A DNA stretch of 64,000 bases from Gonatopus flavifemur (taxonomy: Eukaryota > Arthropoda > Insecta > Hymenoptera > Dryinidae). The translations under genes and the position numbers were made by a program. Shown piece by piece: positions 1 to 64,000 of this stretch. The notes under the pieces are model-generated. The model had not been told where the DNA came from and made no database searches. It worked only from the letters and a program-made list of their open reading frames with translations. Each line of letters begins with the position of its first letter. Position 1 is the first letter of the stretch. The stretch covers positions 992,001 through 1,056,000 of the forward strand of contig JAFFJZ010000053.1 in NCBI GenBank assembly GCA_018340375.1, written 5' to 3'.

Positions 1-94
1 AGGTGCGCAATTCTACACAATGATTATACTACACATAATTTATTGCACACAGAAGAGTCGTACGATTATATACTACACGTGCTCAGTACTGCAC

Positions 95-255
95 ATGTTA
101 AATACTACACCAACATATTTGAATGACTCCTTGTTCCGTTCAATCTATACGTGTTTGATACTACACACGCTAAATACTACACCAATATATTTGGATGAAT
201 CGTTGTTCGGTTCAATACTACACGTGTTCGATACTACACATGTTCATCACTACTT
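95..255. repeat. Short tandem repeat, ~72 bp unit
   Basis: Two copies of a ~72 bp unit built around TAAATACTACACCAA and ending in GATACTACAC start near 95 and 167, with a partial third. Related TACTACAC fragments lie upstream from about 30. No gene is seen here. Confidence 0.7.
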
Positions 256-494
256 TGGGTTAAAGTCTTATAACAATTCATGAAAGGATAGTTCGATCAT
301 GAAAGGTTATAGATTTTGTGACATAATATTTATGAAAATTGTGCTCATGATTTGCTGTAAATCTGTATGGAATATTCATATTTAACCATATGCGTAACCA
401 GAAAAAAATCAGTGCCGATTTGAAATATAATTTGATATGGGCAAAAAACGGTCCATAGAGAATTCTCATGGTTGGGAAAGAAATGTTCTCGCAT

Positions 495-555
495 CTAGGA
501 TTGAACTTGGGTTTTCTCGATTACCAATCTAATGACTTGCTATTGAGCCATGAAC
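495..555 (-). repeat. Degenerate tRNA-like sequence (possible SINE head)
   Basis: Read on the minus strand, the segment has an A-box-like TGGCTCAATAGC and, about 35 nt later, a B-box-like AAGTTCAATCC. The spacing suits an internal RNA polymerase III promoter. No clean cloverleaf is evident, so a tRNA-derived SINE fragment is more likely than a working tRNA gene. Confidence 0.35.
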
Positions 556-716
556 GGATTTCTTCTCAAGACAAAGGAAAAAAATGTTTGTAGAGGTTGT
601 GTGAATAATTCTTAATGCATCGCTATAATAAATTATTGTAGAAAGTGAATTTGATTAGAAGAAGCATGTGCCAGAATTTGAGAAATGTAAACCATTTTCC
701 CTGCATGCTTGAAATC

Positions 717-842
717 CTCAAGACAACACGAAGGTCCAAAGAATGTTCAACAGAGGTGTCTTGAACGTCCGGAAATTTTATTGTCGACTATACATTCTAT
801 GAATATGAATGTACGTACAATGAACCTAAATTTCGCCTAAAA
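717..842. repeat. Degenerate MITE, same family as 9877-10018
   Basis: Starts CTCAAGACAACACGAAGGTC and continues through AAAGAATGTTCAA and TTGAACGTCC. The copy near 9.9 kb shares these blocks in the same order and keeps clear terminal inverted repeats. This copy has lost a recognisable right terminus. Confidence 0.5.
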
Positions 843-1022
843 AAGGTCTATCGCTTTTGGTGATCGCTTGCTCTGCCGATGAAACTGATTCTGAAACCTA
901 AAAATCTTCGAAGAGGTCCAATTTTGACGATATAATATAACGCAAGTTGTTTGCGACTTTCGAATTTTCGTGCATGATTTTTTCGATAAATATTTACTCT
1001 TTAAATTCATTCATTCATTATA

Positions 1023-1226
1023 CACTGGAAAAATCATATTCAAAAAATGAGAAATTCCTCTATAACAAGCGCCAAGAATATCTCCCTTTCAAAATAAGTG
1101 AAAATTCTTCCAATACCCAGATAAAAATCTGAATATTAGAATGTCTTCCACTTATGTTAAGAGAAAGATATTCTTGGCGATTATTATAGAGGAGTTTTTT
1201 ATTTTTAGAATATGACTTTTTCAGTG
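1023..1226. mobile_element. 204 bp palindromic MITE, CACTG termini, TA TSD
   Basis: Begins CACTGGAAAAATCATATTC and ends in its imperfect complement GAATATGACTTTTTCAGTG. TA dinucleotides flank both sides (1021-1022, 1227-1228). The arms pair over nearly their whole length. Similar CACTG...CAGTG, TA-flanked elements occur at 34815, 44465 and 52370. No coding capacity. Tc1/mariner-type mobilisation is an inference from the TA target. Confidence 0.75.
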
Positions 1227-1297
1227 TAGCAATGCGAGAGAGGGGATTCACATAGCCCCCATGAACACCTTTTTCCCATCAATTGCTGAAAAATTGA

Positions 1298-1375
1298 TCC
1301 ATGACTCAATGGCAAATCACAGGAATAGTGATTGGAAGGACCCAGGTTTAATTCCAGATGAGGGAACAATTCTTT
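1298..1375 (+). repeat. Degenerate tRNA-like sequence (possible SINE head)
   Basis: TGACTCAATGGC resembles an A box and is followed ~45 nt later by GGTTTAATTCC, close to a B box. As at 495-555, this suggests a tRNA-derived SINE remnant. No reliable cloverleaf was drawn. Confidence 0.3.
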
Positions 1376-1629
1376 TTTAACCACGAGAAGTCATTATGAA
1401 TTGTTTTTTCACCCATATTGAATCATACATCAAACCACCACTGATTTTTTCTCATTATTCATGAAGTTGACTATGAATTTTCAGTGAAACTTGATTTTCG
1501 GATATTACTCAGAAGAGAAGTGCCCTCGCGGTAAACACGATAACTTAACAAAAGTTGTCTGTTAATAAATGAATGTGGCTGTGTGTGATTAACCAAAAGA
1601 ATTTGGAAAATAAATTGAATTTGAATTTT

Positions 1630-2279
1630 TGGCAGAGTTTAGAATGTATGTATGTATGTATGTATGTATATTTATTGCTTTTCGGCGCCTGTTTACAGAA
1701 CTTACAGGCGCCTCCATTACATCTCCTTACACTCTTCTTCTTACAATTATCTTGACCCAATTCAACTAAACCTATCTCCTTAAACTAATCTCCTTCGTCT
1801 ACTCATCACTAACCACACATCATTCTTTAGAGAGAGAGAGAGAGAGAGAGATTTCATTCATCCTTCCATACATCCACGCATTCCCCTTTCCCCCCAACTC
1901 CTTCCTTCCTCTTTTTCTCCAACCTAACCATCCATTCCTCCCCATTCCCCTCCTCTCCTAATATTTCCCTGATCTGTTCCCCTATTTGCCTGTCATCCAT
2001 TCCGATACACACCTCCAACACATGCTGTCAGTTTTCTTCCTCCATCCCACATACCCTACATTTCTTCTCCTCCTCCCTTATCTCCCAGTATCTTCCTCCC
2101 CTCATCTCATTTTCCAATCTAAACCTCCCTATTCTCCTTCCCCTCCCCATTCTCCCTCCCTCTTTCAAATACTTAGGTATCCCCTCCACCATCACCTCCT
2201 GATAACATCTATTGTATCTCGATCCCACTATCCTTCCCCATCTCTCCATTGCTTGCATCTCCCTGGCAGAGTTTAGGAT
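1630..2279 (-). mobile_element. 5'-truncated LINE with 3' hairpin, tetranucleotide tail and TSD
   Basis: The minus-strand reading at 2258-2028 gives the C-terminal part of a non-LTR reverse transcriptase, including a zinc-knuckle-like C-R-V-C-G motif. The element ends downstream with a perfect 9 bp stem (1684-1712, GGCGCCTGT paired with ACAGGCGCC) followed by a (TACA)n tail at 1645-1670. Near-identical 16 bp direct repeats, TGGCAGAGTTTAG(A/G)AT, flank it at 1630-1645 and 2264-2279 and look like its TSD. An internal (GA)n run lies at 1831-1850. The right arm of the inverted duplication carries the same insertion, so it predates the duplication. Confidence 0.75.
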
Positions 2280-3592
2280 AGAAGAGTGTAATATTATGTT
2301 CTCGAAGTTTGAATCGTTTATTGAACCGAGTTAGTAATCGAGTGACGGAATACTAAGCTGTGAAAGACCCAAAATCTTGCGGTCCATTCTTTGACCGATG
2401 TTTCCAGTTGCAGAAAATCACAAATAATCCATCCGAGAAGATGAATAACGATGATACACTAAATTTTGTGAGTTTGAAATATTGTGTCGTTTCCGTAAAC
2501 AATTCAAACTTCATGAACATGTAATATTCGATGACTTATCTTTTCATGAAATGAAATCTTATCAAAGAAATCAAGAACCCTCCGATGAATCACCAATAAA
2601 TTATATCTGGAAGGAATGTGGAAAATTCCATTGAGATTGGTACAATAATTTCTGGTAAATAGTGCCCACTGACTTCAAAATCAGGATGTCGAGAAACACA
2701 TGTTCAAAGTTTCAAGTAGGTACAAGATTGTGGAGGAAAGAGATATTTCGAAAGGCTCTGTCTTCTAGACTATCACTCCGATTGACTGGAATCTCCAAGA
2801 AAATATTCTTCCAATGTTGTACTACCAGATCAAAGGACAAAAATTTTTTCAATTGATTTTTTCAAATTCTGGAACCTATGTGAATAAGGGTTATGTAGAT
2901 ATGAACCAGTGTATTTGAGAGTTTCGATGAGATTTCATGTGGAATTCAATGTTCTATTATTTTTTATCGGTATGATCGATGAAACCTGATGAATACCGGT
3001 GAAAATAGAATATCTCATCAGTCCTTATGCGGTTATTGTCACAGCATCTATTGGGATTTATTTCAATCTCTCAGATAATTCAGACAGGGATGCCAAAATT
3101 ATTTGAACCAAGATTTTATATTAAAACATTGATATTTTATTTGTTTCAATTTGTTTTGAAATTTCACGTATGTTACATACAAATAATGAATGAATCGAAA
3201 AAATATATGAATTTCGAATAAAATTTTCACTTTTATTGATTTGTGATCAATAATCCTATTGAGTATAATTTTTGTTATTTTTTTTCAAATATCGATAAAG
3301 AAACACCTTCATTATCCTGTGAATCGGGCCTCTGCATACCGGGTAATTGTCGCTGTCATATCTTTCCTTGCAATTTTCGCATAAGCAGATATGACCACGA
3401 GGAAGGATACAAAATTCCGGTGGTTGCATGAGGCATGCGCAGCAGTTAGATTCCGATGGAGGTGCGTTATTTTGTTCATTTTCCTCATCGGAGGAAATCG
3501 GATCGAGTCCACGTCCCCGTCCCCGTCCACGTCCACGTCCACGTCCACGTCCACGTCCACGTCCACGTCCACGTCCACGTCCACGTCCACGT

Positions 3593-3627
<35 letters not shown>

Positions 3628-5339
3628 TTCAGGAGGAGGTGCGGGATCGTTCTCCGGATCGCTATCAGCTCCTCCGCCCGCAGGAATTGAATCTAGAGAA
3701 AGCATCTAACATTATTGAATAAGATATATTTGCCCTGCAGTTGAAGAAATGGCAATCCTTAACAAAGAATTAAGAACGATGCAGACAAACTCCAATGACT
3801 GGTGAGTCTTTGCATTATAAAATATTTGAAATCAAAATAGGGTAGAACAAAATGGCGCTTGTTTTATCTCATACTCATCAGTATGTTTGAAGAAAACTCC
3901 TACTTCGGAAGGCCAAAGTTAGCCACTCTTCCATGATTATTTCACAATAAAACTAGCCGATGGACCTTTTGAAAATTTCGTCACTCCATTAGACATACCA
4001 TGAGCTATGCAAAAAATTGTGTTCATAGGGTTTGATTAATTATATGAAAAAAAATCCTAAAATATTTCATGATGAATTAAAAAATGTCTCCTGTACTGCA
4101 TTTCTCATGTGCGTTTCATATAACACTATTTTGGACATAAAAACAAAGTGTTTTTTTTCTTTTCTTTTTTTCAAAGGTTATGAGTATGTAGCTTCTACGT
4201 TGATTGGAAGAACTAATTGAAAGTCATGTGAAAAAACGTTCTTAACAAAATTAATCGAAAATTCAATCTTACAAATTGCACAAAAAAATGATTCTTCACT
4301 TGAAAGAGATATTTTATTTTTTTTTTCCAATAAATTAACGAGTTCCTCCAATTCATGCAGAAGTTATACTCATGAACTTCTGAGAAAAAACTCGTGCCCG
4401 CAGTGCAGAAGAAGGTCTGTCTGGCGGAGTGCTGAAATTTCAAAAAGGTCCATCGGCTAGTTTTATTATAAGATAATCAGGAAGAAATGGCAAAGTTTGG
4501 TCCTCCAAAGTAGACGTCCTCATAAAAATTGATTGAATGAGATTATTTCATCCAAGTTCCGCAAAATTCTGTCAACTACGACAAATTTCTGAAAACATTA
4601 TTTATACCATTTTAGGAAATTGTTTTAAAATTATTTGCTGATCCGGAATGTTATGACTCCCGTGAAATTCACCTGATGTGACAATACATATGAAATGGCA
4701 CTTCTTGGAAACTAATACGAGATTCTGATTATTCTTGATTGAAGGAAAAAAAAAGTACCAACACGAAATACAAAATTATTCCATAGAGAATCAAATAAAA
4801 ATTACATAATGAGTCTGAGTATGGAAATTTGTTGAATATTACCGTTAGCAACTTCATTTCCAACCGCACGCTCTTCAAGAACGCGAATCTCGCGTTCTGC
4901 GAGTCTTGGTAACGGGCGTCTTCGCAAAAGACGGGCTATAACATATGAACATCAACGTAATGTAAATCACTATTCAAGATCGAAATTCGCGACTGAAATA
5001 TTAATTTTCTACAAAATAATTATCCAGAAAAGAAAAAGATCATTCAGGTTTTGACACAGTAGGATAATACGAGCACCGTAAGACTGGATGATTTTCTCAA
5101 TAAAATGATGCAACAATGGTAAAACAAAATTGAAGAAACTCAAAGGTATTGACTGGTTGATTTTTTCCCCAGGAAACTACTAAATCGTTCCAACCGTTCT
5201 ACGTCATTAATATTCAATCAATTACATCAATTTTGAGATCAAAGAATGCAGAATGAATCAGAGAATTCGGTTCTAGTTTCAAAGTACTTGGAGACGGGTT
5301 ATGTTCTAATTCACTGATTATAAAAAGTTTTTATGTTCA
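1920..5339. repeat. Left arm, outer part, of a large inverted duplication
   Basis: The reverse complement of 46349-49786 plus 51652-51755 matches this segment almost base for base; sampled stretches look about 95-98% identical by eye. It holds the LINE tail, the RING/RG gene and about 1.5 kb without a recognisable gene (3.8-5.34 kb). Homology stops at 5339. The next 9.5 kb is absent from the other arm, where a 44 bp unrelated spacer (46305-46348) sits instead. Confidence 0.85.
3256..3705 (-). CDS. RG-repeat protein with C-terminal RING finger (left copy)
   Basis: The 149-residue reading has an acidic Asp/Glu/Pro N-terminus, a long Arg-Gly dipeptide tract encoded by a CGTGGA-type hexamer, an acidic linker (PISSDEENEQ) and a C-terminal RING-like domain with C-x2-C and G-H-x-C-x2-C. 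The layout resembles the IAP/MDM2-type C3HC4 RING of E3 ubiquitin ligases, so a ubiquitin-ligase role is possible. This copy is damaged: the Cys before GH is Arg (LPRGH), and, as in the right copy, the expected Cys before the last P-x-C is Tyr. The first codons follow a pyrimidine-rich run ending in CTAG, so the frame may begin at a splice acceptor and not at the visible ATG. Probably non-functional. Confidence 0.6.
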
Positions 5340-5985
5340 GCAGATTTTATTGGGATTTTTGCATCATATCTATTGACATTCTGAGAGGGTTTACAAATTT
5401 TCAAGAGTTCATATACCGCCAAGTATATCCGCTGTAGAGCACCCCAACGTCATTCTTGTGAGAAAAAACTATGACCACGTTATCTGGAAAAGTTTTCAAT
5501 CGATTTCCCTCAAGTTACGCACACATCTCCCATGTACACCTAGTTTTCGTTTGAACTAGTATGTTGGAAGTATGTCGAATAGATTTTTTTCAATTCCCCA
5601 ATTCAAGTAGAAAAAAAAAAAATTCCGAAAATGAGACTTTTTCCCAGAACGTAGGTAAAAACTGATACACCAATATTTTTATCTGGTTACATTTCAGTCG
5701 ATAGTAATACATTCTCAGATTGAGAGGAAATTTTTCGTTTTTTTTTTTCTTAAGATCAATTGGAGATCCGTAATCGTTATGTAACTTTTTCTACACGGAT
5801 TCCAAAAGGAATGCTCTACAATGTATCCTTGGGGTCATATGAACTGGTAGAAATTTATAAATACTTTGGAAAAATGAATCGGTATGACGTGAGAGTTTTA
5901 ACGAAATGTATTCTGTAGTTTCCTGAGAAAAATTCCCGAAAACGAATGAAAAAAAACCAGAATCTCGACTATACAACCTCCTTAA

Positions 5986-6312
5986 CGGAATACCAGCTTA
6001 CCATCCGAGTAAAGATATGGTCTGTGAGATTTTTCCGAACTGAATTTATGAAAGAGTCTCAAATTTTAAGGGAATAATCTTTGATACTTCATCAATTCCT
6101 GTACAGAGCCCGAATTTCAAATTTTCCCGAAAAAAATCCTTTCTTGCCGACTTTCAAAAGAATTTCTTTTCCAAAATTTGGAATTCGGGCTCTGTACCGC
6201 AATTGATGAAGTATTAAAGAGGATTCCCTGAAAATTTCAGACCGTTTCATAAATTCAGTTCGGAGAAATCTATCAGGAAGAACCTTTACTAGGATGGTAC
6301 GCTGGTAAACCG
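5986..6312. mobile_element. 327 bp foldback MITE, TTAA TSD
   Basis: The arms are inverted copies over roughly 100 bp or more: CGGAATACCAGCTTACCATCC at the left and its imperfect complement at the right, with a second palindrome (CAGAGCCCGAATT) in the centre. TTAA flanks both ends (5982-5985, 6313-6316). A TTAA target fits piggyBac or Kolobok-type mobilisation. It lies in the part found only in the left arm. Confidence 0.75.
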
Positions 6313-7219
6313 TTAATGAATGATGTGCATTGATCTTCTGTTTGGACGAGTTGAACATGGTGAACAATATTTGAGAAAATTCTTCGGATTATGCCCAACG
6401 TTTCCCAAACGATTCTTGGATTCTCCAGTGAATGATAGAATTCTCCAATAAATTCTGGATTTCTCAACTCAGAAAGGACAGCGTATCCCGTCAAAGACAT
6501 ACGATGAACATGCCACGGGAGTACGGACAATTGAACGTCCAAAAAAGACGGACAGTAAGTGAATCTTCCCTGAACATTCGCGGATCTTGGTACTCTTGAG
6601 GTTCTTCCGAGTCGCTTGATAACCTGGTCACGGAATTACCTTGTTGAGCGACCGCTACATTGGCCAAGTGATCAGGATTTATATTCTCCTCTCCCCCATC
6701 GCCGTGTTGATCATTGACATCATCATCGTCTGTAATGAATTCATATTCTTGATATATTAAACAATTTTATTACATTAAAGATTCAGAATTTCCAATTATT
6801 ATTATCATTTTGGAACATTGAGAACGTCAATTTCCTATACAATTATCAATTCAGTGAATTGAAATGAATGCGAGGTAATAAAACAGAAGAATTAATATAA
6901 CAAACTCCTTACTTGTTTCCGAAGAGTTGGACCCAGTCAACGGTGTGCGAGCGCATTTATTTAAAAAATCATTCAGAGAGAACCTGAAGAATAAACGGAA
7001 ATGAATGAACCGAAAACAAATATTGTAGTATGTGAATTATATTTTCAATATCGAAGAAAAAATTGGCCTACGTGTATGCGTATGAAATTGAATATATGAA
7101 AATCAACGTTATAAAAATTGATCACTACCTTTCTGAGATTAAATTATTTTGTGCTTCCCGGATTCTAAGATCTCTGGCCATATCCTTCATTTTTCTCCCT
7201 CTCCGTGTTTGGAGCAGCG

Positions 7220-7355
7220 TTGCCAGTATTCCCTAGAAAAATCTCCAGCATCTGATGATTGGTTATTTCTTGTATAGCCGGCCAATCATATTTTCAATTC
7301 AGAAAGAAATGACCAATGCTAAAAAATCTGAAGATTTTTCTAGGGAATACTGGCA
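7220..7355. mobile_element. 136 bp MITE inside a MULE A exon
   Basis: TGCCAGTATTCCCTAGAAAA at the left is the reverse complement of the right end (TTTTCTAGGGAATACTGGCA). Inner blocks (ATTGGTTATTTCTT and AAGAAATGACCAAT) also pair. It interrupts the basic C-terminal segment of the MULE A transposase, whose two halves lie on either side. Confidence 0.7.
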
Positions 7356-7675
7356 TCACTGGTTTGGAGCCCTCCCTCTTATCTGCGCATTTCGGTTTCA
7401 TTATCGGTAATCAGATTTCCCATTAGCCCTGGAGAATTAACAATGATTTCAATACAAAAACAATATGGAAATTACAATACATACAACAATTCATTCAAAT
7501 AGAAACAATTGGGACTATAAAATTATGAAAAATATCGAAAAAATACCCTCACATTATTGTCAAATTCATGATGCGATGAAAAATTCCACCTAATAGATAC
7601 TTGAGAACTTGAGAACTTGAGAAGTGCTACTAAGCAAACCCAACGCAGGTTATATGCAATTCTCGGATGTACAAT

Positions 7676-8715
7676 CCCATCCAACACATTTTGTCACAAC
7701 AACATAACGGCGATAAACAGTTTTGTTATTGGTGATGTAAACTCTTTGTTACAAGCAATATGCTGGTTGGTAGTAATTTTCTACTTAATGAATGTAACCA
7801 GGATGTAACCACATCTCACATGAAACATCGTTATATTTCTGTGATGTTGGTGTGACGTAACAGGTGATTTCTCAAAATCATTGTGACATCCCAGTAATGA
7901 AGTCCACAACGTTTTCCTTTCACGAGAAAGTCATTGGTGTGATATACCAGTTATAGAGTTTGTCACATTGAAATTTGATGAAACATTTATGAATATTAGT
8001 AATATTGGTTTTATATATTTTATAATTGTTTTTTATAAACGTTGATGACAGACATTATTATTAGAAAGTTGACTGATAAAAAAAGTATCGCATTGTAATG
8101 ATTACATTATTATCGAAACATGAAATGTGATAACTTTCTTCATGAGTCATCTTTCTAATAACAATGTCTAACAACAATAAAAATCCATTTGGTTATTCGA
8201 CTCGAATCCATTTCTGATAAAATATCAAGATTTGGTAACGAATTGATAAAATATTTTGAAAAATTCTGCTACGAGAACCTCAATTTTTTCTTATATGTCT
8301 TTTCTAAATTTTTATTAAAAGAGTTATTCATGCCAATGTTTGGAAATTTTGTATCAAATTCCAATGTTACGAACTGTATTACTGGAATATTACAACGATG
8401 AATTTTTCAGGAAAGGAAAATACAACCAATTTCATTACTGCAATGTTACGATGATGACTTTCTCGGGCAAATGAAATGTAACAGATTTCAGTACTGGAAT
8501 GTTGCAGTGATTTTGGCAAATCACCTGTTACGTCACATCAACATGGCAGAAATATAACGATGTTTCATCTGTGATGTGGTGGTTACATCCTGGTTATATT
8601 CGTTGAGTAGAAAATTACTTCCAAACAGGAAATTGCCTGTAACAAACGGGTTACATCACAAGTAAGAAAACTGTTTATCGCCGTTACGTTGTTATGACAA
8701 ATTGTGTTGGGTGGG
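7676..8715. mobile_element. 1.04 kb foldback element, CCC...GGG ends, AT TSD
   Basis: Inverted arms of about 250 bp begin CCCATCCAACACATTTTGTC and end with the matching complement near 8715. AT is duplicated at 7674-7675 and 8716-8717. The arms share several blocks including AACGGCGATAAACAGTTTT and AAACATCGTTATATTTCTG. No transposase reading frame lies in the centre, so it is non-autonomous. Confidence 0.8.
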
Positions 8716-9876
8716 ATATTGCTGAAGTTTAAACCTTTTGCATTAAGGGAAAAGAAGTTATTGAGGCAAGAAAATATTTCGTCCAATGGTATTTTAAAAA
8801 TATTTCTTCGAACCAATTGAATATCATGAAGTATTTCATCAACTGGAAAACCATTTTATCCATTCAAATGAAATTTCATTGATCTAAAAAAATATTTTAT
8901 AGTTACCATTGGATGCAATTTTTTTTGTCACAATGACTTTTTTCCTTGAGTGTATCGAAATGGACAATTATCAGTTGGTAGTCACCAAAAATCAGACAGT
9001 ACATTCTTTAAAGGATGTTTTCACTTCCAAGAAGTTGATTCAAGAAGATGCATATTCATGAATAACGACGATTCCCCTGATTTTGTTTTTGGAAGTCTAA
9101 ATTTTCGTTTCGTTTTTACGAACGATTCGAACTTCAAGAACATGAGCGGCATTACTGTAAGTCAATTTTCTCACCTGAAAATTTCCATATGTTTGGATGG
9201 ATTCCGCCCAATTTTCTGGTGAGACCGCTAAGAAATGATTCCATCAAATTGTTGGTTCTAAGGGGCGAATCCCACACGCTGACAATGTCCTTTAACGGCA
9301 GCCAAAAGTTGCGTAAATATCTGTGGAAATGGACGATATCCGGATACCGATCAGCAAAATTTTCTATTTCATCCCCCAAAATGTTTATGCCCTCTTTGAA
9401 GTACGCAGCTGGAGCTAATGCCAAAGACATTGCCATATGCAGAACTGTTTTATCGCAATTACTCAATCCTAATTGCATCCAACGACGCCTCAAACTCTGT
9501 AAGCAAAAGGTTACAATATCAAAAAAAAACCAATCGTTTCCTATCGGATTCTGTTACCATGATTCGTCCCAACATTTGTGATGAAATACAAAATGATAGG
9601 ATAAATTACCTGATTATAATGAAACCAACATCCATTCAGGCTTGTCTCATCCGGGAATATTTCACGCGTGGCACTCAGAGTACTATTCTCATAATCTGTC
9701 ATTATGAATTTTATATTGTTCCGCATGTTGGGACATAATTCCATAATTTTCTCAAGTATCGTTTCGTACAAACTTGCCGTTCTCCTCGTTGTAAGGACCA
9801 TGACGGCCACGATACCCTAAAAAAATTCAAAACTGATCATTTGAATCAAACATAAAGTACATAATTTGAAATATCC

Positions 9877-10018
9877 CCAAGAGAACACAAAGGTCTAAAG
9901 AATGTTCAATTGAGGTGCATTGAACGTCCAGAAATTTGATGGTCCACTGAAAATTACTTGAACGTGGATGTACGTTCAACGAGCCTGAATTTTACCTGAA
10001 AGATCTGTGTTCTCTTGG
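9877..10018. mobile_element. 142 bp MITE with CCAAGAGAACAC ends
   Basis: Terminal CCAAGAGAACAC matches the complement of GTGTTCTCTTGG at the right. Inside, GTTCAA/TTGAAC blocks pair. It lies in the MULE A intron between the exon ending near 10263 and the one starting at 9816. A degenerate relative is at 717-842. Confidence 0.65.
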
Positions 10019-11220
10019 ATTATAAAGTAACTAGTTCAAATAATGGTCGTTAATGTTGAACATTTCCTGATGGAAAAATTTCTCTGAAAATCTCTGAAAA
10101 TCTCCTAAAATTTCCATAAATAGTTTTTTCTTAAAGTATCTCAGAGGCATGCAGAGTTTTCCAATGATATCCGAAGATCTTTGATAAAATTAAGAAAAAT
10201 TCGTAGCAACTTTCAAATAAATTATTTCTGTCAGGGTTTCATATAATTTTGAAGTGACTCACGTTATATCCATAACCCTCATATGCATGGAATATAATTG
10301 AGCCATGCGAGGCGCTCTTGGTACTACCTGAAAATCGAATTCAAGCGTTCAAGGGGAATTCGGATGAAACACAGTTAAACTGGTTAGATTTGATTTACAA
10401 TAATGTTATAGATTACCAAATGGAACGATGATTCTATTCACAGATTTTTTTAATTTAATTCAGTTCGATGTATACTGTGAAAAATATTTGAGATTTCCCT
10501 ATTCAAGGGTATAATAATGAAATTCTCATTTTCATTGTGAAGAATGATTTTGAAATATGAGGAAATAGATGAAAAATAAATTTTCTAATGAAATGTATGA
10601 AAACCACCATTTTTTGCAGCTTATTACGGCACAGACGTGGAAATTATTGAGATTAATAATTGGAAATTTCTCATATTATTCACAATTTACTGGATAGGAA
10701 AGGCGATGAGAAATTACAATCGGTGCATTATTGAAATATTGTCTCACTTTGAATGTGCCATCCATGTGAATCTCTTCGGCATCGTTCAATTTTATCAAAA
10801 CCGCTGGGGACGCGAAAATCAGTGCAACATCATTTTCTTCATCTTTCATCATACAACGAAGTATGCTGCTGGCAATCCTTTGATTTGGCAAAATATTACC
10901 CAAGCTCTCAAGATCGGCAGGAATGGGCGGGAAATTATTGGCGCGAGCTCTCTCTAAACAACTCCTCAAATTCGTGAAACTCAATAATTCGGCGATGTCC
11001 GGGTTCCTGTCGAATTTGAAATATTATTCAAATCACAGAACTTCACACAGTTGCAAGAGTTAATTTACTCGTAAATAAATCGTAGAGAAATCTTATTACA
11101 AATAAGATCATTTACATCTTATTATGAATCATTTATTACATCTTATTATAAAGCTTATTTACTAACTTCATTATATGAATGAAACAATTGGATAATTGAT
11201 GCACAAGTGAATAAATTCAC

Positions 11221-11317
<97 letters not shown>

Positions 11318-11342
11318 GGATAGATAGATGGATAGATAGATA
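11221..11342. repeat. (AT)n followed by (GATA)n microsatellite at the LINE 3' end
   Basis: About 40 bp of AT dinucleotides, a short GAGAGA run, then about 80 bp of GATA/GATG tetranucleotides. On the minus strand it forms the 3' tail of the adjacent LINE, as is common for CR1/L2-type elements that end in microsatellites. The periodic reading frames across it are artefacts. Confidence 0.85.
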
Positions 11343-14300
11343 AGTTTATCATTATGCCCTAGGAAAACCTATGGGGCAAATACAGTATGGTATTTTACAG
11401 CGGTTCTAAATAACTAGCAACAATAAAAAGAACTTATAAAACTAATTAAGAGCTAATAAATTCACTTTACATGCTCTCTAGATCTCAATAATTCATTCCA
11501 TTCTATACTACCATTCATAATTCAAACATAAAATCATCATTCGAGTTATTGACCCAATCATGAGTATCTACTTATGAGAAGATGATGTAGATCTCTTTTG
11601 AAGGAAGCAAGAGTTGGCTGATTCCGAATGTGGGTTGGGAGTGAGTTCCAAAGTCTTGCAGCCGGAATCGTAAATGGTTCCCCATACGTTGAGGTACGAT
11701 GGAGGGGGATAACTAGAGCGTTACGATCAGATCTAGTATCGAAGGTTGAGTGTTGATAGGTGAATTTGAAACGATTATAGAGAGATGACGGTAATCGTGT
11801 TCTCAACATCTGATATACAGATGAACCAAGAAAGTATTCACGTCGTGCCTTCAACTTCAACCAACGTAACCTCAGAAAATAGGGAGTCATGTGTTCATCT
11901 CGCTTAACATTGAAAATGAAACGGACGCAAGCATCAAAGGAGCGTTGTAGTTTCAGATTCTTTGTCTCCGTTATATCCGTGAAAACAAGACAGCAATGGT
12001 CAAAATAAGGGATAATTAGACTAGATACCAATTTAGCTTTCATGTTGATTGAGAGAAGGTGGCCATTCAGTCCTAATTGATATAGGGCACGATGAACTTT
12101 TCTCCGTAGATCTAACACATGTTCACTCCAATTCAACACTGAAGAAAGAGTGACACCCAACGTTTTGATTCGATTGACATAGGGAATCGACACATCCCCG
12201 ACACAGATTTCAGGTAGGTTGTCAATTTCGAGCGAATTTGATGTACGTAGAAGATCCAAGGATCATGCATTGTGTTTTGTTGGGATTTAATTTCAAAGAG
12301 TTATTATTGCACCACTGAACAATGCGTTTCATTCCAAGATTAATCAACACAATAGTATCACTCAATAAATGAGGAAGACAATGGAAATATATTTGTAAAT
12401 CATCTGCATATTTACATATTTTACAAAACTGTATGGACTCATTGATATCTTTCAGATAAAGAGCGAATAACAGCGGTTCCAACACTGAACCTTGGGGCAC
12501 ACCTGAGTTTACTGGGATCCAGCTAGTAATCCCTGCCGGAGTTTTGACCGCTTGATACCTTCCAGCTAGATAACTCCAGAACCAGCACAATACAGATCTA
12601 GATATCTCAAATTTTGCAAGTTTTTTATTCAGCAACGCATGATCAACAGTGTCAAATGCTTTGGAGGAGTCAAAACACACAAGTATCGTTACCATACGCT
12701 GATCAACTCCCTTACGAATATCATCGATAATATTGATGAGTGCTGTTTGTGTAGAATTATGCTTAGCGAAACCAAATTGATAAGAGTCTAGCAACTCATT
12801 CTTCCTCAAGTAAGTAAGAAGATAATGGTGTACAAGTTTTTCTAAGATTTTACTGCACTCGCATAGTATAGAAATTGGACGAAATTCAGTGACATTAGCT
12901 GGATTTTCCGTTTTCGGTACAGGAGTAATATATGAGTATTTCCAAACTTGAGGGAATTCACAATTAGTGAATGAGTAATTTATGATATCGAGAAGTGCAG
13001 TCGAGATGGAGGGAACACAGTAGGAGAGAAATCTACTAGGTAGTTCATCAGGGCCAAAAATGGAAGATTGTGAGAAACGTAAGTAAGGTCGCAAATCAGC
13101 ATGTGTGGCGTACGGGAAATAAAATAGTGAATCATCGAATGTATGAAAACCATCAAGCAGACTAGGTCTATCCGATGGGGCACTATTATAAACCGAAGAA
13201 AAATACTGCTGGAGGTCTTCTGGTGAGAACTTGTTAACTGTGCTAGTGTGAGATTTCCTATCTTTGATTATTTTCAAGCTTCTGAGTTCTCTCCACAACT
13301 GCCTCGATCCCTCAGTTTGGGAAAGTCGCATCTCAAAAAATTCCTTTCTAGGTTTCCTCATTAGGAAGATGATTATATTTCTCAGTCTGCTGTATTCTAA
13401 CCGATAATGATTGTCGAATTCTGGATAAGAATATCGTTGATAATGTCGTCGCGCCTGGTTCCGCAATTTGATAAATTCTTTGATTTCTTCATTAATCCAA
13501 GGGACATATTTCATATTATTTGATCGGTTTGAAACAACAGGAGCATGCAGATTAAGTAATTCATGGAGTGAGGAATTAAAATTTTCAACAAGATCATTCA
13601 AACATCGCACACTATTTTGATCCATGGAGACTAATTGTAATTGCGACCGCAGCATCTGAGAGTTTGATCTAGTGTATTTTCTACTTTTTGTTTGTGGTAC
13701 ATTAGCGTTGAGAGACTCAAATGAATATTGAACACATATCAAATCATGACTCGACAACTACGGAACCTCAACCTGTCCCCTCCTCACAACATTAGATAAA
13801 TCATCAACTAAGCACACGTCCAACCACGTAGATGTGGTTTTAGTATGATGCGTGGCCCCATACGGAACAATGCACATATTAATGCTATGTGTCAGTCCTC
13901 GAAGATATGAAGCATCAAAGGACTGTGAGTTTAGATCAGCGTTCATATTACCGAATATAACTTTATGATGATAGTCAGAAGTTATGTCTGTGAGAATTGG
14001 ATCAAGATTAGAGAAACCTATCTTGGGGGGTCAGTAGATAACTCCAAGAAGAAGTTTACGCATAGATAGACCAGTAAGCTGAATGGATAAATACTCAGGT
14101 TGAGAAATATATTTATCAGTATAAGAAGAAAGTATAAGGTTTGTATTCAAGTGTGATTTAGTATAGAAGCAGACACCACCTCCTCCACGTCCAACTCTAT
14201 CACATCGAGTGATATTATACCCTTCGATTAAGCAGAAGGAGTCATCAATATCAGGCTTGAGCCATGTTTCAGAAACGGCAATCACATCATAATCGTTTTG

Positions 14301-14345
14301 AAGGACGAAATCGAGAAATTCAGAGAAGTGAGCTATGATAGATTG
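11263..14345 (-). pseudogene. CR1/L2-like non-LTR retrotransposon (endonuclease + reverse transcriptase), broken
   Basis: A single minus-strand polyprotein, endonuclease then reverse transcriptase, copies its own RNA at a nicked target. The N-terminal end reads into an APE-type endonuclease (VIAVSETWL, DxxxVGRGGGGVCFY) and is 5'-truncated at a (GA)n run. The reverse transcriptase follows: FRPISIL, FDSSKAFDTVDH, the GVPQGSVL block and the YADD active site near 12.4 kb, then a C-terminal domain to 11558. FDSSKAFDTVDH and the microsatellite tail favour the CR1/L2/Crack group. Breaks: in-frame TGA at 14031-14033, in-frame TAG at 13758-13760 and a frameshift near 12.24 kb. It cannot make a full enzyme. 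It lies in the first intron of MULE A, so it inserted after that gene was in place. Confidence 0.9.
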
Positions 14346-14349
<4 letters not shown>

Positions 14350-14397
<48 letters not shown>

Positions 14398-14400
14398 GAG
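14350..14400. repeat. (GA)n microsatellite
   Basis: About 50 bp of GA dinucleotides at the 5' boundary of the truncated LINE. The Ser-Leu repeat it encodes in the LINE frame is a by-product and not part of the protein. Confidence 0.9.
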
Positions 14401-14872
14401 TTTCTGTCCAACATCATTGAATGAATATCAGCGCACCACTGATCTGTACTATATAGTGGATAGGAGATAAAGAACTTCGCAATACATTGCACAATACCTG
14501 CATTTTTTGTTCCAACAAAATTACTCGGAAATTAATTCATAAGAAGATCTGGAATATTCAGTTATCAGTGTTGAAAACCTTATATATATATATGTATATC
14601 TGTACAGAGCACAAATCTTGGGTCATTTTCCCAGAGTACGTAGAATTTTATGGAAGCATTTTTTCAGAAATGGAAAATGTGGGCTCTTCACGGATGTACA
14701 TAATTCCAACGGCACATAACATTACAGAGAAAATGAACCAGGAATTTTCATTACAGCAATCTTGTTGTGATAAAAAAACTCGGACACTACTAAGTTCACG
14801 TGATATGTTAAATCAATATTTTGTGCTGGATGTGAAGCCTTTTAACACTCACCCCTTGAACCTTCGAATCCC

Positions 14873-16297
14873 TATACGAATTCAATTTCTAATAAGTGAA
14901 TCAGCAAGAAAAAATCAAAGAAAGAGCTACACTGTGCGCTGGTATCCTCTGAAATATGCATGTTTATTTCCAGTACATCAGAAAGTATTCATTTCAATTT
15001 ATTTCAAAATTTCCATACCTTCGACAAACTGCATCAAAAATTTCCCGAGGAGTCATATCGGGGGAATTCCTACACATTGCCAACATCTCCATGCGCAACT
15101 CGTGTTTTTGTATTATATACATATCTTGCACATGACCTGCAATTTCGTCATGTGATCGAATTGGAAACACTACATCGTTCCCTCCAGTGACAACTTCACC
15201 CCGACATCCAGTGTTAGATCGAGTAGCACAGCGATAATTACAATTGCTACGACGGTCCTTGTGATAAGCCCAACCATCATGAATATATTTCTCGGATCCA
15301 GGTTTTTTTCCAGGGAGCTTGATCATCTAAAACAAAATCGGAAATCCTTGAAAAATCATAGATACATTTCACGGATATTTCAGTTTAACAAACGCATATT
15401 CTAAATGAATTCCCGTAATAATAGTTCCGGAGGGTTCTTGCAAATCTTTTCTGAACAATCCTAACAGGCAGTTTACCGGATGAGCGAACACTACGACGAA
15501 TTCATGAAGAATTCTCCATGAATACATCGAGACACTGTGTTGTATAGAACCACGTATTTTCTTTCTTCCCTTTTTTTTTGTTTTGTTTGTTTTTTTTTTG
15601 TTTTTTTTTCATGTATCAGCTCATCCCTCTGCAATAGATTGTTCAGGAAGAGAGAAAATTATAATGCGCTGGAATATCTTAAAATTTGAGAAATGGAGAA
15701 TAATATTATTGAAAAGAGTAGAAATTTTGGAAAACGCGCGTATCTTCCTGATTAGTTGAATTTTTTATTTGTCTCATGTTGAATCAACATTTATCAAATA
15801 ATTAAATATCAATCATCAATCATCATTCATCATTTTTCAAATCAATAAAATATTCTCCATGACCCAAAAACTGCACATTTGATCTAAATAGAGTACTTTG
15901 AACACATTAAATATTTTATTCCATTGATCGTAATGGATATTCATTGGTGCGAAGAAAAATACAGATGCATTCTCTTTCAATACATTGTATCACATCGAAT
16001 ATTTTAACGTCATCCTGGTCAACCACTCCCACATGAATTTCAATGGTTTTCTCAATAATATTGAAAATCCTAGTAGTTGAAATACAAGCGTTCAAGTCAC
16101 GCCACGTGGTAGACATTTCTTTCGAGGAATAAATTTTCAAACTTGTTAATTTCACTATGCGCACTCGGGCACTGATATCCTATTTTTATTTTCCACTTAT
16201 ATTATTTTTCTCTTCCTTGCAATATATATGAAAAGAATTAGGAAGTAATGAAATTTGCAGTGCTAGAGTAAGCTCAAGGGGTTATATGTGTTTGAAA
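14873..16297. repeat. Left arm, inner part, of the inverted duplication
   Basis: The reverse complement matches 44906-46304 and then, across a TTAA insertion, 42093-42112. Contents are shared: FLYWCH exon (15326-15015), the 82-codon ORF (16164-15916) and homopolymer-rich spacers. The inner boundary reads CAAGGGGTTATATGTGTTTGAA. Comparing the two arms shows the site as TTGA here and TTAA in the other arm, which is where the 2.8 kb element sits. Confidence 0.85.
15916..16164 (-). CDS. Unknown 82-codon ORF, left copy
   Basis: The reading frame of 82 codons is open in both arms of the duplication (right copy 45019-45267) and the products differ at only a few positions. It lies upstream of, and in the same direction as, the FLYWCH exon of MULE A. 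The frame opens with GTG after a TAG that also fits a splice acceptor, so it may be an exon. The first internal Met begins MSTTWRDL. No domain is recognised; there are two Cys near the C-terminus (CIERECICIF). Function unknown. Conservation may only reflect a recent duplication. Confidence 0.35.
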   Translation of the reverse strand: MRIVKLTSLKIYSSKEMSTTWRDLNACISTTRIFNIIEKTIEIHVGVVDQDDVKIFDVIQCIERECICIFLRTNEYPLRSME

Positions 16298-16498
16298 TTT
16301 TTTTTTCCATTTTTTTTTCATTGGCTCAAATGATGTATAAACATCTCAAGAATGATATCAAACAACATTTATTCATGAAAACATTTTTCAAAGACCCCTA
16401 ATGAATAAATTTTTGAAGCAACTCTAGGTGCTTCGAAATGACAAATTCTGATTTTTTCAATGATGTACTGATTTTGAATTTTTGACTCTACTAACGGT

Positions 16499-16616
16499 GG
16501 TAGGGGTTAATAGACCCGAATGGTAGTAAGCCCGAAGGGCTGTTGACCCGAAAGTAATAGACCCGAATAAAATTAAACCCGAAGGGCAGTTGACCCGAAT
16601 AGAAATGAACCCGAAT
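16499..16616 (+). repeat. Left terminal inverted repeat of the giant MULE
   Basis: Seven CCCGAA motifs start at 16515, 16531, 16547, 16562, 16578, 16594 and 16610, so spacings are 16, 16, 15, 16, 16 and 16 bp. The right end shows the same array in inverted orientation. Such phased short repeats are likely transposase binding sites (inference). Confidence 0.85.
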
Positions 16617-18748
16617 AATGCAATAATGATTTCAACATAGAGTGGGAACTGAATATTTAAAAAAAAGTGAGTTACAAAATCAAACACAGAGGACACTAGA
16701 TAAGTATTCTCAAAAAATTATTAATACTGAATTTTCGTTTATTTTTTATTTTCAAAGTATATTCTAAATGTTATAAATTTTTTTTTGTATCATAAATAAA
16801 TATATTCACAGATAAAATATTTTAGACATATGCATCATAATTGAATCAATGTATAAATTGCAAAGAATGATAAAAGAATATTAATTTGATAAAAATTTAT
16901 TAAAAATTTTGAAAAATTATTTTTGTGGCAAAAATTGAAATTCACAATCTAATGTTTTGATCAATTGCTTCAACAGTTTATCAATGATCAATTTAGTTCA
17001 GTGATCAATTTCAACAGTTGTAAATTGAAAAAACAAATGTATCAAATGTGATTTGGTTGATAATTTAGATTATCTAAAGTCTAAAACGAAATTCTATACT
17101 GTCAAAAACTTTATCGTAAATTATCCAGATAAGAAATGGAGATCATAATAATCTTGTGCAAATAGTGTCTCCAAACACAGGGGAAATACATTTAAATTTT
17201 TGAGAATCTTGAAAGAATGTTGGTGTGAATATTGTAACTTTCAGCATAAGATTCCAATAAATTTTAATGTATTTCCTCTGCATTAAAAATATTACTTTTA
17301 CAAGACATATTTTCAATTTTTATATAGATAATGTACATTAACTTTTCTGATTGTATGCTGTATGCAACATCAAAAAATATTTTTGAGTATTTAAAACAGG
17401 TTTCACTTATTTTATAAGTTGAACAGACATTTATGCATTTCCACATTTTTCTGCTGTAGTTAGAGATATAGACAGAAAACATTTTATAAAGAAAAATACA
17501 AAAATAGTGAGGGCCACACAATATTGGAGACCATATTAAAGAAGTAATTGATGCTGCAAACTTGTAAGATAGTTCTACATAAATCGCCATCAATGTTTTT
17601 GCAATTGAAACGAATATAAATAAGAGAATAGTCGCATGTTTTGGATATTGTGTTGAACTAATGATGTTGGGAAACCATAACTCAGCTTATATTCAGAAAT
17701 ATCCGAGATGCCTTACTCAGAATTCTTCAAGACATCTTATAGAATCCGAAAAGTTGTTCTTATCGTATTTCATCTCGTCATCATTTCTCTCGGATTTTAT
17801 AAGATATCTCAAAGAAGTCTTGGCAAGACATCTTCAAAATATCTTAATGTTAACTGGGAAGTAGAACGATGGTGGTACTGTTTAAAATTATCAAATACTT
17901 CCACAGGCATAAAAAATAAGACACTCAATCATGAATCAGAAAATGTATTTTTACAACACTAATTTCTTTGATCAGGCATGTATGGTAATGATGTTGGAAT
18001 TAAAATTCAGTGAACACATTCCAAGGATTGCTAATATACTTCAAATGTAATTTATAACTATATTGTTATTGTAAGATTAGATGTAAAAACTTATTGCTAC
18101 AAAAACCTATTACACGCATTTATTCGAAACAGTTTTCAATATTTTCATTTCAGTCTACGTAAATTATACAACTTTATATCAATTTTCAACTTGCTTAGAG
18201 TTATATGGATAAAAATGCAAAATATATTTTGAAGATGTTATGAACTAGTTCTCAAATAATAAACAGAGCAAAATTCCAATACTTTTTGTTCGTAATTTTT
18301 ACTTTCAACACTCAAGTAATGTGAGTAACTTTTTGTACTTGATACTGCACTGTAATTAATCCAATGAGAGACTATAGGAACTTTCGTACAAGATATCTAT
18401 GAATATTTCGCTTCACCTTACCTCCAATTACCAATTCTTGGAGAAAAAATTATCGCAATTTTAGTTTGTTGTTACATAAAATAATATATGCGTCCATTTC
18501 GCTGAAAATAAATAATTCAAAATCGGAGTAAATTACAAATTACAATGTACATAATGAAATGAACAGGTATAATTGTATCCATAAAGTAAATGAAAACAAC
18601 CAAAATAGTAGTATAAGTATTGACAATGAAATCTTAGAAATCACTCTTGCTTAAGAGATACATAGATATAAAACTGAAACACTTATAAAAGTACTTGAAC
18701 AACGAGCTTATTATGGGATGATCTTGTTGGTCTACAGTGAATGATATT
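16617..18748. other. AT-rich spacer, no gene seen
   Basis: Long A/T runs and short open frames without recognisable domains. A 109-codon minus-strand frame at 17593-17264 is rich in Ile, Tyr, Ser and Cys and resembles no family I know; I treat it as chance. Confidence 0.6.
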
Positions 18749-18749
18749 A

Positions 18750-19252
18750 GCCGAAGAGAACATGAAGCTTCAGCGAACTTTCAGATCAGATGTGTATAGA
18801 TCGGGCCGAAAATTCATAAGAGCTAACTTTTAGATTCACAAACGTTTGACAAAGGTTCTCCGGACGTTGAAATGTCCGCCTCGGAATACGTTCAGGAAAG
18901 ATAGATGGAACGTTCGCTGAAGGTTCATCGAAGGTTTGACGAAGCTTCACAAAAATATCTATACTTATATTAATTTTGATCAATTTATATGAAAAATAAA
19001 TTAATTGATAAACATAAATCATTATATATTAATCTAAGTATAAATGTGTTTGTGCAGCTTCCTCAAACCTTCGATGAACCTTCAATGAAGGTTCCATCTA
19101 TGTTTCCTGAAAGTATTTTGAGGCGGACATTTCAACGTTCGTAGTACCTTTGACAAACGTTTGTGAATGTAAAAGTTAGCTTTTATGAACCTTCGATCCG
19201 ATCTATACAGATCTAATCTGAACTTTCGCTGGAGCTTCATGTTCTCTTCGGG
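18750..19252. mobile_element. 503 bp foldback element, TA TSD
   Basis: Two arms of about 215 bp are inverted copies: CCGAAGAGAACATGAAGC at the left and the matching complement ending CTTCGGG at the right. Shared blocks include CACAAACGTTTG and ACGTTGAAATGTCCGCCTC. TA flanks both sides (18748-18749, 19253-19254). Ends are effectively [C/G]CC...GGG. Confidence 0.8.
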
Positions 19253-19515
19253 TATCAATTGTCGCAATCTGGTTGTTATAGAAGCATTTAATATCCATAA
19301 ATATTCAGCCAACGAGTAATTGACCAATTTATAATAATCCTATAAGATTTCATATATTGTTATAATGTTATATCAACTTACATAAAATTGAAAAAAACAA
19401 AAACGTAATATTCATGTGACTAGTCAATCAGTCTGTAATATTCAATTTAACGATAAAGCCTTCAAATACTGGATTATGCCACAGGTTCACGATTCTCATG
19501 AAAAATACATCAGTT

Positions 19516-21648
19516 TCAATGGTATTGCTCAACATGGTGCATCAAATCAATGATATGATTGAAACGTTGTTCACACAGACAACATTCTTCTTGTGCCATA
19601 TCATGATCTTCACTCTTAAATATTTCAGTCTCAGGATTAGAAAAAAGAGAGGATTTTGAAAAAAGCCCGAGCTCCTGCATATCACTGTATTGAGCTTCAT
19701 TATGCTCTCCTTCTTCTTTTTCTTCTTCTATATGCAAAAAATGTATGCATCGTTCATGAGATTTGTTCTAATATCACATTGTTGACTAGAGAAATAAGAA
19801 TTCTCCATAGATAATCCCATTTTTCGTGGAAAGTTTTGAGGACCTTCATTTTCTTGCTCTACATCTAAGGAATCATATACGTCAGCATTAGTGAGATTCG
19901 TATTGATTCTTGATTTTTGAACTCCCCGACTTGAAAACTGGTGATTTTCCCAACAGGATACAGTATCGCGTGGATCCATTTTTTCAACTTCATCGAAATC
20001 ATCTTCTGTTACATGTATAAGGAAAACGAAACATTAACAACATTACATTTGAAGAGAATGGAGATATAATTTCACGTATGAGTCATACCAAATATCTGAG
20101 GTAAATGCACCAATGATCGACACTGCGCACGATAGGGCGTACATGAATATTCGTCTGAGAATCACAATTTTTATTGAAAAATTGTTGTAATAGTGTTCGA
20201 AGACTGCTGCGTTTACCTTATCAACAATGCATAAAATATTTTCAAGACATTTATGAAAATAATGCGTGTTTCATTGAATGGAAGATGTTCACCTGTTTTT
20301 TCCTCTTCTAGATCCAAGAAAGTGTCCGCATCGTTCATAACATTTGGTTGTATATCATTTTTTTGACTAGAAGAACAAAACTTTCTCATAGGGAATTCCA
20401 TTCTTTTTAGGCCTTTCTGTGGACATCCATTTTCTGTATCTGAATCTGAAGAATCATATATTCCTACTTTGGTGAAATTCGAGTTGATTTTTGATTCTTG
20501 GACTCCCTGACTAAAAGACGGAAAATTTTCGAAACAAAATTCGGTATCTTGCGACTCCGTTTGTTGATTTTCTTCTACTTCATCCGAATGATCTTCTGTT
20601 ACATGAATGATAAGAAAAACCAGTATTAATAAAATTACATTTTCAAAAGACGAAAATGAAACTTCAAGTGTCGGTAATATAAATGTCTGTGGACATAGCG
20701 TACAATACTTCAAAAATACTATTTATACAAATAACCCAAGTAACACCAATGTGCTTGAAATATTCTCCGAACTTTCCTAGAATATTTAAACGTCCTGCAA
20801 ACATTTTCAGAACGTTTGACGAACATTTTGTGTTACTAGGGAATGCCTGTTCTATTGGATGTGATATGTTCACCTTGTTTTTCTTCTTCTGGATCCAAAA
20901 AAGTGCGCGCATGGTGGATCAGATTGGTTTTACTATCATACTTTTGACTAAAAGCACAAAACTTTTTCATAGGTAATTCCATTTGTCGTAGACCTTTTCG
21001 TGAAGATCCATTTTCTTCCTCTAAATCTGAAGAATCATATATTCCAGCTTTAGTACAATTCGAGTTGGTTTCTGATTCTTGGACTCCCTGACTTAAAGAT
21101 GGAAAATTTTCGAAACAAAATTCGGTATCGTGCGACTCCGTTTGTTGATGTTCTCCTACAACATCCGAATGATCTTCTGTAACATGGATGATAAAAAAAA
21201 CCAGTATTAATGAGAATCAATTTTCAAAAGACCAAGATGAAATTTGAGGTGTTAGTAATATAAATGTCTATGGACATAGCGTACAATACTTTAGAAATAC
21301 TATTCATACAAATAATGCCTGTTCTATTGGATGTGATATGTTCACCTTCTTTTTCTTCTTCTGGACCCAAAAAAGTGTACGCATCGTGGATCAGATTGGT
21401 TTTAATATCATATTTTTTTCTAGCAGAACAAGAACTTTTTGTAGGTAATTCCATTTCTCGTAGATCTTTTTCTGGAGATTCATTTTCTTTCTCTGAATCT
21501 GAAGAATCATGTATTGCAACTTCAGTAAGATTTGAGTTGGTTTTTGATTTTTGGACTCCCTGACTTGAAGACGGAGATTTCTCCGAAGAAGATTCAATAT
21601 CGTGCGACTCCGTTTCTTGATGTTCCTCTGCTTCATCCGAATGATCTT
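19516..21648 (-). repeat. Tandem array of 303 bp exon cassettes ending in a C2H2 zinc finger
   Basis: Cassettes A (21648-21346), B (21176-20874) and C (20595-20293) are each exactly 303 bp, start AAGATCATTCGG after an (A)CAG-type acceptor and end before GTGAAC donors. All are phase 1-1, so any number can be included without changing frame. The fourth (from 20005) has lost its donor and reads on to a terminal exon encoding a classical finger (C-x2-C-x12-H-x4-H, around CCLCEQRF) and a stop at 19516. Each cassette encodes ~101 acidic, Ser-rich residues with conserved GVQ(E/K)S, DSSD and EEEK blocks. Function unknown; the finger suggests DNA or protein binding. Confidence 0.75.
20735..20841. mobile_element. 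107 bp MITE, CCCAAGTAACAC ends, AA TSD
   Basis: Left end CCCAAGTAACACC, right end GTGTTACTAGGG, AA duplicated at 20733-20734 and 20842-20843. The neighbouring cassette repeat provides the empty site (CAAATAATGCCTG near 21310), so insertion and 2 bp duplication are shown directly. It sits in the intron between cassettes B and C. Confidence 0.9.
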
Positions 21649-24600
21649 CCGTTACATGAAATTACGTTTTCAAAAGATGAAGATGAAATTTTACGTGTCA
21701 GTAATACAAAATGTTTGTGGACATAACATACATTATTTTGAAAAAAGTATTTATACAAATAATGCGTGTTCTATTGAATGAGAAATGTTCACCTTTTTCC
21801 ATTTGTACAATGAAGCTTTCAGTAACTTTCTTCATATAATTGATTACTATAATCCACATCTCTTCATAGCCAATACGATGATTGTCTAGATCATCCCATG
21901 CTTGTTTTATATTTGCGTCCATCATAGCACTTCTGTTCCTAATCCGTTTTGTAACTTTTTGACCCAAACAGAGACTTTGAAAATCAAAAAAAGCAGAGGT
22001 TTGAACTCGAATCAGGCCCTCTGAAAATGTTCATAATTTAATATGAAAATAGATCTTAGACTGAACAATATTCTCAATATATGTTCTCATTCATCATAAA
22101 AACAAACGAAATCTCACTATATAAGGCCACTGCAAAATGAAATAGTAAATATTTCTTGGTGAAAAATACCTAAAAACACCCATATTGTGGGATGAGTCGC
22201 CATCTTCTCTTTTAAGCGCCGATGATAACGTTCCAAAAAATTATTTGTTCGATGAGAAAGTCTGTATACACTAATGATTTCCGGTGTTACGCGTTTAATC
22301 CAGAATTTTTCAAAATAGGCAAAGAATTCATGAAGTTTCATATAAAGTGTGGCATCAACATTCGAAATGATATTTCGATATTGATCATTGAAGGCAGCTG
22401 ATGGAAATAACGCTAAACCCATCAATTTGGTGAGTACCAATTCCGTTTCATCATCACACTTTTGATTTTTTATGATTTTCATTTTTCTAGCTTTTTTACG
22501 TAAGTCCTAAAATTATTCAATTGAAAAAATAATTATTTGGTTCCTAAACGAACTTTTAAAAAAATAGAATTTACAAGAAATAATCATCATAAAATTCCAT
22601 TATTAAAAAATGGATTGAAGTTTGAATTTGATGTAATTATGTTTGTTCCTTTTTTCTTTCTTTTTTATTCATTTGTCCAAACGGTTTTACACATGTTCCA
22701 CAATTGTGAATGTGCGTTAACTACGCCCAAGTAATAAAACGTTACAATCGAGGACAGCAGGTTGATTTGATCCGTGAAAAGATACTTTTGATAACTTGAG
22801 GAATTCTACATTTTTATTAGTCAATTTCATGACATTACTGCGATCAGTAGTCGATTTCTGTTTTTTGAACTCAACAAAAGTACTCTTTCAAGGCTTAAAC
22901 CCATCCTCATACAGCAAATTTTGATCCAGATGTACTCATAAACAGTTTTTCATGAGTTCATTGGGATATGTTTTAAGAGTTACCACTATGACCATGCAGA
23001 ACGAGTTCTTCATGAATTTCTGGCACTAAAAAATAATTACCAAGAATTATGAATTTCTTCCGAATTGACATGATGGGAATTGATTCCAGGCATGCTTCTG
23101 CTGTGTCAGTCCATTGTACATGTTATGTCTTTATTTAGAAAGATTTGTCCTTTGAGGTTCAATTTATTAAAACTGCACTGTCGTGTTCAAAATCTTGGAT
23201 TTGAAAATCCTAGTCAATCGTAGAGAGAATTCAAGAGTGAAAACATATTAGATTGAGAATTTTTTAGAAATGGACCCGTAAATTCTGGATTTAGCACAGG
23301 TGAGGAAGTAATCCATGCGTACTTGTGAACGTATGTGAACTATGTAAAGTACTCACATGGCAGTAATGAAAGAAACATCCATTTCATTTCGCATTTGGAT
23401 AGTGTGTTTTTGAACTATTTTGAAGCCCAATTTCATAGTCTGAAACAATTTGAGTTAGATTCAATCCTGGCGCAACAGTATTTTTCACAAATCCAAGTAC
23501 ACTGTTGTATGCTGCTTGGGTTTTTCTAGACATCAAGACCCACACGAAAGGTAATGCCTGGAAACAAATGACAATTCAGATATAACTCCATACTTGAAAT
23601 CATAATTTGTTCTGCAACTTTAATGACGTCATCTTAATCTGTTCATCATGAAAAAATACATTGCTACTTGCTTAAGTTAATTGTAGGTACCCAGCTAACC
23701 AAGTCTGATAAGTAAGTGGTCAATTATTGCCCAATCAGATTGGGTAAGATTGATCAATAATTGTCCATTTCTATGTCCGCATTAGCGACCAATAATTGAT
23801 CAATTTTTGTGGGCCAGTTGATTGCCCAATTACAGAGCAATATTAGGTCAACGATATGGGCATAGGTGCTGCCAAAAGTGCTCACAGAAAGTTGCTCATG
23901 ATTTGGCAATTATTGGGCAATCATTTTGGTTTGAGATTGAATGAGGATTGGTTATTTATTGAGATACTATAAATAATGTAATCATCCTGAAATACTAATA
24001 ATTCAAGCGTGAAAGAATTTTATTTGAATAAAAAAGTACTCTATTTATTTGCACTTTTTTCTTAATTTCAACCTTTTTAGATGGAATCCGTACACATTTG
24101 CTTTTTTATATAATCATATCTTATTTCTATAATATTTTGTGGGTTATAAACTCTTTATAAGCAAACTAATGATTCAATAAAAACATAATATCATGGAAAA
24201 TTCTTATGTGTATAAAGCGAGTGTTTTGATCGATTTTTCCACTGGCAAATTATTATTAGATCGCTTCAACCGTTTTATGTAAATGATATTCAATTAAATG
24301 AATCAAACTTTGGATTGAAAGATCCAGAATTTATTAAAAAAACCCATGTCTGGTATATTTGTTATTTATTAAAGTGGTTGTAATCGATTAAACAATTTGT
24401 TTGTCAGCTAATGAAAACCTTATATTCAGATTTTTTTGATATTACAACAAATTTAAGCCGTCTTTAAGCATTTTGAAACCAGAGCCGATTTCTGTGATTG
24501 ATTCAAAAGATTTTTTCATCTAAAGATCCATGTAATTAATGGAATATCAATTACGTGAAACGATTGAAAGCATTCACTAATTTTCTAGAGAAAAAATCGC

Positions 24601-25241
24601 CCAGGGTATACCCTCAAATTGGTATGACGAATATAAAGTTTCTATTATGTTGTTAAAACCACAATGGTTTATTGAAACAAATTCGTAATAAAATACTACA
24701 AAATTCTATATAAAATCAATGTAAGTCTTCGAAATTTAATTATTTTTAATATCAAATTCCGGTCAAATATCAGCAGAAAAAATGAAATCAATTATGTGTC
24801 TTTTCATGTTCGATTACAAATTCATTTCAATAAAAGATTCCAATTGCGGAAAAATATTTCTATTCTAATTATGTTAATTTAGAAGTCTCTTCAGCTTAAA
24901 ATATTATCAGTCAACGAATTTGTACTAAATTTCTCATATCACATGTCAAATATACTAGAAAGTACACAGTGGGTGTAACAAGTCCGATAACAGTCCTAAT
25001 AGAAATACCTTTTATATTTTACTGATAATGTTATTTAAGAATTAGTAATTCATCAGAATGATAAAAGAAACATTTATGATTGGATACAGTCGGAGAAAAA
25101 TATTAGAAATTCATCAAGGACAGAATGATTCAAAATATTTCCGTTGAAACTGTAATCGTACTTGTTACAAACACTATACTTATCATGACGATATTTATCC
25201 ATTTTATCACGCATTAAAAGTGAACATGAACCGAATCAACG

Positions 25242-25504
25242 TGTTTCTCAAGATATCTTTACGAAAAGCCTAAAGTGTTCAATGCCACACTTTTAGATAT
25301 CTTAAACTCTTCTTACATGTAAAAGATATTTATAAGGTAATCATAAGTTCTCTTTCCACATATTCTGAAAGATATCTTAAAAGAGGTCTTATAATTATCT
25401 TATAGATCTCTTTTAGATCTAAGAACAATTTAAAACATTCAAAAGGTATCTAAAAGTGTTGCAGAAGACATTTTAGACCTTTCGCAAAGATGACTTGAGA
25501 AACG
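25242..25504. mobile_element. ~260 bp palindromic MITE
   Basis: TGTTTCTCAAGATATCTTT at the left pairs with AAAGATGACTTGAGAAAC at the right. Many AAGATATCTT and TCTAAAAG blocks pair within it. The TSD is not clear. Confidence 0.6.
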
Positions 25505-25890
25505 GAATGTTTTATTGGGAAACATCGACATCTCGAAATATCAAACTCATTTGTCCAAATGAAAAATACATTCAAGTTTGTCAATATTGTGAAAAGTTTC
25601 AGTTCATACTGATTCAAGTGTCTACACGGTGAACAGTAATCAGTAACTGTTACAGCGAATAAAAATAATCATCAAAAAATTAAAGGCATATCACCCAACA
25701 TGGCGTTTCGTAGTACTCGTTACTGTTCTGTCATTAATGACGAACTTAATTACAATATCTATGATAGGACAATGATTTTCATTATCCAATTATATTTTCG
25801 TTTGTTCTTGAATCGATTATTGTCATTCAAAATAACGATTAATATTTACTTTTATCAGAGTACAGCGATGTGTAGGTGGACTCCCAATAC

Positions 25891-26091
25891 ACCGAATGAT
25901 TATTGCACCGAAAATTCATATTCCGAACGCCGATAGGAAGAAAGTTGATTATGCGGAAACCAGTCAAATCCGCCAGCCTTATGCGATCCATGAGAAATCG
26001 CCACATTTATCCAATCAAATATATCCGCCATAAAAATCTGTCAGTCTATCAGCGTTCGGAATAGCAGTTTTCGGTACAATAACCATTCGGT
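25891..26091. mobile_element. ~200 bp MITE with ACCGAATG ends
   Basis: ACCGAATGATTATTGCACCG at the left matches the complement of the right end (CGGTACAATAACCATTCGGT). TTCCGAACGC/GCGTTCGGAA blocks also pair. TSD not identified. Confidence 0.6.
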
Positions 26092-26746
26092 GCGGGAGAG
26101 TTGGTGTATTAGATGCTCACCGTAGTGTCTATACTATCCGGTATATCTTACACTTTGATTACCCGTATGGAAATGTTTTGCTCAAAAATTTTCGCAAAAC
26201 CATGAATACTTTCTGAAAAACTTCGTATTCGTATTCAAAACTGTGACGAATCTGTAATGAATTGTCAAAATTTCTCTAGCTGTTGAAAACTCTTGAAATC
26301 CTATGAATTAATTCGTATGCTATATGCTAGTAAGATGTGTAAAAAAGTATTTGAAAATTTCATCATTTTTTTTCTAACAGTCAGAAAAATGTTAGAAATT
26401 TATTAGTTTGGCTACAATTTTTCCTGATCATAATTTTGTTCTTATTTGTCTGGCAAAAATGAAATGGCCCTGGAAAAAATTAATATAAAATGTCCTCATG
26501 TTATTGGATTCTTCAGTTTGTCAGAGTTTCTCAGACTTTTGCAGAGAAACTACAAATTTTCAACTCATGGTTTACAGAAATTTTTCAGCTAAATATTTCC
26601 ATACGGGTAGTAAGTTCAATTTTTACATTACCGATATTTAACATTCATTACGCAGTAATGCATCGTTACGAGTTTGACAAATATTTACATGCACATCTTT
26701 CAGGTATATAATGTTAAAAGAAAACTATTTTATGAATCCCTTGATT

Positions 26747-28969
26747 CTATGAATTTGAAGAACCCTCAAACGTAGCAATACTGGGTTCTTTATCGCTCTG
26801 GGTAGAGTTGCGCTTGTTTTCTCTGTTTTTGTTCCTGCGGCGTTGTTTCCCATTTTCTAGGGCCTTATCCATGTCGCGATTGCATTCGACCTCCGTCACG
26901 CTGCTAATCACATCCAATTTGTTTCGTTTTAACGCTTCTGAAAGATATATGTATATGAATTAGTCTTACAGTTAGTTGCAGTCTTTCCAAAACATATAAA
27001 ACAAGAAAAATTTCATATTTATATCAACTCAATTCGTTTCCCAAGGAACACGAGTAGTCACGATGACATTCTGCTGACATCATTGTGACTCCCGATGATG
27101 TCATAGTGAGGTCATAGTGACGTCATTACATATCACGAAGATGTCATTATGACGTCCCTGTGACTAAGTTGTGTTACTTGGGTTGAATCAAGCAAATTTT
27201 CATTTAAACATGAAGCTAATAAAGACCTGATACTTTTAGTTGGATTAAATTTAAAATTAATTCATAAACCGTGCTGAATATGTTTAATTATTGATCGTAC
27301 CATTCATCGCCGAACATATTTTTGAATCCTGATATTTAATTTTCGTGGCCACTTTTCCTTTAAAAACTATTTCGGCACATAAATCAATCGAGATTGCTCT
27401 TTTTACCATGTCATTGAGAGCTTCCATAATTGAAAATCCACCTATAGAAGCGAAATATTGGACCTATAAACATAAGCAAATCGTTTTTCAATGAATTAAG
27501 TTCAACTCATATCAATATTTTTTATTAGATCCGTATGAAAAATTTCGGTTTTTCGTGATTCCCTGATTGAACATACCCATTGATTCTTCCCAAATTTCAT
27601 AGAAATTGAACAAAGGTGATGGAATACTAATCAATAATTTGTAAATGAGATTTGATCAGATAAATGTATTCTTCTAATATGATGATGATTCAATCTTGCC
27701 AATTCTAATTGGATCCAATTCGAGTTTGCACAACGTTCTAACAAAATCCCATGAAATTTCATGTTATTAGATTCAATGGATTTTTTCAATCAGGGTTGAC
27801 TCTTACCAATCGGTCGTATTCATTTTTTTCTTTCAAAAGTTCTTCGCATCGATTGAACTCTTCCTTCGTTTTTAACGGCAGGTACTCTGGCGAAGAAAAA
27901 ACAGTTGATCGTTGCGGTAATCTATTAACACTTTCTTTGGTTGCCTTAACATCTTTTGTCAGATCTCTGGAAAACACAAAATGCTACAGCTTCTTTATGA
28001 TTTCATAGGACATATTAAATGGAAATACTGACAACAATTGCTGATTAATAACACTGAGCTGCTGGTTTAGATTTGCAAATCGAGCCGCCATTGATTTCTG
28101 CAACTGTCTAAAATCAGAAACAATTATTGCTAATTCTATGGTAGATTTTCTAATTCTGAGGTAGACTTACTGTATAGCTACGAGGAAAACTTCGTTTGAA
28201 GTACTTGTTTGTTCAACAAACAACGTTTCATTATTTTCTTCTTTTTCTGCCTCGTCGAATTCCAAAATGTTTTTCAAAGCTTCATCCTCGATGTCGGTCA
28301 TTTTTTGTCCTCCATTCACTAGTTCACGTAGGTTGTTTTCTACGCTCTCATCATCAGAGCTAGTGTAAGAAGAAGGATTTTGTAAATCTGTAGGGTGCGA
28401 AACATCATCACAATGTCTGACATCACCATGGGAAGTTGTAAGTGTACCTACAAAGTGGATCTTGCAATAAGGTTCCAGATAATTTATGACAAATTATGTG
28501 AGAATAAAGGTTTACCGAATTGTTGAGTTCCCGAGTTTGGGAATGTAATAATAGAGCTTTCTGGAACGTTAGTAACTACGGTAGGAACCGCCGCCACATT
28601 TCCCGCATCGATTCCTTGACTTTGGTCAACAGGAAAAAATGATGCTGGCCATTGAAAATTCTGCCCCGATATCGGAACAGGAAGAAAAACTTGACCTTCG
28701 CTGTTTGTACGGGAATCGGTGCTGAGATTACTTGAATTCAAAGTAATCGGTTGCACATTAGAGTTCAGGAATCGCATATCATTGCTTGGAGTAGATTGAA
28801 GAGTGAAATTCGTAGATAAGCCGGGTGTATGAGATAATTTTGTCTTCAATTGTTTGACAGCATCTGACGGTTTTGCTCGCACTTGAGATTTTTTCAGGAA
28901 CCCATCATCCGTATCAGTAGATTCTAAACGAAGGGGTACTTTATGTTCCCTCCTTGGACGTTTATTCAT
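26747..28969 (-). CDS. DUF4806-domain protein (six exons)
   Basis: ATG at 28969-28967 follows an acceptor (TTTTAG|C), so a non-coding first exon is likely. Exons: 28969-28516, 28447-28171, ~28107-28029, 27966-27807, 27464-27301 and 26937-26747 (TAG). The product is ~380 aa: a Ser/Pro/Asn-rich N-terminus with a basic start (MNKRPRREHK), an acidic middle, a Gln-rich helix, then the DUF4806 domain (LPLKTKEEFNRCEELL through SIGGFSIMEAL and IVFKGK), and a basic tail (KQRRRNKNRENKR). Phases agree except between exons 3 and 4, where the exact donor is uncertain. DUF4806 proteins are of unknown function and in arthropods often accompany repeats. Its position 1.8 kb from a tnp2-like gene on the same strand suggests a second transposon protein, perhaps DNA-binding (inference). 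Confidence 0.7.
27040..27182. mobile_element. 143 bp MITE, CCCAAGGAACAC ends, TT TSD
   Basis: Begins CCCAAGGAACACG and ends GTGTTACTTGGG; TT flanks both sides (27038-27039, 27183-27184). The interior is dense in GATGTCAT/ATGACGTC blocks. It lies in the DUF4806 intron before the last exon and belongs to the same terminal type as 20735 and 39463. Confidence 0.8.
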
Positions 28970-29050
28970 GCTAAAATTGAAACACAAAAAAGATATTAAT
29001 AAAAATCCAATGGCATACAAATGTGTGAAAACCTTGCACGATTCATTCAT

Positions 29051-30748
29051 TTCTCATGCACTTTAGGTTAATATTACTCAATTAAGAAAAATTGTGAACA
29101 AGAGACATCCAATAAGATGAGGTGAGGTGCTTCAAAATTGTGGTACCGAATGTGTTTGATACAGTATGCTTGCTTATAAATGTTAATAGCAATTCAGGTT
29201 ATTAATTGTTTCCAAGGGGAATGCAATAAACAATTGGTACGTATATGCGCAAACGTTTTTCAATAAAAATAATGAACATAATTGAAATGACAATAGACAA
29301 CAATACACACAATACACCAGCTCAGAGAAAGTTCAAAAAACGTTCAATTGGAGCTAGAAGAATTGATTATGTTTGCTCAAGGACTATTTCTGAACTTTTG
29401 TGCTGTGTGGGATTACTCTCAATCAAACAAATATACTGTTCAATGCTGTACTCACTGTAACATTTTTTTTCATCAAAAAATCCCGCGATAGTGGTCCACC
29501 GACGTTATTATTTTAAAGAAATTTAGTATCAAACGACAGTATTAAAAATGCTCACAATTAAATTGCGAACGATGCCGGACAAGCAGTGTTCAGGAAAATT
29601 TATATACATTTTACAAACAGGAAAAAAGGATACATAACAAATTCATCTTCATGTTTTCAGATACAATATATACAAAATAACGTCTCGAATCAAAACACAC
29701 GAATCAAATTACTACCACGTATCTCAACATCTTTGTTGCTCAGGTTTCAGTTTTCGCAGGAAGAAAAAACATGACGAAATCCCAAAAAAACCGTATTTGA
29801 ATAACAACTGAGTACAAAATGTTATAATTCCATTATTCACTCATTAAATGGGAATTCCTTCATTGACTATACATTATTATCTTTGGTGGAATAAATGTTT
29901 CATTTGTCTGTCATGAGTTGAACATAATTTGAACGAAATTGAAATCTCTCATTATCTATTATGAAATTTGTTCTCGCAAATTGACAAACTGGGCAAGATA
30001 TTCATTGCAAATGAAGTTCAAAAAGATGAATGAAAAAATACTTTCTGACTAACACTGGGGGAAGTGTTTACGAAAGATTTGAAGAATATGCAAGTTTCAT
30101 ATTTTAAATTGTAAATGAACCTAACTCTAATGTCACACACCAATTTTTTCGAGATGCAAAAATGCTGGATGTTTCCTCATTTTTTTTCATAAAAAGTTTG
30201 ATTGTAACCCGATTGAGGTTCGTTTTCCATAAAAGATGATTGCAACTCCTTTAGTACTGTCTCTTGAACTGTCTTGGAGGGAATCAAGGCCCACAAAGAC
30301 AAGTATGATGGATATGTACGAATTTTTAGATGTGTATGGATATAGATACGATCTGCATTAATACAAAGAGAATAAATAAATAGATGGATGAAGTATGTTT
30401 TGGTTTCTACATTACAAAACGAATTGGCTCGTATTTCAGTTAATCGCAACAAAAAAAGTAGGTGTCTACTGTGTACTGTATCCGTTTCAAGCCAAAAGGT
30501 CGTATGTTTAAAAAAAAACACGTTTTTTTCTTATATACTTAAATCTAAATAAGCTTCGTACATGTATTTCGATGCAGAAAATCATTGAATTGTTGAACAT
30601 TATTAAGAAAAACTCATGTGAAATTAACGGTATTTGTATCATTCAACATGTATAACTTTGGATGAAATACTCAATATCTTGAAACTTCAAAATATGGAGA
30701 TACAGCGTTTTGGCTTAAGACGGCAGTTTATCTCATATCAAAACGAAA
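29051..30748. other. Intergenic AT-rich stretch between the DUF4806 and tnp2-like genes
   Basis: No recognisable coding sequence. Short frames here lack domains and have repeat-like composition. It probably holds the promoter and 5' exon of the DUF4806 gene and the 3' UTR of the tnp2-like gene. Confidence 0.55.
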
Positions 30749-32959
30749 TTAGTTGTTGTGCAATAATTGTGCTACTACAAAGGTTCCAGGTTCTGGATTT
30801 TCTGATACAATATCGTCATCATCATCGTCTATTTCATCGTTCAAGTTTTTCTGATTGATGATATCAGTATCCTCTTGATAGAAGGAATTCCAAAAAGGCA
30901 TACGAAAACAATTGGTGTGTATATCAGCAAGAGGAACTACAATCAACTTGTTGGAAAGATTTGAGCATTTATAAATGCCGTTGAATGATGAGGGCACACC
31001 AATGTCATAGAAGTTTTCAATGGAATCGAACGTTCTCGCGACAATAAATCCATTATTCTGTTGAAACAGTATATTCTCAATAATGCAAATAGAACCATTG
31101 CGTAACATGCAACAATTATCAGTGGAATTAACGGAAATGAATATACCGTCCCATTGTACGCTTTTGTATTGTGAGAAATGTGACATTGACTGTGGAATGG
31201 GACCATTTGAATGTTTGTGCAGAAATTTGGGCATTTCAACTGAACTGGTGTTTGACTGTTCCTTCAATAATTCATTTTCTTTCAGACGGTTGAAAATTTC
31301 TTTCAACCCATTACCGGGTTTTTTTGAAAGTTTACGGAAGAAAGACATATGATTTTCATACGGAAAAGCAGATATATTGTCTAGACTACCGAATCTTTTT
31401 ACATCTTCAGTGATATGTAACAAGCCATGGAGATTGTAAGAAGCAAAAGACGTTCCGTAAATCTCAATGCTTGTCGAAACAAAACTTTTTATTGCTTCCT
31501 CTGCGAATTCCAAATCTGTTGTGGTAATGGTTTTCTTGGTGAGACAACGGATTGACCCATGTAACAATAAAAAGTTGACATAACTTTCGAATGGTATCAC
31601 CCCGAATAGAACGACTATACCAGTATATAGAAGAAAGAGTCTGAATTCAGTTGCTTTATAATTGGCAAAACGAGTAATTGGAGACGGGCGACGAGAAAAT
31701 TGTCGTGGACAGTAAAGAGCTAATATCTGTAACCTTTTTGAAATAATGTCTATGAATCTAGCCGAAAGTTTGTTGTCTTTCTTGAATTTGCCAACTATCC
31801 ACGCTTCAATCAATTTTTTCGTAATCCCCAACAAGACCAGATGCATATAATCGAAAACGCTGTCGCAGACTACGTCATCGAAAATTTCGATAAGGGGGCA
31901 TCCAATTCCGCTTTTAGAATGCTCATCTTTTAAGCTGCGTGAAACATATTCTTCATGTGTTCTTGGTGGACTGTGCAAATCGATATATGCGAGTTTGTTG
32001 TTGCTTCCTGTTACACCAGAAACCTTACACCTTGAACAAGGCTTTCTAGATCCATGACTTCTGTGATTTAGAACATATGCCCTTGCAGGAGCATCAGCGA
32101 TAAGAGCGTGGAAACGAACAGGGATTATTCGATTTCTAAAGGAAATACCACCTTCAGACTTGATACACCTTATTTCTTCAAGAAAAGTTCCGAACAATTC
32201 ATAGAAATTTTGTGGTTTACCTTTACCGAAATAAATGCCAATGATTTCTGGCTTGTATTTATTAATGTTAACAACCGCGAACATAATGGGCCAATATTGC
32301 GTTTTGGTAGACTTATCGCCTTCCCCTCCATCAGTGGAAATATCGATTTGGAGAAATGGAGGTAAAGAATCAGGATCGACTGTTTCCAAAATTTTTTCCA
32401 GACTTTTTCTAAACCCGATATGCAAATATTCACCCGGAGGAATCGAAGTCAATTTTGCGGATTTTCGAGGAGTATTCATTAATGTTCGCGCATCTTTTGG
32501 TAAATACTGGAAACATGCATGTGATCTTATCAGATCAAGAAACCCTTGTCTCTGAGTAACATTCAAGTTATAGCCGATAAAGTAACGTCTTAATTTCTGT
32601 ACAAAAAATTCATTTTCGTCAACTGCTTCCTCAAAATAAGTAGTGGCATCGTCAACTACATTCTGAGAAACAGTTTCGAATTCCGCAGATTTTGAAGTAT
32701 CTTCAACATCCTCACGCTCTGAGCAGATTGATTCGGGCTTATCGGTGATTCGAGATTCGGCATCTATTTTCATTTGATTTGATTGAACTACCGTTACCTG
32801 AACACTGTTTACATACGGCAATATGTTTTTCTGAAGTGATACGATATTTTTGGAAGTATCGTTAATTCTTTTTAAAATTCTTCTTTGCTGTCTTTTACAA
32901 AGATTTTCAAAGTTTCTCCTACTCCGCGGAACTGTACAAGTTACTTTGCGAAACCGCAT
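30749..32959 (-). CDS. tnp2-like transposase (CMC/EnSpm-type), intact 736-codon frame
   Basis: The uninterrupted frame starts at ATG 32959 and ends at 30749. It resembles animal relatives of the plant CACTA TNP2 transposases: a basic, Arg-rich N-terminus with Cys (NLCKRQQRRILKR), an acidic segment, then the core with LQIDISTDGG, WPIMFAVV, a C-x2-C (PCSRCKVSG) and the signature FDYMHLVLLGITKKL, followed by a C-terminal part and an acidic tail with six Asp. Such proteins excise and insert elements with CCC- or CAC-type ends and 2-3 bp duplications. There is no stop or frameshift, unlike nearly every other transposase gene here, so this may be the youngest or a functional enzyme. Acidic residues of the DDE core cannot be assigned by eye. 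Family call is from motif memory. Confidence 0.65.
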   Translation of the reverse strand: MRFRKVTCTVPRSRRNFENLCKRQQRRILKRINDTSKNIVSLQKNILPYVNSVQVTVVQSNQMKIDAESRITDKPESICSEREDVEDTSKSAEFETVSQNVVDDATTYFEEAVDENEFFVQKLRRYFIGYNLNVTQRQGFLDLIRSHACFQYLPKDARTLMNTPRKSAKLTSIPPGEYLHIGFRKSLEKILETVDPDSLPPFLQIDISTDGGEGDKSTKTQYWPIMFAVVNINKYKPEIIGIYFGKGKPQNFYELFGTFLEEIRCIKSEGGISFRNRIIPVRFHALIADAPARAYVLNHRSHGSRKPCSRCKVSGVTGSNNKLAYIDLHSPPRTHEEYVSRSLKDEHSKSGIGCPLIEIFDDVVCDSVFDYMHLVLLGITKKLIEAWIVGKFKKDNKLSARFIDIISKRLQILALYCPRQFSRRPSPITRFANYKATEFRLFLLYTGIVVLFGVIPFESYVNFLLLHGSIRCLTKKTITTTDLEFAEEAIKSFVSTSIEIYGTSFASYNLHGLLHITEDVKRFGSLDNISAFPYENHMSFFRKLSKKPGNGLKEIFNRLKENELLKEQSNTSSVEMPKFLHKHSNGPIPQSMSHFSQYKSVQWDGIFISVNSTDNCCMLRNGSICIIENILFQQNNGFIVARTFDSIENFYDIGVPSSFNGIYKCSNLSNKLIVVPLADIHTNCFRMPFWNSFYQEDTDIINQKNLNDEIDDDDDDIVSENPEPGTFVVAQLLHNN

Positions 32960-34059
32960 ATTTTGATGTGAGCCAAAAAATGATTAATTATAACTTCGGT
33001 TGTAAATGCAACATGTCCAATGAACGCTCCATTTGTTGAACAAATCTAAAAAAATATATTGATTATGCATTACATATGTATACGAATCAGACTAATGGTT
33101 TAGAAAATACTATATTTTTATAGGAACTGGACATAGTGTTAAGACTTGAAAAAATTTTTCTACAATGCATTTTCCACGTCGAAAATCGCTTGCATGAACT
33201 ATAATTGAAGTATTGGAATTTTCGAAGAGGTAGAAAGCCTTTTGTATGGTTCAGACATCGCTGATTGACTTTAGTAAATTTTTTTCAAACTTTGAACGTA
33301 TTTTTCTCAAAACAACGCAACGTTTTTTTGGCCGGCAGCAATGCGTTCTGCAGAACCACTGGGCCGATGTTCTTGAAACTTTAACCACATATCTTACACA
33401 TGAATAACTTTCGCGCATTCTACAATTATATTGAAATTTCAATTTTTACTATATTTTTGGGGAAAAAAAACAGTGAAAAATAGTTTCAATTTTGTGTTGT
33501 TTTTTCATCTCAACCATTTTTTTCATTCATCAAAAAATATCAACCAATTTCATCAATTTTTGCCGGCCTGAATTTTTTCGAATCCTGGTCAAAATGGTAA
33601 GAGATGTTCACACGAAAGGTCCTTTAATTTCAAGACAAACAGAAAAATGAATGCCACGCGGAAAAATACTTCACTGATAACTACAAGTACACTACGTCCT
33701 CGTTCCTAATTACCTAATTATCATGAAAAAAAACTTATGCGAATTCATATAAATACAATATCAAGTGCTAAGAACACTGATGGATTCATTGATAAAATTA
33801 CAACATGAAAGATCATTTATTCAACAAAAAAAAATAATAATTTTTGCAGGTGATATTTTATGAAATTTTATTACCCTAAGAACAATTTCAGACCGAATCA
33901 GTCAATTATCGCGATTTTTAACCAATGTTTATGAAAAATTTATACGATTGAAATCGTGATATTCCAAGTTTTTGCCTATTAAATGTTATAAAACCTGACC
34001 AGAATTTTTTTCTAATTCATCCACATGCATTTTATAAAAGATAATAACCTCGAGAGCAT

Positions 34060-34250
34060 CCCGTAGACCCCAGAGTTACTAGATCCCCCTACCCAAAATA
34101 CTCAAAGATGAGTCAATGGAATGGAATAAAACAACCAGCCAGACTTTATTTCATATGAATACAAGGTCTGGCTGGTTGTTTTATTCCATTTTATTGATCC
34201 ATCTTGGAGAATTTTGGGTAGAGAGATCTAGTAACTCTAGGGTCTACGGG
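34060..34250. mobile_element. 191 bp palindromic MITE, CCCGTAGACCC ends, AT TSD
   Basis: Arms CCCGTAGACCC...GGGTCTACGGG extend into AACAACCAGCCAGAC and its complement around a short loop. AT is duplicated at 34058-34059 and 34251-34252. Confidence 0.85.
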
Positions 34251-34317
34251 ATGCGCTTAATCACAATTTTAAAACAGAATTTATCAATCCTCGCGATTAC
34301 TAACTAATAATTATCAA

Positions 34318-34423
34318 CCCTTTAGTGCTGCAGCGGGCAAAACCCGACCGGGCAAGAAAAATGGGGGTGACGCTTACCTGTGGTGATTCGTAGGAGTGGG
34401 GAATTCCTTACAGTACTAAAGGG
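34318..34423. mobile_element. 106 bp piggyBac-type MITE
   Basis: Ends CCCTTTAGTGCTGCAG and TTACAGTACTAAAGGG are typical of piggyBac-like termini. TTAA follows at 34424-34427; the left flank is TCAA (34314-34317), a one-base variant of TTAA. Confidence 0.75.
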
Positions 34424-34814
34424 TTAAAGATTTATAGGGTTGATATCGCGATATTCCGAAATTTACTGCATAAACAGTTATATATAAGAACTAATCCAGA
34501 ATGTTTGTAAATTTTCCCAAATGCATTTTTAAGACATATAATAACCCCAACAGCAACTCCAGATCGAATTCATCAATTATCGCAATTATTGAGTACCGTT
34601 TATTCGAGGGTTGAAATGGCAATATTCCAAGTTTTCCTCTATAAAATGTTTCAGGAAATGATCGGAAATTTTTTTAATTTTCACAAATAAATTTTCATGA
34701 ATAGTAATAAACCTAAGCTCAATTCAGATCGAATTTATCAGTCATGACCATTCTTAACCAATATTTATGAAGTATTCATACGATTGAAATCGCGATATTC
34801 TAACTTTTCCTCTA

Positions 34815-35048
34815 CACTGAGAGGAAACATTCCCGGGAAAAATAAACCATTCAATTGAAAAGTGGTAACAAAATACTTGATTGATTTGGACGAAATTTTA
34901 TTGATTCAACAAAATATGTATTCAATCAAGCAAATATTCAATATATTGTAGAATATTTTTTCAAAGCAAACTTGATTTAGAACAATTGAGGATTTTTTTT
35001 TGCGACTATTCAATTTGATATTCTTCTTGGAAATTCTTGCTCCCAGTG
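34815..35048. mobile_element. 234 bp MITE, CACTG ends, TA TSD
   Basis: CACTGAGAGGAAACATT at the left and TTGCTCCCAGTG at the right are imperfect inverted ends. TA flanks at 34813-34814 and 35049-35050. Confidence 0.65.
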
Positions 35049-35108
35049 TACAAAGAATTATGGAAACTCATCAGGAATTCTTTTGAATGTTTTCAAACGC
35101 ATTTTCAT

Positions 35109-35421
35109 CCCTTATGAAAAAACCCGATATCGGAATTTCATCGTTGAATCATCAATTGTATCAATACTATCAAAAATCTATCGTTTGGTTTCATTATCAG
35201 ACAAGTCCGATAAAAATACGAGATCTGCGATAATTATCCAATGTAAACCCGATATCGGGAAATCATCGGCTAGCTGATCGGTTTTATATCGGATAATTAT
35301 CGCAGATTTCGTATTTTTATCGGACTTGTCTGATAATGAAACCAAACGATGGACTTCTGATGATATTGATACAGTTGATGATTCAACGATGAAATTCCGA
35401 TATCGGGTTTTTTCATCAGGG
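35109..35421. mobile_element. 313 bp near-perfect palindromic MITE, CCCTTATG ends, AT TSD
   Basis: Arms of about 130 bp begin CCCTTATGAAAAAACCCG and share GGTTTCATTATCAGACAAG and TCCGATAAAAATACGAGAT-type blocks. AT is duplicated at 35107-35108 and 35422-35423. The transcript would fold into one long hairpin. Confidence 0.9.
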
Positions 35422-35728
35422 ATGAAAGATAATGATAAGATGTATCTAACAACAATGACCGAACTCCTCATCTATCGAGATTGTTGAATAATGTTTATCA
35501 AGGATTTATAAGGTTGAAATCTTCATATCCCAAGTTTTCCTCTATAAACATTTATAAGAACTAATCATATTGTTGTAGTCAATCTTGATATGTACCGGGA
35601 AGATTATTGGTACTATACCAGTTTTCTTTATGCCTGATCGTTACAGTGTTAATTATGGATACATCATAACACTGATAGCATCGTCAATTTGAATGTAGAA
35701 TCATATGAGAAAATGATTTAAAAAATCT

Positions 35729-36172
35729 CTCACCTGAATAATCACAGTATCAAAGTCAAGAAAAAGTAGCCCACAGGATAGTAGATACCAGGATTTTTCT
35801 CTAAAATGAAGTTGGATTAAATTATATTCTGATACTCCTAATACGTATTTTGGAGTACCAAAACAATAAGTTTCAAAAAAATCTGAAAAATATAAATCAA
35901 AATTACATTCTAAAATCTTGTTGAACGTAAGTGGATCAGTCGAAAATGTCTCACCTAGACAGAGTATCGAAGCCAAGGGAAAGTAGCATACAAGACAGCA
36001 GACACTGGGAATTTTATTCCAAAATGAAGTTGGATGAAATCATGTTCCAACATTGTCAATATGTGTTCTGAAGCACCAAAACAATAAGTTCCGAAGAAAC
36101 CTGTAGAACAAATCAAAACTACTTTCTGCAAACTTGTCGAATATGAGTGGATCGGTTGAAAATGTCTCACCT
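35729..36172. repeat. Tandem ~220 bp repeat with splice-like motifs
   Basis: CTCACCT(A/G) recurs at 35729, 35950 and 36166, with blocks AAAATGAAGTTGGAT and CAAAACAATAAGTT in each unit. On the minus strand each unit contains a hydrophobic frame (around FxTYCFG and IQLHF) followed by AG|GTGAGA. This could be a triplicated exon or a plain tandem repeat. No family is recognised. Confidence 0.55.
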
Positions 36173-37400
36173 AGACAATCAGAGCAACGAAGCTAAAAAT
36201 AAATACTCCAATGGCACATCATACGGATTTTTTCAATTCCTTCCTCAAAGTAAGTTACGTTGAATATAAGAGGACAGTGATATGCTGTGAAACAAGGCCA
36301 TTAATCAATCATTGATATGACAAAAAATTTTTAAATGTATCCAATCCAATTCGTTAAAAAATCAACAATTAGATGATTGTATTTACTTACAGAATTTCAC
36401 TGTGTTTTAATTTCTTCTTTGTAAAATAATGGAGATGGAGGTTAAAAGTTAACCACGTGCGCGGCGTACACGTTGCGATATAACCTTGTACGTATCAATA
36501 GGAATGTAATCCCATTTTTATTCGCATATTTCGAAGAGTTGTTCCATCACATAAGTGAATCACGTAAGCAAAAAGTCACATAAATAAATTTCACACCGTA
36601 AAAGTCTAGATTCACGTGTACACTAATAATAATCGACGAAAACGAATTAACTGTTTCAAAAACAATTCAAAGTCTTTACACCGCACAACATGCTCGAACA
36701 CTGAAGCGTCTTCGTGGCAGCGTCTTCTTCTTCGCGCCACAGATGGTGTTCGAAAACTACCCATCCTTGGATTTGTTCATATTCATTATACCGCACCACA
36801 AATATACGCAAGTGGGTGCCGCGGGAAATTCAAATAAACTACAGTCACAATACGACGAAGATATATAAATTGATAAACCACAAGACTTTTTGTAGTGAAC
36901 GATGTATAATAAATGATTTTGTACGATTAATATGACATCCAAAAAGGCGAAATTCCATATCACCTATAGAAAATAAGCGATAATTCACATTTTTAGATCT
37001 TCAGTTATCGACGTACGTTAAATGATCAATTTTTGGTCAATTCTATGGGCCACGAGATTGATCAATAATTGTCCATTTCTATGTCCGCATTAGCCACCAA
37101 CAATTGGTCCTTTCATAATGATCAATTTTCGGTCAATCATTACCCACTTGATGGACATGCGCACAAAGGTCGTACATAAATCTCAAATCATTGCTCAATT
37201 ATTAACCAATTTCATTGGAATCAATCAAATTGGCCAAAGATTGGAACCAATCCTTGGTTGGCTGGGTATTGGTTTCACTTATGACTGTTTTTCTGCTATT
37301 TTCAGCTTAACACACTGATTGAATAACATTAGTATCCCTTCGCTCATCCAACAGTGCGTAGAAAAATTAGCAATCCTACATTATACTACTGAAAACCTCC
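36173..37400. other. Right subterminal region of the putative tnp2-like element, no gene seen
   Basis: Contains a slightly GC-richer patch (36430-36840) that could be promoter-like, then repeats of GATCAATTTTTGGTCAA type from 37020 to 37266. No recognisable coding sequence. Confidence 0.5.
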
Positions 37401-37819
37401 TCAACTTACGTGATTAAATTTTGTCACCATCATAGTGAGCAATTGGTACGTCCCTTGTAGTCGTGGAGTAACTTTGAACGTGGCATCCACGAAAAATACA
37501 TTTTCACTTTTGATCGCTGATATTTGTGAAACGAAACACTTGTCCCAAAAAAGCACATTGGTGAAGTCGTCGTTAGATATGGTTTCAACAGTCAGTTGCC
37601 CATGATCGTAAGCCAAAAGATTTTTGTTTGTGTCACTTGCAAAAAATGATCCAAAGTCTTGTAAAGCTTTGGGAACAGGAGGTCGTGCATCATTTCTCCA
37701 AGTTCTTAATGTGCTTTTTAGAGAAGGATATGGTTGGTTCTGTGCAGCCTCTGGATACCTTAAAATATATGACGCTTAATATTCATTCGTTTAGTGCATT
37801 AATCCTTGATATGAGAAAA

Positions 37820-39120
37820 TGAACCAAAAAATATCAATTAAATGACAATGATTCTATAAATGAGACCAACATATACTCATGAATTTGTTTATAAGTAAAT
37901 TTTAGAATGTTACATTCGATGTTGATTGCGAATATTACATGCAATTTCAAACAGTTAGAATATCACATTTTCAAACAGTAAAATGCATTCCTTATATTCA
38001 TTACTTCACGGCATTTTAAAAAAAGCGCATAAACGGAAAAAGAAATTTATGACATGCAGTGAATCAATCACCAGTCGTGAACTTTGTGGATTGGATTGTA
38101 TTTTAGATTCAATTGGCAGTGTTATAATCGTAACACAAAGTTTTTGCTCTCACCATTGTTGAAAATAAAAAAAAAGTATATAAAGTATATTACACGGTTG
38201 ACCACGAATAACTATTAAGCCCCATGAAATTATTAAAGGATGATTCATATATACAGCCCATAATTTTTTTCCATATTTCAAACATTCAAAGCTTGAAAAA
38301 TCTGATTTTATCCAAATCTAGAAATCATCTTCTGTTGAATACAAGTTATAGACTTTCAAAAACACGTTCTTCTTGAACGTCTCATGTAATATATGGAGGA
38401 CCACAATAGCATGTCCCAAACAGCACCGAGACTTGTCAAAACGTTTTAAAAACATGTCAATAGTTCCGCAGATTTTAGTTTCCGGAAGCACGTTTTCTAA
38501 ACGTCTCAACAACATTTATTTATTATGCTGGGATACACGTTTTGGAAACGTTGTTTGAACATGCTACGGTACGTTTTCAGAATGTTCTCAGAACATTATG
38601 TGAAAACCAAGTATTTCATTCCTAATCTGTACAAATGTGTATTCATAGTTTTACAGGGGGTATAAATATTAAACAATTATAAGAATACATATTGTCTTGA
38701 ATATTTAACAAGACTTTAATTCACAAGTTGGAAACTATTGCAAAAATGTAAATTATCAAGAATTAAGTCAATAAATCGAGAGTCATATAACCTGCAAATT
38801 GAAGCAAAACAAAATTCCACTACATGCAATGTATTCAAGAGATGCACATGTGATTTATCTGTACACGCGCCACTGCAATTCATTTATAACTCTTCCAAAT
38901 GAAGAATATGAAAAGATTTAGCACAAGTTTAATCAATATTAAATTTGCACTGTAAATGTCCCATAAGCATTGCATGAAAACCTGAAGATGACAACAGCGG
39001 AGAGTTGTACATCCCTGGTATGTACATGCGACGTTTATTGAACATTCCGAAATACTTTTAGGACATTCCAAGGATATTGATAGTACCTCCCAGTGCTGCA
39101 TGGGATATACATTCTCATGA
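37820..39120. other. MULE intron sequence with short degenerate inverted repeats
   Basis: AT-rich; no coding exon is seen between those at 37758-37410 and 39360-39151. Two weak CCCA...TGGG pairs (38413-38552, 38958-39104) may be old MITEs, but their TSDs do not match. Confidence 0.45.
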
Positions 39121-39462
39121 ATAAAAAATTATAAATGAAAAAATATATACAATAATTGGAAGTTTTCATAATGATCCTTAGGATTTTTCAAGGTGGTTTG
39201 GATTTTAGATTTCAGTTCGCTTCTGAACATCCGGAGGGAAATGGTGTTAGGATCGGCTGCATGGAACTTGTGAGGTTTGGATAATCTGTAATTCTTGTTC
39301 GAGAGGTCAACTTTCGCTCTTGCAGAACATCCATACTTTCTTTCCTTGCATTCCAAGTACCTACGTTATACAAAATGTCATGTGTTATCTGTTGAATTTA
39401 ATTATTCAATAAAATTGAAACAAATGTAACATTCAAACATAATCTAAAAAGGGTAATCAAAT

Positions 39463-39675
39463 CCCAAGTAGCACAAAAACTTTTCAAATATACTATGGTT
39501 ATTCTATGAAAAGGAAAGGAATCTACAAATGACACTACTTTGGATAAATTAAAGATATTGTATGGAGGTGCACAGCATATAATTGTTCGAAACAGTCTCA
39601 TTTGGAGGTTCTACGCATGTTCATAAGCTTTTTCAAACACGTTCTTAGAATTTCTAACCTCTTGTGTTACTTGGG
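39463..39675. mobile_element. 213 bp MITE, CCCAAGTAGCAC ends, AT TSD
   Basis: Starts CCCAAGTAGCACAA and ends CTTGTGTTACTTGGG; AT flanks at 39461-39462 and 39676-39677. It lies in the intron that splits the FLYWCH finger of the giant MULE. Same terminal type as 20735 and 27040. Confidence 0.85.
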
Positions 39676-40626
39676 ATCGATATATACTCCAAAAGAACAC
39701 AAACCTCAATGTTTGCAAACATCCAAAAATATTCAATGAACGTTCTTGAAGTTTTGTATTCTTTGAGAGCAAATGTGCGCTTAGGGCATACGAAAAGAAG
39801 AATGACAAAGCAGATGTACATGTAGCAATTCAGTTTGTGAACTGATCAATCTTATTGTCATAAATGAAATGCAAAGTAACTTACTTAGTGCCTTTGTGAA
39901 TTTTATTTACAAAATATTCATAATTGTCGAAAACAAGTTCTGTACTGGTTAAGCGACTCTTCTTTTGAGGTACCTCCAACAAGATATCGCATTCCTAGAA
40001 GTACGGAAAATCAAATATAACATCAAGTTTCATGTTTTATCCAAACGATATCCCTCACAAGATATATTTGTTATGAGACGAAAAATATTTTAGTTAATTG
40101 CGAAAGTAATAAATGTATTGAAAAGTAATCACTCACTCTTCGATCAGCAGGTTTTTCACGTTTTCCCATCTGGAAGTCCCTTTCTTTGTTTACATCAATA
40201 GGAAAGATCAAGGATGCACTGAAATCAAGAAAAAATGCAACATTTGGCGATGAATTCTTTGAAAGTGGTAGAAAATCGCCATTTTGAGGTTAGCTCATTC
40301 TTTCATCGCAAATTTCTTGTACTTTACACGTCATAATAATTAATATACTTTGATTTTCAGGAATCAAATTCAATTCTTAATTCGAATCATCAAAAAAAAG
40401 ATTTAAAACTACTCACCACTTGTTATGTGAAAATTATAAACGATATGTGGTATGATGCGGGACGTACATATACATCACATTCACCTGTTAAACAATTGAA
40501 CTTTTCACTTTGCTTCTATTTTGTTTTCAAACTCAAACGGAAAAAGAATTTTATATCATGTGACATCTAGCGGCAACATCAAAATTTTGTTCCATATAAT
40601 CCATCTTAGAAACGTTATATCAATGA

Positions 40627-40743
40627 TTCGGGTTTATTTCTATTCGGGTCAACTGTCCTTTGGGTTTAATTTTATTCGGGTCTATTTCTCTCGGGTCAAC
40701 AGCTCTTCGGGCTTACTACCATTCGGGTCTATTAACCCCTACC
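40627..40743 (-). repeat. Right terminal inverted repeat of the giant MULE
   Basis: Inverted copy of 16499-16616, differing at about ten positions. Seven motifs of CCCGAA type (one CCCAAA, one CCCGAG) keep the 15-16 bp spacing. The transposase ATG is 458 bp further in, so this terminus may also serve as its promoter region. Confidence 0.85.
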
Positions 40744-40941
40744 CTAACGGTCACTATAGTTCCTAACTGAGGTACAGATGGCGCTCATTGGTACATAGAA
40801 GCAGTTATTGAACATTAGGTTGAACTAACTACATTAGAACAATTCAATCTCGAAGCACGTGCAGCATTCGTTGTTGGCAAATTGTACTTGTGTATTCCTG
40901 TAGTTGCTTTGCTTTTGTTTATGAACTTTTAGTTGTGCAAC

Positions 40942-41465
40942 ATGAGTGACAAAGTGTATATGAACCAGAAGGGGAGTAAAATTAAATCCAGCACTCATAA
41001 AAGAAGGAAAATTGGCAACGAGCGAAAGTTTCTAATACTCTCGAGGTTTATGAACACGGTCCCACTATGCACGATGACGTTTTCAATGCAATCAAACCTA
41101 TTCACGATGCACTTAGCTCGGACGATCTTCTATCTCGCTGTTTGGGAGGATTCACGCAAAATGCGAATGAATCATTCAATTCAGTCGTGTGGACGATCGC
41201 ACCAAAGGCGATCTCAAGCGGAAAAGCTGTGCTTGATGTAGCGACTAATATCGCAGTAATTACATTTAATGATGGTTTATCAAGCATTTTACATGTTATG
41301 GATGTACTCGGAATAACTGTTGGACGACAGAGCTACGATTTTTGCCCGGAGAGCGATTCAAATCGTATCAAACTCGCCGAACGTACGATTCCAGACATTG
41401 CAAAAACTCGTCGGCGCGACGCTACATCGTCCAAGAAAGAGCTGGAGAACAGTTATTTGAATTGA
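40942..41465 (+). pseudogene. Remnant of a Mutator-like-domain transposase
   Basis: ATG at 40942 opens a basic N-terminus (KIKSSTHKRRKIGNE); after a frameshift or deletion near 41050 the frame continues with HGPTMHDDVFNAIKPIH, then GGFTQNANESFNSVVW, ISSGKAVLDVA and a terminal region to TGA at 41463. The GxTQNxNESFN motif and the C-terminal layout match the arthropod Mutator-like transposase domain family, whose full proteins are several hundred residues. The central catalytic part is missing, so it is an internally deleted, non-functional copy. It lies in the ~1.6 kb spacer between the two duplication arms, once the giant MULE is removed. Confidence 0.7.
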
Positions 41466-41469
41466 GAAG

Positions 41470-42112
41470 GACAGTCATATGGTGCTGGGATTGCAGATTG
41501 GAGGTAAAAAAATCAGCAAGCCTCTATTATCAGAATTTCCTATAGTAAATTCGTTCTCAAACTCCAAACGCGTTTTCCTCGAAACCACTATTTCAAAATC
41601 GGCCGGCAGTAGAACTCGAGTAATTTTTATCCGATTGACTTGAAAATTTCACTGTAGCTTCTCAGATAGATTATCTACTAGAGTACATAGGATTTTTACG
41701 ATTGAGAAACAATTACGATTTTTATAAACAAATTCAAGTCGGTTTTTTCGTCGAAAATTTGATGTTTTTCTTCAAATTGGTGCAAAAATTGCAAAAGTAA
41801 ATATTTTTCAATAATCCTATGTACTTTAGTAGCAGCATTCATGTGGATTGAGAAAAAATTTTTTTCATTGTTCTAGCTGCAGACGTACGAGAATTGTACT
41901 GCCGGCCGTGGAGCGCCTTCAAAAAAGACGCTTCTTTTGCGTGTACAACTGCGCCGCCATTTTGTCACCAATACAAGAATGAAAAATTTTTTTTTTCACC
42001 TCAAGATATGCATAATAAATCCTCAGAATCTTATATTGATCGTTTCATTCGCAGAGTCACAAAAAATTCACGAAAAACCCTCTGATTTATAGGCTTCAAA
42101 CAGATATAACCC
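41470..42112. other. Spacer between the Mutator remnant and the TTAA element
   Basis: No gene seen. Low-complexity sequence with two GGCCGGC-containing patches (41600, 41900). The last ~20 bases (CTTCAAACAGATATAACCCC) match the inner edge of the left arm and mark the end of the duplication. Confidence 0.5.
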
Positions 42113-43753
42113 CTTAAGGCAATACTAGTGTCGGTATTGGGCCTCTCTTTTTATCGTACAATTCTGACTCTTTCTAACCAATGATGCGAGTTATCGACGA
42201 TAGTAACCTCTCAAAGGAATACTAGCGTCGGTAACTCGCCTCATTGATCGGAAAGAGACAGAATCATGAGGTAGAAAGAGATGTCCGATGGTGACGGTAG
42301 TATCTTCTCAAGAGGATACCACAGTTACCATCAGAGAACGTTTTTTCACACCAAAATATTTAAAAATACTCGAAAGTGATTTCAAAGAAAAATCTGAAAT
42401 TTTCAGAGATGATTCTTCGAGACTTGATCTATGTCTTTACAGAGCCCGAACTTGAATAAATGTGAATCAAGTTCTCAAGAATCATCTCTGAAAAGTTCAG
42501 ATTTTTTTGACGAATTCAGTCTCAAATCTAAACTCCGATATCCTCTCAATATTATTATTTTTGTTCATATCAATAATCCATACCTTCATACGATCATTGA
42601 GACGATGATAACAATAATGATAATGATTTGAAACAATCCTCGGCCACGTACGTTCAGCACTTATACTGGAAACACTGAAATTTTTCTTCAAATTAAACTA
42701 CAAGTTGAAAGCGCATAAATTATTCAAAACAAAAAAATCATATAATAAAACAAATAGAAAAGTAATCGAATAGAAATTGATAACACATATTTTACATCGT
42801 AGAGAATCCAATTTTCTAACAGAAATGACCAAAATGTAAAATCGATCTTACATGTTCGAATGCACGCATCGAAATGAGAAAAACAAAATAGTCTGACGTT
42901 AATAATGGGAGCCGCTTTTCAATGAATGTTATATACGTTTGTCTACTTTTTTTTTCGCGGTACGAGTGGAGGAAACCTACTGTATTTTGTTTCTGATCGG
43001 CACTCAACGGTTAACGAATACCACTGAAGCGCACATTATTGATGAATGAAAATTTTCTTGAAATTTTCATCTTCCTTTCCTGTTGTACCTACATTTATAA
43101 ACGGCCTAAGATAATTTGAACATTATGAAAAGATTGACTAAGGATTTGAAGAATGTAGCACCGGATGCTCACATTATTTAACACGTCAAAAATGATGTGA
43201 TAAACAACGTTAGAAATTATGCGTTTCAACATGATAAAATTTTCAAATAAATTGACAAAAATAACTTATTGACCAACTTGTTCCTTTATAAGTTTTTCAA
43301 TCTTCTACATACTTGCCCTGGTGAAAATTTTTCATAGAAAATGGTAAAAATTTTCTTTGAAAACTCTTTTCAAATCAATCCATTCAAATTTTGAAAAGAG
43401 TTCAATGTTTCGGACATTAACGAGTTCTTTGAGAATACTGAAAGGATTCTTCCGATATTTTTAAAACACTCGTTAACATTCCAAACACTGAATCTTTTCG
43501 ATGCGTTTTATAAACTCATGAGTTCGAAAAGAGTTCTCAAAGATTTCTATTCGTTCTTGAAAAAGAATTTCTCGTGGGTCATTCATTAAGTGCGAGGCCC
43601 GCTCGGGAAAATCATCCGCCTTTTCCGGCATTCGTTTGAACAAGCGCGTAAGTGGAAGATAGAGGCGTGGGCGATTGCAAGGCAATGTTTCTATCCTTTA
43701 CTTACGCGCATGTTTAAACGGACTCCGAGAGAGAAGGATGATTTTCACGATCG

Positions 43754-43852
43754 CCCTTAGGAAAATTTACTACATTTAGGACCGAATTACTCCAAATTTT
43801 TGGCGTAAAAATGCAGTGTTTTGGTCCTAAATGTAGTAAATTTTCCTGAGGG
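43754..43852. repeat. ~100 bp hairpin MITE (empty copy)
   Basis: CCCTTAGGAAAATTTACTAC pairs with its near-complement at the right around a short loop. It is the uninterrupted counterpart of the copy at 44440-44767. Confidence 0.75.
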
Positions 43853-44439
43853 TGGGCCCTGACCATGTGATTTCTTATCTTCTTCTTTGATTTCATCATA
43901 GAGCAATTTTATTATATTAAATCATATGATTTTTTATTCTGTTAATCATTTTGAAATATATCCTGAACAATTTTGAAAGTATTCTCATATAACTTCAGAA
44001 GATATTTTGAAAGTATTTCCGCAAAGATATGTTGAAAAGCCTTAAACACCACCTTTGAAAAAAATTCCAAAAAGTTGAGACGAATAAAAAATTTGTGTAC
44101 ATGGAGAAAAATGTCGTTCGGAAATATAGTAATCTTTGATAGAAAATTGGAAAATACTTTTACAATACAATTTTACAAATCGAATGATAAAATTTCGAAG
44201 TTTCATTGATCATTTTGTAAAATCTCATGCGCAACTTTTGGATAGTTCATATTTTTTTCTATTGTTTATGAGATATTGATAAATTTTCATTGTTTTTCAA
44301 ATAAAATTCAACAAAAATGTGAACCGCTTTATCTTCATAACGAACTTAAGGAATACTCTCAGATTTTAACGAATATTCACAGATTTTAAGAAATATCCTC
44401 CAATTTCCTTATCATGATTACTATATTTCCGAACTGCAT

Positions 44440-44767
44440 CCCTTAGGAAAATTTACTACATTTACACTGTGAAAAATTTCTTTGTAGATCTACAAAAAAA
44501 GTTTGGGAGTATTTTACATAACTTTTTCTTCGTTGGATTCCAGAAAAAAGCTTGTAAAAAATTAAAGAGTTTTGTCGAACAACAAAAATTTTCGAAGTGC
44601 TTCAAACTTTTTTTTGGATTCTAACGGAAAAAAAATTTATGTAAGAAACTTTCAAACTTTTTTTGTAAATCTACAAAGAAATTTTCTACAGTGTAGGACC
44701 AAAACACTCCAAAATTTGGCGTAAAAATGAAGTGTTTGGGTCTAAATGTAGTAAATTTTCCTTAGGG
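44440..44767. mobile_element. Hairpin MITE (AT TSD) containing a nested 229 bp CACTG MITE
   Basis: The outer element has CCCTTAGG...CCTTAGGG ends and AT on both sides (44438-44439, 44768-44769). At 44465-44693 it carries a second MITE (CACTGTGAAAAATTTC...CTACAGTG) flanked by TA. The copy at 43754 supplies the empty TA site, ACATTTAGGACC. Confidence 0.85.
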
Positions 44768-45018
44768 ATTTTTCTTCGCGTAGGATGTCAAGAGACGCTA
44801 GTATTCCATTGAGAGGTTACTATCGTCGGTAACTCGCATCATTGGTTAGGGAGAGTAGGAATTGTAAGATAAAAAGAGAGGCCCAAATCCGACACTAGTA
44901 TTGCCTTAAGCTTACTCTAGCACTGCAAATTTCATTACTCCCTAATTCTTTTTATATATATTGCAAGGAAGAGAAAAATAATATAAGTGGGAAATAAAAA
45001 TAGGATATCAATGCCCGA

Positions 45019-45267
45019 GTGCGCATAGTGAAATTAACAAGTTTGAAAATTTATTTCTCGAAAGAAATGTCTACCACGTGGCGTGACTTGAACGCTTGTA
45101 TTTCAACTACTAGGATTTTCAATATTATTGAGAAAACCATTGAAATTCATGTGGGAGTGGTTGACCAGGATTACGTTAAAATACTCGATGTGATACAATG
45201 TATTGAAAGAAAATGCATCTGTATTTTTCTTCGCACCAATGAATATCCATTACGATCAATGGAATAA
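45019..45267 (+). CDS. Unknown 82-codon ORF, right copy
   Basis: Counterpart of 15916-16164. The frame is open throughout and differs from the left copy by a few substitutions (for example KIYF/KIYS, VDQDY/VDQDD, KILD/KIFD). An acceptor-like AATAG at 45001-45003 just precedes it, and it lies ~580 bp upstream of the FLYWCH exon on the same strand. No domain is recognised. It may be an upstream exon of the MULE A transcript or a chance frame. Confidence 0.35.
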   Translation: MRIVKLTSLKIYFSKEMSTTWRDLNACISTTRIFNIIEKTIEIHVGVVDQDYVKILDVIQCIERKCICIFLRTNEYPLRSME

Positions 45268-45850
45268 AATATTTAATGTGTTCAAAGTACTCTATTCAGA
45301 TCAACTGTGCAGTTTTTGGGTCATGGAGAATATTTTATTGATTTGAAAAATGATGAATGATGATTGATGATTGATATTTAATTATTTGATAAATGTTGAT
45401 TCAACATGAGACAAATAAAAAATTCAACTAATCAGGAAGATACGCGCGTTTTCCAAAATTTCTACTCTTTTCAATAATATTATTCCCCATTTCTCAAATT
45501 TTAAGATATTCCAGCGCATTATAATTTTCTCTCTTCCTGAACAATCTATTGCAGAGGGATGAGCTGATACATGAAGAAAAAAAAAAACAAACAAAACAAA
45601 AAAAAAGGGAAGAAAGAAAATACGTGGTTCTATACAACACAGTGTCTCGATGTATTCATGGAGAATTCTTCATGAATTCGTCGTAGTGTTCGCTCATCCG
45701 GTAAACTGCCTGTTAGGATTGTTCAGAAAAGATTTGCAAGAACCCTCCGGAACTATTATTACGGGAATTCATTTAGAATATGCGTTTGTTAAACTGAAAT
45801 ATCCGTGAAATGTATCTATGATTTTTCAAGGATTCCCGATTTTGTTTTAG

Positions 45851-46162
45851 ATGATCAAGCTCCCTGGAAAAAAACCTGGATCCGAAAAATATATTCATGA
45901 TGGTTGGGCATATCACAAGGACCGTCGTAGCAATCGTGAATATCGCTGTGCTACTCGATCTAACACTGGATGTCGGGGTGAAGTTGTCACTGGAGAGAAC
46001 GATGTAGTGTTTTCAATTCGATCACATGACGAAATTGCAGGTCATGTGCAAGATATGTATATAATACAAAAACACGAGTTGCGCATGGAGATGTTGGCAA
46101 TGTGTAGGAATTCCCCCGATATGACTCCTCGGGAAATTTTTGATGCAGTTTGTCGAAGGTAT
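45851..46162 (+). pseudogene. FLYWCH exon of MULE A, right copy (rest of gene deleted)
   Basis: Starts MIKLPGKKPGSEKYIHDGWA and has the FLYWCH-type residues YRC, GC, SHDE and AGH, ending at the donor CGAAG|GTATGG. In the left arm the matching exon (15326-15015) is followed by catalytic exons; here only 44 bp of unrelated sequence replaces them before homology resumes at 46349. This arm is therefore an internally deleted derivative, or the left arm gained the segment. The product would lack all catalytic residues. Confidence 0.7.
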
Positions 46163-48075
46163 GGAAATTTTGAAATAAATTGAAATGAATACTTTCTGAT
46201 GTACTGGAAATAAACATGCATATTTCAGAGGATACCAGCGCACAGTGTAGCTCTTTCTTTGATTTTTTCTTGCTGATTCACTTATTAGAAATTTAATTCG
46301 TATAAATTTCATTCTTATTCGAAAAAAAATCGTCTCTCGACGAGCATATGAACATAAAAACTTTTTATAATCAGTGAATTAGAACATAACCCGTCTCCAA
46401 GTACTTTGAAACTAGAACCGAATTCTCTGATTCATTCTGCATTTTTTGATCTCAAAATTGATGTAATTGATTGAATATTAATGACGTAGAACGGTTGGAA
46501 CGATTCAGTAGTTTCCTGGGGAAAAAATCAACCAGTCAATACCTTTGAGTTTTTTCAATTTCGTTTTACCATTGTTGCATCATGTTATTGAGAAAATCAT
46601 CCAGTCTTACGATGCTCGTATCATCCTACTGTTTCAAAACCTGAATGATCTTTTTCTTTTCTGAATAATTATTTTGTAGCAAATTAATATTTCAGTCGCG
46701 AATTTCGATCTTGAATAGTGATTTACATTACGTTGATGTTCATATGTTATAGCCCGTCTTTTGCGAAGACGCCCGTTACCAAGACTCGCAGAACGCGAGC
46801 TTCGCGTTCTTGAAGAGCGTGCGGTTGGAAATGAAGTTGCTAACGGTAATATTCAACAAATTTTCATATTCAGACTCATTATGTAATTTTTATTTGATTC
46901 TCTATGGAATAATTTTGTATTTCGTGTTGGTACTTTTTTTTCCTTCAATCAAGAATAATCAGAATATTAGTTTCCAAGAAGTGCCATTTCATATGTATTG
47001 TCACATCAGGTGAATTTCACGGGAGTCATAACATTCCGAATCAGCAAATAATTTTAAAACAATTTCATAAAATGGTATAAATTATGTTTTCAGAAATTTG
47101 TCGTAGTTGACAGAATTTTGCGGAACTTGGATGAAATAGTTTCATTCAATCAATCTTTATGAGGACGTCTACTTTGGAGGACCAAACTTCACCATTTTTT
47201 CCTGATTATCTTATAATAAAACTAGCCGATGGACCTTTTGAAAATTTCAGCACTCCGCTAGACAGACCTTACAGTATACAAACAACTTTCCATATACAGT
47301 TTCGTCAATCATATCCTAATGAGTCCTGACATATGTCATAATGAATTCGAAAACTTCTTCTGCACTGCGGGCACGACTCTTTTCTCAGAAGTTCATGAGT
47401 ATAACTTCTGCATGAATTGGAGGAACTCGTTAATTTATTGGAAAAAAAAAATAAAATATCTCTTTCAAGTGAAGAATCATTTTTTTGTGCAATTTGTAAG
47501 ATTGAATTTTCGATTAATTTTGTTAAGAACGTTTTTTCACATGACTTTCAATTAGTTCTTCCAATCAACGTAGAAGCTACATACTCATAACCTTTGAAAA
47601 AAAGAAAAGAAAAAAAACACTTTGTTTTTATGTCCAAAATAGTGTTATATGAAACGCACATGAGAAATGCAGTACAGGAGACATTTTTTAATTCATCATG
47701 AAATATTTTAGGATTTTTTTTCATATAATTAATCAAACCCTATGAACACAATTTTTTGCATAGCTCATGGTATGTCTAATGGAGTGACGAAATTTTCAAA
47801 AGGTCCATCGGCTAGTTTTATTGTGAAATAATCATGGAAGAGTGGCTAACTTTGGCCTTCCGAAGTAGGAGTTTTCTTCAAACATACTGATGAGTATGAG
47901 ATAAAACAAGCGCCATTTTGTTCTACCCTATTTTGATTTCAAATATTTTATAATGCAAAGACTCACCAGTCATTGGAGTTTGTCTGCATCGTTCTTAATT
48001 CTTTGTTAAGGATTGCCATTTCTTCAACTGCAGGGCAAATATATCTTATTCAATAATGTTGGATTCTTTTTCTAG

Positions 48076-48545
48076 ATTTGATTCCTGCGGGCGAAGGAGC
48101 TGATAGCGATCCGGAGAACGATCCCGCACCTTCTCCTGAACGTGGTCGTGGTCGTGGACGTGGTTGTGGTCGTGGACGTGGACGTGGACGTGGACGTGGA
48201 CGTGGACGTGGACGTGGACGTGGACGTGGACGTGGACGTGGACGTGGACGTGGACGTGGACGTGGACGTGGACGTGGACGTGGACGTGGACGTGGACTCG
48301 ATCCAATATCCTCCGATGAGGAAAATGAACAAAATAACGCACCTCCATCGGAATCTAACTGCTGCGCATGCCTCATGCAACCACCGGAATTTTGTATCCT
48401 TCCTTGTGGTCATATGTGCTTTTGCGAAAGTTGCAAGGAAAGATATGACAGCGACAATTACCCGATATGCAGAGGCCCGATTGACAGGATAACGAAGGTG
48501 TTTCTTTATCGAAAGTTGAAAAAAAATAACAAAAATTATACTTAA
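48076..48545 (+). CDS. RG-repeat protein with C-terminal RING finger (right copy)
   Basis: The frame opens directly after TTCTTTTTCTAG (48064-48075), a strong splice-acceptor pattern, and has no ATG before the repeat, so this is probably a downstream exon. It encodes an acidic start, an Arg-Gly tract of about 26 hexamers (48142-48297), an acidic linker and a RING-like domain: C-A-C-L, L-P-C-G-H-M-C-F-C-E-S-C, then Y-P-I-C-R-G-P-I. It is better preserved than the left copy because the Cys before GH is intact. The seventh expected ligand is Tyr in both copies, so a standard two-zinc RING is doubtful. RG tracts often bind RNA and IAP-type RINGs recruit E2 enzymes; either role is inference. Both copies travel with the MULE A sequence. 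Confidence 0.6.
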
Positions 48546-49543
48546 TAATAGGATTATTGATTACAAATGAGTAAAAGTGAAAATTTTATTCGAAATCTAT
48601 ATATTTCTTTGATTCATTCATTATTCATATATAACATACGTGAAATTTCAAAACAAACTGAAACAAATAAAATATCAATGTTATAATATAAAATCTTGGT
48701 TCAAATGATTTTGGCATCCCTGTCTGAATAATCTGATAGATTGAAATAAATTCCAATAGATGCTGTGACAATAACCGCATAAAAACCGATGAGATATTCT
48801 ATCTTTATCGGTATTCATCAGGTATCATCGATCATACCGATAAAAAATAATAGAACATTGAATTCCACATAAAATCTCATCGAAACTCTCAAATACACTG
48901 GTTCATATCTACATAACCCTTATTTACATAGGTTTCAAAATTTCAAAAAATCAATTGAAAAAATTTTTGTCCTTCGATCTGGTAGTACAACATTGGAAGA
49001 ATATTTTCTTGGAGATTCCAGTCAATCGGAGTGATAGTCTAGAAGACAGAGCCTTTCGAAATATCTCTTTCCTCCACAATCTTGTAACTACTTGAAACTT
49101 TGAACATGTGTTTCTCGACATCCTGATTTTGAAGTCAGTGGACACTATTTACCAGAAATTATTGTACCAATCTCAATGAAATTTTCCACATTCCTTCCAG
49201 ATATAATTCATTGGTGATTCATCGGAGGGTTCTTGATTTCATTGATAAGAACTTATTTCATGAGAAGATAACTCACCGAATATTACATGTTTATGAAGTT
49301 TGAATTGTTTAAGAAAACGAAACAATAATTCAAACTCACAAAATTTAGTGTATCATCGTTATTCATCTTCTCGGATGGATTATTTGTGATTTTTTGCAAC
49401 TGGAAACATCGGTCAAAGAATGGACCGCAAGATTTTGGGTCTTTCACAGCTTAGTATTCCGTTACTCGATTACTAACTCGGTTCAATAAACGATTCAAAC
49501 TTCGAGAACATAATATTACACTCTTCTATTCTAAACTCTGCCA

Positions 49544-49786
49544 GGGAGATGCAAGCAATAGAGAGATGGGGAAGGATAGTGGGTTCGAGATACAATAGAT
49601 GGTAGAAGGAGGTGATGGTGGAGGGGGTACCTAAGTATTCGAAAGAGGGAGGGAGAATGGGGAGGGGAAGGAGAATAGGGAGGTTTAGATTAGAAAATGA
49701 GATGAGGGAAGGAAGATACTGGGAGATAAGGGAGGAGGAGAAGAAATGTAGGGTATGTGGGATGGAGGAAGAAAACTGGGAGCATG
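49544..49786 (+). pseudogene. LINE reverse-transcriptase C-terminus, right copy, first piece
   Basis: Same LINE insertion as 1646-2263, in inverted orientation, with the same 5' junction (CTAAACTCTGCCA|GGGAG). The frame includes KKCRVCGMEEE. It is interrupted at 49787 by a 1.86 kb element and resumes at 51652-51755 (IGMDDRQIGEQIREIL). Confidence 0.7.
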
Positions 49787-51649
49787 CCCTGCTGAAAACT
49801 GCTGTTGAAGACGCTCAAGATTTCGAACAGTATCAGTGAGTATCTGAGTGTTTCTGCGAGTACGGTTGCCAAGGAAAATGAGTGCAGATCGAACAAGAAG
49901 CAGTTCCTGACAGCATTCGTGATTGTCAGAAACAAACAGAATGCACAAACTTGAAAAATGTCAGTTCCTTGCAGCATCCGTGATATAATGAAGAATGATT
50001 AGACTGAGAATGAAATGACTGTCCGAAATGTTGATAGTTGTAAAACGTATTCTGAACAATAAGTTAATTCATAGCATGAGACTGTATGTGGTTGGAGAAG
50101 CTGTTCGGAAATTTAATTGAAACTGATAGGATTCACATGTTGAACGACAACCCTGCTCTTATACGCTGTTACAGATCCAATATCTAATCGAATCAATCCG
50201 AATTCCGAGAAAAAATATTATTGAACGATTTCGTTGGTATCGGCTGAAAGAAAATCATCACGTTGTATACCGGTTGAAAAAAATTAATGATTTATTGAAT
50301 GTGAGAGTTTCTGACGGAGAATACGGTTTGAAATCAAATCCACAGTTCGAATGAATCCTTTCATGCAAAAATGGTGATTTACAAAATTTTTACAAGTATA
50401 ATGATTATCCATTTCTTTGTACTCAATTTATCCAGTACAGACACCTCGTTTATGGATAGGAATCTCAAAGCAACTTAACGGTCAAGTAGTTCACTGATAT
50501 TTTGATTAATCAGTTCAGTTTTGATTCGTAAGATCGCCACTGCCGGACAAAATCAAAACCTCATCAAGTCGCATTTTTAACGGAAATGTCTTTCCGATAT
50601 GAACTAATTCTATTAAATCTGCAATATCAATTGATATTAAAAAATTTCATTCTCGTAAAAAATGTGGCGTAACAAGGTTTTCCCGTTGTACAGCAGGGCT
50701 AGGGTGAAGTTTTCATGCGTCGAACCTCTGGCTTCGTACCGAAATCAAATTTTATTTATAAAAAGTTCAAAATGTAACTAAAATCAGATGAGTATTCTAT
50801 TGTTGAGTGCAATATCAATATCGTAGAGATGGATCAATATGTAATTCTACTTTCGATATCACATCACGAAGTATATAATTTCCAAACTAAAGAACTCAGA
50901 AAATTGATAATGAAATGTGTAAATCCTCTAAAAATCTGTCACAATTTTGAAGGGGGATTCCAAATTGATTCTGGCTTTTTTTTGAATATGATGATCGCAG
51001 TTGGAAACTTTCATCATTTCGATCAGTCCATGCTGTAGGATACTGGATTCGCCAATACTGTCAGGAACTATCACATTTCTACGAAAACTGACAAAAATAA
51101 AATGATTTTCGATGTGTCACCACCATAAAGATCTATCAAAATCATCGTGGTGAAATCCATACTACTGCGCGTGAATCATGAATCTGTAATTTCGCGTAAG
51201 AACAGACTGCTCATGAAATATGTAAATCCTCTAGAAAACTGTCATGATTTTGAAGCGGGGATCCAAAGTGATTCTGGCTCTTTTCAAATATGATGATTGC
51301 AGCCAGAAACTTTCATCTTTTCGATCAGTCCACGCTGTAGGATACTGGATTCGCCAATACTGTCAGGAACTATCACATTTTGGATCTAGTGATCGGATAA
51401 TTGTCCTTTCAGATTCTGACTCAAATTTCAACTGTTTCCAACAGGCGTTGCTCATAAATAGAAATGCCAGTCAAAAACACTCAATGAAAATCTTTGACCG
51501 GATCTAAGCGGTGCAAGCCATTCCCAAACGCAGTCAAATACTGTCTAAATATTTGTTGAGTGTTCCAATGCGGCTATGCGGAGTCAAAAACCGCTCTAAT
51601 ACTGTCAAAAAATTTTTTTGACTGTTTCTGACAGCAATTTTCAGCAGGG
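49787..51649. mobile_element. 1.86 kb non-autonomous element, CCCTGCTGAAAA ends, TG TSD
   Basis: Left end CCCTGCTGAAAACTGCTGT and right end ACAGCAATTTTCAGCAGGG are inverted with one mismatch. TG is duplicated (49785-49786, 51650-51651). The LINE in the left arm gives the empty site AGCATGTGTTGG. Inside is a ~169 bp direct duplication (50911-51079 and 51213-51378). No transposase frame is found. Confidence 0.9.
50911..51378. repeat. ~169 bp direct repeat within the CCCTGCTG element
   Basis: Copies at 50911-51079 and 51213-51378 share TGAAAT(G/A)TGTAAATCCTCT and GTAGGATACTGGATTCGCC. They differ at about 15% of positions. Confidence 0.8.
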
Positions 51650-51755
51650 TGTGTTGGAGGTGTCTATCGGAATGGATGACAGGCAAATAGGGGAACAGAT
51701 CAGGGAAATATTAGGAGAGGAGGGGAATGGGGAGGAATGGATGGTTAGGTTGGAG

Positions 51756-51857
51756 GGTACACCGCGATTGTCCCGAAAGCGTGTTGGCCCAAGGCTTGGT
51801 TGGCCCGAAAGTTGAAATCCCGAAAGTCTGTTGGCCCGAATGTAATAATCCCGAACC
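51756..51857 (+). repeat. 5' terminal repeat of MULE B with 16 bp motif array
   Basis: Starts GGTACACCGCGATTGTCCCG where the LINE homology ends. Motifs CCCGAA (one CCCAAG) begin at 51772, 51788, 51804, 51819, 51835 and 51850, spacing 15-16 bp. This matches the layout of the giant MULE termini although the intervening bases differ. The opposite terminus was not found in the window. Confidence 0.75.
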
Positions 51858-52369
51858 ATAAACAATACATAGTATTGTAAAAAAAAGTACGATAGAAATT
51901 TATCCCCTTGAAGAATCAACTGGCGCTGTATGGATATGACCATTTTGCGCGTTCATTTTATATGCACGCTCTCGTCTTATCTGTGGAGCACCATTCGCAA
52001 AATTGAGACGTCGTGAGTATTTTATAATTAAATAAAAAAATTCAGTAGATATTCATTAATTAGAAGAAAAATCATATTTCAACGTAGTTGTCATAATACA
52101 ACACTTTACATATTGAAATAATATAATATATACCACGCGCGTATAACCTTTATTCCATTTTGATATTTGTGGCTTTACAATACACTGCACGATTATACTA
52201 TAATACTTCATATTACAATAAGTATATATTGTAATAGCACATACTTCTGTATGTGTAAAAAATATTCATGTATTTAAGAGCATATACGTTAATGTGAAAG
52301 TATGTAACAGTATATGCATGCACCCACATAACAATTCCAAGGAATTCTTCCACAACTTTCTAGAATTTA

Positions 52370-52581
52370 CACTGTAAAATATTTCTGAAATCACCCACAT
52401 CAAAATTGAAATTGAAAATCACAGTTTCATTGTGAAAGCACTACGCTCAGCGTTGTGAGATTACAAAATCCTGTACGAAATTGTGTAATATCACAATGCT
52501 GAGCATAGTGCTTTCACAATGAAACTGTGATTTTCCATTTCAATTTTGATGTGGGTAATTTCAGAAATATTTTTCACAGTG
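52370..52581. mobile_element. 212 bp palindromic MITE, CACTG ends, TA TSD
   Basis: Arms from CACTGTAAAATATTTCTG pair with the right half almost completely; shared blocks include CACAGTTTCATTGTGAAAG. TA flanks at 52368-52369 and 52582-52583. It sits upstream of the MULE B gene. Confidence 0.9.
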
Positions 52582-53354
52582 TAATTTCAAGAAAACATGT
52601 TGTACGACACTCTAACATATGCTTTTAGCTGTCTCCGTTGAATGTTTGTTGGAGTTTTCTAAATGTGTCGGTTGATCTTCTCTGTCTGTTAAAGAAAACT
52701 TATCGAATATAGATAAGACTTTAAGAAACCTTCAATAAAGACATATGAAAGCATATTTTATTGTGTCGCATACTGTGAAAAAAAGAAGTGAGGCATATTT
52801 AAATTTATATTCACAATGAATCTCCGCCAATTCTACAGGTTGTAGTATGTAATAAACAATGGCGGGAATAGGAAAGCGCAAAGCAAAACGAGCTTCTTCT
52901 GAATTTGTATTCGACAAGTATGAATATTGCAAAAATAAAACTGAGGGTGACATCATGTGAGTATTTATTGTGATATGATAAGAATCATTCAAATAATACT
53001 GCGTTAATTTATATCCGCTCAGATATTTGGAGTGCTTGGAACGGAAAAATGGGTGCAAAGCCAGAGGTAACTACGACACTAAACACAAGAAGTTCACATT
53101 AACGAAATCGCATATCACTCATGATGCAGATGAGCTTGCATATGATATTCGTTCCTTTTTGGAGCAGTTGAAAGCTGGTTCCTCATTAGGACTACAGAAT
53201 CCTAAGGAGTATTATGATTCGTTTAGACTGATGTAAGTATCATCGCTATATTACAACATTGCAGCCACACTTGTTGCAACATTGTATTTTCTATAAATTT
53301 CATCATACCAGAATAGTAGAGAATACTTGAGAAGTTTACAGATTTTATTATTTA

Positions 53355-54936
53355 CAGTTGGTAAAAAAAGTATTAGTACACCTTGTTATTTTAACATGAT
53401 TTTATTTAAACAATGAAAACTTTAATCATAACTATACTTTTGAGTAACTCTTACCAACAGTTAACAGTATATCTTTCAACGAATTGCTTTATGTCATTAA
53501 TAAAAGCATAAATGGAAAAAAACCAAAGTTCTATAGTGGAAAAACTATTTGCACATATTCAAAAGAATCACAATAGAATCCTGTGATTATATTTTTAATA
53601 TTTTGTATGCATCCCATTTGCGTCTATGATTACTTGCAATCTTCTTGGCATTGATTCAACCAATTTTGTTGTAATTTGATATCTTTTGCCATTTTTCACT
53701 AATTAATCTTTTGAACTCGTTTTTACTGGAGATCTTACATTTTCTTATTTTCAAATCTAATATGTGCGATTAAATTTCAATTGGATTTATATCAGGTCAT
53801 TGTGGAAGGGTGATTAACCCTCTACGAAGGTTATATAATACCCATTCTTGAGTTTTTTTAGCAGTATGTTTAGGATCGTTATCTTGTTGGAAGTGATATG
53901 TATCACTCATGTCCAATTTCGATACACTTTCTGATAAATTCTCACGTAATATATTGATGTATCCTACAGCATCCATAGTACCTTTAATAAAAGCGAGATT
54001 TCCAACCCCGTTAGAGGCCATACAACCTCAAAACATACTGTACCCACCACCGTGCTTCACAGTAACTAACAAATTATTTTGCTGTAATTCTGTATTACGT
54101 TTGCGCCACACGAATCTTTTTCCATCTGATCCAAGAACATTGAATCTACTTTCATCTGAAAGAATTACGTGATTCCAAAATTCTACTGGTTTTTGTGAGT
54201 ACATTTTCGCAAACTCCAATCGTTTTTTCCTATTCACTTCATTGATAAATGTTTTCTTCCTCGCTGCTCTGCCATTAACAACAACATTATGCAAAACATT
54301 CCTCACAGTTTGGGCACAAACAATTTTATCCGAAGTTGTAGCTATATGAGCAGCTCCAGTTTGAGCACTTGTGAAGGATTTATTGAACACCTCTTTTATA
54401 ATTTGTCGCTGATCTCTTTGAAAAAGGATTTCCGGGTGACCTAATCTTGGTTTATTTTCTGTGATACCAGTTTCTTTTTGTTCAAAAGTATTTTTCCAAT
54501 TTTTTATCAATTTGACGATAACCTTAAACCTTCACCATGTAAAAGTACGATAATTTCTCGCGTTGGAATTGATATTTCAAATATTTTCGGAGACATGATT
54601 ACTTTGTGAATTATAACCGCATATTGAATCAAAATTACATACCAGGATTTTTCTTAACATAGTTTTGTTTACATTCATACTATTTACATTTAATAGGAGT
54701 GATTCCCAAGCATCAATTATAAGAACGTTGGTGTGCAAATACTTATTTGGCTATAAAATTTCTGTTTTCTTCCATTCATGCTTTTGTTGAAAAAGTTATG
54801 AAATTCCTATCAACATATATTAATTATTATCTTCTGTTTAAGCTATTGGAATATATAACTATCATTGATATTCTCATTGAATGAACAAAATTACTTGCAA
54901 AAAAAACGAGGTGTGCAAACACCTTTTTACCCACTG
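53355..54936 (-). mobile_element. Complete but dead Tc1-type element, TA TSD
   Basis: Inverted ends of ~35 bp begin CAGTTGGTAAAAAAAG at the left and CAGTGGGTAAAAAGG (complement) at the right. TA lies outside each end (53353-53354, 54937-54938). Length 1,582 bp is normal for Tc1 elements. It sits in an intron of MULE B. Confidence 0.9.
53595..54596 (-). pseudogene. Tc1 transposase (DD34E), inactivated
   Basis: ATG at 54596 starts MSPKIFEISIPTRE, part of the N-terminal helix-turn-helix. After a frameshift near 54.52 kb the frame runs through the linker to the first Asp (VILSDESRFN), the second Asp (QQDNDPKHTAKK) and the third acidic residue (PDINPIE). Counting from the second Asp to that Glu leaves 34 residues, so the type is DD34E. 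The frame is broken by TGA at 54025-54030 (in GGGYSMF*), by another TGA just before PDINPIE, a TAA soon after it, and a late frameshift before the ESMPRR-like C-terminus. All broken positions look like single-base changes, so the copy decayed in place. Confidence 0.9.
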
Positions 54937-55408
54937 TACATCCGTAAAGTTAAAGATAGAAAATTGTACATATGTAACATGATATACTTGAAAGTTCTTT
55001 CAATTTCATTTCATTGTTGATAACTATCCATTTTTGTTGGTTTTTTTTTTCATTGAAAGTTATCCTGAGGTAGCATCCTATGTGCCATGGCCTCGCGTAA
55101 AAGATCGAATTAGGATTTGGATGCATGAATCTCATCCTCCTCCTCCTCAACATCTGCTTAAATTAGGATTATTATTGCAAACAGACAGTTATCATAACTT
55201 GCTGACCTATAAAAATGGAAAATTTACTTCCAAATTATTGCACGGAGAAGATTACATGAATGTAATGTTTTGGGATCCAGAGTTTATCTCAAAACTGTCG
55301 AATGTACAAAGTGAGAATAATTTTTTCATTGATGCAACATTTCAAGTCACTCCCAAATTGAAAGGGGTTTATCAACTATTGACGATCATGGTCATCAAAT
55401 TTAATCAG

Positions 55409-56080
55409 GGATGTACTAAAGTTTGTTCATCTTATTATGATCAGGGAGTTCTGAAGAACTCTGTATATTGAGTAAAACTTCTCTTATCGCACTGAAGTTC
55501 CTCATTTTTTCATTATCAAACTCCAATTCCGCATGATTGAAAACCCGCGTTGCATGATTCAAACAACGAGAAATCAAATTGCGATAAAATAAAGTTTTAA
55601 GTTAATAAATATTGATATCCAAATTTGTTAGAAATTTTTTGAGAGTTGTAATAATTCTTCAATTTTAACATCCACGCTTGAAATTTTGAATTGAAAACTA
55701 TTGGAAAAACTAAAAGGTTTTAATGAGTGTTTTAAATCGGTTATGTACTATTAATCTGTACTTTTGAATCGTTAATCCACTAATAATCTATGGTTTTCAA
55801 TAATATGTACAATTTTCAATGCGGAAGAACCATATCGTAATAAGAGTTTGTAATAGTGTGAAAATTCACTATAGGGAAGTATTGAAAATAAACCATATCA
55901 TTGAGAACTATTGGTATTGAAAAGTTATGCTATTATTCAAAATTACACAAACTATTGAAAGTGTATACAAGTGTAATAGTGAATTATGGATTCAAAGTAA
56001 AAATTCATAATAATTGTTCTGCAATTCTGACAATCTATGGAAAAAATCACAATTTTTGCATTTCATGATTTTTCATGTAG
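55409..56080. other. MULE B intron
   Basis: AT-rich, with short repeats of TTGAAAA(C/T)TATTG type at 55690-55950. No exon is seen. Confidence 0.5.
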
Positions 56081-56289
56081 GTATTACCATTTTTATGGGT
56101 ATTCATGAGCAGGAAAACTGAGAAAGCGTATGATTCTATTTTTGATTGTTTGGGAAATCAGATTGCTCCTGAATTAATACCCCAACGTGTTATGTGTGAT
56201 TTTGAAACAGCATTACAGAACAGTATTAAGAGTCACTATCCTGGTACCACATTGAGTGGATGTTTCTTCCATTATTGTCAAGTGAGTAA

Positions 56290-57115
56290 CATTACGTCTC
56301 ATATTTTGTTAAGGGGAGGTTCTCATCAAGCGAACTCCGAGAAAAAGTGATTTTCTCGAATTTTTTTTTCATGGAAGGGAGGAAATTAAGAACTTGAGTT
56401 TTCTGACACTTATTGAATGAGTCTTAAGGTACAAAAAAATCATTTTTCTCAATCAAGAAATTCGTATGCTGGAACTTTGGAGGCGTTTGCTCGGAAAAAC
56501 GTTTTTCAAACTGTTGGCCAAGATTACTCAGTAACTACTTGATGGATCGCCTTTTTTCTTGTTTTGTTTTAAAGTAGATCCGATTCATTGGAGTCCCTAC
56601 TACAATCAAGATTATACATGCATTAGTTTTTTTTCTACAGTACCTTTAAAGAGCAAAAACAAAAAATTCAAATGTGCGTCATTCTTTTAATTTTCCACTT
56701 TTATTGATGATTCTAGTAGGGGCTCCAACTCCATTCATGTATTTTATAAAAATTCTTCGATTATTCATTTTTGATCATTTTTGCAGGTGCTAGAGTGGCC
56801 AACACGCTCTTAAGGCGGTCACATTGAAAGGCGCGTTGACAAATATTGGCGCATGATTTTTGATTGAAAAAAATTTTTTTTGTATCTTTCAATTTATTGA
56901 ACAAGTAACAAAAAGTTTGAGTTCTTTATTCATTTCCTTCTATGAGAAAAAAATTCGAGACACTGACCTGTTTTGGAGTTCTCAAATGAGAACCTTCAGT
57001 AGTATGCTGCCGGGTCTGGGCCGTCACAACAAACTGCACCTGTATAGATGAGATAAGATAGTCTGTCTGAGATAAGATAATCCACCTGTATGGATTAGAT
57101 AAGTCGTCTGAGATA
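56290..57115. other. Stretch 3' of truncated MULE B, no gene seen
   Basis: The expected next MULE exon is absent. A short imperfect repeat of GATAAGATAGTC / GATAAGATAATCC with CACCTGTAT lies at 57038-57115. It could belong to a terminal region of the Polinton that follows, but no matching inverted copy is visible. Confidence 0.45.
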
Positions 57116-57420
57116 ACAGGTGGTAGGTGGAACAGGTGTATGAGAGTTTTGAAGGGGGGCTGAGGGGGTGGTGGGTGGTGGTGAGTGGATATGGAATGTT
57201 GGGTGATTGGGTGGTAGGTGGTGGTGGTGGTGGGTGGTGATGGAATGTTGGGTAATGGGGTGGTAGGTGGTGGTGGTGGGTGGTGATGGGGTGGTGATGG
57301 TGTGGGTGGTGGTGGGTGGTTATGGAATGTTGGGGGATGGGGTGGTAGGTGGTGGGGCGTGGTGATGGGGTGGTGATGGGGTGGAGGTGGTGTGGGTGGT
57401 GGTGGGTGGCGATGACTTGG
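57116..57420 (+). repeat. G-rich GGT/GGTGGG tract
   Basis: About 300 bp of irregular GGTGGTGGGTGGT repeats broken by GATGGGGTGGT and TATGGAATGTTGGG units. The plus strand is strongly G-biased and could form G-quadruplexes. Two diverged ~100 bp sub-units repeat (TGGAATGTTGGG at ~57193, 57243 and 57322). Confidence 0.8.
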
Positions 57421-58160
57421 TGGGAGGTAGGTTTTTTCTCAGGCGTAATATATGGATATTTCTATCGTCGTTCTACGTAAGAGATTTTACCTGTGTAATG
57501 TCTATGTATAAGGAAGGTGAGAGAGAGAGAGCTTCTTCCTGTATAGGGTATGCTGAAGAAAGAGACAGTGTTATATATTACAGAGAGAGATCTGGTTCCT
57601 CTGTGTCTCCTATGTCCAAATGCATATACCTATTGAAGAAAGCGAGAGATATATTTCTCCTCTCTCTCTTGACCGTTTGTTTTGTTTTGAGGGTGAACTA
57701 GATGTTCGTCTCTCTCTCTCTCTCTTCCCTTCAAGTGTGAGATTATACCTGGCAAAACTCAAACTCTTCGATGTCTCGGTACGGTCTCTGTACCTGTACT
57801 GAACCTTGGTATGACCTGTGGGAGAGGTTTGAATGAAATGAGGATGATGATGGAAGAGGATAATAGGTAGGATGATGTAAAATGTATCAATGGACTCTTA
57901 ACGTATTTTAGGATTCGAATGGAAGAGTCAGAGGTAAGTATTCCAAAAATCAACCTTTTTACACATTATGTAAGATTACACAATAAGATATTTATTTCAA
58001 TTTCCACTACAAAATCGATGTTTTACAAAAAAAAGATTGTAAGATAGTACAATTCTTTATTATTTCATATAATATGTATATCATTACAGCAAAATTTATG
58101 AAGAAATAGATTCGATTGTTTCCAAACAATTATTTACAAACAAGATTCATTCGAAATACA
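57421..58160. other. Spacer rich in GAGA/CTCT runs, no gene seen
   Basis: Short GAGAGA and CTCTCT tracts pair loosely (57518-57590 with 57650-57725). The open frames have Ser/Arg/Leu composition from these tracts and no domain. Confidence 0.5.
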
Positions 58161-58168
58161 GATTCATT

Positions 58169-58984
58169 CTAGTGTTTCGAAACGAAAGAAAAATTATTCC
58201 ATAACATTATTTGAGTTTCCATTAAATAAACAATTAAATCATCCAAATGAAAAGTACATAATTCTTCATAAACAACATCGAAATGGGACTCACTAAACAG
58301 ATTTTCACTCATGAGCTCACTTTTTACAGCTTCTTTGATGTTTTCATCGTACATGTTGAATACTTGTTTAATTAAATCCTTATCGTGGAAACGATTTGGT
58401 AATCTTGAGATGAGTTCCCTATGTAATTGTAACACACATTCGTTCACACCGTCTAAAATATTTTCTAAATAATTCAAACGTTGAATTACACACCGATGTA
58501 AATTCTCCAATCCTCCAAATGACACTTTTTGCAAAGTGATTGAAACGGTGAAAATGTTTTTCCGTTTTTTCACAGCATCACCGTCACGTTCTTGTATTTC
58601 ACCTTCCGATGATACGACGGTATTCTCTACCACAGACTCGTACTCGTAATCGTATTCAAAAACTATCACAGGTGTATTATACGTAGTTTTGAATGAAATT
58701 CTGAACTAATCGGTAACGATGGGTGTAGGTGGAGGATTCCTTGATTTTTCATTTCCAAAATGACGATCAATAGTTGCAAAATGTTTACGGAGTGTTATCC
58801 AATTATCCAAATCAAAATGTATACCTTTGGATTTCTCGGCTTGCAGTTGTATGCATGGAATAAATTTTACTTCTTTGTACAACACTAGTCCTAGAACAAT
58901 TCTTTTCGTGCCCGATTTATTGAGATTGTATACTGATGAGGGAATCATGTAATTGTGATGATGATGATGATGATTGTCCTGCAT
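58169..58984 (-). pseudogene. PC4-like putative ssDNA-binding protein, interrupted by one stop
   Basis: Two minus-strand frames (58984-58706, 92 codons; 58669-58169, 166 codons) lie in one frame and are separated by TAG at 58706-58708 and 12 codons without an ATG, so they are probably one gene of about 270 codons. The first part begins with a His run, then strands followed by KGIHFDLDNWITLRKHF, whose spacing resembles the strand-helix end of the PC4/Sub1 single-stranded-DNA-binding fold. The second part is acidic, then has a basic stretch and a helix-rich C-terminus (LENLHRCVIQRLNYLE). Membership in the Polinton is inferred from position. The PC4 resemblance is from pattern alone and could be wrong. 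Confidence 0.4.
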
Positions 58985-58989
58985 CCTGT

Positions 58990-60398
58990 AATGTTTTCTT
59001 TGATGATAATTAATTTACTGTGACGATACTTATTGATCTTTAGAATTAACTCTTCGGTATCTTACCTCAAGGGGCTATGTGCCGCTTCCTCTCTATATTC
59101 TCCAAAATGGTTCCTTCCTATAACGAGAAAACTCCGTATGATGGATTACAACCCGAAGAAAATCTCAATGACTCATAATTTAACGATCGAGAGGGATATG
59201 GAACCTTTCTTAGGTTGATTGAAATGAACAAAGCCTATGTAATATTGGAGGAAGAATTTATTGACCAGTTATAAAAGGCGAGTGTCATATAATAATTCTC
59301 CTTCCTCCTTATGTATATCCCTTTGTCTTCGAATCTATCAGCAAAGGGAAATTCACAAATCATTCATCTATCCTAATTGTTCGTACATAAATTTATATTG
59401 AACTCGAGAAAATCTCTGAACTACACACGTAAGAAAGCAGTATACGTAACTTGCAATAAGTACGGTAACTGTCCCTCAGGTATGCGTATATAACTTTGAT
59501 TTATAATGAATCCACCTGTACGTTCCGCTCGCAATGAGAAGAAGTCGAAGGGATTCAGCTGAAGAGAATCTATGAGGTAAACCTCTTATTTGAATTCTCG
59601 TTCACGAGAGTGTGTAGGTGCCTTGGTTTAATAATCGAGAAGATATTCTCAAGTTCAATTTTACATTGATTTTTACCTATATTTATATTGTGAAAAGTTT
59701 ATTCTGAATCACATGCGACTACAACATCTGTCGGTTTTGTTTATAAGCTTTGTTATCGAGTTATCGAATAATTTGATAACGCGCGAGGTCTCTTATCATT
59801 GGTTATTCATGTATAATATTATATATCGATTATGTATCGATTGTTTATCAAATTTGGATGATCTTACATTCCGAGACTTTGCTATAGAGGTGCAAGAAAT
59901 CTTTAATAATTGTTTTTATTTTGACGCGGTCTTTAATTCATAACGCGTTCGCTCGACGAATTTTCGTTCGCTATTCTACTCTCTATACTTTGCGTGTATA
60001 CATTATTTTCATCGAAGGTATGTGAACACGTCTTTATCTCCTTATAATTTAATTATTCATTTTTCCTTTGGAAATTATTTTATGTTCTTTCACTATCGCG
60101 CGGTGTTGTAACCGTATGAATATCTATGACACACTCGTACCGTTACAATCCTTTTCCCTGCATCCAAGAAATTTGAAACATTGTTTGACACTGGATTTGC
60201 TGAAGTAGCTGATGTGTCGACGGTGATGTTGGTATTCTCCATGTTGAAACTATCATTTCACACTTGAAAACAACTTTTAATACAATTCAACTGGCTTTGA
60301 AAGTATCTCACGAGAGTTTTTTCGTCTACTGATATTTTTTAGAACCATGTCTCGCTTTTTATATTTTCCGAAGGAGATGAAAATATTTGAGATAATGT
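58990..60398. other. Polinton-associated non-coding stretch
   Basis: No recognisable gene. Several short frames with coding-like endings, such as 59713-59943, have no domain. It may hold divergent promoters between the minus-strand PC4-like gene and the plus-strand genes. Confidence 0.4.
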
Positions 60399-60858
60399 AT
60401 GGTATCTTACAAGACATATACTTCTATCATATCAATGATAAACACTGAATTGTCCAAATTCATGCATGCTAAGTGTATACACGATAACTATTCCTCCATC
60501 CAAATAAAACAGGATGGAAATATTGACGATAATCAAACGCATGGGAATACCGATGAGAAAAACTCAAAAATACCGAATTCTTGTCTAGACATAGGCCATG
60601 ATAATCTGTAGAATTTTATCCTGTTTGAACCACTTCCAGATCAAATAGAGAATTGGTTATCTTGTGGGAATAAATACATTACACAAGACCCCGTCCTGGA
60701 AAAACTAAAATGCTCGACAGGATGTGGGATCTTAAGATTCCATAGAGAAAAAATTTACCTGAATCGGATAAATTTTATTGAACGCTATGGAATATCCACT
60801 ACATTAGTATTGAGGATTACCATTCTTTCCCATGATTTTATCTACCTTTCCTGATAAG
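60399..60858 (+). pseudogene. Unknown Polinton-region ORF with one internal stop
   Basis: A frame from 60399 is interrupted by TAG at 60609-60611 and continues in the same frame to TGA at 60856-60858, about 150 codons in all. The N-terminal half is rich in Asn, Asp and Ser; the second half includes EPLPDQIENWL, a C-x3-C (CSTGC) and hydrophobic segments. No family is recognised. Continuity across the stop suggests a real gene that decayed. Confidence 0.35.
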
Positions 60859-61207
60859 GAACAATTTTGACAGATGTTGGAGGTGGTGGGTTTCGAAACC
60901 CATAGATTTAATAGGGTGAAAATACATGTCTTGTCAAATTTTCAACAGATACATTTGATCTATTGCATCGTCAACATTTCGTGTATACCTTGTAATAGTG
61001 TCTCTTCGTTCTTCACTTATTGTTAGACATTAGTATATTCATTTCGCGATTTTTCGTAAAAGTGTGAATTTTCTCGGGATAATTGCGGATTCCATCGGTG
61101 ATTTCCCCAAGTTTTATCTCGCGGAAAGTGGAAAAGTGACATTTTTATAAACTGTAAGTGATTGTTCTAGTGTTTTTCATTAGTATCATCACTATTGTTA
61201 CCATCTT

Positions 61208-62392
61208 GTGATTTTTTTATCTTTGTGTTTCACTTGTTTTACGTTCCATAATGAGGTTCAGCCTAACGCTGAGCCACAACCATCCACAAGCCGAGATAAT
61301 TCTAATGTGAGTTCGAATAATATAAATAAATATTTTACCGTGAAAAATCATAATAAGAAATATTTCAAACGCTTCCGCACCACCGGTCAAAGTTTGAATC
61401 TCATTCTCAATCAGCCTGATATACACAGTGATATCGTTGTATGGTTAGAATGTGGTTTTCGTGAAATTTTCAAATTGATAACGGAAAATTCCGATCCTCG
61501 TGATTATATAGGGATTAAATTTAATAATAATAAATTTACTAATGGTGCAGCAGGGTTATCATTTCGACGTCTAGAAGATTTCGAATATGAAGATTTGTGG
61601 CACATTGTGAATTCCGTCACACAAAGTGCCACAACATTTGATATTTCAGATGGATTCGACGTCGAAGTGATGACAGTGAATGAGACCACTGGTGGTGGTG
61701 GGGAAGCGTTGGAATTGATCGGGGACAAACACACAAAAAAATCAATTTTAAGAATCCGTGGGGACGATGGGTTATGTCTTCCCCGATCAATTGTCACCGA
61801 AATAATTTTTATGGGAAAAGGAGAATCCAAATCAGGATTCCTTTTTGATCGGTGGCAATCGGTCAGGAAGATGAACAGTACCGTTCAAACTCAACTGACC
61901 CACGCATCAATAGACAACGTTGGAATTGAGATACCAGTTGAGGGTTGTGGAATTACCGAAGTCGAGCCGACATGAGTCTCTCCTCATTACCTAAAGCTTT
62001 CGATTTGATTAATGAAGAGAAAGGTGTTCTCCCTCATTTTTTTAACAAATTGGATGTTGGACCAATCCCGGACATTGTATTTTATGCTACAGATACCATG
62101 CGATACGAAGAAAGACAGAAATTTTTAACCTGGTATGATACTTGTAAGAATACCGATTATGTTTTCGATTTCAAAAAAGAAATTCTCAAATATTGTATCA
62201 GTGACGTGAATATTTTACGGAAAGCTTGCCTAGCTTTTCGTAAAATATTTTTGGAGTGTGGTAACGTATGTCCGTTCACGGAAAGCGTTACCATAGCTTC
62301 GAGTTGTATGCGTCCATATAGAAAAAACTTTTCAGAGGAAAATATGATCGGTATTGTACCCTCAAGTGGTTATAGGCTCCGAAATAATTTCT
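61208..62392 (+). pseudogene. Polinton protein-primed DNA polymerase B, gapped
   Basis: This gene would replicate the element by protein-primed synthesis. The first frame (to TGA at 61975) matches the N-terminal region: DPRDYIGIKF, GLSFRR and GCGITEVE. The second frame, from about 61965, resumes at LPKAFDL and continues through VGPIPD, the WYDTCK region, the FDFKKEILKYC block and FRKIF, ending near SSGYR at ~62390. The exonuclease region that should separate GCGITEVE from LPKAFDL (around 300 residues in complete homologues) is missing at the frame change, and the palm and thumb with the catalytic Asp motifs are missing after 62390. No in-frame ATG precedes the first block; the nearest start would be GTG at 61208. 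Clearly inactive. Confidence 0.85.
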
Positions 62393-62416
62393 ATATCTGT
62401 GTATTTGTGAATTTGT

Positions 62417-62444
62417 GTGTGCGTGTGCGTGCGTGCGTGCGTGC

Positions 62445-62487
<43 letters not shown>
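62417..62487. repeat. (GT)n microsatellite at the polymerase breakpoint
   Basis: GTGTGC/GTGC units grade into ~36 bp of pure GT and a short AT run. It begins just past the last recognisable polymerase residues, so it may mark the deletion junction. Confidence 0.9.
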
Positions 62488-62489
<2 letters not shown>

Positions 62490-62494
<5 letters not shown>

Positions 62495-63000
62495 TTGTAT
62501 GAATGCATGCCTTCCTATACATGTTTTGTTCGTTTACATATGAATATATAGTTCTGTATACTTCCTTATTTTTTTTCCTTTATTTTTATAACTTTTTTGT
62601 CTCCCATATGTGTAATCCCCACCATTTTTTAATTTTTATGTAAAATCTGTACATTTCCATGATTTTGTTTTATTTTTCTTGTATATAACCCTGTATTTCC
62701 ATGTATATTGTGAATTGAACTGATATTTTTCAAAATAAATTTATAAATTATAAACCATAAAATGTGTATATTGAATTTTTTCATGATGAATAAATTTTGC
62801 CATTCCACATTCCTCATCATTCTCTTCTGTAACACAACGTGTGTCAGTGGTACAACGTCTGGGTTAGTAAAGAGGTATTTATAAATCAATGATTCCTTCA
62901 ATTGATATCATTATCATTATAGCGTTGGTCAAAGCTTCATGCCTACGAGCACCAGTAACGCTTATTATTATTATTATTAACGATATGGATGTACGCTGAA
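62490..63000. other. AT-rich remnant between polymerase and ATPase
   Basis: No recognisable coding sequence. A (TTA)n run lies at 62963-62981. This is where the missing polymerase domain would be expected if it were intact. Confidence 0.5.
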
Positions 63001-63017
63001 TACATCCTTGGACTTCT

Positions 63018-63629
63018 ATGATTTGTGGACCTACAGGTTGTGGTGAAACTGTCTTTGTCAAAACTTTCATACGATATTTAAGTGAAATGAGTGATACAAC
63101 TTTCGCTAGGATTCTTCTCTATTATTCCGAGTGGCAAGTTGGATACAGTGAATACGGTACAGAAATTGAATTTCATGAAGGTTTACCATCTACACAAGAT
63201 TATGGTGATGATCCTAGACCAAAACTGATTATCATTGATGATCTAATGCGTGAGTCGTCAAATAATAACGTTGTTGATCTTTTCACTAAAGGTAGCCATC
63301 ATAAAAATCTTAGTGTAATTTTTATAACGCAAAATATATTCCATCAAGGATGAGGACAACGAGATATCTCACTGAATGCTGATTATGTAGTGATATTCAA
63401 GAATCCACGAGATCGAGCACAAATACAGCATTGAGCTAGACAAATTTACCCTGAGAACCCAAGATTTTTACAGGATGCATTCAAAGATGTAACATCTCGA
63501 CCTCATGGATACTTCCTTTTGGATCTGAAACAATCAACACCTGAGAATTATAGATTTCGTACCAATATATTTCCTACGGATTCTTTTCATTACGCCTATA
63601 TTCCACGTGCAAGATCATCCTTATCATAA
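63018..63629 (+). pseudogene. Polinton packaging ATPase (FtsK/HerA, A32-like)
   Basis: The ATPase would drive genome packaging into virions. ATG at 63018 is preceded in frame by IHPWTS. The Walker A motif reads GPTGCGET, where the invariant Lys of GKT is Glu (a single-base change). Walker B is KLIIIDDLM, followed by LFTKGSHH and VIFITQNIF, the usual sensor region of these enzymes. In-frame TGA codons at 63351-63353 and 63432-63434 divide the frame, which then runs to TAA at 63627-63629. The C-terminal part keeps family-like residues, so loss is recent relative to the polymerase. Inactive as written. Confidence 0.85.
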
Positions 63630-63676
63630 TAATAAGTATAAGAAGGCTACAGTAGTATAAACATTCGTCAGTCGTT

Positions 63677-64000
63677 ATGGCACCTACATGCGAGAAGTTA
63701 CAGTTTTTGATCCAACGATTCGGCAAGAAGAATTTATCCATTTTACACACCTTGTGTCACTTGAAAAGGAAGCAACGCTGTGCATTATTACGAGATGCAG
63801 ATATTTCACTCGTCCGATGTATTTGCGAGTATGTGTTGAATACCTTACACGGGAACGTGCTTCTTAACAACCAGTGTAAAAGACGATTGGGACTTTATAA
63901 ACAAATTTTACGACGTATCGCACGTCAAAAAGGGAACTGGAAACATAAAAAGCGCTTGATAACTCAATCTGGTGGAGGTTTTTCACCGTTATTGATTACC
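63677..64000 (+). CDS. Small basic Polinton protein, partial at the window edge
   Basis: ATG at 63677 opens a frame of 108 codons that is still open at 64000. It is rich in Lys, Arg and Cys, with two short basic segments (HLKRKQRCALL, KHKKRLI) and a QSGGGF motif near the end. Small basic proteins with a GGGF-like segment are commonly found downstream of the ATPase in Polintons and are thought to be virion-core components; the assignment is by position and composition. No break is seen in the visible part. Confidence 0.6.
   Translation, partial: MAPTCEKLQFLIQRFGKKNLSILHTLCHLKRKQRCALLRDADISLVRCICEYVLNTLHGNVLLNNQCKRRLGLYKQILRRIARQKGNWKHKKRLITQSGGGFSPLLIT

Follow-up and report, generated by a model that had tools for sequence, protein, structure and literature searches.

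Is the 24,245 bp between two matching termini in this wasp genome a single giant transposon, and what do the evenly stepped CCCGAA motifs in those termini do? We asked both questions of the window, by which we mean the whole 64-kb stretch of Gonatopus flavifemur DNA that was analysed (Table 1). The termini of the unit, here called the first MULE, are 121-bp inverted repeats that are 94% complementary. The exact 8-bp target site duplication claimed for the locus by a sequence-only reading is present, with CTAACGGT flanking both tips directly; there are two further occurrences of this 8-mer, at window positions 46840 (+) and 4841 (-). A large inverted repeat (1917-16279 versus 44904-51755) encloses the first MULE. 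Runs of the hexamers GTCCAC/ACGTGG lie in the arms of this outer repeat and were rejected as part of the element.

Table 1. Features of the two MULEs and of the nested transposon, in window coordinates
Feature	Position	Strand	Remarks
Left target site duplication CTAACGGT	16491..16498	.	adjoins left tip of first MULE
Left terminal inverted repeat	16499..16619	+	seven CCCGAA motifs
Four tandem exon-like units	19680..21661	-	downstream of transposase; spacing 581, 581, 472 bp
Exon E7	21827..21961	-	transposase C-terminal; approximate borders
Exon E6	22170..22506	-	W and catalytic E
Exon E5	23357..23557	-	second catalytic D and C..H motif; carries one in-frame stop here
Nested independent DNA transposon	23690..37266	.	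13,577 bp; between exons E4 and E5
Open frame of nested transposon	30749..32983	-	744 codons
Exon E4	37410..37758	-	first catalytic D
Exon E3	39151..39360	-	most of FLYWCH zinc finger
Exon E2	39885..39994	-	start of FLYWCH
Exon E1, putative first	40137..40169	-	ATG
Right terminal inverted repeat	40623..40743	-	seven motifs, register as left
Right target site duplication CTAACGGT	40744..40751	.	adjoins right tip of first MULE
9-bp duplication AGGTTGGAG, second MULE	51747..51755	.	partner past window end
Left terminus, second MULE	51756..51855	+	motifs at 17, 33, 49, 64, 80, 95
Transposase exons E2-E5, second MULE	52859-52939, 53024-53233, 55061-55405, 56081-56281	+

The assignment to MULEs holds. 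A Pfam profile search with the joined exons gave 40.1 bits for PF10551 MULE (cut-off 27.6) and, for an N-terminal zinc finger, 28.1 bits for PF04500 FLYWCH (cut-off 23.6); searched singly, none of the exons rose above a cut-off, E5 alone scoring 18.5 bits for MULE. The transposase has the catalytic triad D209, D274, E393 together with C295/H298, and all five of these columns are invariant in an alignment of four sequences. Six or seven exons were found, and E1 may be an internal exon because an acceptor-like AG precedes it. The window copy is probably dead by itself owing to the stop in its transposase frame. The tandem exon-like units code for acidic or serine-rich segments and vary in number, with four in the window copy, three in the sister copy L109 and five in L110. 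MULEs are described as producing target duplications of 8-11 bp (PMC6446971), and we observed 8 bp at the window copy and a perfect 9 bp at L110; the flanks of L109 showed no matching duplication by eye. A protein search with the transposase returned 16 proteins, of which the named ones were all from wasps, and none of 43 pattern matches in viral contigs was confirmed as a relative.

Is the motif array a regular feature of the termini? The left motifs start at 16515, 16531, 16547, 16562, 16578, 16594 and 16610, in steps of 16, 16, 15, 16, 16 and 16 bp. Measured from the tip, the right motifs lie at 17, 33, 49, 64, 80, 96 and 112, exactly as on the left. The seven-motif layout proposed for both ends thus stands in its positions and steps. 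Of the right-hand motifs, five are exact CCCGAA, and the other two, CCCGAG and CCCAAA, each depart from it at one base. In 100 simulated windows of 64 kb with the dinucleotide frequencies of the real one, the longest chain of CCCGAA at 15- to 17-bp steps was one motif in 99 runs and two in the remaining run, against seven observed; chance runs were therefore rejected. Further CCCGAA matches at 5935-6184 form no array and were rejected as one. Outside the genome, the terminus matched four records of a phage collection at E values of 2 to 5 (short chance matches), and a pattern scan of viral contigs matched 100 stretches, unspecifically.

The terminus recurs at no fewer than 65 places (at least 65 matches) in the genome, and the expectation that its spacing would be kept while the intervening bases drift was borne out in other copies, in short MITEs and in a divergent MULE family. 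Two MITE families of ∼209-226 bp keep motifs at 17, 33, 49 and 64, and mostly at 80 too. With up to one mismatch allowed, all of the first four positions were occupied in 32 of 36 family-1 ends and 15 of 16 family-2 ends; at register shifts of 1-3 bp, no complete set was found. The family-1 motif was inexact in 19 of 36 ends at position 17 and in as many at position 64, and the motif at 80 was missing (three or more mismatches) from 2 of 36 family-1 ends and 3 of 16 family-2 ends. Among 26 MITE copies, the target duplication was 8 bp in 14 and 9 bp in 4, with no exact duplication in 8. One terminus of L110 is reduced to 46 bp and two motifs. The full array may be dispensable, given that this copy has its perfect duplication with a two-motif end, unless the loss came after insertion.

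The divergent family is represented by a second MULE, which runs from 51756 to 79720 (27,965 bp) and so past the window end. Its exons E2-E5 are 41-51% identical to those of the first MULE, and its motif at 33 is CCCAAG, with two mismatches. Between the two MULEs, the motif columns are identical at 28 of 30 positions, and the spacers at 14 of 39, which is at chance level (shuffle mean 11.0, P 0.18). The second family was first spotted through CCCGAA matches in the window, so finding the motif there is partly a matter of ascertainment, which does not apply to register or transposase kinship. Both arrays probably descend from one array and, given their common opening steps of 16, 16, 15 and 16, count as one independent comparison. 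Could the spacing simply be an unselected relic of a 47-bp unit (16+16+15) that was duplicated in tandem? For either end of the first MULE, Tandem Repeats Finder reported two periods, 47 and 16, and for the second MULE 16 only. Five MITE copies (L111, L128, L148, L153 and L155) are exactly 16 bp shorter, which fits repeat slippage. Neutral sequence that had diverged this far should, however, have lost motifs and register, and here both were kept while spacer identity fell to chance. We consider such a relic unlikely.

What would the motifs bind? Most probably, the transposase docks through its FLYWCH domain on the CCCGAA motifs of each end. Steps of 16, 16 and 15 bp would place motifs 1, 3, 5 and 7 on one face of the helix and motifs 2, 4 and 6 on the other, and putative protein-binding sites on alternate DNA faces are a plausible interpretation. 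With its motifs alternating between two faces, each end could gather several transposase molecules ahead of synapsis and cutting. Long Mutator termini reportedly contain transposase-binding sites, and promoters besides (PMC3310237), and the latter leave room for the motifs to bind a host factor instead, such as a transcription factor that activates the transposase gene. Against this, the motifs are kept at both ends and in short non-coding MITEs, which require transposase recognition but no promoter. A host factor as the ligand appears somewhat less probable still than the duplication relic.

We then asked whether the 24,245 bp form one element. They do not: the interval is composite. The 13,577-bp block is an independent transposon with its own TA duplication (23688-23689 and 37267-37268) and 14-bp ends, CCCAGC(T/C)AACCAAG. 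The sister copy L109 lacks window positions 23690-37266 and presents a clean empty site with one TA. The nested transposon stands free at two other places: the copy at C391 differs from it by 56 mismatches and 24 gap columns over ∼13.6 kb, and the copy at C355 has a TT duplication. Because this transposon occupies an intron, the MULE proper is the ∼10.67 kb that is left when the block is removed. The second MULE is likewise enlarged by nested DNA.

To what kind does the nested transposon belong? Its 744-codon frame had no Pfam match; proteins related to it occur in ants, bees, wasps and other arthropods, and some of these carry DUF4218 (PF13960). Elements of EnSpm/CACTA type (CMC) make target duplications of 2-3 bp, and their ends begin CACTA or CACTG. 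The nested transposon resembles them in its 2-bp duplication at two loci (TA in the window, TT at C355) and in the DUF4218 of some relatives, but differs in its ends, which begin CCCAGC, and in the lack of a Pfam match to its own frame.

A giant transposon has been described as one with >20 kb of coding interior (PMC6431247). The sequence-only reading of a giant MULE is not supported. A true giant of 24.2 kb, moving as one piece together with the inner 13.6 kb and its genes as cargo, would draw on a continuous unit with matching termini and an exact 8-bp duplication, on coding exons left intact by an intronic nest and on a second MULE (27,965 bp, with a 9-bp duplication) that is large too. It fails on the inner block, whose 13,577 bp belong to a separate multicopy transposon with its own duplication, and two sister copies measure 8.5 and 7.5 kb. 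A query spanning the right junction matched in full at the window only, with 38 matches to the nest half and one (L109) to the MULE half (40 of 402 candidates scored), and so gives no sign that the 24-kb unit ever moved. The nest differs from its nearer free copy by 0.41%, compared to 0.89% between the right part of the first MULE and L109; from this divergence we infer that the nest inserted later and is the younger of the two. A true giant MULE is thus quite improbable. Least probable is an assembly artefact uniting unrelated pieces, as the large enclosing inverted repeat might invite, for the window holds no N, the ends of the inner block are those of free-standing copies, the 2-bp and 8-bp duplications are exact and the 636-Mb assembly comprises 402 contigs.

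The phased layout has a precedent. Muta1 and Muta5 of Aedes aegypti are described (PMC5225508) as sharing long termini, in which nine tandem repeats (12 bp in Muta1, 15 bp in Muta5) come after a terminal motif, as well as a FLYWCH and DDE transposase, duplications of 8-9 bp and many short non-autonomous derivatives with frequently truncated arrays. The architecture of Muta1 is of the type 2 Foldback kind. The 12-bp repeats of Muta1 with 3-4 bp spacers already give a 15-16 bp period (PMC5225508), the period of the subterminal tandem repeats in the long termini studied here. Muta1 differs in its size and structure (3.2 kb and two exons, versus ∼10.67 kb and six or seven exons) and in its tip, a 10-bp imperfect palindrome (PMC5225508); here, moreover, the core shared between families is 6 bp and the spacers are at chance. 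The tip of the first MULE, GGTAGGGGTT, is not palindromic by eye, and for this reason we do not file it as a Muta1 member. Phantom MULEs (group 20) are similar in having duplications of 8-10 bp, termini that are 18-613 bp long and arthropod hosts, in a minisatellite after the transposase in aphids and in FLYWCH, which is reported for only some members (PMC6446971) and elsewhere called characteristic of Phantom (PMC3169594); the passages on Phantom drawn on here do not mention a 16/16/15 lattice (PMC6446971). Tm1 of the nematode Meloidogyne combines a FLYWCH MULE transposase, Foldback-like termini with an internal tandem motif, 8-10 bp duplications and MITE derivatives, but has a different motif and a unit of mostly 14 bp; as its repeats vary from 8 to 21 bp, a 16-bp step is not universal (PMC3169594). 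Galileo of Drosophila has long repetitive termini with multiple sites for the transposase DNA-binding domain, identified by footprint and EMSA; in contrast, it belongs to the P superfamily and is described with three distant sites, without a short phased lattice (PMC3688188). No report of helical spacing in MULE termini emerged from a literature search. By these features, the best reading is a Muta1/Phantom-like MULE with predicted phased transposase-binding sites.

Taken together, we put at roughly 0.78 the probability that a MULE, a later intronic nest and CCCGAA motifs acting as predicted FLYWCH sites jointly explain the locus. A ∼10.67-kb cut-and-paste FLYWCH-bearing (Muta1/Phantom-like) MULE would have inserted, creating the 8-bp duplication, and a 13.58-kb DNA transposon of another kind would have landed between E4 and E5, producing the 24.2-kb unit. 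More tentatively, and with greater doubt than belief, the 16/16/15 lattice may be a selected structural code, a two-faced FLYWCH array in which the register, with two motifs for every ∼3 helical turns, is maintained and the intervening bases are free to change. As part of the same tentative proposal, very large introns would have admitted a CMC-like element in the first MULE and a Maverick/Polinton-like one in the second, and by absorbing foreign transposons would let MULEs exceed 20 kb with their exons retained.

The case illustrates how giant transposons can be miscalled. A 2026 arthropod survey reports MULEs of 1.4-10.0 kb from hits extended by 5 kb on each side (PMC13359780); with that extension, nest-swollen MULEs would probably escape it. 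This survey was the only work to the point that our literature search on large nested MULEs in insects returned. Whether Foldback and Phantom elements have binding sites in the tandem repeats of their termini was called untested in 2013 (PMC3688188). The value of the present case lies in motif spacing that is conserved between families. Two MULE families in one genome that have kept motif and register while their spacers have become random provide natural evidence for a binding role, and the 6-bp core and register named here make that role testable by a simple assay.

The sequence-only reading had described 16499..40743 as a single 24.2-kb MULE with phased CCCGAA-type motifs at both ends. The window was confirmed to have inverted termini of 121 bp, an 8-bp duplication and seven motifs at either end; two of the seven in the right terminus carry one mismatch. 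CCCGAA chains longer than two occurred in 0/100 simulated windows. Between the termini, transposase exons on the minus strand form a single reading frame across GT/AG borders, and the joined protein, which retains D, D, E and C..H, scored above the Pfam cut-offs for MULE and the FLYWCH zinc finger, bearing out the family assignment. E5 contains one in-frame stop in the window copy and is open at the same place in L109, another genomic copy. A protein search with this single transposase gave 3 matches; a profile search gave 16 (2 of them rows of the profile itself), including Leptopilina boulardi and Cotesia glomerata proteins. RING and MULE are combined in two relatives from the profile search (P0129 and P0130). 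Most named relatives of the window's transposon proteins come from Hymenoptera (ants, bees, parasitoid wasps), and others from beetles, a moth, an aphid and ticks. This points to an insect host, probably a hymenopteran.

Transposase exons of the two MULEs, in window coordinates
Feature	Position	Strand	Basis
E1, first MULE	40169-40137	-	frame joining with GT/AG borders
E2, first MULE	39994-39885	-	frame joining with GT/AG borders
E3, first MULE	39360-39151	-	frame joining with GT/AG borders
E4, first MULE	37758-37410	-	frame joining with GT/AG borders
E5, first MULE	23557-23357	-	frame joining with GT/AG borders
E6, first MULE	22506-22170	-	frame joining with GT/AG borders
C-terminal exon, first MULE	near 21961-21827	-	approximate position
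E5, second MULE	56081-56281	+	likeness to first-MULE E5
E6, second MULE	71266-71619		likeness to first-MULE E6

Is the whole interval one MULE? L109 (contig C229), 8,467 bp from tip to tip, matches window 37265-40743 at 99.1% identity, 19219-20734 and 20842-23689 at ~97%, and 16496-17659 at 93.6%, and it lacks 23690-37266 with no substitute sequence there. The junctions read GTAGG-TA-CCCAGCTAACCAAG ... CTTGGTTGGCTGGG-TA-TTGG in the window and GTAGG-TA-TTGG in L109; because L109 has this single-TA empty junction, the 13,577 bp of 23690-37266 represent an insertion that duplicated 2 bp. The insert is also free-standing on contigs C391 (56 mismatches and 24 gap columns across ~13.6 kb) and C355 (TT on its flanks). 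Among the best 40 of 402 candidates for a right-junction query, the full match was the window itself, 38 matched the nested half and L109 matched the MULE half; further places with the MULE half or the entire junction may lie among the other candidates. In the insert, a frame of 744 codons matched 211 relatives at E <= 0.001, and some of the 120 listed have DUF4218. The single 24-kb unit therefore dissolves into a separate transposon, with its own duplication, and a backbone of 10,666 bp (24,245 minus 13,577 minus the extra TA). L109 also lacks 17660-19218, most of which is present in a further copy, L110; L110 lacks window 22959-40042 and has a 9-bp duplication, GTCAGATGC, and one terminus reduced to 46 bp. 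The first MULE is an ordinary MULE made larger by nesting. In a 2026 survey, arthropod MULEs span 1.4-10.0 kb (PMC13359780), which places the 10.67-kb backbone at the upper edge; that 10.0-kb ceiling was probably set by the survey's 5-kb flanks.

The window spans C353:992001-1056000. The second MULE begins at 51756, and its terminus there partners one ending at C353:1071720 on the same contig, giving an element of 27,965 bp (51756 to 79720) whose 9-bp duplication is AGGTTGGAG. Over transposase exons E2-E6 it shares 41-54% identity with the first MULE. In the E5-E6 interval, inverted ends of 151 bp (57936-58086 and 70453-70601, 87%) belong to a stretch that holds frames for a type B polymerase (PF03175) and an integrase (PF00665), both above cut-off; we take this stretch to resemble Maverick/Polinton. 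Both neighboring MULEs are thus large in good part because foreign transposons occupy their transposase introns. Farther along lies a 378-codon frame, presumably mariner-like, with DUF4817 above cut-off and flanking 365-bp inverted repeats. Tandem coding repeats lie downstream of both transposases (window 19680-21661; L109; L110; positions 100-1100 of L146, a stretch of the second MULE). Those of family 1 are of a single type (4 units in the window copy, 3 in L109, 5 in L110), and those of family 2 have ~49 codons each; they resemble the minisatellite that PMC6446971 describes downstream of the transposase of aphid Phantom elements.

An outer inverted repeat (1917-5339 and 14873-16279 versus 51755-46349 and 46304-44904, 95-99% identity) encloses the first MULE, and its left arm retains the empty site of the second. 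The arms differ by 9.5 kb exclusive to the left and 1.9 kb exclusive to the right. Each has a frame that combines a long hexamer repeat of glycine and arginine with a RING finger, the latter called by PF13920 above cut-off at 3256-3705 (minus strand) and by likeness at 48057-48545 (plus strand). The left-arm-only stretch contains a fragment of a MULE transposase, the third in this region and a more distant one (9152-9804, minus strand, 31% identity to E5). A reverse transcriptase frame (PF00078 above cut-off) lies at 12222-13757 on the minus strand.

Across the assembly (636 Mb, 402 contigs), the first terminus matches at least 65 places and the second matches 73. We sampled 18 MITE-like family-1 copies, all of about 225 bp except two that are 16 bp shorter, and nine short family-2 loci, comprising eight two-ended MITEs and L147, a single end of another copy. 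Motifs with at most one mismatch stood at all of positions 17, 33, 49 and 64 in 32/36 family-1 and 15/16 family-2 ends, counts that omit L147 and L152 on the left side, where neither has a usable tip; displacing the test by 1 to 3 bp gave 0 ends in both families. The family-1 motif was inexact at 17 in 19/36 ends and at 64 in 19/36, and the motif at 80 was absent from 2/36 family-1 and 3/16 family-2 ends. Five MITEs (L111, L128, L148, L153 and L155) are shorter by exactly one 16-bp unit, so unit loss keeps the register; all but L128 have an exact 8-9 bp duplication. In L110, a two-motif terminus adjoins a perfect duplication.

Between the two MULEs, identity was 28/30 in motif columns, where motif presence is partly ascertained because family 2 was spotted through CCCGAA matches, and 7/16 in the first 16 bp. 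Left-terminus spacers were identical at 14/39 positions (shuffle mean 11.0, P = 0.18), and the three remaining family-1 termini tested against family 2 gave 26 or 27 of 30 in motif columns and 13 or 14 of 39 in spacers. In register, 59/110 bases matched, versus 42 at the best other shift. Spacing is thus kept while the intervening bases drift, both in copies and between families, as the sequence-only reading had proposed to check. Register and transposase kinship are free of the CCCGAA ascertainment. The two arrays share starting steps and probably derive from one ancestral array, so the two families amount to one comparison. At 10.5 bp/turn, the seven motifs fall at 0, 1.52, 3.05, 4.48, 6.0, 7.52 and 9.05 turns, which places motifs 1, 3, 5 and 7 together and 2, 4 and 6 on the other computed face.

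PMC5225508 describes Muta1 of Aedes, a FLYWCH element that has 8-9 bp duplications and nine repeats of 12 bp separated by spacers of 3-4 bp, and reports subterminal tandem repeats in 10/12 long-terminus families. Since the Muta1 period equals that of the CCCGAA arrays, this terminus architecture is already known. Repeats of nematode Tm1 are looser than these arrays. Whether Foldback and Phantom repeats bind is untested according to PMC3688188. The present comparison adds evidence that families share both the core and its register while their spacers sit at chance identity. This conserved lattice of a known kind gives a good, testable hint on mechanism, with the motifs as candidate protein-binding sites.
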